Assembly (NCBI GenBank): GCA_009760855.2
Contig: WPIO01000286.1
Location: 1 to 64,000, forward strand
DNA: 64,000 nt
Direction of reading: 5' to 3'
Origin: Cristatella mucedo
Lineage: Eukaryota > Bryozoa > Phylactolaemata > Cristatellidae
Below the pieces are notes generated by a model. It was not told the DNA's origin and made no database searches. It saw nothing but the letters and a program-made list of their open reading frames with translations. Each line of letters starts with the position of its first letter. Positions within the stretch are counted from its first letter, which is position 1. Of the stretch, positions 1 through 64,000 are shown piece after piece. The position numbers and the translations under genes were made by a program.

Positions 1-1315
1 AGAGCAACTGGGCTAGTCACAGAGGTAATAAAGACTGTCTTCGTGTTCGCGTTTAAGCAAAGGAGATGCAACATCTAAGCACAGATCGACCAAGGCAGGT
101 AAAAAAAGAAACCATGTGAAGAATTTTAAAAGCTTGGCCTAGAAATAATCTCAGTACCGTTCGTTTTACGATACAGAGCTCCACTGGCTGAGCTATTGCC
201 ATTGCTCAAGCAGCAGCCGGGGGCATGAAGTCTGGAATTGCATTTAGTGCCTGCATGCTGAAGCCTGATCCAGCTCTACTGCCTAAATCAAGTTCTGCTG
301 AATAGGCAGAGCTCAGATCAAGGTTTGCTGACTAGCTGCTTGAGAAAGGTATAAACTGAGCAATCTAAATGCTTACTTTTCAGTGTCTCTGTCTGTAACT
401 CAATAAAGTCATAAAAAGGCAAACAAAGTTTTCAGTAAAAGGCTTGTACCTTGTATATGTACAAATATCTTGCGCACGCACCTTGTAGAAGTGTATTTAC
501 TTGGCTGACCTTGTACAGGTTTGATTGAAGGGTGAGTGAAACTACACAGCAGCAACAGTCAACTGCATCATTTCTAGGTACCCTGCTGGTAGTTAAGAGC
601 ATGTGTGGTTTTATTATGAATTAGAGCCCAAAAGTCAATTTTAAGTTTGAAAATGTGATTAACTTAAAAAAGATTACTAGTGGACCTTAGTTTGTCTATT
701 CTTAGTCGTTTAATGATGTATCACCTCATGAGCAGTGGATGAGGCCATCGATGTATGGCTTGCTGTGGCTTGATAAGTTAAGCTGATCTACATCACTTAC
801 CTTTTTACAGCTTCTGTGATTCATTATAGCATGAAGAAGTGATGGAGTGGCCAAAATCGAAAAGCTGAAAATAAGGAGAGGCATCATGCCTTGCTTACAG
901 GCAACCAATGAAAAGTGATATATTTTAGCATTTAAATAACACATAAGCGCTGATTGAAAATGGGGCTTGCCAACTTGAGCTTAGCAACCAGCAAAAGGGC
1001 GACTCACAAGCAAACAACTTGCAATTTCTTTTATCATAGCGATAAGCAGCATTTCTATTAGCCAAGTTTTGTTTTGCTTAGCAATTAAAATTTATTAACA
1101 AATAGCAGCTAACCTTCAGAGTATGAAAGTCTATATGTGCTTGCAGCCAATGACCAATGCACAGAAAATGTTGAGCAGAGGAAATTTTCAAGCATTCTAA
1201 CAAGAACTCTGACATTCTCCATGCAAGCACTATGTCTCTGTCTTATTCATTAATACTGTACTGTGCTTGTCATAGGGGAGCAGCCAATGCTGCACTTTGG
1301 ACCTGCTTCCTGCAG
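1..1315. other. Non-coding stretch upstream of the broken propeller exon
   Basis: I recognise no gene here. The reading frames are short and show no family resemblance. Around 378-415 there is a scrap resembling the antisense 3' tail of non-LTR family B (the element ending in a pentanucleotide tail near 17165 and 56345). The last bases, near 1300-1315, end in a pyrimidine-rich stretch and CAG that could be the 3' splice site of the following exon, so this is probably intron plus repeat debris. Confidence 0.4.
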
Positions 1316-2151
1316 CTTTCAGTCAATTGGCGATTGCTGGGATATTTGTGTGACACCAGTTGGGCATCTGCTGCTGGCTGCCAGACACCATGGCCTGAAA
1401 GAATACAGCCAGAGTGGCCTCGAGCTGAGCTGCTGGAGACCTGCGAAGCAGAGCTACGGAGGGGACGACGAGGTCATTACAGTGCAGTCTCTGGTGGACG
1501 GCCGAGCTGCTGTAGGCGTGGCTTACTCACGGCTAATCCTATTACTCAGACGCAGATCTGCTGCTGCTGGGGACCAGTGGATTGAGAATAGACGTGTCGC
1601 AGTGCTGCAGTCACCTCCCTGGAAGCTGTCTGTGCTCGGTGACCTGCTTGCTGTGACTGAGGGCCGAGGCCAAGAGCTGCAGCTGCTGCAGCTGAGCACA
1701 GGGCAGCTGCTGTACAGCAGGAAATGCAAGTATTGGATAGGCAGTGTTGCTCTTATTGCGGCTTCTGTGGTCATTACGAACACATCAGGTAGGTTGCTGC
1801 CAAGCGACGGAAATAAAAAGTCCGTCGTTGACCGCCATGATCACCGAGGTAGCAGACAGTGGAGACACAAACTGAGCAGCAAGGAGAAAGTGGTAGATGT
1901 GTACTGCAGGCGGCTTGCTCTACGTGGCCGTAACAGGAACGTGGCCTGGTAAGTGGGGGAACAGTGTGAGGGCCTTCAGTGCCGAGACGGGCTTGCTGCT
2001 GAAGCGAGTCATATCCTACAGCAGCCACCGACTGATGAACCTTTCGCGCCTGTCACTGTGAACAGGACCGAGGACGGTGCTAGCAGTGCTGAGCCTAGAT
2101 TCTTCTAGCAGGCAGTCGATGAACGTGACTTTGTACCTGCAGCAGCAGTAG
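1316..2151 (+). pseudogene. Broken terminal exon of a beta-propeller protein (paralogue of 61142-61998)
   Basis: Translation in the frame of 1263-1952 aligns by eye along its length with the exon at 61142-61998. Shared blocks include HGLKEY/QGLKEC, LSCWRP/LHCWRP, DGRAAVG, VAVLQSP, QWRHK/LWRHE and, at the end, VLAV...VTLYLQ/VTVYQ. The repeated D-x-x-G...W strands resemble NHL- or PQQ-type beta-propeller blades, which usually bind protein or RNA. It is broken: the frame shifts by one near 1903-1908 (homology continues in another frame to TAG 2149-2151) and TGA 2059-2061 interrupts that frame. A CAG at 1313-1315 is a plausible 3' splice site, at nearly the same place as in the paralogue. It would be the last exon of a gene whose earlier exons lie to the left. 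The family assignment is homology between two parts of this window plus fold guesswork; the exact propeller type is uncertain. Confidence 0.7.
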
Positions 2152-3404
2152 GCAGCAGCTGAGAGCGAACGATGCTCGCATGCAGCTTCAGGTCTGGAAC
2201 AACTTCGTAGTCTGCATTGCATGCAACTCACCTGTTGTTAGACTGCTACAATTACCCAGCGTATCTGTACATATACCCACGTATCTGATCTTGCCTTGCG
2301 ACAAATTAATTATTATTCAATAATTTAACGACTTGTTTTAAAACATTGCAGCTTTAGTTAGTTGCAGCAGGTGCAATGCTGAGGAGCTCTAGAGCGTTTG
2401 CCGACTTTACGCCAAGGTCCATTGTTATCCTGCCTGCTTTAGAGTCGTTCAGCCTAATGACGCATCACATAACCTACTTCCAGTGCAGACACTCAGCTTT
2501 CGGCATGCTCTGCTCGGAAAACCTTTGCCTTGCGGGCTTAACCTTGACCCATCCAGCTAAACTTCACACGGTCTCTGTATAGCTTTGCCAAACCTGAAGA
2601 AGCGTCGTGTGGCGTCACTTCAGCATAGCTTCCCGTGGACATTCCTTCCTATGTTAATATAATTTCGTTTGGACCAGCTTGGAACCTCGTTCGTGAAGAG
2701 CATTCCCCTTACCCAGTGGATTATGACGGCCGTCCGAACGTACCCCAGCGCTCTTTAAATTAACCTAGTCTGTAAAAACCTCGACCGGACTCCGGAAAGG
2801 CGTCAGCTTGCTGTGTGTAGAATGAACCAGTTGATTTTAAAATTCGATCAAGCTTAGCTTCACTTGACCAGGTAAAGCAAAGTAGCTAAGGCTTTATTCA
2901 AGATTCATGGGAAGTGGCAAACTTAATGCTATCTCTGTGGGTTGTTATCGGACGATTAACCTAGCGCATTTATTGATTATTTTTCAGTTTTGTTGGCAAT
3001 TTTTATCTTAATTTCATTTCATTTGTAATTTCAATAACAACCTTCCCTCGTACTCCTTTGCTTTCTTCCGTTGTCTTGCTTAATTTGATAGAGATATTGT
3101 ATTTGGAGGATTAAAATAAGCAGCACTTATTTGCTTGCCTACGATTACTTTCTTTTTATCTCGCCATTCTGGTTTCAAAAGATTAACCCATGAAGCTTTT
3201 AATTTGCTTTCAGGGTTCAAATCTCTGTTTTATTAATTAGCCAATTTAGACAGCGAACTTGTAATGGTGAAGATAGACAAGATCAGGAGTCCATCCCTGT
3301 GAAGACCATAACCCCCTAGAATACTATACCACCGATTCCTGGCTGCACCTCAATGTATACATTTATACATGTCACTAGTAATCTCGTACTGAAGTTCGTA
3401 TCCT
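2152..3404. other. Intergenic stretch, no gene seen
   Basis: Nothing recognisable. The single open frame at 2376-2582 (68 codons) has no family resemblance and no splice context. AT-rich runs are common from 2960 onward. The 3' end and polyadenylation site of the preceding propeller gene copy could lie here, but I cannot pick them out. Confidence 0.3.
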
Positions 3405-3790
3405 AATCAATAATAATAATAATAATGCACTTGATAACGCAACCTCAGAGAACTCAATCTCTCTCTCAAGGCGTTTTACATTTGCTGCAAAGGGAAATGC
3501 AATTGAAGGGTGACTAATATCATACTTGATAAAAAACAAAATCAATAACATGGTTAGGGGTGACATGCACAGGGTCAGCATGCAAATGTGGTTAGCGGCA
3601 GCATGCACAGTGTTAGCACGCATAAGCATGTATTGGACGAATCACAGGGACCCACTAAATGCTGCCCTAAATAGGTGTGTTTTTAAGTCCTTTTTAAATG
3701 TCGTCAAGTCAGGGGATGCTGTGATGCAAGTCGGTAGGGAGTTGCAGGCTTTGGGAGCGTACGAACTAAACATTGAAGGAGACAACGAGT
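3405..3790 (-). mobile_element. Non-LTR family A, 3' fragment
   Basis: Antisense copy of the recurring family A 3' end. An AAT-type microsatellite (3412-3426) is followed by the degenerate terminal stem-loop, the 3' UTR and the last codons of the RT ORF. It is 5'-truncated near 3790. Confidence 0.8.
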
Positions 3791-4084
3791 CTTCTGGACC
3801 CTAATCCCACCGTCCTGCTCCTACGCTGCATTCATTTGCTGCAGTCATGCATAACTATCTGTATTTCGACTGCATGCCGGCTGGTACCGCTCCTTTCCTA
3901 AACAGCTGTTGGGAGCATCGTCGAGCATACACTGTAGTACCAACTCTTGATTACAATTTCGCCTTTAATTACCCGATGCTTTTTCTTCGCTGGTGAATTA
4001 CATTGGAAAATTTCTCACTTTGAAACTTTTCAAGCAGCCGCGTTTCTCCAAATAAATGGCGATAACACCTGCCTAATAGTTTAA

Positions 4085-4165
4085 TAGTAATAATACATGT
4101 GATAAAGTGCTCTCAGAGAACTCGATTTCTTTCTAGGCACTTTACAATTGCTGCAAGCGAAGCCC
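4085..4165 (-). mobile_element. Non-LTR family A, very short 3' tail
   Basis: Only the terminal stem-loop and about 25 bp beyond it are present, next to a short AAT tract. It is an extreme 5' truncation of family A. Confidence 0.7.
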
Positions 4166-4436
4166 AAATTGAATTTAGGATCTAGGCAGTATCATCGTGA
4201 CACTCTAAGGCCGAGTGCTCAGAATAGGCTCATCCAGCATAACCCTTGTAATACCAGTATGGAAAGTACTTGCAATGTAATGCATCAGCGTCTTTATTTA
4301 TGCCAACGCACAAGAACTCGGTGGGTGTAAGCTGGTTTTCCTATAGCTCATTCAAAGCCTAATCGTCTTTTCGTATGCATATGGTAACCATTAGAATTGA
4401 GTACACAAAAAAGAGTACAATTAATTATACCCATGA

Positions 4437-4515
4437 GCAAATGTAAAGCGCCTAGAGAGAGATTAAGTTCTCTGAGGGCGCTTTATCAAGTGAATTATTA
4501 TTATTATTATTATTA
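4437..4515 (+). mobile_element. Non-LTR family A, short 3' tail with (ATT)n
   Basis: The sense stem-loop (AAAGCGCC...GGGCGCTTT) is followed by (ATT)n. It faces the antisense copy at 4516-4700; the two share one microsatellite and lie tail to tail. Confidence 0.8.
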
Positions 4516-4700
4516 TTATTATGATAAAGCGTCCATGGAGAACTAAATCTCCTTCTAAGTGCCTTACATTTACTGCATAGGAAGCACGATCGAATGGTTA
4601 GTGGTAGCATACTCAATAACAATAAGCATAACTTGGTTAGGGGTGACCTGCACACAGTCAACATGCAATCATGGTTAGGGACAGCATGCAAGCCTGATAG
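4516..4700 (-). mobile_element. Non-LTR family A, 3' fragment, tail to tail with its neighbour
   Basis: The antisense stem-loop and part of the 3' UTR are present, starting directly in the ATT/AAT tract shared with the sense tail at 4437-4515. It is truncated near 4700. Confidence 0.75.
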
Positions 4701-4865
4701 CCAGGTCAGATTTCAACGCCTGAAAGAGTATCTGCTTAATTATTGGCGTCCTTCTGCTAAATAGCTGTTTTCATGTTATACCCTGATATTACAATTAGTT
4801 TTTCAACGATACTCGTGTAGCCGATCTTTTAGCAGGACCGTTATTGTGTCTACCTAAGGTTAAAC

Positions 4866-5412
4866 ATGGCGGCTTTACAGGAGCGTCCTGCGATTGATAA
4901 AGGCGTGCTATCATACATATGCTGCGGACGAATGGAAGAGCGGTCGCTGCTGCTGGGCTGCCTGCACAGCTGTTGCAGTGGCTGTGTTGATAGTGCCGCA
5001 AAAATGGAGGGCTCAAGAAGCTCGCACTGTGACGGTTGTGACGTACTCACTAACTTCAGTTCAACCAACCATCTCACTCGTTTTGTTGCTGCCACAGTAA
5101 GACTTGTCACAGCCCTGAGAGATGCAAGAAGCTTAAGTGTCTGCAGAGAAGCTGGCAGGCCGGATAAGCCCCGTGCAGGCAGTGCCAGAAATTCCTGTGC
5201 TCAGCCTGCCTAGGTTGCCATGACCAATATAGTACATACCGCTTGACGGCTGAATTGGAACTTAACCCGAGTGAAGTGTTGCAACTCACGCCGGAGAAGC
5301 AATGCCCAAAGCACGGAAAGCTGCTGGATTTCATCTGCTTAGACTGCAAGCAAGCCAAGCACATCTAGTACATCATGCAGTGCAGGCACTCAGGACACTC
5401 ATTTTTGAACGG
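4866..5412 (+). pseudogene. RING + B-box 1 + B-box 2 N-terminus (TRIM-type), disrupted
   Basis: An ATG in good context (AAACATGG) opens a frame whose residues 19-58 form a RING finger lacking one early zinc ligand: C32-x-H34-x2-C37-x2-C40 ... C55-x2-C58. From 5135 the frame with codons starting at 5135 carries a B-box 1 (CRQC...LCSAC...CH, 5171-5218) and a B-box 2 (CPKH-x7-CLDC ... HSGH, about 5310-5407). RING plus two B-boxes is the TRIM order; such proteins are ubiquitin ligases, often in innate immunity. Lesions: a frameshift between the RING and B-box parts (about 5100-5135), TAA 5165-5167 and TAG 5366-5368, plus a missing cysteine in B-box 2. The open frame then continues without a break into gypsy gag. 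It may have been the first exon of a gene of the same family as the CARD/propeller exons; that link is inference. The domain call itself is fairly safe. Confidence 0.72.
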
Positions 5413-6121
5413 AGTGGGTGGCAGGAGGCTGATAGAATGCGCTTGTGCCAAACAACAATTGTCGCAGCAAAGTGTGTACGAATTTTATGAATGTATCTTG
5501 AAGGAATCAGGAATGGCGTACCCTGCTATGACTGCTGCCGACCTCGACGGGTTAATGCTTCCGATTTTTGTGCGTGGCTTAAACCCACGCATGGGCGAGC
5601 ATGTGTTTCGCCATGGGTGTCGCGACTTGAATGAAGCTCTGAGATACGCCGAGCGTTGCGAAGAGCTGAAGAGGCAGAGACAGGTTAGCGGGTGGGGCAG
5701 CAGGCCCATCGTAGGGCAATCCAGTGGCACGGGCCTACGTGGAACAGGTGCCACTATGGTAAGCCCTAGTGAGCAACTCTTGGCATCCCAGTTTGAGCGC
5801 CTTTGTGACATAGAAGCTAGACTCAAATCAAGAGAAGTTTCGACCAGTCCTAGGGGCGGTCGTGGTGGGCGACCGGACGATGTTTATACCCACGATAGAC
5901 AGCCGATTTGTCGACGATGCAAGCAGCCTGGCCATATAGAGCGGCAGTGCAGGCGAGAGCAGGCCCAGATGCGCACCGGACCGGCCACGGGGCTTCCACG
6001 TGTTGCTCCCCGCCTTCGAGCAATAACTCATGCTGGGGCCGCAGGTGTCCTGCAGGGCTGGGAAAACCCAGTCCAGACGGAGCGTGAGCTGACCGAGAGG
6101 CCCCCTAGCCCACCGGTTTGA
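5413..6121 (+). CDS. gag: Ty3/gypsy gag, 5'-truncated
   Basis: This is the structural polyprotein of a Ty3/gypsy LTR retrotransposon. It opens partway through the capsid domain (SVYEF ... AYPAM ... FVRGLNP), so the gag N-terminus, untranslated leader and 5' LTR are missing. The zinc knuckle is intact: C-x2-C-x4-H-x4-C at 5909-5950. The frame ends at TGA 6119-6121, but the next ORF is in the same frame and continues gag-to-protease sequence, so this stop probably interrupts a single gag-pol ORF. A CGA to TGA change would explain it; programmed read-through is possible but not shown. The upstream boundary with the B-box sequence lies between about 5410 and 5450 and cannot be placed exactly by eye. 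Confidence 0.85.
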
Positions 6122-8662
6122 CCAGCTCGAGTACCGCAGGTCGGGAAGGCCCTAGGCTCTCGAGAGGGCATCCTCACAACGGCGGTGGACCTGCAGGTAG
6201 ATGGCCATGATGTGGTTGGACTTCTAGACTCCGGGGCCGAAATCTCGTTAGTGGACGCTAAGTATGCTACAGCCTGGGGCTTGAAGTTGAATAAGTCCAC
6301 CATGAAGGCCGTCGGGGTGACCGGGGCACCACTGGATATCATAGGCACAGCCAGCGTCCTTATCACTATAGCGAAGTTGGTGAGGAAGCACGTGGTGCAT
6401 GTAGCCGAGGGTAGCTCATTTCCAGTGCTACTAGGGACAAACTTTCTTAGGAAACTTCCCCCTCTAACTCTGGACTACGGGCAAGGTGTAGCGACTATTG
6501 GGACCCATACAATAAACTTACGAAGCAACCGCTCCTGTGACCCACCTGGAATGGATGTATGTGTGCCAGAGGACCTAAATATTGCACCTAGGTGCGAGCA
6601 GTTGGTCAGATGTCCTGTGACGACTGCAGTAGAGGTTAAATGGCTGTTCGAGCCCAACGAAGGGAGGCTGGCAGGGCTAGGTCTGGCTGCAGCTAGGGCC
6701 ATAGTCGTATCGCGAGGCTGGGTCCCAGTGCGGCTCATTAATACTGGCCACCACCAGGTCCGGCTCAAGCTGGGCACTCACATTGGTAGGCTGCTTCCAG
6801 TCGACTCCAGGGTGGATGTACAAAACAGGCCAGCCACTGAAGTGTGTGGCGTTCGGGAAGTGGCATCGGATGAGTTCCAGCTCGACCTTTCAGGAACTAG
6901 CTTGAAACCACAGGAGCAGCAGCTGCTGCGAGATCTCCTGATTGATTATCGGGATGTTTTCTCAAGTGGGAGCTTGGACCTCGGCCTGCTAGAACAAGTG
7001 CAGCACCAAATAGACACCGGGAGTTCGAGGCCGATTCGGGCCAGACCCTACCCTGTACCTCAGGCACTGCGGTCCGAAGTAGACAACCAGGTACGCGTCA
7101 TGCTCGAAGCCGGTGTGATCGAAGAGTCGTGTAGCCCATGGAGCTCACCGGTAGTACTAGTCAAGAAGAAGGACGGTACATACCAGTTCTGTGTTGATAA
7201 TAGGCGGCTTAACTCAGTAACGGTAAAGGACAGCTACCCATTACCTCGGCCAGACGAGGTTTGTCAATTGTTAGGGGGCGCACGATATTTCAGCACTCTT
7301 GACCTTGCCTCAGGGTACTGGCAGATAGCGATGCACCCTGAGGACAAGGCAAAGACTGCCTTCGTGACCTACAATGGGCAGTACCAGTTTAAGAAGATGA
7401 GCTTTGGGCTGTTCAATGCACCCGGTACGTTCCAGCGAGCCATGGACTTCGTCCTAGTAGGTCTTCAATGGACGACTTGTCTAATTTATATTGATGACGT
7501 ATTGGTCTTTTCGATGAGCTTTGAGGAACATCTGGTTCGGCTTGGGGAGGTTCTGGATAGGATGAGGGCAAATGGTCTCAAGATCAAACCCTCGAAATGC
7601 CACTTTGCCAGGGACGATCTGGGGCACCTACTGTCCGCGGACGGTATATTGCCAGATCCGGGGAATGTTGACAAGATTCTGCATTACCCACCACCCAGGA
7701 ATGTACAGGAGGTCAGGCAGTTCCTTGGACTGGCCTCCTACTATCGCAAGTTTGTGCCCGGGTTTGCCAAAATTGCTGTGCCGCTAAACAACCTGCTGCG
7801 AAAGGGTGAGCGCTTCGTGTGGTCGAGGGAATGTGAGCGTTCCTTCAAGGATCTCCGGGACCGGCTGTGTTCAAAGCCAATTCTCAGGTTCCCAGACTTT
7901 GCTGCACCCTTTGTTCTTAGTACAGATGCCAGTGGTACTGCTCTAGCAGCCGTTCTCGGGCAAGTTGTGGACGTGGAGGAGCATGCCGTGGCCTATTTCA
8001 GCCGGATTCTGAACAAGACTGCATGTAATTATTCCACCGTTGAGCGGAAGGCATTAGCCGTCGTAGCAGCAGTGCGCCACTTTCGAGGGTACCTTTATGG
8101 TCATCGGTTCTCTGTACTATCAGATCACCAGCCTTTGGTGTGGGTCCTTAAAGGGAACCACGAATCTCGGCGCTTAGCAAAGTGGGCCTTGGAGCTACAG
8201 GAGTACGATATGGAGGTGAAATATTGTTGTGGGAAGGCTAATGCCAATGCGGATGCTCTGTCATGTTTGCAAGAGCCGGCTCCTGCTGGCTTCGTGGGCA
8301 CTGTTGTTGCAGCCGAGGCTGACCCTGCGTACATGAGGAAAATGCAGTTGAACGATTCGTTGCTGCGCTGCCTAATGGATTCGTTGCAGGGGAACGATGT
8401 CGGACACTGCACACAGGAGCATAGACAATATGTTAACAATGATCGCTCATCGTTCGTTCTGCTCCCGAATGGGTGTCTCTATCGGGCCGTCGCCGGAAGG
8501 CGCCGGAAGCAGCTGGTGGTACCTGCTGCCCTGCGACTGCATGTTAAGCGAGAGTGCCATGACGGTCTATTCGGAGCCCATTTGGGCACCAGAAAACCCC
8601 GAGCCGCGTGCAGGAGCGATATTTCTGGCCAGGCATGGCAGAAGACATCGTGGAGTATGTAA
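6122..8662 (+). CDS. pol: Ty3/gypsy pol: protease, reverse transcriptase, RNase H, start of integrase
   Basis: The frame is open from directly after TGA 6119-6121 (first ATG 6200). The aspartic protease motif DSGA is at 6227-6238. Reverse transcriptase has the expected blocks, including FGLFNAPGTFQ and the catalytic YIDD at 7487-7498. RNase H follows with STDASG, TVERKAL and SDHQPL. The zinc-binding N-terminus of integrase begins near 8540. Together they copy the element's RNA and cut and integrate the DNA. Around 8585-8610 the frame is lost by what looks like a 1-nt deletion, so this ORF ends in out-of-frame sequence at TAA 8660-8662 while integrase continues in another frame. The length and complete catalytic set mark it as a fairly young copy. 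Confidence 0.95.
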   Translation, partial: PARVPQVGKALGSREGILTTAVDLQVDGHDVVGLLDSGAEISLVDAKYATAWGLKLNKSTMKAVGVTGAPLDIIGTASVLITIAKLVRKHVVHVAEGSSFPVLLGTNFLRKLPPLTLDYGQGVATIGTHTINLRSNRSCDPPGMDVCVPEDLNIAPRCEQLVRCPVTTAVEVKWLFEPNEGRLAGLGLAAARAIVVSRGWVPVRLINTGHHQVRLKLGTHIGRLLPVDSRVDVQNRPATEVCGVREVASDEFQLDLSGTSLKPQEQQLLRDLLIDYRDVFSSGSLDLGLLEQVQHQIDTGSSRPIRARPYPVPQALRSEVDNQVRVMLEAGVIEESCSPWSSPVVLVKKKDGTYQFCVDNRRLNSVTVKDSYPLPRPDEVCQLLGGARYFSTLDLASGYWQIAMHPEDKAKTAFVTYNGQYQFKKMSFGLFNAPGTFQRAMDFVLVGLQWTTCLIYIDDVLVFSMSFEEHLVRLGEVLDRMRANGLKIKPSKCHFARDDLGHLLSADGILPDPGNVDKILHYPPPRNVQEVRQFLGLASYYRKFVPGFAKIAVPLNNLLRKGERFVWSRECERSFKDLRDRLCSKPILRFPDFAAPFVLSTDASGTALAAVLGQVVDVEEHAVAYFSRILNKTACNYSTVERKALAVVAAVRHFRGYLYGHRFSVLSDHQPLVWVLKGNHESRRLAKWALELQEYDMEVKYCCGKANANADALSCLQEPAPAGFVGTVVAAEADPAYMRKMQLNDSLLRCLMDSLQGNDVGHCTQEHRQYVNNDRSSFVLLPNGCLYRAVAGRRRKQLVVPAALRLHVKRECHDGLFGAHLGTRKPRAACRSDISGQAWQKTSWSM

Positions 8663-9150
8663 GGACGTGCATCGCATGCCACTCCGAAAAGCGGCCTCGG
8701 CAATGGGCAAAAGTGCCTCTGAAGAGCATTCCAGTGGAACGACCTTGGCAAAGAGTTGCCATGGATATAGTGAAGCTGCCACTAACATCGTCAGGGAACC
8801 AGTACATACTAGTGATGACCGACTGCTTCACGAAGTGGCCCGAGGCTAGAGCGATTCCCGATCAGACAGCACTGACTTGTGCCAAAGTCTTCATGGAAGA
8901 GATTGTCTGCCGGCACGGTGTTTCCGATGAGGTCTTCTCTGACCGTGGGGCCAACTTTATGTCTCGAATGCTCGAGCGGGTGTGTCGCATGATGTCTATC
9001 GACCAATTGCACACATCGCCGTATCACCCACAGACTGATGGGCTAGTAGAGCGCTTAAATGGCAAGCTTGTAGAGATACTTTCCATGTTTTCCAGTAGCA
9101 ACCAGCGTGATTGGGACTTGTACATACCGTACGTGCTGTTTGCCTATTGA
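8608..9150 (+). CDS. Ty3/gypsy integrase core, after the frameshift
   Basis: It continues pol in the frame with codons starting at 8608. It holds the rest of the zinc finger (CIACH), then the catalytic D,D-35-E triad: D at 8764-8766, D at 8941-8943 and E at 9049-9051. This enzyme inserts element DNA into the chromosome. The frame ends at TGA 9148-9150, but homology carries straight on in the same frame at 9151, so this is a nonsense mutation; again a CGA to TGA change fits. With the upstream frameshift, no intact integrase can be translated from this copy by simple reading. Confidence 0.92.
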   Translation: MQERYFWPGMAEDIVEYVRTCIACHSEKRPRQWAKVPLKSIPVERPWQRVAMDIVKLPLTSSGNQYILVMTDCFTKWPEARAIPDQTALTCAKVFMEEIVCRHGVSDEVFSDRGANFMSRMLERVCRMMSIDQLHTSPYHPQTDGLVERLNGKLVEILSMFSSSNQRDWDLYIPYVLFAY

Positions 9151-9870
9151 ACTTGCTTTCACGAGTTGACTCGCTGCAGCCCATTTTTCATGAACCACGG
9201 GCGAGAGGCTCGTTTGCCAATAGACCTAGTTTTGCCTGTGGACGAGCCGTGTGAAGCCGGGGACGGCTATGTGCAGGCCATGCATGATAAGCTTGTCGAA
9301 GCATGGGACGTAGCAAGGCAGAACATGCAGGCTGCTCAGGCCAACCAAAAGCGGCAGTACGACCGTACTGCCACAGAATCCACGTTGAAGGTCGGTGACT
9401 ACGTGTATGTTTATCCACCCAGGCCCCGGAGGGGTCTTTCACCAAAGTTGCAACACCTGTGGCGAGGTCCCCACCTAATTGTGGACCATACTGACACGAA
9501 CGTTCGCGTTGTGGACGAACACGACACTGCTGGCACACCTAGGACAGTACATATCAACCGCTGCAAACCATCTTGGCGCAGGGCAACAGGACTGCCACCT
9601 GCTGACCTGGAGGACGAGCTTCCCACGCCAAGCACTTCTGATGAGGCAGATAGAGGGGAAATTAATGATGATCAGTCACCAGCCACTGCAGATCACGCTG
9701 AAGAAGAACCGGTCGAACCGACGGCGACACCTCAACTCGACGAAGAACTAACGCTCGGAGTTGGACCAGCTACTGCCTCGCTAAGCGATCAGGCTAATGC
9801 AGGCCCAGCAGGCTCACGGCAAAGCGCACGCCAGCAGAAGCCCAATCCTCGTTTTTCAGACTTTGTGTAG
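9151..9870 (+). CDS. Ty3/gypsy integrase C-terminal region
   Basis: In frame with the preceding integrase segment after TGA 9148-9150. It starts with the conserved stretch after the core (RCSPFFMNHGREARLP), then a GPY/F-type module (WRGPHLIVDH ... VHINRCKP). It ends in an acidic, low-complexity tail, stopping at 9868-9870. I see no chromodomain. The GPY/F module is known in Ty3/gypsy integrases and influences target choice. Confidence 0.88.
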   Translation, partial: TCFHELTRCSPFFMNHGREARLPIDLVLPVDEPCEAGDGYVQAMHDKLVEAWDVARQNMQAAQANQKRQYDRTATESTLKVGDYVYVYPPRPRRGLSPKLQHLWRGPHLIVDHTDTNVRVVDEHDTAGTPRTVHINRCKPSWRRATGLPPADLEDELPTPSTSDEADRGEINDDQSPATADHAEEEPVEPTATPQLDEELTLGVGPATASLSDQANAGPAGSRQSARQQKPNPRFSDFV

Positions 9871-10280
9871 AGTTCGTATGTTCCATGGTATGCGAAAGGT
9901 TTAACAGTTAGTGCCATGTGTTTCTTGTGGTCTTAGGTCGACCTCGACTCCGGTCAACGTGCATCGTGGAACATTTGGGACTTCGACGAACAGCAACCGT
10001 ATGGCCACCTCATGATGATGATGCCCACAGAGTACAGCCACCGCTAGCTCGCCAGAAACTCTCCAGGAGCGGCTGTGTCTCGTAAAAAGGACGTCGTCTG
10101 ATAACTTTGAGGACATTTTAGATTAGTTCGTAGCACTAATAGATTTGTAATCGTGGTCACTCGGTGTAATGCTGATGAGCCATCGCTGTGTATTTGGAGC
10201 CTCTGTGGTAGTTAGACGACATATCCACAGAGTGAATGGTTGTAGATGCGAGGACGCATCTTCCCCCGGATGGTGACATA
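9871..10280 (+). other. Gypsy 3' untranslated region
   Basis: This non-coding stretch lies between the pol stop and the LTR. I could not find a convincing polypurine tract before the LTR; the bases just before TGTACCC are mixed, with a run of five C at 10263-10267. Confidence 0.6.
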
Positions 10281-10850
10281 TGTACCCTAGAGTAGGCGGA
10301 CCCACTGACATTCGATATGTTGGACTGGGCGTCGCCTTGCCCCGGAAGGGTAAAGCCTGGGGTCAGCTCCCACAGTTCCGAGGACGGGAACTGGGTACAA
10401 CGTGCTCGCTCTCTTTTGGCAGAAGCTCTCGACGGTGTTGGACGTCCGCTCCGTCTACCACAGAGTACTCAGCTAGCCAGGTCTTGGACGGCGTACGCGT
10501 GTACTGGTAAAACGGAGTCCTGCGACGGTGCGACTGTGGACGCCGACTGAGCACTAACACGTTTGTCCACGCTTGCGGCATCATCCCGCGCCCTTTAGTT
10601 TACTTTGTATAGGACCTTCCTCTGTAGGCTTGCTTAGTGCCCTCCTCTGTATAGCGCATGCATATGTATTATATAAAGTGTTGTGTACCCGATCGATCAC
10701 GCGTGAACCACTGTTACCGGAGGGCTTGGCGTAACGACCCAGAACGGACATAGATAGTAGCGAGCTATAGTAGGAGTTAGCTGCTGGCCCCTTGAACTCG
10801 GTTACAAATATGTCAATAAAAGTCAAGTTTTGTGAAAGTCGATCGTCGTT
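10281..10850 (+). repeat. 3' LTR of the gypsy element
   Basis: The start is set at TGTACCC (10281) because the related LTR at 23050-23578 (minus strand) begins with TGTCCCC at the matching place. A TATA box (TATAAA, 10672-10677) and a polyadenylation signal (AATAAA, 10815-10820) lie in the expected U3-R order. The 3' boundary is uncertain by tens of bases, since no clear ACA end or target duplication is visible and no 5' LTR is present for comparison. Confidence 0.72.
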
Positions 10851-11290
10851 TTGTTTGTATTGAGTGAATCTAAAAATGCCTGGGGCTTTGATTAGTCGGC
10901 GAATACTGGAAGCTTAGCCTCGACGCCATTTAGTCCTGCCTCAATCTCAGCTGTGGGCATGCTGCATAGAAGCTTTAGACCGCTTGCAGCAGCTGTTCAT
11001 GCGGATTTATTTCTTAGCCTCCGCACGTGTAATGTGACCTTTTCTTTGATGCTTGCGTTATTAGCTAGCTTGAGCTCACGTGAGGTTTGGGGTCGCAGTT
11101 TAGGGACCCAATGATAACGTAAGAGGCATAAAGACGAAGTAAATTAAATAGATTAGTAGGAGACATTGAATGACAGAAATTGCCCATAAGTGACATGACT
11201 CTGAAGACGATTAGCTGTAGTTCGTATGTATGTATGTATGTATATATTTTATGCCGGCTCCTGACTTGTGACCGTAAGGTCAAGGGAGCG
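10851..11290. other. Intergenic stretch with a short GTAT tract
   Basis: No gene is recognised. A (GTAT)n tract lies at 11223-11245. The stretch ends at the start of an LTR-like segment. Confidence 0.3.
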
Positions 11291-11685
11291 TGTAGTTCGA
11301 ATGGATGTATTGTATGTCTGGTGAGCCACTGGTGAGCTGTAAGAAGCACCACCGAGAGGGGCCGGTGCACAGCTGTGGTCCGCCTGTGATGTGGTATGGA
11401 CACAGGCCGGTAACCAGCTGGTGGCCAGATGGTGGATTCACCATCAGGGTCGGCCAGTGCACCGCTGTGGTCCCCGCCTTTGATGTGGCATGGACCAGAT
11501 GGTGGATTCACCATCAGGGTCGGCCGGTGCATCGGTGTGGTTGATGAGTCATCGGAGTCGACCAGGGGAGGCAGTCGTGTGAGGGCAGGGGCTGAGGGAA
11601 GCCGTGTGCTCTTGGGCTCCGTGTGTTGGGAATAAACAGTCGGTGTTGGGCATCGGCTGGCTCTCTGCTGTGCAACCAAACTACA
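11291..11685 (+). repeat. Candidate solo LTR with internal about 70-bp repeats
   Basis: The ends form a 7-bp inverted repeat (TGTAGTT at 11291-11297, AACTACA at 11679-11685). AATAAA sits at 11631-11636, about 50 bp from the 3' end, as in an LTR. Inside, a unit of about 70 bp (GGTGGATTCACCATCAGG plus flanks) recurs two and a half times between 11361 and 11550. I see no matching target duplication, so the call stays tentative. Confidence 0.4.
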
Positions 11686-12287
11686 TTAGCCACTGCTTGG
11701 ATAGCTAGTGCGACCTCCTTCCGCCACTATCATCTGCTATCGAATTACGCTTTAACTTGCAGCTGCAATCATAATTCGGCTTTGCTCGTCTAACTCGTTT
11801 AATCACTGCCAATTCTTGCAAAGCTGAATATAGAGATACATGATTCCATTTCTGATATGGGGTCCTATTTCTGCCCTATAGTTCTACTGTTTTCGCTCTT
11901 TTTAATTTTGCTACAAGCTAGCAGGGATTTCAATGCTTTATATATGAAATGTAATCCGACAATCGATTCTTCGCGGGTGTGCCATTCAATAGACAAATGT
12001 ATTAAGCTTGACAATTTTGATTGACATTATCGTATTTGCATCCATAAATTTGCATCATTTGCAAACAACCTGCTTGCTTGCAAATGCTCGCTCTAGCTGT
12101 ACCTAAAAATGTTCGTACTAAGAACGCACGAATGATTGTATTAAAGCTCAGTAGACTAAAAACGAGCCTAAAAATTGACCCATAACATATTTCCTTTGCA
12201 TTTTTCAGTCGTCCTGTGTTATTTCCGGAAGCCCAGAACATCGTATCCCTGCCAAAGACTTGTAAGTAAAGCAGTAACATCCATGGA
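11686..12287. other. Intergenic stretch, no gene seen
   Basis: AT-rich, with no recognisable coding sequence or repeat beyond short runs. Confidence 0.3.
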
Positions 12288-12960
12288 TTGCTGGCCTACC
12301 GGCATGTGCAATCAGGCGATTGCAGCTGGTACGAAATTCCACGTCTAGGCTTATCTGCCATGAGCGTCACAGTTGCCAGTTGCCATCTCACCACTTCTCG
12401 CCGACCTGCACTGGCTACCAGTCCAGCAAGGCATCGACTTCAAGGTTTTTTCGCTAACTTTAAGGCTACTTTATTCTTTGGCTCTTGCCTGTCTCTCAGA
12501 TCTACTCCCCACCAGGCCAAGCTTCGTACCACCCGCTTTTCGGAATCCAACAGTTTACCAATACCTCGTACAAAAGTAAAATTCTTTTGAGACCGTGCAT
12601 TTACTTCGTTTGCTCCCAAAGCCTCGAACTCACTCCCGACTTGCATCAGAAGATCCCCTGATTTGACCGCATTAAAAAATTTTTGAAAACACACCTTTTT
12701 AGGACAGCATTTAGTGGGTCCCTGTGACTCATCCTTCACGTGCTTATGTGTACTGACAGTGTGCATGCTGCCACTAACTATACTTGCAAGCTGACCCTGT
12801 GCAGGTCACCCGTGACCATGTTATTAATGTTGTTCGTCCAGCATGATATTACTCACCATGCAATCGCCTTTCCCTTGGCAGCAAATGCATAGCGCCTAGA
12901 AAGAGATTGAATTCTCTGATGGTGCTTTACGAAATGCTTTACTGTTATTATTGTTATTAT
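12288..12960 (+). mobile_element. Non-LTR family A, 3' fragment
   Basis: Sense copy starting in the RT C-terminal region (LADLHWLPV) and running through the ORF end, 3' UTR and stem-loop to a short TTATTA tail. It carries several small frameshifts. Confidence 0.85.
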
Positions 12961-14084
12961 AGGTACGTAAAGAGTAGCTTGGCGCTTAAGTAACGACGGA
13001 AGTGATAAATTTGCATCTCTAGCGAATGTCATTAAGAAAAAACTCAGGGGTTACTGTATCGTGGTGAATAGAGGTACCAACGGCTCTGTAGTTTAGAGTT
13101 TAATTCACCTTAAACGTGCTGGCCAATTGCATGCCCAAAAATGTATTAGCCTAGTATACGACTATTTCTATAATTTTGCATTTGCCATAGATTACAAATT
13201 TCTTACTTACCAGATATTATAATGACTCATTGCCTTTATCGATGAATAATTATATAATTGACGACCATAATCTGGCTGATTAGCACAGAGCAGCCGCTTA
13301 TACAAGACGACGTCCAGGCCACTACTCACTACAATCGATTGTCAAGCAGTACATTGCAAAGTAACGAGATAGCGACTCGGTTCTTCTAAGGCTCAGTAAT
13401 TAATCTTAATTTTTATAATTCTGCCAGTAGACTATATAAACTGCCCTGCATAACCTCCGCGTAGTCTGTATGGCTTTGTTGGGCTACAAACCAAGATAGA
13501 CTGCATTGGATTGCACTGAGGTAAAGAATTTCCACTTCCATGCAAGATCAAGCAGAGTGACCTGCTATACATGAGCCGTATTGCTTTTACTTTCAACGAT
13601 AGAAAATAGTTTCGCAGGTTTACCTGCAAGAAAGCATTTGATTTTTTTCCCTAGCTTAGTCTCATACTATGGTCTCCATTGAACAGGCCTAAATAGCTGC
13701 CCAAGACATTCAAACTGCGATCAAACCGTCATTTACATAAAAATTCCACCCATCTTTGAATTGGAATTGTATGATTGTGAAAAGTAAGCCTGGCTTATCC
13801 ACCAAGTATCAGCCGGTTTATTCTGCAAGTTCTTTTCTATTTATTATGTTGGACAAGCACAAATGGCATCCCAACATTACAGTGATGTGTTACAGCTGCC
13901 ATTTCCACAAAAAAGCATGGGAAACTGGTTTTAATTTACCTTCTCCGAATATAATTTTGCCGGTGTACTAACAAATCGTCATGAAATAGCACCAGCTTGT
14001 TCTTACAAAGTGGCCTATAATTGTCCGTCGGCTTTATAAAATCAAACTGCGATACTGATTTTGAATATACTTTTTCGCATATAC
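12961..14084. other. Stretch without a recognised gene
   Basis: AT-rich, with only short open frames (for example 13756-13971, 71 codons) that resemble nothing I know. Probably intron or intergenic. Confidence 0.3.
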
Positions 14085-14432
14085 TTCGTAAAAATTCAAA
14101 TCTTTTGGAGACCCTGCATTTTAGTTCGTATACTTCTAAGCCGGGAACTCACTACTACCTACCGTCTTGAAACCCCCTGACTTAACCTCATTTAATAAGA
14201 ACTTCAAAACGCATCTATTTATGCCACCACTTGCAGGGTCCCGGTAATTCATCCTTGATCTGCTTATGCATGCTGACACTGTGCATGCTGCCACTAACCA
14301 CACCAGCAGTGTGACCCTGTGCTTGTCAAATCTAACTATGTTTATCTTGTTGTTTATCAAGCGTGATACCACTCGCAATTTGATCCTGTTTCGCTTGTAG
14401 CTAATGCAAAGCGTCTAGAAAGAGAGTTAGTT
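14085..14432 (+). mobile_element. Non-LTR family A, 3' fragment
   Basis: A sense copy from the end of the RT ORF (KSFGD-like region) through the 3' UTR into an incomplete stem-loop. It abuts an AAT-type microsatellite shared with the antisense copy to its right. Confidence 0.8.
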
Positions 14433-15165
14433 AATAATAATGATAATCTTAATAATAATAATGCACTTGGTACAGCGTCTTCAGAGAACTTAATCTCTTC
14501 CTAGGCACTTTACATTTGCTGCAAAGGGAAACGCGATTGAATCGTGAGTGATATCGTTCTAAATAAACAACATTAACAACGTTGTTAGGGGTTACACGCA
14601 CAGGGTACGCATGCAAATGTGGTTAGTGGCAGCATGCACAGTGTCAGCACGGAGAAGCACATGAAGCATGAATCACAGGGACCGACTAAATGCTGTCCTA
14701 AATAGGTGTGTTTTTAAGTTCCTTTAAATGTGCTCAAGTCAGGGGATGTTCTAACGCAAGTCGGGAGGGAGCTCGAGGCTTCGAGAGCAGACCAACTAAA
14801 TGCATGGTCTCCAAAGAATTTGAGGTTTATACGACGTATTGGTAGACTGTTGGATTCCGAAAAGCGGGTTGTACGATTCTTGGCCTAGTGGGGGAGTAGA
14901 TCTGAGAGATAGGCTGGAGCCAAGCAATGTAGTGACCTAAATGTGAGCGACAAAACCTTGAAGTCAATCCGTTACTTGACTGGTAGCCAGTGCAGGTCGG
15001 GGAGAAGTGGTGTGATGTGGCAACTGAGACGTTCACGACAGACAAGTCTAGCTGCAGAGTTGTGCACAAGCTGTAATCGCCTGATTACACATGCCGGTAG
15101 GCCAGCAAACAGTGACTTACAGAAGTCAAGTCAGGATGTCACAAATTCGTGGACCAACTTAGACT
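14433..15165 (-). mobile_element. Non-LTR family A, 3' fragment, tail to tail with its neighbour
   Basis: Antisense copy. AAT tract, stem-loop, 3' UTR, then the RT C-terminus back to about the [10 protein letters not shown] region near 15125. It forms a second tail-to-tail pair with 14085-14432. Confidence 0.85.
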
Positions 15166-16311
15166 TTGACTATCTGGGGGCACTTATTCACGAGTATTAT
15201 TGCTCTTATAATCCTCTATTCAAACTTGAACCTTTTAGCCATACCTCATGTGATCCTCAGAATCTTCGGAAACCCGTGCCTTTAATTTGCTTACTTCGCT
15301 CTAGTCAAGTGCCATTTAAAAGCCGCAGTAGCTGCAATAGCCGAGTGTCTGGTGAGAGGACTTTGAGGTAGGCCAATCGTGTCAGTGCAGTGGCTAACCA
15401 AAGGCATGTCCTCGGGTGAGATGGCTGGGTTTCTCGATTCTTGGGAGTTAGCAACGCCAGGCAGCACTTTTCGCCAGGTTGTGACTGCCCGACGTAGTCA
15501 TAAATCGCTCTTCCTAAATAGTAAGCCTTTGGAAACGGTTATGTGATAGTCCACGGTTAGTTAGGGCAGAGTTGAGCCTTAGCTGTGCCAGCAGCTGAGA
15601 TTAGCTTTGCTTTAGGCTTCTGTCGGTGCGGTACTTCGCGGCTGGTTCTGAAGCCTTGAAATTCTGTCGCCGTCGAATACACTTCCGTGAGCTGTAGATT
15701 TTCGGCTTTGTATGCATTAATTAAGGCTTTTTTCGTTGCTGAGTTGTGTCCTGACTTCCTCATGTTTAAATGCAGCACCTACAAGACGCTAGCCGCAATT
15801 CGAATGCTCAGAGCTCCACCGTTATTTGTTGAGTTTCATCTAGGACCAGCACTGCTACCAGTGCTGCGTTTGCCGACTAGTTATGTCTGCATGGGGAAGC
15901 CGGTACTGTTGCACTACGTGGTAATGTCGGGCGCCGGGCTGCTGATATATTAGGTCACGCAGCTGTAGCTGTCAACGAAATGGTACGGCCCATGTTGCTG
16001 CATTGAGGGCATTGAGCATTGAAGTGCTGATATGTTGCTCCAGCCATTTTTTTGCAACCTTAGATATTACTTGCCCTCCCTAGTTATGAAATTTATTGAA
16101 GACACAATGTATCTTTTATCAAGTATGGCTGCCTTCCGAAGCTACTGCTCGTCAACGGTAAGTTTTGCTTTGACAGAGACGGCTGTATGCTGTGGCCGAA
16201 ACTGTACAGACTCGCCTGTCTGTGGCCGTGGAATGCACTATTGAAGATTAACGACAGGGACTTTTTATATTAGCCCCTCGGTCTCAGCCCAGGGCTAACA
16301 TGCTCGGTCTT
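15166..16311. other. Stretch with unassigned open frames
   Basis: The minus-strand frame 15557-15778 (73 codons, basic C-terminus, preceded on that strand by an AG that could be a splice acceptor) and the plus-strand frame 15687-15953 overlap. Neither resembles a family I recognise, and at most one could be real. Confidence 0.25.
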
Positions 16312-16400
16312 ATAATAGTGATAATAATAATAATACTTTTTATATAGTGCCCTCGGGTAACTCAATCTCTTGTAGGCACTTTATGTTCTGCAGAGGAAGC
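16312..16400 (-). mobile_element. Non-LTR family A, short 3' tail
   Basis: An AAT-type tract and the antisense stem-loop only. It is directly followed by a SINE fragment. Confidence 0.65.
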
Positions 16401-16535
16401 AGGATAACTTCCCAGGTCATAGGGTCGAGTCCTGCAGTGGACAGTCCTTTATCGCTCACTGCAAGCTGTGGTGTTATTCGTTAATGCTCTTTCACAGCGT
16501 GTGCAAATGAGGCTGTTGAACCTTGTTCTTTGAGA
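16401..16535 (+). mobile_element. tRNA-derived SINE, 5'-truncated copy
   Basis: It contains a B-box-like GGGTCGAGTCC at about 16422. The body beyond it matches the SINE at 27651-27827 by eye, including the CACTGCAA...GTGGTG hairpin region and the GAGGCTGTT block near the 3' end. The tRNA-like A box is missing. Confidence 0.6.
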
Positions 16536-16659
16536 TATGCATGGCATGGTCTTGAGTGCTGCAATGCCATGGTACTGTCGACCGATGTGTGTACATGGGT
16601 GCAACAGCTACGACTCATCAGCTGGGCCTCCAGTAGCCAGGTCTAGCAATATCGACCGT

Positions 16660-16865
16660 TCTTCTGCAAGGATGCTGCAACTAACCATACTTGTATGCTG
16701 AACCTGTGCATGCCACCCATAATCGTGATATTCGTGCTGTTTATCAAGTATGATACAGCTCACCATTATATAGTGTTTCACTTGCACCAAATCCAAATAA
16801 CCTAAAAAGTGATTAAGTTATCTGAGGGTGCTTTATCAAGTTTATCATTATAATATTATTATTAA
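16660..16865 (+). mobile_element. Non-LTR family A, 3' fragment
   Basis: Sense 3' UTR and a degenerate stem-loop ending in an ATTATT tail. Confidence 0.75.
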
Positions 16866-17159
16866 GGAACAGTGTAGGCTGCTTTTGATGGCTCTGCAAT
16901 ATGCACTTCAGTACAAAAGCCGAAATATGCAGATTTGCAACAGTATTGGTTAGCTCTGCATGTTGATCTAGACCCCTGTGCTTGCTGGCTTTCAGGAATA
17001 GGTCTTCCTGTTAGCATCCGTTAAGACAGATATATTGTAGAGTGACAAACAAAAATATTTACATCAATAGGTGGTTTGTGTAGTGCTTTCGGATCACTAC
17101 CCTGCTATTCAAGTGCTTTACAGCTCACTGCAAGACAGTAATTAGCCATGGGTTAATTA

Positions 17160-17500
17160 CGGGAAGTAATGTAATGTAATGTATCTCCGTCAGTAACTCC
17201 GCAAAGTCATACAGACCATGTGGGTGTTACGCAGGAGAGTTTTGTACAGTGCACACACAGCCTAAGCGGCTTTCGGTACGCATTCGGTAGCCAACAGACT
17301 TCGTCTCACGCAACAATGAGAATATGGGAAGCATAGCAGAGTTAGGAGAGCAGTTGAGGTAGTGAGTAGCATAGAAGTGCAGTGTAAAGCATAGAAGACG
17401 ATGTAAAGAGTACACAAATAAGCACTGGGGGTGACCCAAGGCCCACCCATGCCAAGCTGAGCAGCACAAGTACGTTTTAACATAAGACTGGAATTGTGCA
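17160..17500 (-). mobile_element. Non-LTR family B, 3' fragment
   Basis: Antisense. It begins with a TAATG pentamer array (17167-17181), the tail of family B, then the conserved 3' UTR (ATCTCCGTCAGTAACTCC and onward) also seen at 28590, 40690, 45150 and 56345. Confidence 0.7.
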
Positions 17501-18194
17501 AGCTCGCTGCCGCTTGCTTGATCTTGCTTGTTCCTGATCTATCAACGAGCAAAATTTAGGCTTGAAAATCTAGTGCTACAAGCCGTGAGAAAACTGGTAG
17601 GTAACCGAAGCATGTGTTGTCAGAGCAAGAATTGGTACGACTGTAGAAATGCTAATCCGATACAAGTTCTTTAACAAACAGTGAGACGATCTTACTGTCA
17701 ATAAGATGCTTTTCAGGCAGCAAGCAAATCTAAGCCAGAAGTGTTCCGTTGTGGTGGCTCAACAGCAGACAACAGTCTTGTCGAAATCCTGAGTTTGCCA
17801 CTAGTTGGAGCCGATTACGCGCACAGACCCCAGTGCAATTGCTCTATCGAGGGTGATTTCTGATATCTATTGTGCTAACCTGCTATCAATTTTGATGTCT
17901 TCATTTGACCTAGACCTACCCTGATTTTGGTAATTTTCGTTAACTGAAAGTAGGCCATATTGACTGTGTAGTCGCTTTGCAGTACTAATGCAGTTATTAG
18001 TCGTATAAGAATAAGTAACCTAGATGGGTCGATGTTACAGGAATGATGCTTGATGAACTAATCATAAGGCAACGGTCCAACAGCTAAAGTGTGACACTTG
18101 GCTTGTCAATAACTATCAGGTTGGTCTTGTTCTTGTTGAGATTCAAAATGTTGGTAGCCTTCTGATTGCGAATGAAGGCGATTCAGGTTTCAAA
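17501..18194. other. Stretch without a recognised gene
   Basis: No coding sequence or repeat that I can name. Confidence 0.3.
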
Positions 18195-18835
18195 AATTTA
18201 GTAATCCATCTGAAAGATGGGGTAACTCAGGGCTCCATGCTTGGTCCTGTTCTTTTCACAGTTTATACGCTCCCTCTTGCCGATGTAATTGCCAACCACA
18301 ATCTAGGCTTTGACTTTTTTTGGACGACACTCAGTTGTACATTTGTTTTGATCTCTCCCAGTCCTTAGCTCATAGAATTCTCCCAACTCCCTAGTTGCAT
18401 GTATGGATGGCATCATAGGTGGCTGAAAGTTAACTTGAATTAAATGGTGATAAGACCAACTTACTAGTCATGGGCAATTCATGTGTAATTCAGAAATTGG
18501 AAAAGCCGAAGCTCAAAAACGACTCTGCCAGCATATCTATTGCTGGATCTGCACAAAATAAAACTCATTTACAAAAGTTACCTTTCGTTAGATGAGCATC
18601 TTAGCTCCACAATCAAGTCTACCTACTTTCAACTACATAACATTGCTATAATTCGGTATCCTTTAGACAGGGATACCACGTATAAGTTGGTCCATGCATT
18701 TTTTACATCCCGTCCTGACTTCTGTAACTCACTGCATGCTTGGTCTAGCGGCCTCTACAATCTGGTGCTTACAGCTGGTGCAAAAATGTGCAGCTAGGCT
18801 TGTATGTCATGAGTGGGCGTCGCAGTTGCCAACTC
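18195..18835 (+). mobile_element. Non-LTR family A, RT region (left part of a split copy)
   Basis: Sense RT from the PQGSVLGP-like block through the catalytic region to the VCRER-like C-terminal block, with several frameshifts. The catalytic YADD is lost by an indel near 18318. The copy resumes at 19612 after a segment of family B. Confidence 0.8.
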
Positions 18836-19611
18836 AAACCAAACTTAATGCTTGCCTTGCCGATATTCGATCCTGGATGTCGGAAAACTTCCTGAAAATT
18901 AATGATAATAAAACCGAACTGCTGCTCATATGAAACCCTAAGCCTGTGGCTGGATTAAAAGGCTTTGCTCTTCTAATAGGTGATGCTGTTGTGCGACCAT
19001 CACTAGTGCTCGAAATTTAGGAGTCGTGTTCAACAGCTGCCACAATTTCAAAAGCTTCATTCAGAAAACTGCCTCTACAGCTAGCAATAACATCCGATCC
19101 ATATCCAAGATTAGGAGCTCTCTCCCACAGTGGCTTGTAAAAAATTAAATTCGCTCTTTAGTTCTGTCTCGGCTTGATTGTTGTTATTCCCTTTTGGCTG
19201 GGCTGCCAAAGAAAGCTTTTAGGCCACTGCAGCGGACTATAAACATGGCTGCAAGGCTAGGCTTCAAGTCCCAGCGGTTTGAGCACGTGTCTCCTTTGCT
19301 GAAAGAGCTAGGATGGTTGCCGGTTTAGCAACGGATACAGAGCAAAGTTCTTACGCTGACCCACAACGCCTGCCACGGCTTGGCTCCTTCGTACCTAGCT
19401 TAACTGATGCATTAGTTTCAGCCTGTTCTCACACTCGGGTCCTCCGTGGACAATAATATAGCAGTCCCATTTCTCAGCTTAAAGACAGTTGGCGATAGAA
19501 GCTTTAACTCTGCAGGTCCTAGGCTGCGGAACTTGCTGCGACAATTCTTATGCAACGACAACTACTCTCCCACTGCCGACTATGGCTCACTTGCTGGCCG
19601 ATTTCTTGCTC
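18836..19611 (+). mobile_element. Non-LTR family B, RT C-terminal segment inside a family A copy
   Basis: The reading frames give a different RT C-terminus: WMSENFLKINDNKTE, then SQRFEHVSPLLKELGW and the SAGPRLRN block. It carries several stops. The same product is recognisable at 44630-45000. Both junctions with family A are sharp, and about 75 bp of family A is missing at the join. Confidence 0.75.
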
Positions 19612-20100
19612 CCTTTTAGGTCACTTCATTATTTGGCTCCAGCCTATCTCTTAGATCTACTCCCCCTCCCGGCAAAGGATCGTTCCACCATCTTTTCGGA
19701 ATCCAACGGTCCACATCGTACGAATCTCAAATCCTTTGGAGACCGTGCCCTTAGTTCGTATGCTCCCAAAGCCTGGATCTCCCTTCCGACTTGCGTCAGA
19801 ACATCTCCTGACTTGACCACATTAAAAAGAATTAAAAACACACCTATTTAGGACAGCATTTAGTGGGTCCCTGTGATTCGTCCTTGATGTGCTTACGCTG
19901 ACACTGTACATGCTGCCACTAACCACACTTGCATGCTGACCCTGTGCATGTCATCCCTAAACATGTTATTCATGTGATTTATCAAGCATGATATTACTCA
20001 CAATTCTGTCGCGTTCCCCTTGCAGCAAATGTAAAGCGCCTAGGAAGAGATTGAGTTCTCTCAGAGCAGATGATCAAATGTGTATTATTAATATATTATA
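19612..20100 (+). mobile_element. Non-LTR family A, right part of the split copy
   Basis: It resumes family A at the RSLH-LAPAYL block and runs through the ORF end, 3' UTR and a partly decayed stem-loop to an ATTATTAAT tail. Confidence 0.8.
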
Positions 20101-20282
20101 CTATCCAGGTTCTGAGCTAAATTTTACTAAGTCCAAGTTTAGGTACATATGGATCTATAGTGTGTGCAAGGGTATGCCATTACTGATACTGACGATTATA
20201 TCATCAGAGGGCGACTACGCAACGTGAAATGAAAAGGGCCTAAGACAGACCTTCACGTATATCGTTCTTTGTGGTTTCTTAA

Positions 20283-20402
20283 ATGTATGTATGTATGTAT
20301 GTATGTATGTATGTATGCATGTATGTATGTATGCATGTACGTAGGTATACATGTGTGTATGTATGAATGTATGCATGTATGTATGCATGCATGTATGCAT
20401 GG
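20283..20402. repeat. ATGT/GTAT tetranucleotide microsatellite
   Basis: Nearly continuous ATGT repeats with a few substitutions (ATGC, ACGT). Open frames on the minus strand are by-products of the repeat. Confidence 0.95.
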
Positions 20403-20440
20403 AATTGCTTGAATGAGTTAAGAGAAAAGAAGTAGAGAGA

Positions 20441-20722
20441 AATACTTGTAGTAGGACAGCGGTGCTTGTAGTAGGACAGCGGTGCTTGTAGTAGGACAGC
20501 GGTGCTTGTAGTAGGACAGCGGTGCTTGTAGTAGGACAGCGGTGCTTGTAGTAGGACAGCGGTGCTTGTAGTAGGACAGCGGTGCTTGTAGTAGGACAGC
20601 GGTGCTTGTAGTAGGACAGCGGTGCTTGTAGTAGGACAGCGGTGCTTGTAGTAGGACAGCGGTGCTTGTAGTAGGACAGCAGTGCTTGTAGTAGGACAGC
20701 GGTGCTTGTAGTAGGACAGCGG
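20441..20722. repeat. 20-bp minisatellite, 14 units
   Basis: The unit GTGCTTGTAGTAGGACAGCG is repeated head to tail about 14 times with only one clear internal variant (an A for G near 20681). The homogeneity indicates recent expansion or homogenisation. Because 20 is not divisible by 3 and the unit lacks stops on the minus strand, long frames appear there; I do not consider them genes. Confidence 0.97.
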
Positions 20723-21014
20723 TGGTGGTACGTACTCCCAGCTCATTCCGTGTAAACTTTGAAAGATTGGGACATAACGGATCACATGCCATTATACCTC
20801 ACGAGCCGCAAATAATATCTCGGCTTGTGGCTGATTTAGCTTGCCATTTTCTCAAAAGCAGCACCGTAAAAATGCAGGCTCACTGTGCTTTTTAATGTGG
20901 ACGTGTGTGTATGCGTGCGCGCATGTTTTCTCGCGCACCTGTGTGCGTCTGCATCTCTGTGTATGTGTTTGTATGTATGTGTGCATGTATGTGCAAGCTC
21001 GCACGTAAGCATGC

Positions 21015-21410
21015 GAACACCAAAAGACATCATCTCAAGCAGCACTAGAAAGTGAGAAGCATAGCTATGTATGCAGGGCAATCAGGGGAAGTAAGTGACA
21101 TGGAAGTTGCAGCCCAGGTCGCCTTGAAAGTATGTGCCACAGTCAGCAGCAGGAGAGTACATGGCGTTGCATAAGAGTTTCGGAATGAGGTCCATAGTCT
21201 AGGGCCTGCAGAGCAAAATAATGATAATGACAATAATAATAATGCTCTTGATTAGGCACCCTCAGAGAACTCGATCTCTTTCTAGGGGCTTTATATAAAG
21301 CATCTGTCATCAATAGTCTTTAAGCAGAGGGATGGAACAGCTAATCTGTTTTTGCTATATGACCTGAGGTAACAACGCTGAAACTGGAGATGCAGTTCAC
21401 TAAATGGTTG
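21015..21410 (-). mobile_element. Non-LTR family B fragment, interrupted
   Basis: Antisense family B: 21015-21215 matches 56500-56650 and 21297-21410 matches about 56655-56770. The break is filled by a family A tail at 21216-21296. Confidence 0.65.
21216..21296 (-). mobile_element. Non-LTR family A tail inserted in family B
   Basis: AAT-type tract plus the antisense stem-loop only, about 80 bp, splitting a family B copy. It is a new insertion that was almost completely 5'-truncated. Confidence 0.7.
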
Positions 21411-21434
21411 TTTCACACTGTCAGCAATGCTGAC

Positions 21435-21770
21435 TTATTAATGTAACTCACTCCCGACTTTCGTAACATTTCCTGACTTTACCACATGTAAAAAGAAATT
21501 AAAAGCAGACCTACTTAAGACAGCATTTAGTGGATCCCTGTGATTTGTTCTTTATGTGCTCATGCTTGCTGACACCGTTGCAAGCTGCCACTAACCGCAC
21601 TTGCATGGTGACCCTGTGCATGTCATCCCTAACCATGCTATCCATGTTGTGTATCAAGCATGATACCACTCACCATTCGACCGTGTTTTCTTTCCAACAT
21701 ATGTAAAGCGCCTAGAAAGAGATTGAGTTCTCTGAGGGCACTTTTTTAAATGTACTATTATTGTAATTAT
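21435..21770 (+). mobile_element. Non-LTR family A, 3' fragment
   Basis: Sense copy from the last codons of the ORF through the 3' UTR and stem-loop. Confidence 0.8.
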
Positions 21771-21929
21771 TGTCAACATAACAGTGCCAATATTTAAGTC
21801 TGCTCAGACAGGGCTACTAAATCCAAAGTTACATGCATGCTTTATATATTTTAACTTCTGTAATTCACTTCTCACAGATCTTCTGGACTAGACAATCAGG
21901 CCTTACAGTTTGTGCTGAGATCGGTGACT

Positions 21930-22260
21930 TGGCTTGCTTGTCAGGAACAAGGCAGGAGCCACATTGCTCAGCGTTTAACTCTCTACCGAGGTTACGACTT
22001 CTCTTTTTTGCCAACATTTAAAAATAAGCTAGAAAAGAAGGCGCTTCGAAGAAGCATTATAGTGGCCCCAGCTGTTTTTGCGCTTCCTGCTTGTGGTTAC
22101 TAACATTGTGCAAGTTACCACTAGCTATAAATATTAGAAGATGACAACGAGCATGCTACCTTTAATCAAATTTCGCTTGATAGCATTATGCAATGGTTTA
22201 AGCTTCTTTGACGATATGTGTAAATTGTTTAGAAAGAGATCAAGAATAACACGTAATATT
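21930..22260 (+). mobile_element. Degenerate RT C-terminus and 3' UTR, divergent non-LTR
   Basis: The frame 21912-22103 ends in a FKNKLEKKALRR-like segment typical of RT ORF ends. A decayed CTAACATTG...ACCACTA 3' UTR and an AGAAAGAGATCAAGAA remnant follow. It is too decayed to assign firmly to family A. Confidence 0.45.
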
Positions 22261-22261
22261 T

Positions 22262-22815
22262 ATAGCACGTTTGATAAAGCGCCCTCAGAGAACTCATTGC
22301 TGGTCAAAGCCATTTACATTTGCTACTAAAGACACGCGATCAAAAGTGGTAGAAAGGCCAAAAAACAACAAGAATGAAATGGTCAGAGATGACATGTTCT
22401 CAGCATTGAAGTCTTGTGGTGGCAAAGTACAGAGTGTCAGCGTACAAAAGCACGTATAGGACGAATCACAGGGACCCGGTTAAAGCTATGAACCTCGGGT
22501 GCGTTTTTAGCTTCTTTTAATTGCCTTCAAGTCAGGAGATACTGTGACGCAAGTCGAGAGTGAGCACTGTCCCCAAATGATTTGAGCTTTGTACTAGGTA
22601 AACAGTTAGATGCAGAAAAGCGGGTGGTACGATGCTTAGCCTGGTGGGGCAGTAGATCTTATAGGTATGCTGAAGCCAAAGAATGAAGTGACCTAACAGT
22701 GAGCAACCAAACCTTGAATTCTACGCATCTCTTGACTGGTAGCTGGTGCAGGTCGGGAGAAGTGGTGTGAAGAGGTAAATGTGATGCTCACGACAGACAA
22801 GCCTAGCTGCAGAGT
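22262..22815 (-). mobile_element. Non-LTR family A, 3' fragment
   Basis: Antisense stem-loop, 3' UTR and RT C-terminus, again tail to tail with a sense fragment on its left. Many indels mark it as old. Confidence 0.75.
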
Positions 22816-23049
22816 TGTTCAAGAATTCATCTTCAGACGCCATAGTAATTTATTATTATAATAAGCACAATCGTCGGCAGTACTTCCTACATGACGTAAT
22901 TCCCGGTCTTGTCCCTTGCATTGCCTCAGACTTGTTATTTTGTATAAAGGATTGAGCGCCTCGGATATTTGGGATAGTACTACTAGGATCTAAGATAACA
23001 GCTTATCGTGTACCGTGGTGTACATGTCGGTCTCTTTCATGTCGTACAC

Positions 23050-23578
23050 CCCGATATATATTTAGATCTATTTATTAGCTAGGTGACCTGGTTCATGGGT
23101 ACTAACCTATTCCATCTACAGGCCCCAACTATTTATGCCAGTTCTTGGCTGTTAGGCAGACCCTACTCTACACTGGTTCAAAGGTTATTTACCGGAGGCA
23201 CAATACATTGTATAATACAAGTGCATGTGGAACATAACTAGACAAGTCTACAGGGAGAATCGAAAACACCACTGACTATAGGGGCTCGATATAATTCTTT
23301 AGGGCCTACACATGTGTTAGTTGCTCGGTCGGCTTCCATAGTCCTGCTGTTGCTCAATTCCAAGAGTACAATCATGCACCGTCAAAGATCCAGCTATCTG
23401 AGTAACTGCTTGGATAGTCGGAGTCGACGTTAACTCCAGTCAAGAGCTTCGTCCTAAAGAGGAAGAGGATGCCATTTTTAAGTTCCGGACCTTGGGCCTC
23501 AGACTTTGCCCTTCCAGGGTTAGGCGACGCCCAGCTCGACATATACAAAATCAGTAGCTTCACTTTCAATGGGGGACA
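23050..23578 (-). repeat. Solo LTR related to the gypsy LTR at 10281
   Basis: Read on the minus strand, it begins TGTCCCC (23578) and shares long blocks with the LTR at 10281-10850. These include CTGGGCGTCGCCT, GGAAGGG...AAAG, GAAGCTCT, ACTCAG.TAGC, the TATTATA.AA core with TTGTG, and an AATAAA (TTTATT at 23071-23076 on +). No gypsy coding sequence flanks it. It is clearly more divergent than a paired LTR would be. The distal end is only approximate. Confidence 0.68.
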
Positions 23579-24089
23579 GCTATTCAACTCTACCCCATCA
23601 ATCCCAATCTAACATAGCCTAAGCTGCCCAGACCTGTTAAGTGTTCCTACAGCTCGAACTCAAGGGCATCCCACCATCTTACATCGCCTCCCCACTTTCC
23701 TACCAATAGGTACCGAGCCTTCAAGGTGTCGTCTGAGTTCAGTTAGGAAATCCTTTTTTTGACATTCATCTCAGCTTCTTTCGCTCAAAACTTGCTGGTC
23801 TACCAACCTCTGCAATAGAAACTTACAGGCTCTCTTAGGTTATTATTCAAAGGTGTTATTGACCATATTCACGCTGCTATCATAGCTAAAATTATCCAAG
23901 CTTTGGCTAATCAGTTATTTCCTTGTTCACCATATTTATTGCACTGCTCTAAGTATTTAAATCTTGAAGAACACACGCCAAAGTTTTTATTAACGTCACT
24001 ACGCATGCACTGTTTACTCTATCGCAACTAGTTTCAGCTGTCAATTCAAATAGTCAAAGCTGTTGTTGTGACTTCATAATTTTAGAACA
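23579..24089. other. Stretch without a recognised gene
   Basis: No coding family or repeat recognised. Confidence 0.3.
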
Positions 24090-24470
24090 GTAATAACACT
24101 AATAAATTTAGTGCTGTTGGACAATGAGTCAGTCAATCCACTAAATTCATTGGAGATAGCATTGGATAAGTAATCAAGATAAATATCGAAATTACCCACA
24201 ATGAATAAGGATTGATTCCTTGCAGACAGAATGAAAGTGAGAGCAGAGAAATATGAAGAAAGACTTGGTACCTAGTGGGTGATTGACTACTGCCACTATC
24301 GATATCTTGCTATCGGGTGAAATCAAGTCAACACATTCAAATACTGTTTCGAGGGTACTACAACGGCTTGAAGTTTATTTGTGAGCATGTGATTAAAGCG
24401 ACTCCATCTTTAGCTATCATAGATCTAGGGGAGTAAAAGAAGTTTGTATTGATCTAGGAGTGTGAAAGAA
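24090..24470 (-). mobile_element. Non-LTR endonuclease fragment
   Basis: Antisense. It matches the endonuclease C-terminal half at 27125-27540 over several hundred bases (for example TTACCCACAATGAATAAGGA against the GDFIIH region) but with frameshifts. An imperfect local duplication of about 29 bp lies at 24419-24477. Confidence 0.65.
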
Positions 24471-24477
24471 GCATTGT

Positions 24478-24783
24478 GTTAACGGTAGCATGGATAGTGT
24501 CAACACTCCTTTACACATAAAATACAAATCACAGAGACCCACTAAATATGGTCAAAAATAGATGCGTTTACAGTTTGTTTTTATTGTGGACCAATCAGAA
24601 AATCTTTTGAAGCTGGTCGGGAGTGAATTCTACGCTTTAAGACCATACGAACTAAAGGCTTGGTCTCCAAAGGATTTGAGGTTTGTACTAGGTACAGGTA
24701 AGCACCTGGTTTCCAAAATGCTGGTCAAACGATGCTTTGCCTGGTATTGGAGTAGAATTAATAGGTATGTTGGAGCCAATAAT
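24478..24783 (-). mobile_element. Older non-LTR family A copy, left part
   Basis: Antisense 3' UTR and ORF end, lacking the terminal stem-loop. It continues at 25323 after a nested copy. The 11-bp GAGCCAATAAT at its right edge (24773-24783) is repeated at 25323-25333. Confidence 0.8.
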
Positions 24784-25322
24784 TACAGTAATAATACTAT
24801 TAATGAACTTGAAAAAGCGTCCCCAGAGAACTCAATCTCTTTCTAGGCGCTTTACATATGCTGCAAAGGGAAATGCAAATGAATAGTGAATAATATCATG
24901 CTTGAAAAACAAACAAAATGAATAACATGGTTAGGGGTGACATGCCCAGGGTCAGCACGCAAATGCGGTTATTGGTGGTATGCATAGTGTCAGCACACAT
25001 AAGCACATGTAGGACGAATCACAGGGACCCACAACATTTTGTCCTAAATAGATGTTTTTTAAGTTATTTTTAGATGTGCTCAAGTCAATGGACGTTCTGA
25101 CGGAAGTCGGGAGAGAGTTCCAGACTTTGGCAGCATACAAACTAAATGCAAGGTCGCCGAAGGATTTGAGGTTTGTAGGAGGTATTGGTAGACTGTTGGA
25201 TTCCGAAAAGCAGGTGGTACGATGCTTGGCCTGGTGAAGGGGGAGTAGATCTGAGAGATAGGTTGGAGCCAAAGAATGAAGTGACCTAGAAGTGAGTGCC
25301 AAAACCTTGAAGTCAATCAGTC
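24784..25322 (-). mobile_element. Nested non-LTR family A copy with target-site duplication
   Basis: A 5'-truncated antisense copy (AAT-type tail, stem-loop, 3' UTR, RT C-terminus) inserted into an older family A copy. It is flanked by an 11-bp direct repeat GAGCCAATAAT at 24773-24783 and 25323-25333, and the host copy reads on across it. This is the clearest insertion event in the window. Confidence 0.88.
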
Positions 25323-26428
25323 GAGCCAATAATGAAAGGACCTGAAAGTGGGTGAGAAAGCATTGAAGTCGATGCATTGTTTTACTGTTAACCAGTGCAG
25401 TCGGCGAGAAGTGGTGTGACCTGGCAACTGCGACACTCACCCCTGACAAGCCTAGATGCAGAGCTTTTCACCAGCTGTTTGGGCCTGATTGCACAGGCCG
25501 GTAGGCCAGTAAACAGTGAGTTACAAAAGTCAACACGGGCTTTCACAAGTGGAAAGACATATTTGGGTGTGGTATAATTGTCTACATAAACCCTAATTTT
25601 AGCAAAGTTATCTACCTAAAAGTAGGCAAACTTGACATTTGAGCTAATGCTGCCGTCCAACAAAAGGTCACTTTGGAAAATGGCATCTATATTTTAGGTT
25701 GGTAGAACCAATTTTTAGCTTCTGCCTTTCCAATTTCAAAATAAAAATTAGTTTTCCCATCATTAGTAAATTGGTTTTATTATCATTCAATTTAGAAAAA
25801 TTTGCTGCCACCCATGTGCGAACGGCATCAATACATGTAGCAAGGGAGTTATTTTGAGAGAATTCGATGTGCTCGAAGGCTCGGAGAGATCAAAGCAAAG
25901 ATACAACTCAGTGTCATCTGCATAAAAGTGAGAGCCTAGATAGTGCTTGGCAATCACATCGACAAGAGGGAGAGTATAAATCATAAAAAACACGAGACCA
26001 CGCATGGATCCCAGAGATTTAGCCCATATTTTGGAAGTGTCTATACTGATCTTCGTCCATTCACATCAATACTCTGGAGTCTCTCTCTCTCTCTGAGATG
26101 GGACATCGACCATTGCAGTGCAGTGCCAGTGAGGCGAAGTCGAGATGAGAGGCACTCAAGAAGAATTGAAACATTAAGCAACACAAGCTGAGATACTCTA
26201 CCTAAATCTGCATTTTGAAGCAGGTCGTTGTACACCCGACACAATTCTGACTCGGTGGATTGATTTGCCCTAAAACCAGACTGACCCTTGCTAGAAAGGT
26301 TTGCAGTTATAATATGTGAGTTCATCTGATCTGCCGCGACTCATTGCAGTATGTTTGATAGGAACCACAGGAGAGAGACTGGGCGGAAGTTGGTCAAGTT
26401 TTCATGTTCTAGTGTTGTTCTAAACTAA
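25323..26428 (-). mobile_element. Older non-LTR family A copy, right part with RT domain
   Basis: Antisense RT domain from the C-terminus back to the fingers. The minus-strand frame 25787-26005 keeps the catalytic YADD (FYADDTELYLCFD), and 26041-26325 keeps SGFRANQSTES. Together with 24478-24783 it forms one copy of about 1.4 kb. Several frameshifts and stops are present. Confidence 0.85.
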
Positions 26429-26429
26429 A

Positions 26430-26942
26430 CTTTCAGGTCCCTTCATTCTAGGGCTCCAGCCTATCTCTCCGATATACTACCCCATAAGGCCAAGCATCGT
26501 ACCACTCGCTTTTCGGAATCCAACAGTCTACAATTACCCCGTACACATCTTATATCCTTTGGAGACCGTGCATTTATTTCGTATGCTCCCGAAGCCTGGA
26601 ACTCCCTCACGACTTGCGTCAGAACATCCCCTGACTTGACCACATTTAAAACGAACTTAAAAACACACCTATTTAGGACAGCATATAGTGGGTCCCTGTG
26701 ATTCGTCCTTCATGTGCTTATGCATGCTGACACTGTGCATGCTGCCACTAACCACATTTGCATGCTGACCCTGTGTAGTTCACCCCTAACCATATTATTC
26801 ATTGTGTTTGTTTTTCAAGCATGATTTTACTTACCATTCAATTGCATTTCCCTTTGCATCAAATGTAAAGCACATAGAAAGAGATTAAGTTATCTGAGGA
26901 AGCTTTATCAAGTGTATTATCATCATTATTATTATTATTATG
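26430..26942 (+). mobile_element. Non-LTR family A, 3' fragment
   Basis: A sense copy from the RSLH region through the ORF end, 3' UTR and stem-loop to an ATT tail. It starts directly where the antisense copy on its left ends, so the two are head to head. Confidence 0.85.
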
Positions 26943-26944
26943 TC

Positions 26945-27540
26945 CAAGCGGGGGGCCGCACAGTGCACTTTGTCAAAGGTGCAAACTCGTCGAGCGTGTC
27001 AGCTAGGGTCGTGTTGTAGCTATCTACCAATCAATACAGATCGGAGGGAGGACTGAGCAGCAGAGGTGAAGCAGATATTCTCGCACGGACAGCATCGATG
27101 TCAAGGGTTTTGAGGTTTCGCGATTTACAGGATAATTGGTGATGACGAAGTGCAGTTGTATGAGAAAATCTGGTCGAGTGTTTGACCCTTGATGTGAGTA
27201 GGGCCATGCACATGAGCCACAAGAGACCATGAGTCAGTCAATGCACGAAATTCTGTGCTGAAGGCGTCAGATAAGTTATCAAAGTGAATGATGAAATCAC
27301 CCATAACGAGGAAGGATCGATTTCTTGCATACAGAATCGAAATGAGATAGGAGAAATCTGAGATAAAGGAGGATTTGGTACCTAGCGGGCGATTGACTAT
27401 TGCCACTATCAGTAGCTTCTTTTCGGATGAGACCAAGACAATTGATTTAAAAGACTGCTCCGAGGGTACTGCAAATGGCTTGAAGTTGAATTTCGGGCTC
27501 ACGGTAATAGCAACTCCACCCCAATTTTGATCGATCTAGG
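26945..27540 (-). mobile_element. Non-LTR ORF2: endonuclease C-terminal half and linker to RT
   Basis: The minus-strand frame 27125-27502 encodes the second half of an APE-type endonuclease, with MGDFIIHFD and the THIKGQTLDQIF block. This enzyme nicks target DNA to prime reverse transcription. The part below 27125 is the endonuclease-RT linker. Its N-terminal half lies at 27896-28207, separated by a nested insertion. Confidence 0.8.
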
Positions 27541-27895
27541 GGTAATAATAATAATAATAATAATAATGTACTTAATAAAGCGCCCTCAGAGAATGTAATC
27601 TCTTTCTAGGCGCTTTACATTTGCTGCAAAGGCAAATGCAATTGTCTGGTAAAAAAAAATCCTAGCTGATTAAACAGCCTCTTTTTGTATAGTGACAGAA
27701 GAGCCTTTGCGGCTATCACCACCGTTTGCAGTGGTGATAAAGAATCGCCCACCACAGGAATCGAACCCGTGACCTCGGGACCGAGGTCGTGAAAGCAACC
27801 ACCTTACCTAGTGCGCCATCACGGCTCACCAAGTAAAATCATGCTGTAAAAAAAAACAAAATGAATAATATGGTTAGGGTTAGGGGTGACATGCG
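27541..27895 (-). mobile_element. Non-LTR family A tail inserted in an endonuclease ORF
   Basis: AAT tract, antisense stem-loop and part of the 3' UTR, splitting the endonuclease of an older element. It is itself split by the SINE at 27651-27827. Its 3' UTR resumes at about 27830 and ends near 27895. Confidence 0.8.
27651..27827 (-). mobile_element. tRNA-derived SINE, most complete copy
   Basis: Minus strand. The tRNA-like head has an A box TGGCGCACTAGG (27807-27818) and a perfect B box GGTTCGATTCC (27757-27767), the two internal promoter elements of RNA polymerase III. An unrelated body follows with a short hairpin (ATCACCACT...GGTGGTGAT), ending in a run of T on the minus strand (27651-27659). 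It is inserted in a family A 3' UTR that continues on both sides. A cloverleaf is not intact enough to call a tRNA gene. Confidence 0.82.
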
Positions 27896-28260
27896 AAAGA
27901 ATGAGAAACCAGATGGGGTTGCGTCTTTTATTGTCGGGCAGTTTATCGATTTTAGCCAAGTTTCAGTTAGAGCGAGAAGGACGATACCATTTTCAGAAAT
28001 AAGGTCGCTTATTACCAGAGGCTTATTGCACATTGAGTGAGGATTCCAAAGGCAAGCGTTAAGTCTGGCCGATGGAGTTACAACAGGCGTGATGACCACT
28101 AGGTTAGAGAGATTTACAGTGACGCATGTGGGGGAGCGTGCTGAGCGGTTCGAAACAATGCTAGGAATACCAAACGAGCGGGTACTCAGCTCACAGGTCC
28201 CGCCCAACGAGCGGCGTTGACCTGGCGGTTCCGGCCACCGCGGCGGCTACGGGGGGGGGC
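27896..28260 (-). mobile_element. Non-LTR ORF2: endonuclease N-terminal half
   Basis: The minus-strand frame 27839-28207 has LNACLWNPHSMCNKP and ALTETWL, the standard start of an APE-type endonuclease; the ETW glutamate is catalytic. Upstream (higher coordinates) a basic RGGRNRQ-like segment fits the ORF2 N-terminus. The homology stops at about 27896, where the nested family A tail begins. It is the partner of 26945-27540. Confidence 0.78.
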
Positions 28261-28500
28261 TTTTCTTTAGTTAATGCATAGCTCGTGAATCTTAGCAACA
28301 ACAATAACATCTAGGAATTCATTTGATCTACGATGACGAAGCGATAACCGCTGCTGACGATCATAACTAACATGCAGGCTACTAGCCGCCGGTGTAGCTA
28401 AGGCAGCCGCCGGCTTAGGAGACCCAGCAGCCCGAAGCGATAAGGGTTTAGATATCCATAGGCACGTAATTTCTTTCGTGCTACGGTCAAATAACAATCA
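28261..28500 (-). other. Possible upstream region of the endonuclease element
   Basis: The minus-strand frame 28267-28497 (76 codons) is open but unrecognised. It lies directly upstream of the endonuclease on that strand, so it may belong to the same element (5' UTR or ORF1 end). Confidence 0.3.
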
Positions 28501-28589
28501 GAATAACTTTAAACAGGTCTTAGCTGTATCGTTTCGGTATACGATGTTCGCAAGAACTTCGGTTTTCGGAGGAATTCTGCAGGAAGTTG

Positions 28590-28722
28590 GCTAGCGAATG
28601 CGTACCGAAAGCCGCTTAGGCTGTGAGTGCTCTATACAAAACTCTCCTGCGTAACACCCACATGGTCTTTATGACTGTGTGGAGTTACTGACGGAGATAC
28701 AAACAAACGCACGTTAGAGCTC
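28590..28722 (+). mobile_element. Non-LTR family B, 3' tail
   Basis: Sense copy of the family B 3' end (CTCTCCTGCGTAACACCCAC ... GGAGTTACTGACGGAGATAC), matching 17170-17290 on the opposite strand. Confidence 0.7.
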
Positions 28723-28753
28723 TCTATGTCAGGGTGCGAGAATGTCTAGGCGG

Positions 28754-29131
28754 TTAGCAGGTCAGAGGTAACGGAGGAACGGAAGTTCCAGCGTGGCAGC
28801 TCGGTTTCAATTCCTTCTGTGCGTTTTTGGCGGCCTCTGCCTGAGGTAGGTCGCCGTCAATCTGAGCTGTGCTTTCAAACCTTGTGTTCGTCGGTCCTAC
28901 ATACGTGTGCATTCTAATTCTTCTTTGTGCTGCCCGTGGCATGTGCGAAGAACCTTGATAGAGATTAAGTGTGCTCCGGCCAAACTGCCTTACACTTAGC
29001 CATGCTACAAAGAAGCTGTAGCGCTGGCTGAGTGTATAGTCCTTTAGCAGGTAACTGAACTGTGCCAAGCACAATTGAACGTCCTCTTGGGCTCTTTGCT
29101 TTGGTGTACTAGTGTCATAAGGTAGCTGCAT
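28754..29131 (-). CDS. Unrecognised open frame of 125 codons
   Basis: ATG to stop on the minus strand, with no transmembrane segment, signal peptide or motif that I recognise. Its middle is rich in basic and aromatic residues (YTLSQRYSFFVAW). It lies between a family B tail and RT debris, so it may be a piece of an element ORF1, or chance. I assign no function. Confidence 0.25.
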   Translation of the reverse strand: MQLPYDTSTPKQRAQEDVQLCLAQFSYLLKDYTLSQRYSFFVAWLSVRQFGRSTLNLYQGSSHMPRAAQRRIRMHTYVGPTNTRFESTAQIDGDLPQAEAAKNAQKELKPSCHAGTSVPPLPLTC

Positions 29132-29199
29132 TGCATTTGCGAAATGGCTAATTCATTACACTGACTTTCTCCGAAAATGCAGACACAGGTATGTAAAGT

Positions 29200-29450
29200 C
29201 TCTCATGATCACCGAGCGTATTTTGATACTATTGATAGCCAAGTTCTTCTTGAGTGCCTTTGATCCGGACATCATTGGCACTGCGTTGAAATAGCTCAGT
29301 TCCCATCACAATAGGAGACTCCAAATAATTGATTGTAGCAAGCAAATATTACCCGAAGAATCACTGACGTACTCTCAGCTCTGTACTTGGGCGGCTCATT
29401 TTCACAACTTATATTTAACCTCTTGTCGATGTGATCGCCATGCACAATTG
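29200..29450 (+). mobile_element. Degenerate non-LTR RT fragment
   Basis: A sense RT piece with FDTIDSQVLLECL and the following region in several frames, heavily decayed. It ends exactly where an LTR-like segment begins. Confidence 0.65.
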
Positions 29451-29894
29451 TGTAAAGCCGAAGGCTCGGCGGAGTCGGCTTGACCTGCCGCTTACCTAGC
29501 GGCGTAGCCTAGCGCCTACTGCCGTTCGTTGCGTGCCTACGCGCAATAAGCTGGCCGCCACGAAACGAGCGTTTCTGACGCCGACCTGCTTACCCTTACT
29601 AAAGAAGGGTCGTGAGTCCGCGGCGTGAATTGGAAAGCGAGACACACAAATTGGGGATTCTACGGAGCTTTATTCGCAAGCGCCGAAGTCGCTACGCGAC
29701 TAGCTCAGTTTTATCTCCACACTCCTCGCACGCTCTCAACAGCACAAACACTCTTGCGGAGGAAACACGTCTCCACACTTAAGCTATTTACGTCTATAAT
29801 GGGGAACGACCTAAATAGACAGAGCCCGAACCGGAGCCTAAGCCCTAACCGGAGAAGTAGGACTCCACACACGCCAACTACGTCTAGCTGTACA
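29451..29894 (-). repeat. LTR-like segment (a related dispersed copy lies near 40180-40500)
   Basis: Read on the minus strand it starts TGTACAGC and ends GGCTTTACA, with AATAAAGCTCC in the distal half. Blocks such as GTTCGTTGC.TGCCTA, CTGG.CGCCACG and TT.TACTCGCAAGC-like stretches recur at 40250-40430. It is more GC-rich than its surroundings. I see no target duplication, but it sits sharply between two RT fragments. Confidence 0.45.
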
Positions 29895-31515
29895 TAGCAT
29901 TCTAGCAATACGTAAGCCTCAGGTCATGTCCCAGCACCTTTCAAAAAAGCTGTAGTCAGGCCACTTCTCAAGAAAGCTAGACTTGACCAAGAGAACTTGA
30001 GCAACTACCGCCCAGTTTCCCTTCTACCATTCCTATTAAAGACACTCGAACGGGTCGTGGCGGACCAGCTGAACTCGTATATCGAAACCTCACACCTAGC
30101 TAGTAAGTTCCAGTCTGGTTTTAGAGCTAATCATTCCACAGAGTCAGCATTGCTTCGGGTATACAACGACCTACTTAGGAATGCAGACATGGGTAGAGTG
30201 TCTCTGCTTGTTTTGCTCGATCTTCCGACAGCTTTTGATACCATCGATCACAAAGTTCTTCTAGAGCGCCTCTCATCTCGCCTGGGCATCACTGGCACTG
30301 CTCTGCAGTGGTTCAGGTCCTATCTCAGTGGGAGACTCCATAGTATTGACGTGAATGGACAAAGATAATCTGAAGTACCTCTGAAATATGGAGTACCTCA
30401 GGGCTTAGTGCTAGGTCCGGTTCTTTTCACAGTTTATACTCTGCCTCTTGCTGATGTGATTGCCAAGAACAATCTAGGCTTTCACTTTTATGCAGGTGAC
30501 ACTCAGTTTTACCTTTGCTTTGATCCCTCTCAGCCTTCGCGAACCTCAAATTCTCTAAACTCACTAGCTGCATGCATTGATGACATCAGCACATGGATGG
30601 CATCAAATTTTATAAAACTTAATGATGATACAACTAACTTACTAGTTATGGGCAAACCCAGTGTGATCCAGAGATTGGACAGGCTGACTCTCAAAATTGG
30701 CTCGGCCAGCATATCTCCAGTTGAATCAGCTCGAAATCTAGGTGTCATATTCCAAAGCGACTTCTCGTTAGACGACCGTATCAGCTCCACAGTCAACTCC
30801 GCCAATTTTCAGCATCATAACATTGCTAAAATTTGGGCTTGTTTAGATAAAGATACCACGTCCAAGTTGGTCCATGCATTCGTGACATTCCGTCTCGACT
30901 TCTGCAACTCACTGCTTACTGGCCTACCAGCATGTGCGATCACGCGATTGCAGCCGGTGCAAAACTCTGCAGCTAGGCTTGTCTGTCGTGAGCGTCACAG
31001 TTGCCACATTACTCCACTTCTCGCCGACCTGCACTGGCTACCAGTCAAGCAACGGATTGACTTCAAGGTTTTGTCACTCACTTGTAGGTCCCTTCATTCT
31101 ATGGCTCCAGCCTATCTGTCAGATATACTACCCCATCAGGCCAAGCATCGTACCACCCGCTTTTCAGAATCCAAAAGTCTAGAAATACCTCATAGAAACC
31201 TTTAATCCTTTGGAGACCGTGCATTTAGTTCATATGCTCCCAAAGCCTGGAACTGCCTCCCGACCAGCGTCAGAACATCCCCTGACCTGACCACATTTAA
31301 AAGGAACCTAAAAACACACCTATTTAGGAAAGCGTTTAGTGGGTCCCTGTGATTCGTCCTTGATGTGCTTATGCGTGCTGACACTGTGCATGCTGCCACT
31401 AACCACATTTGCATGCTGACCCTGTGCATGTCTTGCATTTCACTTTACAGCAAATGTCAAGCGCCTAAAGAGAGATTAAGTTCCCTGAGGGCGCTTTATT
31501 AAGTGTATTTTTCTT
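29895..31515 (+). mobile_element. Longest non-LTR family A copy: RT domain, 3' UTR and stem-loop
   Basis: The frame is open from about 29916 with [38 protein letters not shown] and the C-terminal CNSLLTGLP...LHWLPVKQRIDFKV region, in the order expected for a CR1/L2-like reverse transcriptase. TAA at 29913-29915, 30366-30368 and 31203-31205 interrupts one continuous frame. The catalytic YADD reads YAGD (about 30495-30506), so the enzyme would be inactive. After the ORF end near 31352, the 3' UTR leads to the stem-loop and a TTATTATTAT tail at about 31515. This copy is the best reference for the other fragments. Confidence 0.93.
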
Positions 31516-32229
31516 ATTATTATCAGCTCGCACAGGCAATTCCTTATGCTGAGACCGCTTGCCAGCGTGTGCACACAAAACACAAGAAACACAAAATGCC
31601 AGCTCGGGCGCGATACGACCGTACTCAGTGGAGTCCACTGAATCCTCCAAGCGGTGTCTCGTCCTGTTCCGTGCATCGCCGGCGAGCAGCCCGCCCTCCT
31701 CCCTCGCTTCTAGAGAAACCAGTCCGATGGCGTCGAAGCGCAGAGCCTGAGAAAAGACCCCAAAGACACTCAGAGTGAGCGTCGCTCGACTCTTAAATAC
31801 TTAGCTGAGACAATTGGGCAAGAGCTTAGTGGTATTGGGCCCGACACCCGGCCTATTACGGCCAGGAATTAATACCGTCAGTAGGCCACTGGAAGGGCAC
31901 CTCTGTCCAGCTTGAATGGTGAATGTGTTCCAGACGATTCTTTCTTGGAACGAGTGAAGGAGGAGGTTGACAGGCTAGCCAACATCAATCAGCAGCTTCC
32001 ACGGGTTTCGGACAAATTCTAAAGGCCAAATCGCCACAGCAGGTCTCAGAGCTTCCTGGCTTGCTGTTAAGCTCATGCTCTCTAACCGCACTGAAGCTCC
32101 TCTCTGGCTCACTGCTCCAGGACAAAGGAGTTCTAGCCCCCCTCCGAACAGCTCTTGTTCATGCTAAAATTCAGCCAAGGCCAGCAAAGTGCTACAATTG
32201 AGGCACTCATTTCTACCTGTGCTTTAATC
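31516..32229. other. Stretch with an unassigned open frame
   Basis: Frame 31503-31778 (91 codons) is basic and proline-rich without a recognised motif. Between 31800 and 32230 I see nothing certain, though some of it may be the 5' part of the degraded RT copy that follows. Confidence 0.25.
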
Positions 32230-32700
32230 CCTCGAAGCGCTCCAGCCGACAAAATAAACTGCCTCAACTCCCTTGCTACAGGTATTGCTGATATACATAC
32301 TTTGTTGGCAGAAAACTATATTGAAATTGGACGATGATAAGACCAACAAATGGGAAAAATAAGTGTGACTCAAAGACTGAAAAGCTTAACGCTAAAAATT
32401 GGCTCATCCAGCATCCCTCCGGTAGCATGGTCAATAAATCAAGATTTCCTCTTCCAATTTGGTAGCAACTAGAAGACCACATCAGATCTAAAGCAAAGTC
32501 TTCCATGCCTACTTCTAGAATGCGTTCCATCGTGCTGACACAGTTCATGTTACCACTAGTCATAATATGCTTGTTGAAGTTGTGCATGCTACCACTGATC
32601 ATTTGATCATGCTTTCTTTACAGCATTTGTAAAGAGGCTAAATGGAATTTAAGCTACCTTAGGTCGCTACAAAAAATTACTATTTTTATTATCACAAAGG
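32230..32700 (+). mobile_element. Degenerate non-LTR copy related to family A
   Basis: Sense. INCLNSLATGIADIHTLLAEN and the LKIGSSS-like segment are recognisable RT C-terminal blocks. A deletion leads to a decayed 3' UTR and a stem-loop remnant (GTAAAGAGGCTAAATGGAAT). Confidence 0.65.
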
Positions 32701-33484
32701 TGAAAAGCAAATGCAGGCAGTCTATTTTGATAATTTGTCACTTCAAAATTGATGCAGTGTTCTTCTAAAGTAGAAAGAGCTCAATGCATGAGAGCTGCTT
32801 CTGCTACTCACAAGCCGTGCTTTGAGCCGTCAGTTCTGGCAGCATTGTTCACGTGGGAGTAAAAATTAAAACCGTCGGGTGTAAATCCAGTAACGCAGAG
32901 GGCAATGGCTGTGATTATGGCAGTCACATGATCCCCACACCAATTCGTCGGAGCAGCAGATAGTAGCATTTGTGAAAAGCCGTCGTCTGGGCTAATGAAC
33001 TTAAGTCCCTTCTCTTAAACATTAAGCATTTAATGGGCATTGGGTTTGCCTCCTCTGGGCAACACTGGTGGAGCTGGCTTCTCACACGACAGCCTTACGG
33101 GTTCTCTTGCCTATAGCATAGAAGGCTCGGGATATATGCGATGCAGCAACTAAGTTTTGAGATCGCAGCTATCGAATGCCCTCGTAAATATTTCGTCTTT
33201 GCCCTAGAGTACTGTCCGCCTCGATACATATCAAGTCGAAGTCAGACCATGTTGACTAACCGACCAGAATTAGGCAACCGAAAGAGATTTAAACTCAAAG
33301 CAGCACCTTAGCTTCCGGTACACGGCTCGCTTATGCCGTAGAGAATACCTGGAAAACCGGCAGCACATACTGTCTCTGGTTTACATTTTAGAGAAATGAT
33401 GCTTTCTACTTGAAACTTTCCTTTCCGTCGTATCCCCGGAAGCCTAATGCAGCTAGGATCTTGGGATTGAGAGCTATAATCCTT
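32701..33484. other. Stretch without a recognised gene
   Basis: No coding family or repeat recognised. Confidence 0.3.
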
Positions 33485-33570
33485 TGCAGGCAATGTAAAG
33501 TGCCTAAAAACGACATTTGAGTTCACTGAGGGCGCTATATCAATTGTATTATTATTGTTATTACTATTCT
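33485..33570 (+). mobile_element. Non-LTR family A variant, short 3' tail
   Basis: Sense stem-loop (AAAGTGCC...GGGCGCTAT) and ATTATT tail only. Confidence 0.65.
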
Positions 33571-33639
33571 CGTAACTGCCTGCGGCGAATAAAATAAGAC
33601 TGTAATGCCTGGTTTAGATGGCGATTCTTCGTTCCGACT

Positions 33640-34720
33640 TTAGTCTACTAATTTTAGCATTGTTATATAGCTAAAAGTAAGCAGACTTGACAATCGAGCT
33701 GATGCAGTCATCCAACGAAAGGTCACTTGGAAACATGGCACCTAGATTTTGAGCCGGTATAACCGATTTTAAGCTTATGTCTTTCCAATTTCCATATCAC
33801 GCTTGGTTTTCCCATAAATAGTAAATTGGTTTTATCATCGTTCAATTTAAGAAAATTTTCTGCCTTCCATGTGTGGATGTCATCAATACATGCCGCAAGG
33901 AAGCAGAGAGAATTCGAAGTGCTTAAAGTGTGTGAGGGATCAAAGCAAAGGTACAACTAAGTGTCATTCGCATAAAAGTGAAAGCCTAGATTGTGCTTGG
34001 CAATCGCATCGGCGAGAGGGAGAGTAAAAACCACGAAAATGACGACCAAGCACGGATCCCCAAAATAACCCATATTTTGGAGGTTCCAACGCTGATCTTT
34101 GTCCATTCACATGAATACTCTGGAGTCTCCCACTGTGTTTGACACCACCCATTGCAATGCAGTGCCAGTGGGGCCAAGTCGAGATGAGTGGCGCTCAAGA
34201 AGGACCGAAACATCGAGCAACACAAGCAGAGATATTCTACCTAAATCTGCGTTTCTAAGCAGGTCGTTGTACACCCGACACAATTCCGACTCGGTGGATT
34301 GATTTGCCCTAAAACCAGACTGACCCTTGCTAGAAAGGTTTGCAGTTGTAATATGTGAGTTCAGCTGATCTTTCGCGACTCATTGCAGTATCTTTTATAG
34401 GAACCACAGGAGAGAGACTGGGGGAAGTTGGTCAAGTTTTCATGTTCTAGTGTGGCTTCCTTGAGTGGTGGCCTGACTATAGCCTTTTTGACAGCTGCTG
34501 GGACCCAACCTGAGGCTAATGACATATTAATGATGCTAGTTGTGCACGGCACTTTCAGATCCTCATAATAGAAGTAGGACACCAATTGCAGTCAAAGTAT
34601 GAGATGAATGAGCCTGCTGTAGCACGTGTGACGCCCTGATCTGTTCAGTGACGTGAGGACGTAATGATTAGTACTCAAGTTCTCTTCTGCCAGGACAAGA
34701 CCATCAAAATTGGAATTTCC
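33640..34720 (-). mobile_element. Non-LTR family A, RT domain
   Basis: Antisense RT from the ARNLG-like block back past SNYRP to the region upstream of the fingers (ASGWVPAAVKKAIVRPPL in frame 34361-34585). The catalytic box reads YAND and is followed by a stop. There are multiple frameshifts. Confidence 0.82.
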
Positions 34721-34869
34721 ATGTTATTATGCAATAGTTAAACGGTGGAATATTTATTCCGAGTGAACAGCCCATTGATCCTGCATGTGCATCTTCGTCC
34801 ATGCATGTCTTTTAAAATGATATCTATTTATTGTTTATACGTATATAATGTACGGTACAATTATATATG

Positions 34870-35695
34870 TACAGTAAAGTCACTCTGCTTGCCCCACTTG
34901 ATCTTTCAGGAGCATTTCTTACTATTATATTCCAAGTCCTTCTAAAGCGTTTGGAATTTCGCCTGGGCATTACTAGCACTGTTCTGTAAGGATTTAGTTC
35001 CTATGTCAGTGGGAGACTCCAGAGTATTGATGTGAACTTACAAAGATTAATCTCGGAACCACTTAAGTACGAGGTACCTAACGGCTCTGACCGAAGTCTG
35101 ATTCTTTATGCAACTTATATTCCCATCTTTCCAATGCAATCCTCAAGAAAATACAATCTAATCTTTCACTTCTATGCTGCCTGTGCAGTCAGGTACTTAC
35201 ACTTGGTGCAAAACTCTGCAGCTAGGCTGGTCTGTCGTGAACGTAGCAATTGCCACATCAACCACATCTCGCCCACTGCATCTAACCTATTGGAACTACT
35301 CCCACACCAGGGGAAACATCGCAGAATCCTCTATTCTCATTCCAATCCTTAAGCCATACCTAACATGATCCTCAAAACCTCTGAAAACCGTGCCTTTTGT
35401 AGGTATAATCTCAAAGCCTGGAGCTCACTGCCGACACACTTCACAATATCACCCGACATTGTCACCTGACGAAAAAGAATCTAAAAACACACCTTTTTAT
35501 TACCGCATTTATTGAGTCTTTGTGATCCGATCAGTCCTCAGTGTGCACATACCTGCTTATGCTGTGCCTGCTGCTTTTTAATGTTACCACCAAAGATTTG
35601 GCAATGCTTTCTATGTAGAATCTTTAAAGTGCCTAAAGAGAGATGCTATTCTCTGAGAGTGCTATGACCATTTATTATTGAAAATATCATTATTA
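34870..35695 (+). mobile_element. Non-LTR family A variant with internal RT deletion
   Basis: Sense. RT fingers (34880-35170) end at FHFYA, just before the catalytic aspartates, and join directly to the QNSAARLVCRER region at about 35180, so the catalytic core and thumb are deleted. The 3' UTR and a variant stem-loop follow. Confidence 0.75.
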
Positions 35696-35754
35696 ATTCA
35701 TTTACATAAACCCTCAAGTTAAACCTAAGACATATGTTCAAACACGTTAAATAA

Positions 35755-35825
35755 ACTAAGGATTTAAATCCACGACCTTGTTGCTTAAGCTGAGCATCTT
35801 ACCCTCGGGCCAAAACTGAGAGCCT
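35755..35825 (-). mobile_element. Degenerate tRNA-derived SINE head
   Basis: On the minus strand, TGGCCCGAGGG resembles an A box, and GTGGATTTAAATCC sits where the B box would be. Only the tRNA-like head is visible. Confidence 0.35.
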
Positions 35826-36054
35826 TATCTTTGCAAGTTATCTGTGCCTAATGCCTATGCCAACAGCCTGCTCTACTATCCGACATAGCATGAATAATTT
35901 TATCTATGAATGGTATGTATGCGAGCATCTTGCTGCAATATCAATGCTTTAGGTAAGCTACGGTGTTATAAGGATTCCACAATGCATTATTATTATTGTT
36001 ATTATGTTATTAGGTCTCACAATGCATACGGATGCAAGAGCAGACGATTCATTC

Positions 36055-36762
36055 ACGTATTCTCGACTTCTGCAACTCACTGCTTACTGGCCTACCAGCA
36101 TGTGCGATCAGGCGATTGCAGCTGGTGCAAAACTCTGCAGCTAGGCTTGTCTGTCGTGAGCGTCGCAGTTGCCACATTACTCCACTTCTCGCTGACCTGC
36201 ACTGGTTACCAGTCAAGCAACGGATTGACTTCAAGGTTTTGTCGCTCACTTTTAGGTCTCTTCATTCTATGGCTCCAGCCTATCTTTCAGATATACTACC
36301 CCATCAGGCAAAGCATCGTACCACTCGCTTTTCGGAATCCAACAGTCTAGAAATACCTCGTACAAACCTTAAATCCTTTGGAGACCGTGCATTTAGCTCG
36401 TATGCTCCCACAGCCTGGAACTCCCTCCCGACCTGCGTCAGAACATCCCCTGACCTGACCACATTTAAAAGAAACTTAAAAACATACCTATTTAGGACAG
36501 CATTTAGTGGGTCCTTGTGATTCGTCCTCGATGTGCTTATGCGTGCTGACACTGTTCATGCTGCCACTAACCACATTTGCATGCTGACCCAGTGCATGTA
36601 ACCCCTAACCATGCTATTCATTTTGTTTGTTTTTCAAGCATGATTTTACTTACTATTCTATTGCGTATCACTTTGCAGCAAATGTAAAGCGCCTAGAAAG
36701 AGATTAAGTTCTCTGAGGGCGCTTTATCAAGTGCAATATTATTATTATTATTATTATTCAAA
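36055..36762 (+). mobile_element. Non-LTR family A, well-preserved 3' fragment
   Basis: The frame 36032-36520 is an uninterrupted RT C-terminus from [13 protein letters not shown] to the ORF end FSGSL. The 3' UTR, the canonical stem-loop and (ATT)n follow. It is probably one of the youngest family A copies here. Confidence 0.92.
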
Positions 36763-37249
36763 TGACCAGCAGCACGTACAACCTGAAGAAGGTATATATC
36801 TGTATTAAATCTTGTTATTGGTCTTCATTAATATTTCTTGGTTATGCTTTTGGTCATTACTGGTGTATTTTGTTTCCCCTTTTGACACGAGAAAGTAGAT
36901 ACCCATCTGTCGCAACTTGTGGTGTTACTTATTGTGAAAACTTATACGTGAAAGAAATATTAAGGCGAAACTATGCTTAATTTAGTGTTATTATAGAGTC
37001 TGGCCTACATCCTGGCCATGGCTGCCTTGCACCATGTTCATCGCTGCATGTGCATGTACACACAAACAGCCAGGTCACTTAAGGATGTGGTGGCTTGGTG
37101 ACTGTCGCAGATGTGTTAAAGCCGGGCAGCACTTTAAGGCTCTGTGCTTGCAGAAGTTGTATTTCAATCAGCGGGTGGCAAGAGCTTTAACATATGCGCC
37201 CAACGAGTAAGAGACCCACTCGTGTCCAGCAGCTAGCAGTGGACTCTTT
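36763..37249. other. Stretch without a recognised gene
   Basis: No coding family recognised. It precedes a small open frame at 37250. Confidence 0.3.
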
Positions 37250-37456
37250 GTGGTGCCCTACCTCAGGGATCATGTGATTCCTAATCGGCCGGTTGGCCCT
37301 AAAGAGACAGTCATTTGTTCTTTGCCTTTAACGAATGTGAGAGCCATGCTGCGTGTGCATGGCACTAGCCACTTTTATGGATTTGCTGTGCCCATTACCA
37401 AGGGCTACGAAAGCTTTGAGCGAAATGATGCTAACACGTTTTTTCAAGAAGCATAA
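37226..37456 (+). CDS. Small unrecognised open frame
   Basis: The open frame includes SGLFVVPYLRDHVIPNRPV and ends FFQEA-stop. It looks more protein-like than most frames here, with a balanced composition and no simple repeat, but I recognise no family and see no flanking repeat. It may be a host exon or a relic of an element. I propose no function. Confidence 0.3.
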   Translation, partial: PAASSGLFVVPYLRDHVIPNRPVGPKETVICSLPLTNVRAMLRVHGTSHFYGFAVPITKGYESFERNDANTFFQEA

Positions 37457-37590
37457 TTTGTCGCTATATATGCAGCCAACAAAGGGGATGCATATAGAAA
37501 GGCATTATTTTCCGGATGTTGTGGCAGTCCTGTTTGTGTAACACAACATCATGCCGATAGTGATGACCGGTTCTTAAGCTTGCATATGGG

Positions 37591-37633
<43 letters not shown>
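37591..37633. repeat. (CA)n microsatellite
   Basis: About 21 CA units, then a short CACG variant tract. Confidence 0.97.
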
Positions 37634-37637
<4 letters not shown>

Positions 37638-37794
37638 GCACGAATACACGCTCACGTGCACATGCACCAGTGCAGGTGGTAATGTAAGCCATAAAGCAAA
37701 GGATCACCTGCTGCTATTCGAATGAGGCTACTGAATCAGTATACTTTTTATGCAGTTGTGGCTTGTCGTAATGCTGAGAAAGATAGACATATTA

Positions 37795-37960
37795 ACTGAT
37801 TTACCAGCCTCATTTGTTCAGAGGCAGTACAGCCTTACTGGCTACGAATACCTCTTTTGGTTGGCAGTTCAGAATCACCTACTGCAGAACTTGAACCAAA
37901 TACCTCGGTCGTGAAGAGCGCACACCTCACCTCCTGGGGTATACCAGAAGGCCATTTTTA
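37795..37960 (-). mobile_element. tRNA-derived SINE copy
   Basis: On the minus strand a B-box-like GGTTCAAGTTC and a tRNA-like head (GTGAGGTGTGCGCTCTTCACGACC region) precede a body that matches the SINE at 27651-27827, including the CAGCCTC and GCCTTACTGGCT blocks. Confidence 0.6.
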
Positions 37961-38109
37961 ATAACAGCCTCCGGCATTAGAATAAGGAGCTGCACGTGAG
38001 GCTAAGTCGGCCATTAAATTTTTCTGAATAGGTAGTGCAAACGCAGTATCTAGGTAAGCAATGGGCAATGGCAATGAGGTCAATCGATAACATAAATGCA
38101 GCTGTCATG

Positions 38110-39065
38110 CCAACGTTCACTCAACTAACTTACTAGTTATTAGAAAACCCAGTGTAATTCGGAAATTAGAAAGGCTGAAGCTCAAAATTGGCTCTACCAG
38201 CATATCTCTGGTCGAATCAGCTCGAAATCTAGGTGTCGTGTTCCAAAGCGACCTCTCGGTAGACGACCACATCAGCTCCACAGTCAAATCTGCCTACTTT
38301 CAGCTTCATAACGTTGCTAAAATTCGGGCTTGTTTATATTAGGATACCACGTCCAAGTTGGTCCATACATTCGTGACATCCCGTCTCGACTTCTGCAACT
38401 CACTGCTTACTGGCCTACCGGCATGTGCGATCAGGCGATTGCAGCTAGAGCAAAACTCTGCTGCTAAGCTTGTCTGTCGTGAACGTCGCAGTTGCCACAT
38501 TACACCACTTCTCGCCGACCTGCACTGGCTACCAGTCAAGCACCAGATTGACTTCAAGGTTTTGTCGCTCCCTTTTTGTCACTTTCTTCTTTGGTTCCTG
38601 CCTATCTCTCAGATCTACTACCCCACCAGGTCAAGCAACGTACCACCCGCTTTTCGGAATCCAACAGTCTGAAAATACCTCGTACAAAGCTCAAATCCTT
38701 TTGGAGATGGTGCATTTAGTTCGTATGCTCTCTAAGCCTGGAACACACTCCCGACTTATGTCACAACATCCCTTGACCTGACCACATTTAAAAAGAACAG
38801 ATAATTTAAAAACACCTATTTAGGACAGCATTTAGTTGGTCCCAGTGATTCGTCCTTGATGTGCTGACACTGTGCAAGCTGCCACTAACCACATTTGCAT
38901 GCTGACCTTGTGCATGTCACCCCTAACTATGTTTTTAATGTTGTTTATCAAGCATGATATTACTCACCATTCAATTGCGTTCCCTTTGCAGCAAATGTAA
39001 AGCACCTAGAAAGACAATAAGTTCTCTGAGGACGCTTTATCAAGTGCATTATTATTAAGATTATT
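38110..39065 (+). mobile_element. Non-LTR family A, 3' fragment
   Basis: Sense copy from the LTNLLVI-like RT region, through the C-terminus with a few frameshifts, to the 3' UTR, stem-loop and ATTATTA tail. Confidence 0.88.
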
Positions 39066-39727
39066 AATTTTTCTTTGTCATAGAATCTTGATAGACATCT
39101 CTTACAAAATAATTTTGTTTCCCCATTATCTTGCTCAGTTCTAGGTAGAGCGTTAAAATCGTTTAGCTTTCATGATGCTGTTCACACACATCCGGTCGTC
39201 ACCGTGCATGCCAAGCAAGGGTTCGAGCTCAACTGACTTTAACTGCTACTGTAAATATCTATCACTTTTACAAAAATATGCACTAGTCAAATTACGAGGC
39301 TGATTTAATTAATTTCCGATTTAATCAATTACGGGTTTTCACACCAACAATTTGCTAGTCTGCAAGTGACAAGCCAAACTTCAACATTTGCTGAATCTAA
39401 GCTGCCCTAGATTGAGGCTAGTGTAGCCAAATCGTCACGTCTTAAGAACCGACCTGAAAAGTTGACTCAGCTGAGTACGACTCTCGCTATTTACGATTAT
39501 TCTGCTTCGATATGTACTCGTGCCTGTGTGCTTAAATATCAACTGACCTTCCTGACAGGCAGTACGTTTTGGGTTAGAAAGGACCACTGCACGGAGTAGT
39601 GTTTGTGACAGCCCTTCCCCAGTAACATGGTCCATAAGACCACTCTTGCTTTGAGTACGAAAGGTTGAAGTTCGCCATTTTTAATTACTTCTCGTTTACA
39701 CCTAAACTTTTTGTTAATTGCTTTTAG
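39066..39727. other. Intron-like stretch before the first CARD exon
   Basis: No coding family is recognised. The last 15 bases (pyrimidine-rich, ending TTTTAG at 39727) form a good 3' splice site. A GGGTTCGAGCTC near 39209 recalls a SINE B box but stands alone. Confidence 0.4.
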
Positions 39728-39897
39728 AAGTTCATTCTGCAAGATCGACGCCAGCCGTCGGTCACAGTCTGCACGATGCTAGCCGAAAGTTTAATGTAGC
39801 TATAGCAAATAGACTTCCCGATCAGAAGGTGTTTCAAGTTGCATCGTATTTGTATGCAGAGGAGATGCTAAAGGCCGCCGAGTTCGAAGCAATACAG
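39728..39897 (+). CDS. Exon encoding the first half of a CARD
   Basis: The exon lies between TTTTAG (39722-39727) and a donor CAG|GTAACC at 39898. It enters in phase 1 and leaves in phase 0 after 56 whole codons. Residues from DASRKFNVAIANRL through YLYAEEML to AAEFEAIQ match helices 1-4 of a caspase recruitment domain, a death-fold module that pairs with other CARDs to assemble signalling complexes in apoptosis and innate immunity. The second half lies in the exon at 42164, in matching phase. The preceding exon, which must end in phase 1, was not identified; the CARD may sit behind another N-terminal domain. The repeat copies on both sides are intronic. The CARD call rests on pattern recognition across both exons. 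Confidence 0.75.
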
Positions 39898-40179
39898 GTA
39901 ACCGATTGAACAATTCTTTATGCAATCCTCCCGAAATGAGAAGCTCCATTGCAGGTCAAGTAGTGGGCTCACAGATGCTTTGCTATATTACTGGATGTAA
40001 CGCTGCCTACTTTAGCAGATTCGGCCTGCTGAGTATCGTGTGCTTGAATGTATACGACTACGAACTGCTGCTGTTACTTCTCGTTGTGAAATACAAACAG
40101 CTGTCTGCTGCAGTAATCAAACTAACGACCAGTCTCTTGAACACCTTAGGTCAAATCCTAAATATTTAGCGATAGTCCG

Positions 40180-40500
40180 TCGGCGGCTGACTTGAAAAGT
40201 ACTTAGCAGCAAAGACGTGTGGGCGGTAGAAGAGGCATAACCCCAAGTGGCATGGCCAACTCCTGCGTGCCTGTTCGTTGCACTGTTTGTGCCTAAAGCT
40301 GGTCGCCACGCCTGCGGCGCTTTTGGTGTAATGCAGTTCCTCATTAGTGTAAGGTTTGAGAGTTCGTTGGCATGAACCGAGTTGAATTAGAAAGCCCTGG
40401 CAGGGAGTTTTCCTGAATTGTACTCGCAAGCACACGATGTCCCAGTGCCCCTATCTCAGTGCTTACCTTGCACAATACTCACACACTCCCTGTGCCAAGC
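40180..40500 (-). repeat. Diverged copy of the LTR-like repeat at 29451-29894
   Basis: Several blocks align by eye with 29500-29690 (for example GTTCGTTGC, GTGCCTA, CTGGTCGCCACG, TGTACTCGCAAGC). Boundaries are unclear. Present in an intron of the CARD gene model. Confidence 0.4.
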
Positions 40501-40689
40501 ATGCTAACGTCACCCTTAACACAAGGTGCTACGACGGAAGAAATAATTTGCATCGCTAGTTCCCTGAGGCAGAGTTTTTCAACCCAGTGCTGTGTAGGCA
40601 GCACCAGCGAAGACCCTTATCATGTATATAGGAAAATATTACTCTTTTCCTTCCTAACATGATGTTGGAATCGCCAACCACGTATGCCA

Positions 40690-40930
40690 TGCAATAAAGC
40701 TCCGTCTGTAACTCTACAAAGCCCCAAAAACTATTAAGGTGCTACGAAGGGCAGTTTTTTTTATACAGCTAATATCCTAAGCGGATTTCAGTATGCATTC
40801 GGTAGCCAGAGACTTCATTTCATGCAACATCGAGTAGTTGAAGTAGTGGCTAGAATGAAAGTAGCAGCTCAGGACCACTAGAAAGAATGAGTCACAGGTG
40901 GCAGTAGGAGAGTAGCTGTTGTTGCATAAT
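40690..40930 (-). mobile_element. Non-LTR family B, 3' fragment
   Basis: Antisense. It matches 56345-56620 over the 3' UTR (CTCCGTCTGTAACTC, GCATTCGGTAGCCA, GTAGCAGCTCAGGACC) and joins directly to a family A copy. Confidence 0.65.
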
Positions 40931-40934
40931 ACAT

Positions 40935-41430
40935 TTTCGTTTTTAATGTGGTCGAGTCAGGGAAAATCACGAGGCTAGTCGGAAGTGAGTTTCAGCCTTT
41001 TGGAGCAAACGAACAAGCAGCACGGCCTCCAAAGAGTTGATACTCATACAAGGTACAGGATTAGATTCTGAAAAAGGGAGTGGTGCTGTGCTCATCTTGG
41101 TGCGGGAGTAGATTTGATAGGTAGGCTAGAGCCAAAGAATGAAGATACCTAAAAGTGAGCGACACAACCTTTGAAGTCGATGCGTTGCTTGACTGGGAAC
41201 CAATGTAGGTTGGAGAGAATTGATGCGAGGTGGCCATTGTAACACTCACGACAGACAAGAATAGCTGCGAGTTTGGCACAAGCTGTAATCCGCCGATTAC
41301 ACCAGCCGATAGACCAGCAAGCAGTGAGTTACAGATGTCAAGACGGGATGTCACAAAGTTGGATTTGGTATTCCTGGCTAAACAAGCCCGAATTTTAGTT
41401 ATTTTATGTAGCTGACATTAGCCATTTACC
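40935..41430 (-). mobile_element. Non-LTR family A, RT C-terminal fragment
   Basis: Antisense. The RT C-terminus (SRLDICNSLLAGLSA in frame 41061-41354) is diverged. The stem-loop and tail are missing; instead it abuts family B. Confidence 0.75.
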
Positions 41431-41514
41431 AATTTCGCCTACAGAAACGGTAAAAGATGGGAGTTACTTTACGAAGATCTGCTTTCCTGATTAGCTATTA
41501 CTGACCTGGAGCAC

Positions 41515-41760
41515 TTCTGACTCATCAACGGATACAGATTATAGTTCTCATACTGTCCCACAAGGCTATTTATAGCTTAGCTCTCTCACAACTTTCTGAA
41601 CTGCTCTGCAAGTTTGAGCATCGCCATGCCATCAGGTTCTCTCTGCAGAAAAAGTAAGCTGTTCCTATTCGTTCCTTAAAAAAACTGTTTGCAACAGGTT
41701 TGGGAGAGTTTAAAAAGACCAGAGATTTCATGGACTCTCTGATTTGTAGGATGTCTTGAC
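41515..41760 (+). mobile_element. Degenerate RT C-terminus of another non-LTR type
   Basis: Across frames, QRIQIIVL.LSHKAIYSLALSQLSELL resembles the [15 protein letters not shown]...LSDLL block. Too decayed for family assignment. Confidence 0.35.
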
Positions 41761-41944
41761 AAGTTAAACGCTAAGATACAGTCATGCATTCCTGGCAAGT
41801 ACTAGTTTCGTGAGTTAAAATTGAAATCGTTTGAGCCTGAACGCAACTGCTACGTAAATAAACGGCTGTACTTACCAGTTACGGAACAGTAACTATTGCA
41901 TATTCATTCTCTAAAACCCTGTTCTATGATTATTTTACGGTGCC

Positions 41945-42018
41945 TTTAACATTAATAACAATAATGTACTTGATAAAGCGCCCTCAGAGAACTTAATCTC
42001 TTTCTAGGCGCTCTATCG
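41945..42018 (-). mobile_element. Non-LTR family A, short 3' tail
   Basis: An AAT-type tract with a near-canonical antisense stem-loop only. The nearly intact sequence suggests a recent insertion in the intron between the two CARD exons. Confidence 0.8.
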
Positions 42019-42163
42019 GAATATTGAACACGGTATGCTCTTATAGCAACTTGACATTACAACGTGTACAGGCACAGCCTGCAAATGTAGGCTAGTCAGA
42101 GAAATCTCCCGTCAAAAGTCTCTGCCTTATCTTTTGCTGACTCTCAGCCCGTTCGTTTTGTAG

Positions 42164-42295
42164 GCCCAGCACACACAAATAGAAAGAGTTTTTAAACTCG
42201 TGGAATACTTATTAGTGAAGGGGGAAAGTGGAGCTGAGAAGTTTCTTGCAGCTCTTCGGCAATGTGAAGAACAAGAACTTGCAGATCAGATTAAG
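42164..42295 (+). CDS. Exon encoding the second half of a CARD
   Basis: It is framed by a strong acceptor (CGTTCGTTTTGTAG ending 42163) and a strong donor AAG|GTGAG at 42296. The 132 nt make exactly 44 codons, phase 0 in and 0 out, continuing the exon ending at 39897. QIERVFKLVEYLLVKG and EKFLAALRQCEEQELADQI are the helix 4-6 region of a CARD, whose usual signature is L(L/V)..L..RG...F..FL.AL....Q..L.... Joined to the previous exon, the domain is about 85 residues, the normal CARD length. The next exon in the model is the coiled coil at 49645 (phase 0 in). It shows no frameshift or stop and looks functional. Death or DED domains are less likely because of the FLAALRQ...ELAD ending. Confidence 0.82.
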
Positions 42296-43079
42296 GTGAG
42301 TGAGCTGAAGTAGATATGAGTTTCAATTTGTTGGTGTCACGTGATTGAAAAGAGATTGATCACTCGTGAATCTCTAGTGAGCTAACCCAGGTAATTTTAG
42401 GGCTCGTGATTTACGGAGTTTCTAAAATGGTTGAGTCTACCTAAGTCGCATGCCAGTTAGCACTTATTATTATACGGCGATCGACTCCATCTGCAGCTCC
42501 AGCAAGTAACCATGGACTAGTCCGACTGAGTGAACTGTGAATGATCCCAGGTGAGCCCAGCTAACTATCTGCTGTGTCTGTAATAAGTAAGCTCAGATGC
42601 GTGTTCAGTTAGTGAGCCCAGGTGAGAGTCTATACCAGCAAGACAATACGTTTTCCCCACGTGCTTAATGGCATGAACCTTAACTCATTTTTAAAGAAGA
42701 ATGTAGTAATTCGCTGGCTTAGTGCCTTTAAAAGACATTTGCCATTCAAAACTTAAAAACTCAAGATGAGAGGATCGATACATTTGTGTCACTTGCATGG
42801 TCGTAACCTAACATTCAAAAGCGAACGAGTATGGCCATCGTGCTAAACTAAACATGGTACTCATTGCTATCGGCATGGATGACCGCCCACAAGTAAACTG
42901 TTCGAAATCACGGCCAGGTTCACAGGCAAAGTGCACCAGAACAAAAAAACATACACATTGAATAGGGCAAAGAGATGCTTACCAGAATAGAAGTGTTTTT
43001 GGCTGCAACTAAAATGATGCCTGGTTAGTGCAGGCAGCGATCAAGTTAGAAGCTAGCTGAATTTTGTCGCTTTGTAGTT
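42296..43079. other. Intron sequence, no gene seen
   Basis: This follows the donor of the second CARD exon. Nothing else is recognised. Confidence 0.4.
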
Positions 43080-43690
43080 GCTGTAAGCTTGATTAGCAAA
43101 GATTTCAAATGAGTTCTGAATGTGGAACGAGGGATGGCGGAATGAATAGATTCTAAGGATCTGGTGGTGCACAGTTAAAGAGATAAGAGGTCGAAAGCAT
43201 AGGCTGGTTGAAGTAGATGGAATGAATTATAGGTTGGATGCAGAATCTCGAACTGAATCCAACGCTTGATTATAAGCCACCAATGGTCAGACGTAAGTTT
43301 TCTTATCAAGAGTTTAGTGAGAAACAGAGCTCCGGAATATGCCAAAGAATTGGCAGTTATTACCGGTACTTCCAAGTTCGGAAGTATTACCAGTCGATCG
43401 ATTAGGCCTTAACAGCATGCATTGTGATTATTCCGAACCCACTCTGCTTGTGATGGTAGGTCACTGATGACTTTGAAATTTACTCTCTTTCCAGAATAGC
43501 GTGACAGCCAAAGAAGGCTTGAGCAAGATAATGAAAGCACCTACAAGTGAGTGACAGAAACTTGTTGTTAATATGCTGCTTAATGACGAGCCAGCAGGCG
43601 TTGGTAATTCGTGGTGTTATGCGGAAATTGAGAAGTTGGCTGCAGGCAAGCCTAGCCTCAGAGTTGTGTACCTCTATAAGCACCTTTATC
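43080..43690 (-). mobile_element. Divergent non-LTR RT C-terminus, two pieces
   Basis: The minus-strand frames 43480-43692 (SEARLACSQLLNFRITPRI and FLSLTCRCFHYLAQAF) and 43175-43375 (DHWWLIIKRWIQFEILHP) both resemble the RT C-terminal repeat [23 protein letters not shown]. They are distant from families A and B and overlap in content, so two insertions or a duplication are possible. Confidence 0.5.
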
Positions 43691-43699
43691 AATAGAAGG

Positions 43700-44629
43700 A
43701 GAATCTGCCAGTCGTGACTACCACTTGGCTGTTTCGTCGTTGTCCCAGCTGATATGAAGTTTTGGAATCGTTCATAGCTGGACGTCGGTGGACATATTTA
43801 AGGAGCTCATGCAATCTTTCATTGTAAAGTGATTTTAAAGAAGAACACTAAGAAATGCTACGGGGGGTGTGCTGGTAAAAATTGTTTTTACGGTTTTGCA
43901 ATACATATTAATTATATTTCCATGGAATTCTCAGAGAACTTAATCCCGATCAATGCACTGTACATAGACCATAATACGATTGAATAGCCACTTTAGAGAA
44001 CTGAATAGCTGGTCTAGGCACTTGGCAGGTATATTAAAAGTAGTATAATCTTATTGAAATGTAACCAAGCATAATACGACTTAATGCACAAAGTTAGTTG
44101 ATTTAATTTTCATTTAGTTTGAGAAATTTTAAATTTTGGCATGACTTTTGTTTCGGAAAACTAAACTTAAAAAACAGATGGAAGAAAGAGCACATAAAGC
44201 ACTTATTTTATGCCCACTGGCCGAAAGCTCATCTAGTGGAAGTGGTTCAGAAATTCTCCGTTGGTTATGGTTCGAACATGGATTAAGGTGGCAGCCCGAG
44301 GTAGACAATCCTGGGCAATATGCCACTTCCGAACCTAGAGGCTGTGCAACTTTATTCACCTGCAATAGGCTAATCGTGTCAGCGGCTTCAATTTCGAGTG
44401 TCTAAAAGGGTCAAAAGTAGGCATCATTTGGTCTGATCAGTTAGCAGTAATCCTCATTTGCAAGCTTTCTGAAGTAGTCTCAAAGAGTGGCTTTGAAGGG
44501 GTACATTGATGTGTAGCAAAGGACTGAGGGTGATGAATTGATAGTGTCTTACCGAATGTTTGACAGACTAGTGTTGAGTTATTCAATCACTGTGCCAGAT
44601 TACGGTGGTATAAATAGAATAAGAAGGCA
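43700..44629. other. Intron-like stretch with a decayed stem-loop and unassigned frames
   Basis: A decayed antisense family A stem-loop may lie at 43925-43985. Frames 44148-44405 (+, MEERAHKALILCPLAESSSS) and 44129-44365 (-) overlap; neither is recognised. Confidence 0.25.
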
Positions 44630-45238
44630 ACTTGGCAGCTGCAGCTGGATATGAGTACTGCTGCAAGGCTAGTCTTCAAGTCCCAGAGGTTCGAACACGT
44701 GTCTCCTTTGCTTAAAGAGCTAGCGTGGCTGCAGGTTGATCAACCGATAGAGAGCAAAGTCCGTACAAAGATCCAGAAGGCCAGCAACGGCTTGGCTTCT
44801 CCGTTCCTTGCTGAACTACTGCACCAGTTTCAGCCTCTTTGGGCCCTCAGATCCTGTAAACACAAAAATTTGGCTGTTCCATGCTGCTGCTTAATGACCA
44901 TTGGCGACAAAAACTTAAGCTCTCAAGTCCTAGACTGTGGAACTCACTTTGCTTCCACGATTCTTAGCCAACGATAACTACTCTGTAGCTGCCGACTATG
45001 GCTCACTCTTTTCAGCGTTCCTGAACTCCTACTTCCATGCTACTCACTACCTCGACTGCCCTCCTGAATCTGCTATGCTGTCCACTTTCTATGTGTTGAG
45101 TTAAATGAAGTGTGTTGGCTACCGAAAGCACACCGCAAACCGCTTAGTCTGTGATTGGGCCGTACAAAGCTGTCCTGCGTCACACCCACGTAGTCTTTGA
45201 GGCCTTGAGGACTTACAGACAGAGATACATTACACTAC
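44630..45238 (+). mobile_element. Non-LTR family B, RT C-terminus and 3' end
   Basis: Sense. SAARLVFKSQRFEHVSPLLKEL and LHQFQPLWALRS match 19230-19440. The 3' UTR continues to GACAGAGATACATTACACTAC, the beginning of the pentamer tail. The frame 44651-44977 is nearly intact. Confidence 0.78.
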
Positions 45239-45520
45239 ACTAACAGAAGCTAGAAAGGCTTCTATATAACCCAGCGTTCAGTAGGCCATCGCATGATTCG
45301 TTCTCTGTATGCTTATGTCTCCTTACATCTATTGGTGCTGACACTAAACGCACTTGTTGTAGGCTGGCCCTGCGGAAGTCAGTATAACCATATTATGATA
45401 AGTATCATAGAGCTTGCTAGTACTAAACGTGCGATAGTCGTACTTCTTCTCCAGTAAATGTAAAGTGCCTAATAAGATATTAGGCTCTCTGAGGGTGCTA
45501 TATTAAGAGTATTTTTCTTT
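45239..45520 (+). mobile_element. Non-LTR family A variant, 3' fragment
   Basis: Sense 3' UTR and variant stem-loop (AAAGTGCC...GGGTGCTAT). It is followed directly by antisense ORF2 linker sequence, an arrangement repeated at 59840-60460. Confidence 0.65.
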
Positions 45521-45529
45521 TCGATTGTT

Positions 45530-45835
45530 AGGATCTACCGTAGCAACGTATGCCTGTCGATTGACAATCAGTCCTGACATTTTTTCATACTTTTTTAAAG
45601 GTTGGGCTAAGTAGACCTAGCTAGCTTAACTTCTGCAGTTAACCATTTCCGTCAGGGTGAGGGCACACCGTGTGCTTAGTCAGAGAGGCAAACTAGTAGG
45701 ACATGTCTGTGAGCGTGATGTAAGAGCAATCTGTTAAAGGCCACAGGTCGGGAAGGTGGATTGAGCAGCAGAGGCACAGTGCACATTTTCGCATGGATAG
45801 CAAAGACGCTAAGGTAATTTAGGTTGTCTTTTAAT
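45530..45835 (-). mobile_element. Non-LTR ORF2 linker fragment (endonuclease-RT)
   Basis: Antisense. It aligns with 60075-60400 over most of its length and, more weakly, with 27040-27120 (GAGCAGCAGAGG ... CGCA.GGA.AGC). No tail. Confidence 0.55.
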
Positions 45836-45884
45836 TCACTTGTATTTTTAAGTGAGGATGAGGTTCGCACACGGAATAATAATA

Positions 45885-46565
45885 ATAATCATAATATTGT
45901 ACATGATAAAGCTCACTCAGAGAACTTAATCTCTTTCTAGGCACTTTACATTTGCTGCAAAGGGAAATGCAATTGAATGGAAAGTAAAACCATGCTTGAA
46001 AAACAAACAAAATGAATAATATGGTTAGGGTTAGGGGTGACATGCACAGGGTCAGCATGCAAATGTGGTTAGTGGCAGCATGCACAGTGTCAGCACGCAT
46101 AAGCACATGAAAGACGAATCACAGGGACCCACTAAATGCTGTCCTAAATAGATGTGTTTTTAAGTTCCCTTTAAATGTGGTCAGGTCAGGGGATGTTCTG
46201 ACGCAGGTCGGGAGGGAGTTCCAGGCTTTGGGAGCATATGAACTAAATGCACGGTCTCCAAAGGATTTAAGGTTTGTATGAGGTATTTGTAGACTGTTGG
46301 ATTCCGAAAAGCGGGTGGTACGATGCTTGGCCTGATGGGGGAGTATATCGGAGAGATAGAATGGAGCCATAGAATAAAGGGACCTAAAATTGAGTGACAA
46401 AACCTTGAAGTCAATCCGTTGCTTGACTGGTAGCCAGAGCAGGTCTGCGAGAAGTGGAGTAATGAGGCAACAGCGAAGCTCACGACAGACAAGCCTAGCT
46501 GCACAGTTTTGCACCAGCGGCAATCACCTGATCGCACGTGCTAGTAGGCCAGTAAGCATTGAGTT
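45885..46565 (-). mobile_element. Non-LTR family A, 3' fragment (within X1)
   Basis: Antisense, with an intact reading frame 46119-46523 for the RT C-terminus. It ends at the same base context as 52966-53640, so one insertion preceded the duplication. Confidence 0.88.
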
Positions 46566-46839
46566 TTTCACTCCAGCTTCAATCAAACCTGGCGGATGTG
46601 GCCATATTCGCTAGCCTCAATTTAAAAATGTTTGCAGTTCCCTTAAAAAAGTCTTGTGAATCTTTCGCTGCAAGTCAATTTTTTAGTGAGCTGACAACTT
46701 TTCTATCGCTCGAAGGAAATAAGTCCTTATTATTATTATTATTCATTATTTATTTATTATTTATTTATTTATTATTTCATTTATTATTCATTATTCATCG
46801 CAGATTATTCTATTATCGTTGTGAGTCTTCACTCTTAAA

Positions 46840-47275
46840 TCAATCTAGCCACGTTGTGTTCGATTTTAAATTTGATTTTGATAAATATCTGTTCATTTAA
46901 GCGAACTTTTGTTACTGGAGGACTCGATCACTCTTGCCGCCCATGTACGTCACCTTACTCAATTTAAGGCTCACACATTCCGCCACACGTTTCTTTTAAA
47001 CCGAATGCCAACTTCAGCAACGCCAAAATTCCGCCTATCTAACCACAGGCTGATCTCAGTCAGTCTACACGATGTGCCCTCCTCCACATCAAAGGTCATC
47101 TGTGAATTGCGAAACCCTGAGACTGGTGGTATCGATGCTATCCGCTCTAGAAATTATTTTCTAGGCCCCAGCTAATTAATCGACCCTCCAACCTTTTCCT
47201 TTGCAGCAATTGTAAAGCGCCTAGAAAGAGATTTAGTTCTCTGAGGGAGCTTTACCAAGTTGTGATATTATTATT
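46840..47275 (+). other. Open frame with attached family A stem-loop tail (X1)
   Basis: Frame 46909-47175 (88 codons: LLEDSITLAAHVRHLTQFKA ... NYFLGPS, stop) is homologous to 53900-54180. The body is not RT and I do not recognise it. At 47205-47275, 30 bp after the stop, the family A 3' terminus (TTGCAGCAATTGTAAAGCGCC, then the stem-loop and ATTATT) is attached. Copy 1 has a TAA just upstream (46898-46900) where copy 2 is open; copy 2 has a 1-nt deletion near 54040 where copy 1 is open. It may be a non-autonomous element using the family A 3' end, or a host fragment that received a short tail insertion. Confidence 0.4.
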
Positions 47276-47597
47276 CATAACAGGTAGAATTCTACAACAC
47301 GACTCTAGCTAACATGCTTGACAAGTTCTTGCTCTGGGTTAGTTCACTGGCTGTCCTCGTGCTGACGAACTATACGGTTTAACACGGATGATAAACTAGC
47401 TAGGTGAACTAAGTTAAAGTTTTTGCGACAGCATGGGAAAGATCAGTACTTATTTCTTATTGAAAGGTTGCTTGTTATTATTTTGATTATAATATTATAT
47501 GCTTGTATTATTATTATTTGCTATCATTATTGACATATTTCTTAGGTCTACCGTCGGTTATCATCTTTAGCATTCCCACATTAGCTCCTTACTTTGT

Positions 47598-47667
47598 GAC
47601 CCTATACCCTACTAGTCTCGTCGACCTTATAACCAGGTATAGGGTCTCTGAGACTAGTAGGGTATAG
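47598..47667. repeat. Long inverted repeat with two alternative pairings (X1)
   Basis: CTATACCCTACTAGTCTC at 47602-47619 is perfectly complementary to 47650-47667 (18 bp, 30-nt loop). In addition GACCCTATACC at 47598-47608 pairs perfectly with 47636-47646 inside the loop, so two exclusive hairpins are possible. Conserved in X2 at 54611-54680. Confidence 0.93.
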
Positions 47668-48258
47668 CATCCTCGGAGAGCTCGATCTCTTTCGAATATT
47701 TGTAAAAAGGCTGCAAATAAAGCTTGATCAAATGGTTATTTGCATTATGCTGAATATGCAACAAGAATAACAAGGTTGGTGGTGAAATGCACAGGATTAG
47801 CATGCTAGCATGGTTAGTGGCAGCATGCACAGTTTCAGCATGCATAAGCACTCAAACGGTGAATCACAGTAATTCGCTAAATGCTATCATAAATAGATGC
47901 GTTTTCAATTTCTTTTTAAATGATAATAAACCAGGAGACTTCGCGATGCAGGTCGGGAGTTAGTTCTCAGCTTTGGGAGCATGGGAACTAAAAAGGCACA
48001 ATATTCAAAGGATTTGAAATGTGTATGGCGTATGGGTAAATTATTGTATTCCGAAAAATTGGTGGTACGACGCCATGCGTCCTTGGGAAGTAGATCTGTT
48101 AGGTAGGCTAGAGCCAAAGAATGAAGGACTGAAAAATGAGTGATAAGATAATGAATTCGGTGCCTTTCTTTACTGGAAGCCAGTGCAGGCGGCAACAAGT
48201 GATGTGATGTTGCAACTGTGATGCTCACGAAGACAAGCCTAGTTGAAGTAGTAGTAAT
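47668..48258 (-). mobile_element. Diverged non-LTR family A copy (X1)
   Basis: Antisense stem-loop (decayed), 3' UTR and RT C-terminus. The long inverted repeat stands where the microsatellite tail should be. Confidence 0.75.
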
Positions 48259-48889
48259 TACCATTAAATTTAGATCCCGCTCATTAGCAACGTTTTGTGT
48301 TTGAAACCGTGTGTTATAAAACAGTCGTTAATATAAATAATGGTTATTTTCAAACGGCTACAGCGATGACGTCTGGACAATTTAAGCTACTCATGCTGGT
48401 ACTATACAAAACTGCACTATTGAGGTATCCTGTTAAAATGGTTTCAAGATAGATCAGCCCAATAACTACCAAGATGAATAACATTTACGGTTAATTTATT
48501 GTAAGGGCTACAGGAAGATAGTGTGGTTTTCTATAATTAGATGTCCTAAATGTCGATGTCAAGTACTAATGAAGAACTGACTGTCTGAGCAGTTAAAGAA
48601 ATTCCAGCAGAGCCAGATAGATATTTTGATGCGTCCTGCAAGAGCTTTATTATGTGAGTTTAAAATGATTAAACATATAGATATAATGTCGATTGTTCAT
48701 GCAAGTGCCTAATATTTTGAGCTGTAGGTGCTAATGCAATCCAAACCCCCTTTCAATTAGAGCGATTCATTGCTTGGGCTACAGCTTAAGCACTGGCAGC
48801 TAGCCTGAAACATATTTTGAATTGAGAGTCCATATGAACCTATGAATGTACGAACGGATATAAAACCTATATAATTACTGATATATAAT

Positions 48890-49250
48890 TACGGATATAT
48901 AATTACTGTTGGCTTATCGAATAGCACTGCTCGCTCTGTTGGCACTCGGTTTGGTTCCGGCAACCGGAAGTCACTTGTCAAATTGCGAAAGGAGGCAGCC
49001 ATGGAAGATGGCAGCCTGCCACTGGCTTTAGACTTTAACCACGAAGAGCAAAAGATTTAGCAGAGAGACAAGTATCTAAAGAAGGTGCCAACGCACATTT
49101 TTGGTATAGCTATTGCTGACAAAATATGCTAATCATTCTTGTAACTATGTCTCCTTATAATGCATGTTCATTTGTATCCGAAGTAGTTGCAATCTGAGGT
49201 GTAGAAAGTTCGATTGGCTTTATAACTTCCTTAGCACGCTAACCGTAAAT
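48890..49250. repeat. Duplicated block Y, copy 1
   Basis: Matches 50565-50867. A frame near 48925-49060 (GTRFGSGNRKS ... ALDFNHEEQKI, stop) has a counterpart in copy 2 interrupted by TAG at 50651-50653. It could be a relic exon; I cannot name it. Confidence 0.7.
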
Positions 49251-50215
49251 TGTCGTAGAAATGGCATTCACAGTGGATTCATTGCAGTTACATTTTTGAT
49301 AAAACTTAAAAATACAATAGGAGAAAAAAATTACGTTTAGTTGCTTTGCGAATGAATATTGGGTTCTTACAGCTTACTGCTTGTGTGGCACTATTTATTA
49401 ATGTATATTCAATACTGCAGGCCGGTAACACCACGTTACCACGAACCAGCTTACATTTTTTGACATAGCCTTATAATATGAATTTAGTAAAGTTAATTTT
49501 TATTTGCGCAGTCTTGAAACTTCTGAGGTTTAGTTTAAAGCAGCATTCTGTCTTTATTCGAATTGATTGAGAGGATATTATGCTCGAACACTGACATATT
49601 TAGTTATATTTATATTTACTTTTAAATGTTTCCGCTTCAAAGAGCAACAGGAAAGCCAAATCAAAGAGAAGGAAGAAATTACACGGAAGCTGCAAGAGAA
49701 TTGTCAACTGCTGTCACAACAGTTGGAGCTTGAGCTTGGGAAAAGTCAGAAGTTGCAGAAGCTTCTGAATCACAAGGAGACCCAGTTTAAAGTTGCTCAA
49801 GGTTAGCATCATGGGAGCGGCCTTTGCAAGAATTTAGGCTGAGCCTATAACTCGATTGATTTGAGTCTCGCAGCCTGTTATTTGTATGCATTTCTAGATC
49901 AAATTGCTATTTTTATGGTCCTTGAATTGATTATTAACAGAAATATGCCGAGCCGTGACTGCCGTAGCAATGTAAACTTGCTTGGAAGGGAGCTGAATGA
50001 ACGTTTTCTATTCTCAGCATTGCCTCTTGCCGCCCTGCATTACTTTCTAAAAGTGCTGCAGTTAATCCCTCTAACGTAGTAGTCATCAGGCCTGCTATAG
50101 CCTTAGCAGCCCTGCTTAACAATGCATGCCTTCCAGTGCTTGCTAAATTGAACGAACCCCCTAGAATACTTGCAGTAATTACTTCAAACGGCTTTACCAT
50201 TTTCTGATATATTTG
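49251..50215. repeat. Duplicated block Z, copy 1
   Basis: Matches 51890-52870 at clearly less than complete identity, with small indels only. It includes the coiled-coil exon and about 400 bp downstream with a conserved TGAACGTTTTCTATTCTCAGC region. Confidence 0.85.
49645..49801 (+). CDS. Coiled-coil exon, copy 1
   Basis: 157 nt, read between an acceptor at AAAGAG (ends 49644) and the donor CAAG|GTTAGC at 49802; phase 0 in, phase 1 out. That fits the CARD exon before it (phase 0 out) and the propeller exon after it (phase 1 in). The 52 residues are highly charged with heptad leucines (ITRKLQENCQLLSQQLELEL, then KSQKLQKLLNHKE), a parallel coiled coil likely to drive self-association next to the CARD. 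The acceptor is weak; using the AG two bases earlier would change the phase to 1. Copy 2 at 52310 is the same length without indels, and both are open, so selection on the reading frame is likely. Confidence 0.72.
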
Positions 50216-50564
50216 ATATTTCTGATATATTCGCTCCGACTCTCAGCTAAGTGGTGGGCAATGTTAATAAGTTGTGGACTCTAGGTTTGCAGTTGCAAAC
50301 TTTTCACGTCTACTGCTGGTGGTCGAGATAGCCAGCAAGGCTCTCCAGAAATCATCTCCTACTTCTATATAATTGTAAGTTCTAAATGAGCCTACCTGTA
50401 TCTACTAATCAGTTGTTTCGAACTTTCTGTACTATTTGTTAGTGAGTATTTGCTCCAAATATATTAGGAAATATTAATGTTTGTTTCGAAGTTTACTCAC
50501 CAGTGCTCGTGCATTTCCAAAAGTACTCAATGTATTATGGTTCGTTTATCAGGGAACACTGACT
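50216..50564. other. Spacer between the Y-Z duplicates
   Basis: No gene recognised and no clear second copy in the window. Confidence 0.3.
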
Positions 50565-50867
50565 ACTCCATTGGCACTCAGTTCGGTTCCATCAACCGAA
50601 AGTCACGTGTCAAATACTGGAACGAGGTAGACACGGAGGATGACAGTCTTTAGCTGGCGTTAGGCTTTAACCACGAAGAGCACAAGATTTAGCAGAAAGA
50701 CGAGTATTTTAAGATTGTGCCAACACACATTTTTGTATAGCTATTGCTGATAAAATATCCTGATCATCCTTGTAAGTATGTCTCCTTATAATGCATGTTC
50801 ATTTGTTTCCGAACATGTACCAATCTTACCCATTGCAAATTCTACTGGCTTTACTCAAATTCTCTTA
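50565..50867. repeat. Duplicated block Y, copy 2
   Basis: Counterpart of 48950-49235. Interrupted at 50868 by a family A copy, after which Z2 continues. Confidence 0.75.
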
Positions 50868-51885
50868 ACTCACTTGCTGCATGTATTGATGACATCCGCA
50901 CATGGATGACAGAAAATTTTCAAAACGAAACGATGATTAAACTAATTTACTAGCTATGGGCAAACCCAGTGTGATTCAGAAATTGGAAAGGCTGACGCTC
51001 AAAATTGGCTCTGCTAGCATATCTCCAGTTAAATCTGCTTGAATCGAAATCTTGGTGTCATGTTCCAAAGTGACCTGACGTTAGACGACCACATCAGCTC
51101 CACAGTCAAATCTGCCTACTTTCAGCTACATAACTATGCTAAAATTCAGGCTTGTTTAGATAAGGATACCACGTCTAAGTTGGTTCATGCATTCATGACA
51201 TTCCGTCTCGACTTCTGCCGCTCAGTGCTTACTGGCCTACCGGCATGTGCAATCAGGTGATTGCCGCTTGTGCAAAACTCTGCAGCTAGGCTTGTCTGTC
51301 ATGGGAGTCGCAGTTGCCATATCACACCACTTCTCGCCGACCTGCACTGGCCACCAGTCAAGCAACGGATCGAGTTCAAGGTTTCGTTGCTCACTTTTAG
51401 GTCCCTTAATTCTTCTCCAACCTACCTCTCAGATCTACTCCCCCACCAGGCCAAGCATCGTACCACCTGCTCTTCGGAATCCAACAGTCTACCAATACCT
51501 CGTACAAAGCTCAAAATCTTTTGGTGACTGCATTTAGTTCGTATGCTCCCAAAGCCATGAACTCCCTCCCGACCTGCGTCATAACATCCCCTGACCTGAC
51601 CACATTTAAAAAGAACTTTAAAAACACGCGTATTTAGGACAGCATTTAGTGAGTCCCTGCGAGTCGTCCTTAATGTGCTTATGTGTGCTCACCGTGTGCA
51701 TGCTGCTGCTAACAACATTTGCATTCTGACCCTGTGCATGTCACCCCTAACCATGTTGTTTATAAAGCATTATATTACTCATCATTCAAACACGTTTCCC
51801 TTTGCAGCAGTAGTAAAGTGCCTAGACAGACATTGAGTTCTCTGAGGGCGCTTTAGCGAGTGCATTATTGCTATTATTATGTATA
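50868..51885 (+). mobile_element. Non-LTR family A copy inserted between Y2 and Z2
   Basis: Sense. RT from NSLNSLAACIDDI to the C-terminus with frameshifts, then the ORF end, 3' UTR, stem-loop and ATTATT tail. Absent from Y1-Z1, so it inserted after that duplication. I see no clear target duplication. Confidence 0.88.
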
Positions 51886-51889
51886 TATT

Positions 51890-52870
51890 GCATCTGCCTT
51901 AGCACACCAAGCTTCAAATAATGTAGAAATCACATTCACAGTGGAATCACTGCAGTTAAATTCTATAATACCTAAATTTACAATAGGAGAATAAAATTAC
52001 GTTTAGTTGCTTTGCGAATGAATATTGAGTTCTTACAGCTTACTGCTTGTGTGGCACTATTTATTAATGTATATTCGATACCGCAGGCCGGTAACACCAC
52101 GTTACCACGAACCTACTTACATTTTTTGACATAGTCTTATAATATGAATTTAGTAAAAATAATTTTTAATTGCGCAGTCTTGAAACTTCTGAGGTACAGT
52201 TTAACGCAGCAGTGTGTTTTCATTAGAATTGATATGGAGGACATTATGCTCTTACACCGACATATTTACTTATATTTAAATCACTTTTAAATGTTTCCGC
52301 TTCAAAGAGAAACTGGAATACGAAATCCAAGAGAATCAAGAAAATATACGGAAGCTGCAAGAGAAATGTCAACTGCTGTTACAACGGTTGGAGCTTGAGC
52401 TTAGGAAAAGTCAGAAGTTGCAGGAGCTTCTGGATCACAAGGAAAAAACATTGAAAGTTGTTCAAGGTTAGCATCATGGGTGCTGCATTTGCAAGAATTT
52501 TGGCTGAGCCAGTGATTCGATTTATTTAAGTCTCACAGCCTGTTATTTGCATGCATTTCTTGATCAAGTTGCTATTTTGTGGTCCATTATTGATTACTAA
52601 CAGAAAACTGCTGAGCTATGACTGCTGTAGCAACCTAAGCCTGTCTGGCAGGGAGCTGAATGAACGTTTGCTATTCTCAGCATTGCCTCTTGCCGCCCTG
52701 CAATACTTTCTAAAAGTGCTGCAGTTAATTCCTCTAACGTAGTAGTCATCAGGCCTGCAATAGCCTTCGCAGCCCTGCTTAATAATACATGACTTCCAGT
52801 GCTTGCTAAATTGCACGAACCCCTTTGAATACTTTCTGTAATTACTTCAAACGGCTTTAACATTTTCTGA
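51890..52870. repeat. Duplicated block Z, copy 2
   Basis: Counterpart of 49251-50215, containing the second coiled-coil exon. Confidence 0.85.
52310..52466 (+). CDS. Coiled-coil exon, copy 2
   Basis: 157 nt, the same length and splice context as 49645-49801: acceptor AAAGAG ending 52309, donor CAAG|GTTAGC at 52467; phase 0 in and 1 out. Residues include NIRKLQEKCQLLLQRLELEL and KSQKLQELLDHKEKTLKVVQ, more strongly leucine-zipper-like than copy 1. Splicing copy 1 directly to copy 2 would break the frame (1 out into 0 in), so if both are used they should be alternatives, giving two forms with different dimerisation surfaces. With the alternative phase-1 acceptor the two could be spliced in series, but then neither would fit the CARD exon. 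Confidence 0.7.
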
Positions 52871-52965
52871 TATATTAGACTTGACCGAGAACTTTCAGAA
52901 ATCGATTGACTGCTAGACCATAACCAGTAAAACAGCTGCAGGCTTTCTTTTTTAATGAAAATAGT

Positions 52966-53640
52966 AATAATAATGCACTTGATAAAGCGCCCTCTGGGAA
53001 ATTAATCTCTTTCTAGGTGCTTTGCATTTGCTGCAAAGGGAAATGCAATTCAATGGTAAGTAAACTCATGCTTGAAAAACAAACGAAATGAATAACATGG
53101 TTTAGGGTGACATGCACAGGGTCAGCATGCAAATGTGGTTAGTGGCAGCATGCACAGTGTCAGCACGCATATGCACATCAAGGACGAATCACAGAGACCC
53201 ACTAAATGCTGTCCTAAATAGGTGTGTTTTTAGGTTCCTTTTAAATGTGGTCAGGTCAGGGGATGTTCTGACGCAGGTCGGGAGGGAGTTCCAGGCTTTG
53301 GGAGCATACGAGCTAAATTCACGGTCTCCAAAGGATTTAAGGTTTGTACGAGGTATTTCCAGACTGTTGGATTCCGAAAAGCGAGTGGTACGATGCTTGG
53401 CCTGATGGGGGAGTATATCGGCGAGATAGAATGGAGCCATAGAATGAAGAGACCTAAAAGTGAGCGACAAAACCTTGAAGTCAATCCGTTGCCTCACTGG
53501 TAGCCAGTGCAGGTCGGCGAGAAGTGGAGTAATGTGGCAACTGCGACGCTCACGACAGACAAGCCTAGCTGCAGAGTTCTGCACCAGCTGCAATCGCCTG
53601 ATCGCACATGCTGGTAGGCCAGTAAGCAGTAAGTTATTTC
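52966..53640 (-). mobile_element. Non-LTR family A, 3' fragment (within X2)
   Basis: Antisense. The RT C-terminal frame 53189-53593 is intact (134 codons, ending FSGSL). Same insertion as 45885-46565. Confidence 0.88.
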
Positions 53641-53859
53641 ACCCCTGCTTCAATCAAACCTGGCGGGCGTGGCCATACTCGCTAGTTTCTCCCTCAAATT
53701 TTAAACGTTTGCAGTTCCCTCAAAAAAGTCTTGTGAATCTTGTGTTGCAAGTTTATCTTCTAGTGAGCTGACAACTTTTCTATCGCCCAAAGGTAGTAAG
53801 TCCTAATTTATCGCAGATTATTCTTATATCATTGTGAGTCTTCACTAATAAATCAATCT

Positions 53860-54290
53860 ACCCACGTTGTGTTCGATTTTAAATTTGATTTCGATAAATC
53901 ATCTGTTCCTGTGAGCGAACCTTTGTTACTGGAGGACTCAATCTCTCTTGCGGCCCATGTACGTCACCTTACTCAATTTAAGGCTCACACATTCCGCCAC
54001 ACGTTTCTTTTAAACCGAATGCCCACTTCAGCAACGCCAAATTCTGCCTATCTAACCACAGGCTGACCTCAGTCAGTCTACACGATGTGCCCTCCTCAAC
54101 ATCAAAGGTCATCTGTGAATTGCGAAACCCTGAGACTGGTGGTATCGATGTTATTCACTCTAGAGAATATCTTCTAGGCCCCAGCTAATTAATCCACCTT
54201 CCAACCTTTTCCTTTGCAGCAAAGGTAAAGCGCCTAGAAAGAGATTTAGTTCTCTGAGGGAGCTTTACCAAGTTGTAATATTATTATTCT
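53860..54290 (+). other. Open frame with attached family A stem-loop tail (X2)
   Basis: Counterpart of 46840-47275. Frame 53869-54066 includes SVPVSEPLLLEDSISLAAHV and ends early because of a 1-nt deletion relative to copy 1. The stem-loop tail is at about 54215-54285. Confidence 0.4.
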
Positions 54291-54610
54291 TAACAGGTAG
54301 AATTCTACAACACGACTCTAGCTAACATGCTTGACAAGTTCTTGCTCTGGGTTAGTTCACTGGCTGTCCTCGTGCTGACGAACTATACGGTTTAACACGG
54401 ATGATAAACTAGCTAGGTGAACTAAGTTAAAGTTTTTGAGACAGCATGGGAAAGATCAGTACTTATTTCTTATTGAAAGGTTGCTTGTTATTATTTTGAT
54501 TATATTATTATATGCTTGTATTATTATTATTTGCTATCATTATTGACATATTGCTTTGGTCTACCGTCGGTTACCATCTTTACCATTCCCATATTAGCTT
54601 CTTACTTTGA

Positions 54611-54680
54611 GACCCTATACCCTACTAGTCTCGTAGACCCTATAACCAGGTATAGGGTCTCTGAGACTAGTAGGGTATAG
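54611..54680. repeat. Long inverted repeat with two alternative pairings (X2)
   Basis: The 18-bp arms are at 54615-54632 and 54663-54680 with a 30-nt loop, as in X1. The inner alternative pairing is also kept. Confidence 0.93.
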
Positions 54681-55270
54681 CGTCCTCGGAGAGCTCGATC
54701 TCTTTCGAGTATTTTTAAAAAGGCTGCAAATGAAGCCTGAACAAAAGGTTATTTGCAGTATGCTGAATATGCAACAAGAATAACAAGGTTAGGGGTGACA
54801 TGCATAGGATCAGCATGCTAGTATGGTTAGTGGCAGCATGCACAGTGTCAGCATGCATTAGCACACAAAAGGTGAATCACAGGGATTCACTAAATGCTGT
54901 CATAAATAAATGCGTTTTTAATTTATTTTTAAATCTGATCAAGTCAGGAGAAGTCGTGATGCAGGTCGGGAGTTATTTCTCTGCTTTAGGAGCATGGGAA
55001 CTAAAAAGGCACAATATTCAAAGGATTTGAAATGTGTATGGCGTATGGGTAAATTATTGTATTCCGAAAAATTGGTGGTACGACGCCATGCGTCCTTGGG
55101 AAGTAGATCTGTTAGGTAGGCTAGAGCCAAAGAATGAAGGACTGAAAAATGAGTGATAAGATAATGAATTCGGTGCCTTTCTTTACTGGAAGCCAGTGCA
55201 GGCGGCAACAAGTGATGTGATGTTGCAACTGTGATGCTCACGAAGACAAGCCTAGTTGAAGTAGTAGTAA
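54681..55270 (-). mobile_element. Diverged non-LTR family A copy (X2)
   Basis: Counterpart of 47668-48258. From about 55005 onward it appears identical to X1, while the part before it differs at many positions. Confidence 0.75.
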
Positions 55271-55876
55271 TTACCATTAAATTTAGATCCCGCTCATTAG
55301 CAACGTTTTGTGTTTGAAACCGTGTGTTATAAAACAGTCGTTAATATAAATAGTAGTTATTTTCAAACGGCTACAGCGATGACGTCTGGAAAATTACAGG
55401 TAATCATGTTGGTACCATACAAAACTGCACTATTGAGGCATCCTATTGAAATAGTTTCAAGATAAATCAGCCCGATAACTACCAAGATGAATAACATTTA
55501 CGGTTAATTTATTGTAAGGGCTACAGGAAGATAGTGTGGTTTTCTATAATTAGATGTCCTAAATGTCGATGTCAAGTACTAATGAAGAACTGACTGTCTG
55601 AGCAGTTAAAGAAATTCCAGCAGAGCCAGATAGATATTTTGATGCGTCCTGCAAGAGCTTTATTATGTGAGTTTAAAATGATTAAACATATAAATCTAAT
55701 GTTGATTGTTCATGCAAGTGCCTAATATTTTGAGCTTTAGGTGCTAATGCAATCCAAACCCCCTTTTAATTAGAGCAATTCATTGCTTGGGCTACAGCTT
55801 AAGCACTGGCAGCTAGCCTGAAATATATTTTGAATTGAGAGTCCATATGAACCTATGAATGTACGAACAGATATGA

Positions 55877-56149
55877 AACGATTGTTCACTTTATTAAAAG
55901 CGTGCATGACGGTTTGGAATGTATACCAAAGCTTCTTTGCCAAATTCTGGCTTGGAAAAATATGCGAACAATGATTTCTTGTATGATTTCCATAAATGGA
56001 TGTTTGTTTCTTATCGATCAGACTGTGCATGGAGATAATCGGCAAAAACTAGGCTGCTTGACGAATCGTAGAGCACGTCCAAAGCACAACTAGAGTGACT
56101 ATGCATACAAGAGGTTCAATGGTAGCTACATTCCATCTCGTGGTAATTT
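55877..56149. other. Stretch without a recognised gene
   Basis: Beyond the X2 boundary. Short overlapping frames on both strands, none recognised. Confidence 0.3.
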
Positions 56150-56240
56150 ATTTGAGCTTAGGAGCTAAGGTGCTTGCTCTTTACGGCTAATGTTGAGTGT
56201 TCAAATCTTGCTGGGCCGAGTTTGTATTTTTAAGTTGAGG
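56150..56240 (+). mobile_element. Degenerate tRNA-derived SINE head
   Basis: AGGTGCTTGCTCTTTACGGC and GTGTTCAAATCTTG resemble the tRNA-like head of the SINE family (anticodon-arm and B-box region). The body is not recognisable. Confidence 0.4.
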
Positions 56241-56339
56241 AATTGGTATAGCAATGAGGCCGTTATGCCATACTACAAACAATGCAGTTCAATCACCCAA
56301 TATTTCTTAATATTCACTTCGTTCATGTGCTTCCCACTA

Positions 56340-56985
56340 TAATATAACGTAACGCATCTCCGTCTGTAATTCCACAAAGCCATAAGGACTATGTTGGTAT
56401 TACACAGGAGAGTTTGGCATAGCGAACTCACAGCCTCAGGGGCTGTCGGTATGCATTCGGTAACCATCAAAGTTCATCTCAAGCATCAGAGAGAAAGTGG
56501 AAAGCATAGCAGAGTCAGGAGAGCGGTTAAGGTAGTGAGTAGCATAGAAGTAGCAGCTCAGGACCGTTGGCAAGAATTAGCTATAGTCGGAAGCAGGAGA
56601 GTAATTGTTCTTGCATAAGAATCGTTGAAGCGAGTTTCACGGTCTAGTACCTGCACAGGTAAAGCTTCTGTCGCCAACGATCCTTAAGCGGAGGAATGGA
56701 ACAGCTAATTTATTTTCCATAAAGGCACTGAGGGCACGAGGAGGCTGAAACTGGTGCAGCAGTTCTGCTAGGTACGGAGGATCCAAGCTGATGTGGGCAT
56801 TGTGGGTCAGCGTAAAAGCTTTGCTTATTTTATCCGATGAACAACCGGCAGCTATCCTAGCTTACTTAGCAAATAAGAGACACGGTCAAACCTCTGAGAC
56901 CTGAACGTTAGACTTGCAGCTATATTCATAGCCAGCTGCAATGGCCTAGTTGCTTTCTTTGGTAGCTTAGCCAAATGGGAATTAC
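56340..56985 (-). mobile_element. Non-LTR family B, longest 3' copy
   Basis: Antisense. 3' UTR, then the RT C-terminus on the minus strand (the block corresponding to SAGPRLRN near 56620, and LLKEL upstream near 56870). A TAACG-like tail lies at 56341-56355. Confidence 0.7.
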
Positions 56986-57394
56986 AACAAGCAAGCCGAG
57001 ACAAAACTAAGGTTCTGCCAATCGCAATAATGCAACGGCAGCTGTATAGAAATATAAATCATTGTGGAACATGGACTGTCCTAGGAACTGGATTCCACCG
57101 GCTAAAAACTGGCTAAGGCAATGCCCTTAACTTCATAGTGCTAACTCTTAAAGCCGTTCTGGGAAAACGGATCAAAACCGCAGTTTCAATGTGGAACTTG
57201 AGGAGTTATCTCACAGTTTAATTAATCATATCTGCCATATGTGCTATTACAGGCCTTAGCATGAGGAACAGCATAGTCGCATTCGATCTATAACATACAT
57301 TTTAAACTATGTTGTCTGTTATTTGAAAAATAAAACCGCAATTACCCTGTGTGAAGATAATTTAAAATATATTTATTGTGTATAGCGCATTAAG
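56986..57394. other. Stretch without a recognised gene
   Basis: No coding family recognised. Parts may be more family B sequence too decayed to read. Confidence 0.3.
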
Positions 57395-58870
57395 TACTTA
57401 CATCCAGTGAAAAACTCTGCAGCTACGCTTATCTGTCGTGAGCTTCGCAGCAGCGATGTCACACCACTTCTCACCGATCTGTACAGGCTACCACTCAAGC
57501 AAAGCATCGATTTCGAGGAATCGTCACTCACTTTTTGGTCCCTTCATTATTTGGCCCCTGTGACCTATCAGATTTACCCCCTACCAGGCCATCGTGCCAC
57601 ACACTTTACAGAATTTAGTGTTTACCCCTTCCCCTAACGAATCTCAAATCCTTTAGAGACCGAGCCTTTAGTTTGCATGTTCCGAAAGCCTGGCACTCAT
57701 TCCGACTTGCTTCGCGACCTATCCTGACTTATCCTGACCAACCTATCCTGACTTGTCCACTTTTAGAAAGAATCTAAAGCTCATCTATGTACCACGGCCT
57801 TTGCTGAGTCCCTGTGATTCGTCCTAAATGTTTTTATCTGCTCTGACAATTGGTATGCTACCACTAACGAGACTTGTATGCAGATCTCGTGCAGGCCACC
57901 CCTAACCATGTTATTTTTGACAGTTATTGTGCTTGCTACCACTAACCATTTGATCATGCTTCTTTTACAGCAAATGTGAAGTGAGTAGAAAAATTCTAAT
58001 TTTTTGAGGGTGCTATATCAATGTCTTATCACAAATATTATTCGTATACCTCATTTTGAATCTGGACGAAATCTGTGTGTGTATTCCGTAGTGACAGTTT
58101 ATTAGATGACCACGTGGGCTATGCTATTGATTCTTTCTACTTTCTGCTACCTAACAAAGGTAGAATTTGGGTTCGTTTAAACAAAAAATTCCATCTAATT
58201 GGTACATGCATTAGGAAAATCCTGTATTAATTTCTGTAACTCACAAATTGCGTATCTACTAGCAACTTCAATTAGGCGTTTGCACACGTATGGGAAAAAT
58301 TTCTGTTTCAATCTCGGAAGATTCGTATTCGTTATATCAAACCATGCTTCCTTTACAAGGAATGTAAAGTCACTAAAAAGAGATTGTGTTCGGAGATTGA
58401 TTATTGATTGGGCTGTGGATTTATAGTAATCAATATTATTATTTTTAATATTATTAATCCACTTCTTTTAGCTGACCTGCACTATCGACTTCCCACCAGG
58501 CTCAAAATACTACCACTCGCTTTTCGGAATATAGTCGCTTACCTAAATGTCGCAAGGAGCATCTAATTGATAGGCAACGATGCCGCTCGTTCTCATCCTC
58601 CACAAGCCCGGAACTCTCTTCGAACCGGCGTCACGACGTTCTCTTACCTGAACAGACATAAAAAGATTCTATCAATGCGTCTATATATTGCAGCGTTTAG
58701 TGGGCTTGCAGGATTCATCCTCTGTGTATATTCATCCTCTGTGTGACCCGGTGCAAGTCACACTAACCATGTTATGCTGGTTATCATTTAGCATGCCTCC
58801 ACTAACCATGCGACCATGCTTTCTTTCCAGCAAACGCGAAGTGCCTAATATAATACATCTGGTGCAAAAC
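57395..58870 (+). mobile_element. Non-LTR family A variant debris, tandem unit 1
   Basis: The order is: RT C-terminus (NSAATLICRELRS, 57407-57637), 3' UTR with decayed stem-loop (to 58050), a second RT piece (58075-58440), then RT C-terminus and 3' UTR again (58470-58860). It is repeated as 58880-60070, without the first 3' UTR. Confidence 0.65.
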
Positions 58871-58879
58871 TTGCATCAT

Positions 58880-60070
58880 TACATCTGTTGCAAAACTCTG
58901 CAGCTTCGCTTATCTTTCGTGAGCTTCGCAGCTGCCACATCTCACCACTCTGCACCGACCTGTACTGGCTACCAGGCAAGCAAAGCATCGACTTCGAGGA
59001 ATTTTCACTTACTTTTCGGTCCCATTTTATTTGGCCCCTGTTACCTATCAGATCTACTCCCCTACAGACCTTCATTCCACAAACTTTGCATAATTTAATT
59101 GTTTACCCATTCCTCTAACAAATCTCAAATCAAATAGAGACTGAGCCTTTAGTTTGTAGCGACAGTTAATTAGATGACCACATTGGTTCTGCTATCGATT
59201 CTTTCTACTTTCCTCTATGTAACAATGGTGGAATTCAGGTTCGTTTAAACAAGCAAAATCCCTTCTAATTTTCAGATACATTGGAGAAATCCTGACTTAA
59301 TTTCTGTAGCTCTCTAATTGCTTATCAGCTAGCCAGTACAGTAATGCGTTTGCATATGGGGAAAATCTCTGTTTCTTTGTCGGAAGAGTCTTATTTGTTG
59401 CGTCACACCTCGCTTCCTTTGCAAGGAATGTAAAGTTCCTAGAAATAGTTTGAGTTCTGAGATTGTGTATTGATTTCGCTGTAGATTTATTGACATTACT
59501 ATTATTATTGTGAATATTATTATTCAACTACTTTTAGATGACCTGCACTGGCTACCAGTCAACAATGTTGTTGACTTCAAGGATTTATCAAGTACTTTTA
59601 GGTTCTTTTTATCTTAATCCTATCTGGCAGATCTACTTCCCGCCAGGCTCAGAATCGTACCACTCGCTATTCGGAATATAATCGCTCACCTAAATGTCGT
59701 AAGGAGCCTCAAATTATTCGGAAATGCTGCTATTATTACTCATCCTCCAGAAGCCCGGAATTCACTTCGAAGTGGTGTAACAAAGTTCCCTTTCCTGAGC
59801 AGATTTCAAAAGAATCAAAAATGCATCCATATATAGCAGCGTTTAGTGGGCGCTCGTGATTCGTCCTCGGCGTATGTATGCCTTCTTACAATATGGATGT
59901 TGTCACTAACCACACTTGCAGCTTGACCCGGTGCAAGTCACCCTAGCCATGTTATGCTTGTAATCATTTAGCATGCTACCACTAACCTTGTGACCATGGT
60001 TTCTTTCCAGAAAACGTGAAGTGCCTAATAAAATATTAGGCTCGCTGTGGGTGCTATGTATCAAGTGAAT
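58880..60070 (+). mobile_element. Non-LTR family A variant debris, tandem unit 2
   Basis: The RT C-terminus at 58885-59120 matches 57407-57640, the piece 59150-59520 matches 58075-58440, and 59535-60065 matches 58470-58860. The same gaps and joins in both units show that an already rearranged array was duplicated. Confidence 0.68.
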
Positions 60071-60074
60071 TATT

Positions 60075-60460
60075 CTTTTCGCTTGGTAGGATATACAGTA
60101 GTCCTCGTATGTCTGCCGATGGACAGTCAGTCCCGACCTTTTGTATACTTTTTTGAAGCTTTGGCTTAGTAGACCTAGCTAGTTTAATTTCTGTGGTAAA
60201 CCATAGGCCGTCAGGGTGAGGGCTCACAATGTGCCTGTTCAGAGATGCAAACTAGTAGAGCATGCCTGCTAGTGTGACGTGAAAGCAACCTATAAGTAGT
60301 GACAGGTCTTAAGGTGGATTTGAGCAGCCGAGGCCTTGCAAAAACGTTCGCATGGACATCGTTGACGTCAACGTTCTCGAGGCTTTATTATTCATACGTA
60401 TTTTCATATGAAAAAGAGGTTTTCACTCGGTATAGACTCTGTGAGATCTGCATGTGGTCA
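60075..60460 (-). mobile_element. Non-LTR ORF2 linker fragment
   Basis: Antisense. Aligns with 45530-45835 and follows a sense variant stem-loop in the same way. Confidence 0.55.
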
Positions 60461-60479
60461 GATAGGCAACGTTGGTAAT

Positions 60480-60557
60480 AATTGGTCTTAGTAGCCTGTG
60501 TTAGTAGGAGACATTTGGTCAAATGTCTCCTACTAACACAGGCTACTATGACCAATT
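60480..60557. repeat. Near-perfect 37-nt hairpin with a 4-nt loop
   Basis: Arms 60480-60516 and 60521-60557 are complementary over 37 positions with a single T-T mismatch (60488/60549), around the loop GGTC. The core arm includes TAGTAGCCTGTGTTAGTAGG. Compatible with a small fold-back element or a microRNA-like precursor. It is not part of any repeat family I could follow elsewhere in the window. Confidence 0.95.
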
Positions 60558-60971
60558 GGCAAATAGCTGGCTGTAGCCAGCATTCTGTTGTGGAGTCATA
60601 TTTTTGCTGTGGTACTAGAAAGCTGTTACTGCTGTGGTAATTTGTGTACCGTAGAGTTGAACGACTTTCTTGTTAAGGTAATGTAATTTCCTTATGTACC
60701 TAGACTTGTACGACTTTTGTGCTAAAGAAACGTTTAAAGGTAAAGTGTAGTCGCGTTGAAAGAAACTTTTAAATGTAAAAATGCATTGGTGCGATGTGAG
60801 GTGTCTGTCGATGTGTAGTTGATTAATCACTCAGCAATGACTCTTACCTCGACTTTTTTTTTTACTTTCTGGTCGTGCCTTCTACTCCTAAGCACGTCTG
60901 GACATTTTTATTTCTTGCCTTTAGCTATTAACGTATCAATTGCAATGCTAGTCACTACTGGTTGTTAGCTT

Positions 60972-60973
<2 letters not shown>
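60558..60973. other. Stretch without a recognised gene
   Basis: Short frames only. It lies upstream of the (AT)n tract and the propeller exon, so it is intron in the proposed gene model. Confidence 0.3.

Positions 60974-61051
<78 letters not shown>
60974..61051. repeat. (AT)n microsatellite
   Basis: About 39 uninterrupted TA units just upstream of the propeller exon. Confidence 0.98.
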
Positions 61052-61053
<2 letters not shown>

Positions 61054-61141
61054 CAAGAATTTTGAATATATTTTAGCTGCTTAGAGATTGTTATCTTATA
61101 TTTATTTTGTAACTATTTATTTGTATCAGTCGTTTGGACAG

Positions 61142-61998
61142 CTATTCGTGCCAGCTGGCGTTATCCGACCTGCTACGACGTGGCTGTCGCAGATGAAGAC
61201 ACTGTGCTAGTGGCTGCTTCCGAGCAAGGACTGAAGGAGTGCGACACGAGAGGGAACGAGCTGCACTGCTGGAGACCGAAAGGAGGAGAAGACGAGAGCG
61301 TCTGCACAGTGGACGTGCTGGACGACGGTCGAGCGGCTGTTGGCTTGTTTGCTTCAAAGCAGGTCGTGCTGCTGCGACGCAGCTCTGCCTACGGCCGCGC
61401 CTGGCTCGAAGACAATTGTGTCGCTGTGCTGCAGTCACCTGCGAGGCAACTGTCCGTCCACGGTAAGATCCTAGCTGCATGTGAGAATAGGTGGAACAGT
61501 GAGGAATCAAAGAGTTAGTGGCCTAAACTAACAAATCCTAACCGCTGGGTGCCTGGCCCTCAGCTGGTGCTCGTGAAACTGGATGATGCTACATCGCTGT
61601 ACCGAAGTAGGCTGGAGTACGACATTAGCAGCGTTGCAGTAACGGATCTAATAGTCGTCGCAGCTAGCGAATTTAAAGTCAAGCTCAGCGACATGAGAGA
61701 AATGTATGTGGTGGACGGCTACAATTACTCTGGCGACAGACTCTGGCGACACGAGCGAAGCTGTAAAGTTATAGACATTGTGCCCTTTGGACACGTGCTA
61801 TACCTGGCTGTGTGTAACAACAACGTCGTGCAAGCCATCGGAATTGATGACCGTCAGCACCTGATGAATGCCGTAGCATGCGACAGACCGCACGCACTGT
61901 CGCTGGCTAAAGGAAAGCGCGTCCTAGCGGTCATTAGAAGAGATGAGAAGAACCATCCATGTCAAGTGACCGTCTACCAAGTCAGTGGCTCCACTTGA
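61142..61998 (+). CDS. Terminal exon: beta-propeller-like C-terminal domain
   Basis: Begins after CAG (61138-61140 region, GTTTGGACAG) in phase 1, as required by either coiled-coil exon, and ends at TGA 61996-61998. Repeated strand-turn units such as GLKECDTRGNELHCWRP and YNYSGDRLWRHE suggest propeller blades of NHL or PQQ type, a binding platform common at the C-terminus of TRIM-NHL and other sensor proteins. About 285 codons would make roughly one full small propeller. One in-frame TAG (61516-61518) lies in a stretch of about 24 codons that the paralogue at 1316-2151 lacks. It could be a short intron (branch-like CTAAC and acceptor CCTCAG at 61562), but I found no donor in compatible phase, so a nonsense change or an insertion remains possible. 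Possible polyadenylation signal at 62303-62308. Confidence 0.72.
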
Positions 61999-62302
61999 TA
62001 ATGAGTAGAAATGTTTGAGTAGTTTAATATATTTTGTATATTGCATACAGTATTTAGTCTTGCGTGGTTTATTTGCTTCACTCGTGCACTTGTATTTTTA
62101 AGGAGACTAGTTGTATGTACTGTTGTGAGACAACTGGCTGCTGAGAGAATCTAAAGGGTTTAATGCATGCGGTTCATTCCAAATTGGCGACCTGGTTAAC
62201 AAGCAATTAACTGAATTGAACGCCATCAGCAGCATGTGTTTTAATCCTTAGAGTTGCCATAATGATCCCGCTTTGCGTCTGACAGACGAGTCATTTAGTG
62301 CC

Positions 62303-62308
62303 AATAAA
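62303..62308 (+). terminator. Candidate polyadenylation signal
   Basis: AATAAA about 300 bp after the stop codon of the propeller exon, with no other gene in between. Inference from position only. Confidence 0.35.
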
Positions 62309-62534
62309 TATGATGCTAAATAATAATGTCAATAATCGCAGGGTGCCTTCCTAATTGAACCAACACAAGCTCTTGGCCAGCTAAGTTTTCTGTATCAGTG
62401 CGATATGCCTAGCTAAGACGAAATGCCCAACTTTGGTAATCAAAATAGTCAATAGTTTCAGTGCCATTTAATTTCTACCACTTTAATTCTTCTGAATTGC
62501 AATACATAAGTCTTTCTGCCTTTCTATGTCTTCC

Positions 62535-63045
62535 TATAATAAAAATAATAATAATGCACTTGATAAAGCGCCCTCAGAGAACTCAACCTGTTTCTAGGGG
62601 CTTTGCATTTGCTGCAAATGTAAATGCAATTTAATGGTGAGTGAAATCTTGCTTGATAAACAAACAAAATGAATATCATGTTTAGGGGTGACATGCACAG
62701 GGTCAGCATGCAAATGTGGTTAGTGGCAGCATGCACAGTGTCAGCACGCATAAGCACATGAAGGACGAATCACCGGGACCCAGTAAATGCTGTCCTAACT
62801 AGGTGTGTTTTAAGTTCTTTTTAAATGTCGTCAAGTCAGGGGATGTTTTGACGCAAGTCGGGAGGGAGTTCTAGGCTTTGGGAGCATATTAACTAAATGC
62901 ACGGTCTCCAATGGATTTGAGGTTTGTTCGAGGTATTTGTAGACTGTTAGATTCCAAAAAGCGGGTGGTACAATGCTTGGCCTAATGGGGGAGTATATGT
63001 GAGAGATAGGCAGGAGCCAAAGAATGAAGTGACCTAAAAGTTTTT
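62535..63045 (-). mobile_element. Non-LTR family A, 3' fragment
   Basis: Antisense. AAT tract, stem-loop, 3' UTR and RT C-terminus (frame 62831-63073), truncated near 63045. Confidence 0.85.
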
Positions 63046-63599
63046 TCTGTGAGTAATGAATCAAAATTGTCATTCCTTCTTCGTGTGCTAATCAGTATTG
63101 TTACTGCCATATGCCGTACCACATGCACAACCGGTACCCTTTCGGATTCTTGTTTCGAAATCAATCTTTCTCTCTCGGTTCCCCCCCCCTATTTTATTCT
63201 CTGCCTGTAGCTATAAGATGTCCCCTTTCACAAGTTTCCTGCACGTGACACCGAATCGCAGCGCTGAAATGCAGCAACCATCGGTTGATACGATCAATTC
63301 AGAAGGCTAGCTATAAAGCTTCCGTGACTTTAGTTTCAGACGGTGGCCTTCCTAAGAAGACTCGGGAATCACGAGTCGCCGACTGATCACTTGTTCTGAC
63401 ATGTTTTAATAAATTTTATAATTCCCGGAGATTATGGGAAATGTGCTTGACTGACAAGAATAGATTAGAACCAAACCCACTAATTAAGTATCCTCGGTAA
63501 AGTTAAAGCCTACAAGCAGCATGATGTATAAATGCATACCGGGTAATTCTCTCTGGCTTAGGACCTGGCTATGGTATCAGGCATGAGCCTTACCAGCGT
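63046..63599. other. Stretch without a recognised gene
   Basis: No coding family recognised. A run of nine C lies at 63181-63189. Confidence 0.3.
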
Positions 63600-63805
63600 C
63601 GCTCTCTGTCATCAATACATGCCGCAAGGAAGCTGAAAGAAATTGAATATGCTGGGGGGCTGGGAATGATCAAAGCAAAGGCAAAACTGAGTGTCATCCA
63701 CATACAAGTGAAAGCCTAAATTGTACTTGGCAATCACATCGGCAAGAGGAAGAGTATAAACAGTGAAAAGAAAATAACCAAGCATGGAGCTCAGAGGACT
63801 GCCAC
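63600..63805 (-). mobile_element. Non-LTR family A, RT catalytic fragment
   Basis: Minus-strand frame 63612-63842 contains [20 protein letters not shown] and the catalytic box YVDD. Truncated on both sides. Confidence 0.75.
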
Positions 63806-63811
63806 AGTCAC

Positions 63812-63858
63812 TCTGGTGACAGACTCTGGCGACACGAGCCAAGCTACAAGGCTATAGG
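63812..63858 (+). pseudogene. Scrap of a third propeller paralogue
   Basis: About 45 bp nearly identical to 61729-61775 (CTCTGG.GACAGACTCTGGCGACACGAGC), the YSGDRLWRHE blade strand. It is wedged between an RT fragment and a probable transposon end. Confidence 0.6.
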
Positions 63859-64000
63859 GGCCGTCCATAAACGACGTCACGTGATTTTGGCCGATTTTTC
63901 ACCCCCCCCCTCCCCCACGTCACAAGTTATCACAAAAAGTCAGACCCCCCTTCAAATATAACGTCACAAAGCTAAGTTTCTATAGGTCTTCAAATATAAC
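63859..64000. mobile_element. Probable DNA-transposon terminus running off the window
   Basis: It starts GGGGCCGTCCATAAACGACG and continues with a C-rich tract and recurring ACGTCAC motifs (63878, 63917, 63961). GGGCCGTCCAT...CGT ends with C-rich tracts are, from memory, common at termini of invertebrate DNA transposons. The second terminus is outside the window. Confidence 0.45.

Follow-up and report, generated by a model that had tools for sequence, protein, structure and literature searches.

CARD exons upstream of TRIM-related coiled-coil and propeller-like exons in a partly decayed locus of the bryozoan Cristatella mucedo: a possible former sensor gene

TRIM proteins with C-terminal propellers are described as the TRIM-NHL type, subfamily C (PMC3503706), and the CARD-coiled coil proteins CARD9, CARD10, CARD11 and CARD14 are described as belonging to CARD-CC/Bcl10/MALT1 complexes (PMC5978004). 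Here, we consider a locus of Cristatella mucedo in which elements of both kinds lie on the same strand. The window, by which we mean the whole stretch of DNA analysed, comprises 64,000 nucleotides (contig WPIO01000286.1, positions 1 to 64,000, assembly GCA_009760855.2), and its + strand holds two exons of a CARD followed by duplicated coiled-coil (CC) exons and a propeller-like terminal exon. Such an arrangement may represent a rapidly changing, immune-type CARD gene upstream of TRIM-related CC and propeller exons, which may once have been one sensor gene. A first-pass annotation had assigned all of these exons to a single gene; its observation is partly confirmed, in that the window contains exons of what may be a CARD-CC-propeller gene, in a copy that has decayed.

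The CARD is encoded by exon A (39728..39897, +, entering in phase 2 and leaving in phase 0) and exon B (42164..42295, +, phase 0/0), and the boundaries, the outgoing phase of A and both phases of B are as first annotated. Joined, the two exons encode 100 residues that match the Pfam CARD profile PF00619 with an E value of 2.3e-8 and 34.4 bits, above the curated cut-off of 23.9. The name CARD, originally given from family knowledge, is therefore borne out by a profile match, by all six family members compared, each of which hits PF00619 with an E value of at most 0.01, and by RAIDD as the best match in PDB. Conservation of the splice sites was assessed in a sample of 20 stretches of the family: the acceptor AG and the donor GT of exon A are each kept in 9 of 11 stretches (failing in C131_199k and C678), and those of exon B in 9 of 9. 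In the window itself both exons have open frames and intact splice sites, and by rough weights the donor of exon B is the highest-scoring GT of the whole window. A search upstream for a first exon 5′ of exon A yielded nothing convincing.

The CARD module has 39 matches in the genome and occupies 14 loci besides the window. For the open copies omega is 2.42 (lnL −1719.92, against −1733.98 when omega is set to 1); it is 2.35 when the window copy is left out, 2.10 for exon A and 2.89 for exon B, and an MG codon model gives lnL −1700.24. The NG86 ratio exceeds 1 in all 21 pairs of seven CARD sequences. To judge from these alignments, the CARD family is under diversifying selection, because its omega of 2.4 stands against 0.6 for the propeller family in the same genome and because, in 12 of 14 window pairs, divergence is greater in its exons than in the sequence flanking them. 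Even without a shared transcript, this difference points to conflict on the signalling domain, which is testable by expression and population data.

Two CC exons follow, copy 1 at 49643..49801 and copy 2 at 52308..52466 (both +), as tandem duplicates with 66% identical residues, within a duplicated unit of ~990 bp whose DNA identity is 87.6%. That these exons exist was recognised at first pass, but their starts (49645 and 52310) and phase (0/1) probably need revision: an acceptor AG just before 49643 and 52308 (49641-49642 in copy 1) is common to all nine aligned CC copies, and the exons, read from it, are probably of phase 1/1. A second AG, which would give the starts 49645 and 52310, occurs in six of the nine, both window copies included. 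The CC exons resemble the CARD in that dN exceeds both dS and the divergence of the introns.

The terminal exon (61130..61998, +, in phase 1) belongs to a family with at least 173 matches in the genome. Its best acceptor, at 61129, makes 61130 the first base; an exon of 61142-61998 had been annotated, rightly placed in phase 1 and now recognisable as a genuine family exon, although its start shifts and its frame is not open to 61998. Overlooked was a premature in-frame TAG at 61516-61518, which lies inside an in-frame insertion (61506..61538, about 33 nt, ends approximate) missing from all eight paralogues compared. A GT-AG intron at 61463-61663 would cross the stop and keep the phase; its donor is good, but it is unlikely because the acceptor is middling and 67 codons present in all eight paralogues would be lost. 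The window copy probably does not make the full protein. The NG86 ratios of the window propeller against the eight paralogues are 0.71-0.93, against 0.51-0.72 for four pairs among the others. A propeller fold for this domain is plausible, as first proposed, although the domain has a significant match in neither Pfam nor PDB, and the fold model of its TRIM relative P0004 (mean pLDDT 37.4) is too poor for a structure search.

The relationship to TRIM proteins had gone unnoticed. With the joined model as query and the best 7998 candidates scored, the protein collection yields one TRIM relative, P0004, laid out as RING- and B-box-like regions, a coiled coil and a propeller. In a search of the window with P0004, the terminal exon aligns to its C-terminal part with 36% identity (E 4e-36). 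Since this one database relative is a RING-B-box-coiled coil-propeller protein, the propeller is, by homology at the sequence level, assigned to the TRIM type. When the propeller of P0004 is itself used as query, only P0004 is recovered (best 7997 candidates scored), and the upstream propeller of the window finds nothing in the collection at E 0.001 (2424 candidates). No relative was found in viral contigs or in bacterial and archaeal genomes.

Further remnants lie elsewhere in the window. The upstream propeller, also of TRIM type (1287..1958, +), has a frame that closes at 1950-1952, short of the domain end, and a short propeller fragment is seen at 63796..63865 (+). Searched with P0004, the whole window gives a RING/B-box match only at 4893-5467, and a broken one; the distance from there to the CARD exons exceeds 34 kb. 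The match marks what is left of the RING and B-box exon in a TRIM gene (4866..5467, +): two frames are matched, 4893-5150 and 5174-5467, with the frame changing between 5150 and 5174, a TAG at 5366-5368 and a retrotransposon-like frame after it. The window is dense in repeats, and more broken propellers occur at C206:71587-72455 and C206:77229-78083.

Whether these exons form one gene depends on two joins of differing strength. The join from CC to propeller is well supported by genomic position, because at five of nine CC places outside the window the exon lies within 20 kb upstream of the same propeller subfamily on the same strand, among the matches listed; this part of the annotated gene stands. 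The join from CARD to CC is unproven. Exon B leaves in phase 0 and is out of phase with the AG common to all nine CC copies, so the annotated fit is lost unless the second AG, with which it is in phase, is used. A shared transcript would require either this second AG or a further exon, as yet unseen, that leads from phase 0 to phase 1; none convincing was found, and a candidate at 43495-43546 (52 nt, open in the window and in C131) was judged insubstantial. On balance, we put the chance that the CARD and the CC-propeller exons share a transcript at about even. The order CARD-CC-propeller recurs at one other locus, C655, where exon A, a CC remnant and a propeller are collinear with the window on the same strand, in a chain of matches of 78-88% identity, and this collinearity is what supports a shared transcript. 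Against one gene speak, besides the phase of the conserved CC acceptor, the other CARD loci, 13 of 14 of which have, among the matches listed, no same-strand propeller in the 20 kb that follow them; the CARD unit on C131, where the 8 kb examined contain no CC and no propeller; and the CC-propeller contigs C75, C681 and C203, which have no CARD match, and C624, which has one only at chance level (E 0.87). No homologue with both CARD and propeller was found among the best ~8,000 candidates scored in the protein collection.

The locus can be explained as a block that was duplicated, has partly decayed and carries two exon families, both expanded: on the upstream side the two-exon CARD module, and downstream a CC-propeller module whose last exon is akin to that of a large RING-B-box-coiled coil-propeller TRIM family. 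The likeliest ancestral product would be a single protein with an inferred signalling role, in which the propeller would bind a ligand, the coiled coil would pair chains and the CARD would recruit other CARD proteins. Taken as a whole, this reading could equally well prove right or wrong. Its strongest competitor, credible but less probable, is that a CARD gene completed by some other part and a separate CC-propeller gene became neighbours once and were duplicated together, giving the window and C655. The phase of exon B against the conserved CC acceptor would then need no remedy, and such neighbours would also account for the 13 of 14 other CARD loci with no propeller listed nearby and for the four CC-propeller contigs that lack a convincing CARD match. 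However, diverged CARD copies can escape the genome search, the CC exons share the excess of dN seen in the CARD, and both here and at C655 the CARD precedes the other exons, with the strand shared and with distances such as a gene would have.

That nothing but dead gene fragments, of CARD, TRIM and propeller origin, lies amid the retrotransposons of the window, with no product from this copy, is improbable, even though the TAG in the window propeller and its raised NG86 ratios, the broken RING/B-box and propellers in the window and on C206, and the density of repeats would all fit. Against it stand the open frames and intact splice sites of exons A and B, and the NG86 ratios of the window CARD against six other CARDs, 1.58 to 4.32; decay by itself leads to a ratio near 1.

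If the CARD and the propeller do share a transcript, their receptor layout is one absent from the listings searched, and TRIM C-termini would have been reused to aim a CARD. More tentatively, the locus might belong to a lineage-specific family of innate-immune sensors without a nucleotide-binding domain, in which exon shuffling at phase-1 junctions would have combined a CARD gene with a TRIM propeller and the CARD, the signalling end, would diversify under positive selection as if it were a pathogen target. Compared with known systems, the terminal exon resembles the TRIM-NHL type in its homology to the C-terminal part of P0004, but the proposed gene has a CARD in place of RING and B-boxes, and the NHL profile is matched by only one of eight propeller members (E 0.17). 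The genomic order of CARD, then coiled-coil exons, recalls CARD9/10/11/14, and in PDB the CARD profile finds Bcl10 (E 0.0015), CARD9 (0.055) and CARD11 (0.22); no special kinship with CARD9/11 is shown, however, because RAIDD is the better match (2e-5), and the window locus has a propeller where those proteins have their known C-termini. The analogy with Apaf-1 drawn in the first-pass annotation goes no further than the CARD and what may be a propeller: in PDB, Apaf-1 is one among many weak matches to the CARD profile (E about 0.24), inspection of the window by eye recognised no NB-ARC, and the propeller, for which a search up to E 1 gave no match to WD40, is by homology of the TRIM type.

The CARD that the first-pass annotation proposed in exons A (39728–39897) and B (42164–42295) is well founded: neither exon contains a stop codon, and their joined product matches the Pfam CARD family at E 2.3e-8. 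With approximate splice weights based on the general consensus, the exon B donor ranks highest among all GT dinucleotides of the window and the exon A donor falls within the top 1.5%. For the single window sequence, matches to solved CARDs are weak (best RAIDD, E 0.2). Six family members all match PF00619, and the profile built from them retrieves, at E up to 1, 46 distinct PDB sequences; almost all of these are CARDs or CARD-based designs, including RAIDD (2e-5), Bcl10, RIPK2, CED-3, NLRC4, CARD9, NOD1, MAVS and Apaf-1. Searches of the window for tRNAs, and for Rfam families at the gathering threshold, returned none.

The genome spans 572 Mb in 688 contigs, with the window at C206:1–64000; introns, CARD and TRIM genes and retrotransposon-like repeats mark it as probably that of an animal. 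As a query, the joined exons A and B match it 39 times with E no higher than 10. When these matches are grouped by place, and a locus is counted if its best match reaches E 1e-3 or lower, 14 CARD loci lie outside the window: six on contig C131, two on C81 and one each on C218, C313, C26, C80, C655, C678. Three of them have a single exon, namely exon A at C655 and C131:82307, and exon B at C131:270731. The CARD loci C313:52656–53939 and C26:367191–368474 are near-equal, as are two places matching the coiled-coil exon, C146:16075 and 222930; such pairs may be haplotypes left unmerged or duplicates of very recent origin, so locus counts are possibly inflated and some CARD loci may be two haplotypes of one locus. 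Among the stretches fetched (11 for A, 9 for B), the acceptor AG and the donor GT are each preserved in 9 of 11 for A and 9 of 9 for B. Both exon A splice sites are absent in C678, while exon A of C131_199k lacks its acceptor and has GC as donor; a stop codon interrupts C313 A, C26 A and C131_197k B.

DIVERSIFYING selection was assessed on open or nearly open copies only, in a sample comprising the window, 7 of the 11 A stretches and 7 of the 9 B stretches. The three exons with stops (C313 A, C26 A, C131_197k B) were left out, as were C131_199k A, whose splice sites are gone, and two look-alikes, C131_82k A (close to C131_62k) and C26 B (close to C313 B); C678 was retained despite its absent exon A sites. 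NG86 dN/dS exceeds 1 in all 21 pairs of seven CARD sequences (1.14 to 4.32), pairs that are not independent and have small synonymous counts (2.5 to 15.2). For nine sequences and 101 codons, IQ-TREE (GY+F3X4) gives an omega of 2.42 (lnL -1719.92), as against lnL -1733.98 at omega 1 (best of six kappa values); omega is 2.35 without the window, 2.10 for exon A alone and 2.89 for exon B alone. With flanking introns as the neutral gauge, divergence over all pairs of eight sequences per exon is 26.9% of sites in exon A versus 19.6% in its flanks, and 22.7% in exon B versus 16.3%. Differences at codon positions 1, 2 and 3 are 29.7, 28.1 and 23.0% for exon A and 25.4, 24.5 and 18.2% for exon B. Exons diverge more than flanks in 12 of 14 pairs involving the window; both window–C131 pairs show the opposite trend (A 24.4% versus 37.1%, B 6.1% versus 7.4%). 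In contrast, seven intact propeller paralogues give an omega of 0.60 (lnL -3498.63; -3510.41 at omega 1, better of two kappa values). The window's two coiled-coil exons (49643–49801 and 52308–52466) differ at 24 positions, with dN 0.17–0.19 and dS 0.06–0.09, and the introns beside them diverge by about 12%.

All splice phases given here are readings of the sequence, made without transcripts. The coiled-coil acceptor is AAAG in nine of nine aligned copies; the AG chosen in the first-pass annotation, which follows directly, is found in six of nine, including both window copies, and is replaced by TG in C75, C655 and C681. On this evidence the most plausible exon has 159 nt and both begins and ends in phase 1, which also allows one window copy to follow the other. 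Since exon B ends in phase 0, the proposed fit by phase between CARD and coiled coil fails, unless the second AG or a linking exon is used. The propeller exon (61130–61998) does appear to be entered in phase 1, as had been proposed, from either of its acceptors (61129 and 61141); its paralogues have two candidate AGs, of phases 2 and 1.

A link between coiled coil and propeller is borne out by the genome. The second coiled-coil copy finds 11 places, namely the two window copies and nine others. Five of the nine (C624, C681, C203 twice, C75) share their strand with a propeller at least 56% identical to that of the window and are located 7 to 20 kb upstream of it. Chance does not account for this, because the 27 listed propeller matches at that identity, with 20 kb each, cover only about 0.05% of both strands. 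The remaining four are two places on C146, a weak match on C678 (E 0.27) and one on C75 at chance level. Collinearity between C75 and the window likewise extends from the coiled-coil region through the propeller.

On whether the CARD belongs to the same transcript, as first proposed, the evidence is divided. In its favour, C655:2084900–2099700 holds CARD exon A, a coiled-coil remnant and a propeller within an open frame of 305 residues, in window order and strand. This stretch is collinear with window 39674–61256 through a chain of matches at 78–88% identity, in which window piece 50243–50854 is out of order and several pieces are repeats elsewhere in the genome; it yielded no exon B match and only part of the coiled-coil exon. 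Against one gene, for 13 of the 14 remaining CARD loci the listed matches include no same-strand propeller in the 20 kb downstream. Among these same matches, the nearest downstream propellers are 30 and 38 kb away at C81 (45 and 42% identical) and about 45 kb away at C218. From exon B onward, a C131 unit shares 90.6% identity with the window over 2.5 kb, and neither coiled coil nor propeller was found in the 8.3 kb fetched there. At 44621–45242 and 56340–57010 lie oppositely oriented copies of a repeat, several hundred bases long, that also occurs many times at other propeller loci; it may have aided duplication of the block.

The window propeller exon carries a TAG at 61516–61518, within 33 nt that are absent from all eight fetched paralogues; seven of these are open, and C75b has its frame broken elsewhere. 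NG86 ratios between the window propeller and the eight are 0.71–0.93 (including C75b, whose frame is partly wrong), and 0.51–0.72 among other propellers (four pairs). The window copy has probably decayed to a pseudogene, or makes at most a truncated protein. Just past the window, a tandem row of three broken copies (C206:64078–64308, 71587–72455 and 77229–78083; L037, L038) all have stops or frame breaks. Within the window, 20385–20784 is a tandem array of near-identical 20-nt units.

The propeller identity of the terminal exon is plausible: the sequence pattern points to it, together with weak matches to MRJP (0.017), PQQ_2 (0.024) and NHL (0.17), each in one of eight members, which do not prove it. 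In the available portions of the literature (PMC2575513, PMC5978004 and PMC3503706 among others) no CARD–coiled coil–propeller protein was found, although this does not prove absence from print. Among the best 7998 candidates that were scored in a search of 5.8 billion proteins, the joined exons have a single relative at E up to 1, P0004 (687 residues, E 6.8e-29). Its RING- and B-box-like regions each fall under the Pfam cut-off, and we take it to be a TRIM protein. P0004 also matches the window at 4893–5467, a RING/B-box remnant in two frames, and at 1287–1895, a second propeller; long frames that by eye resemble the gag and pol of a Gypsy-type retrotransposon (5369–9867) start within the remnant. 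As a genome query P0004 scores at least 65 places, a large TRIM family (L001–L008, for example) whose RING–B-box–coiled coil exons are 40–51% identical to P0004 and mostly open. The likely donors of its first exons, and the TRIM-type propeller acceptors in two copies, appear to be of phase 1.
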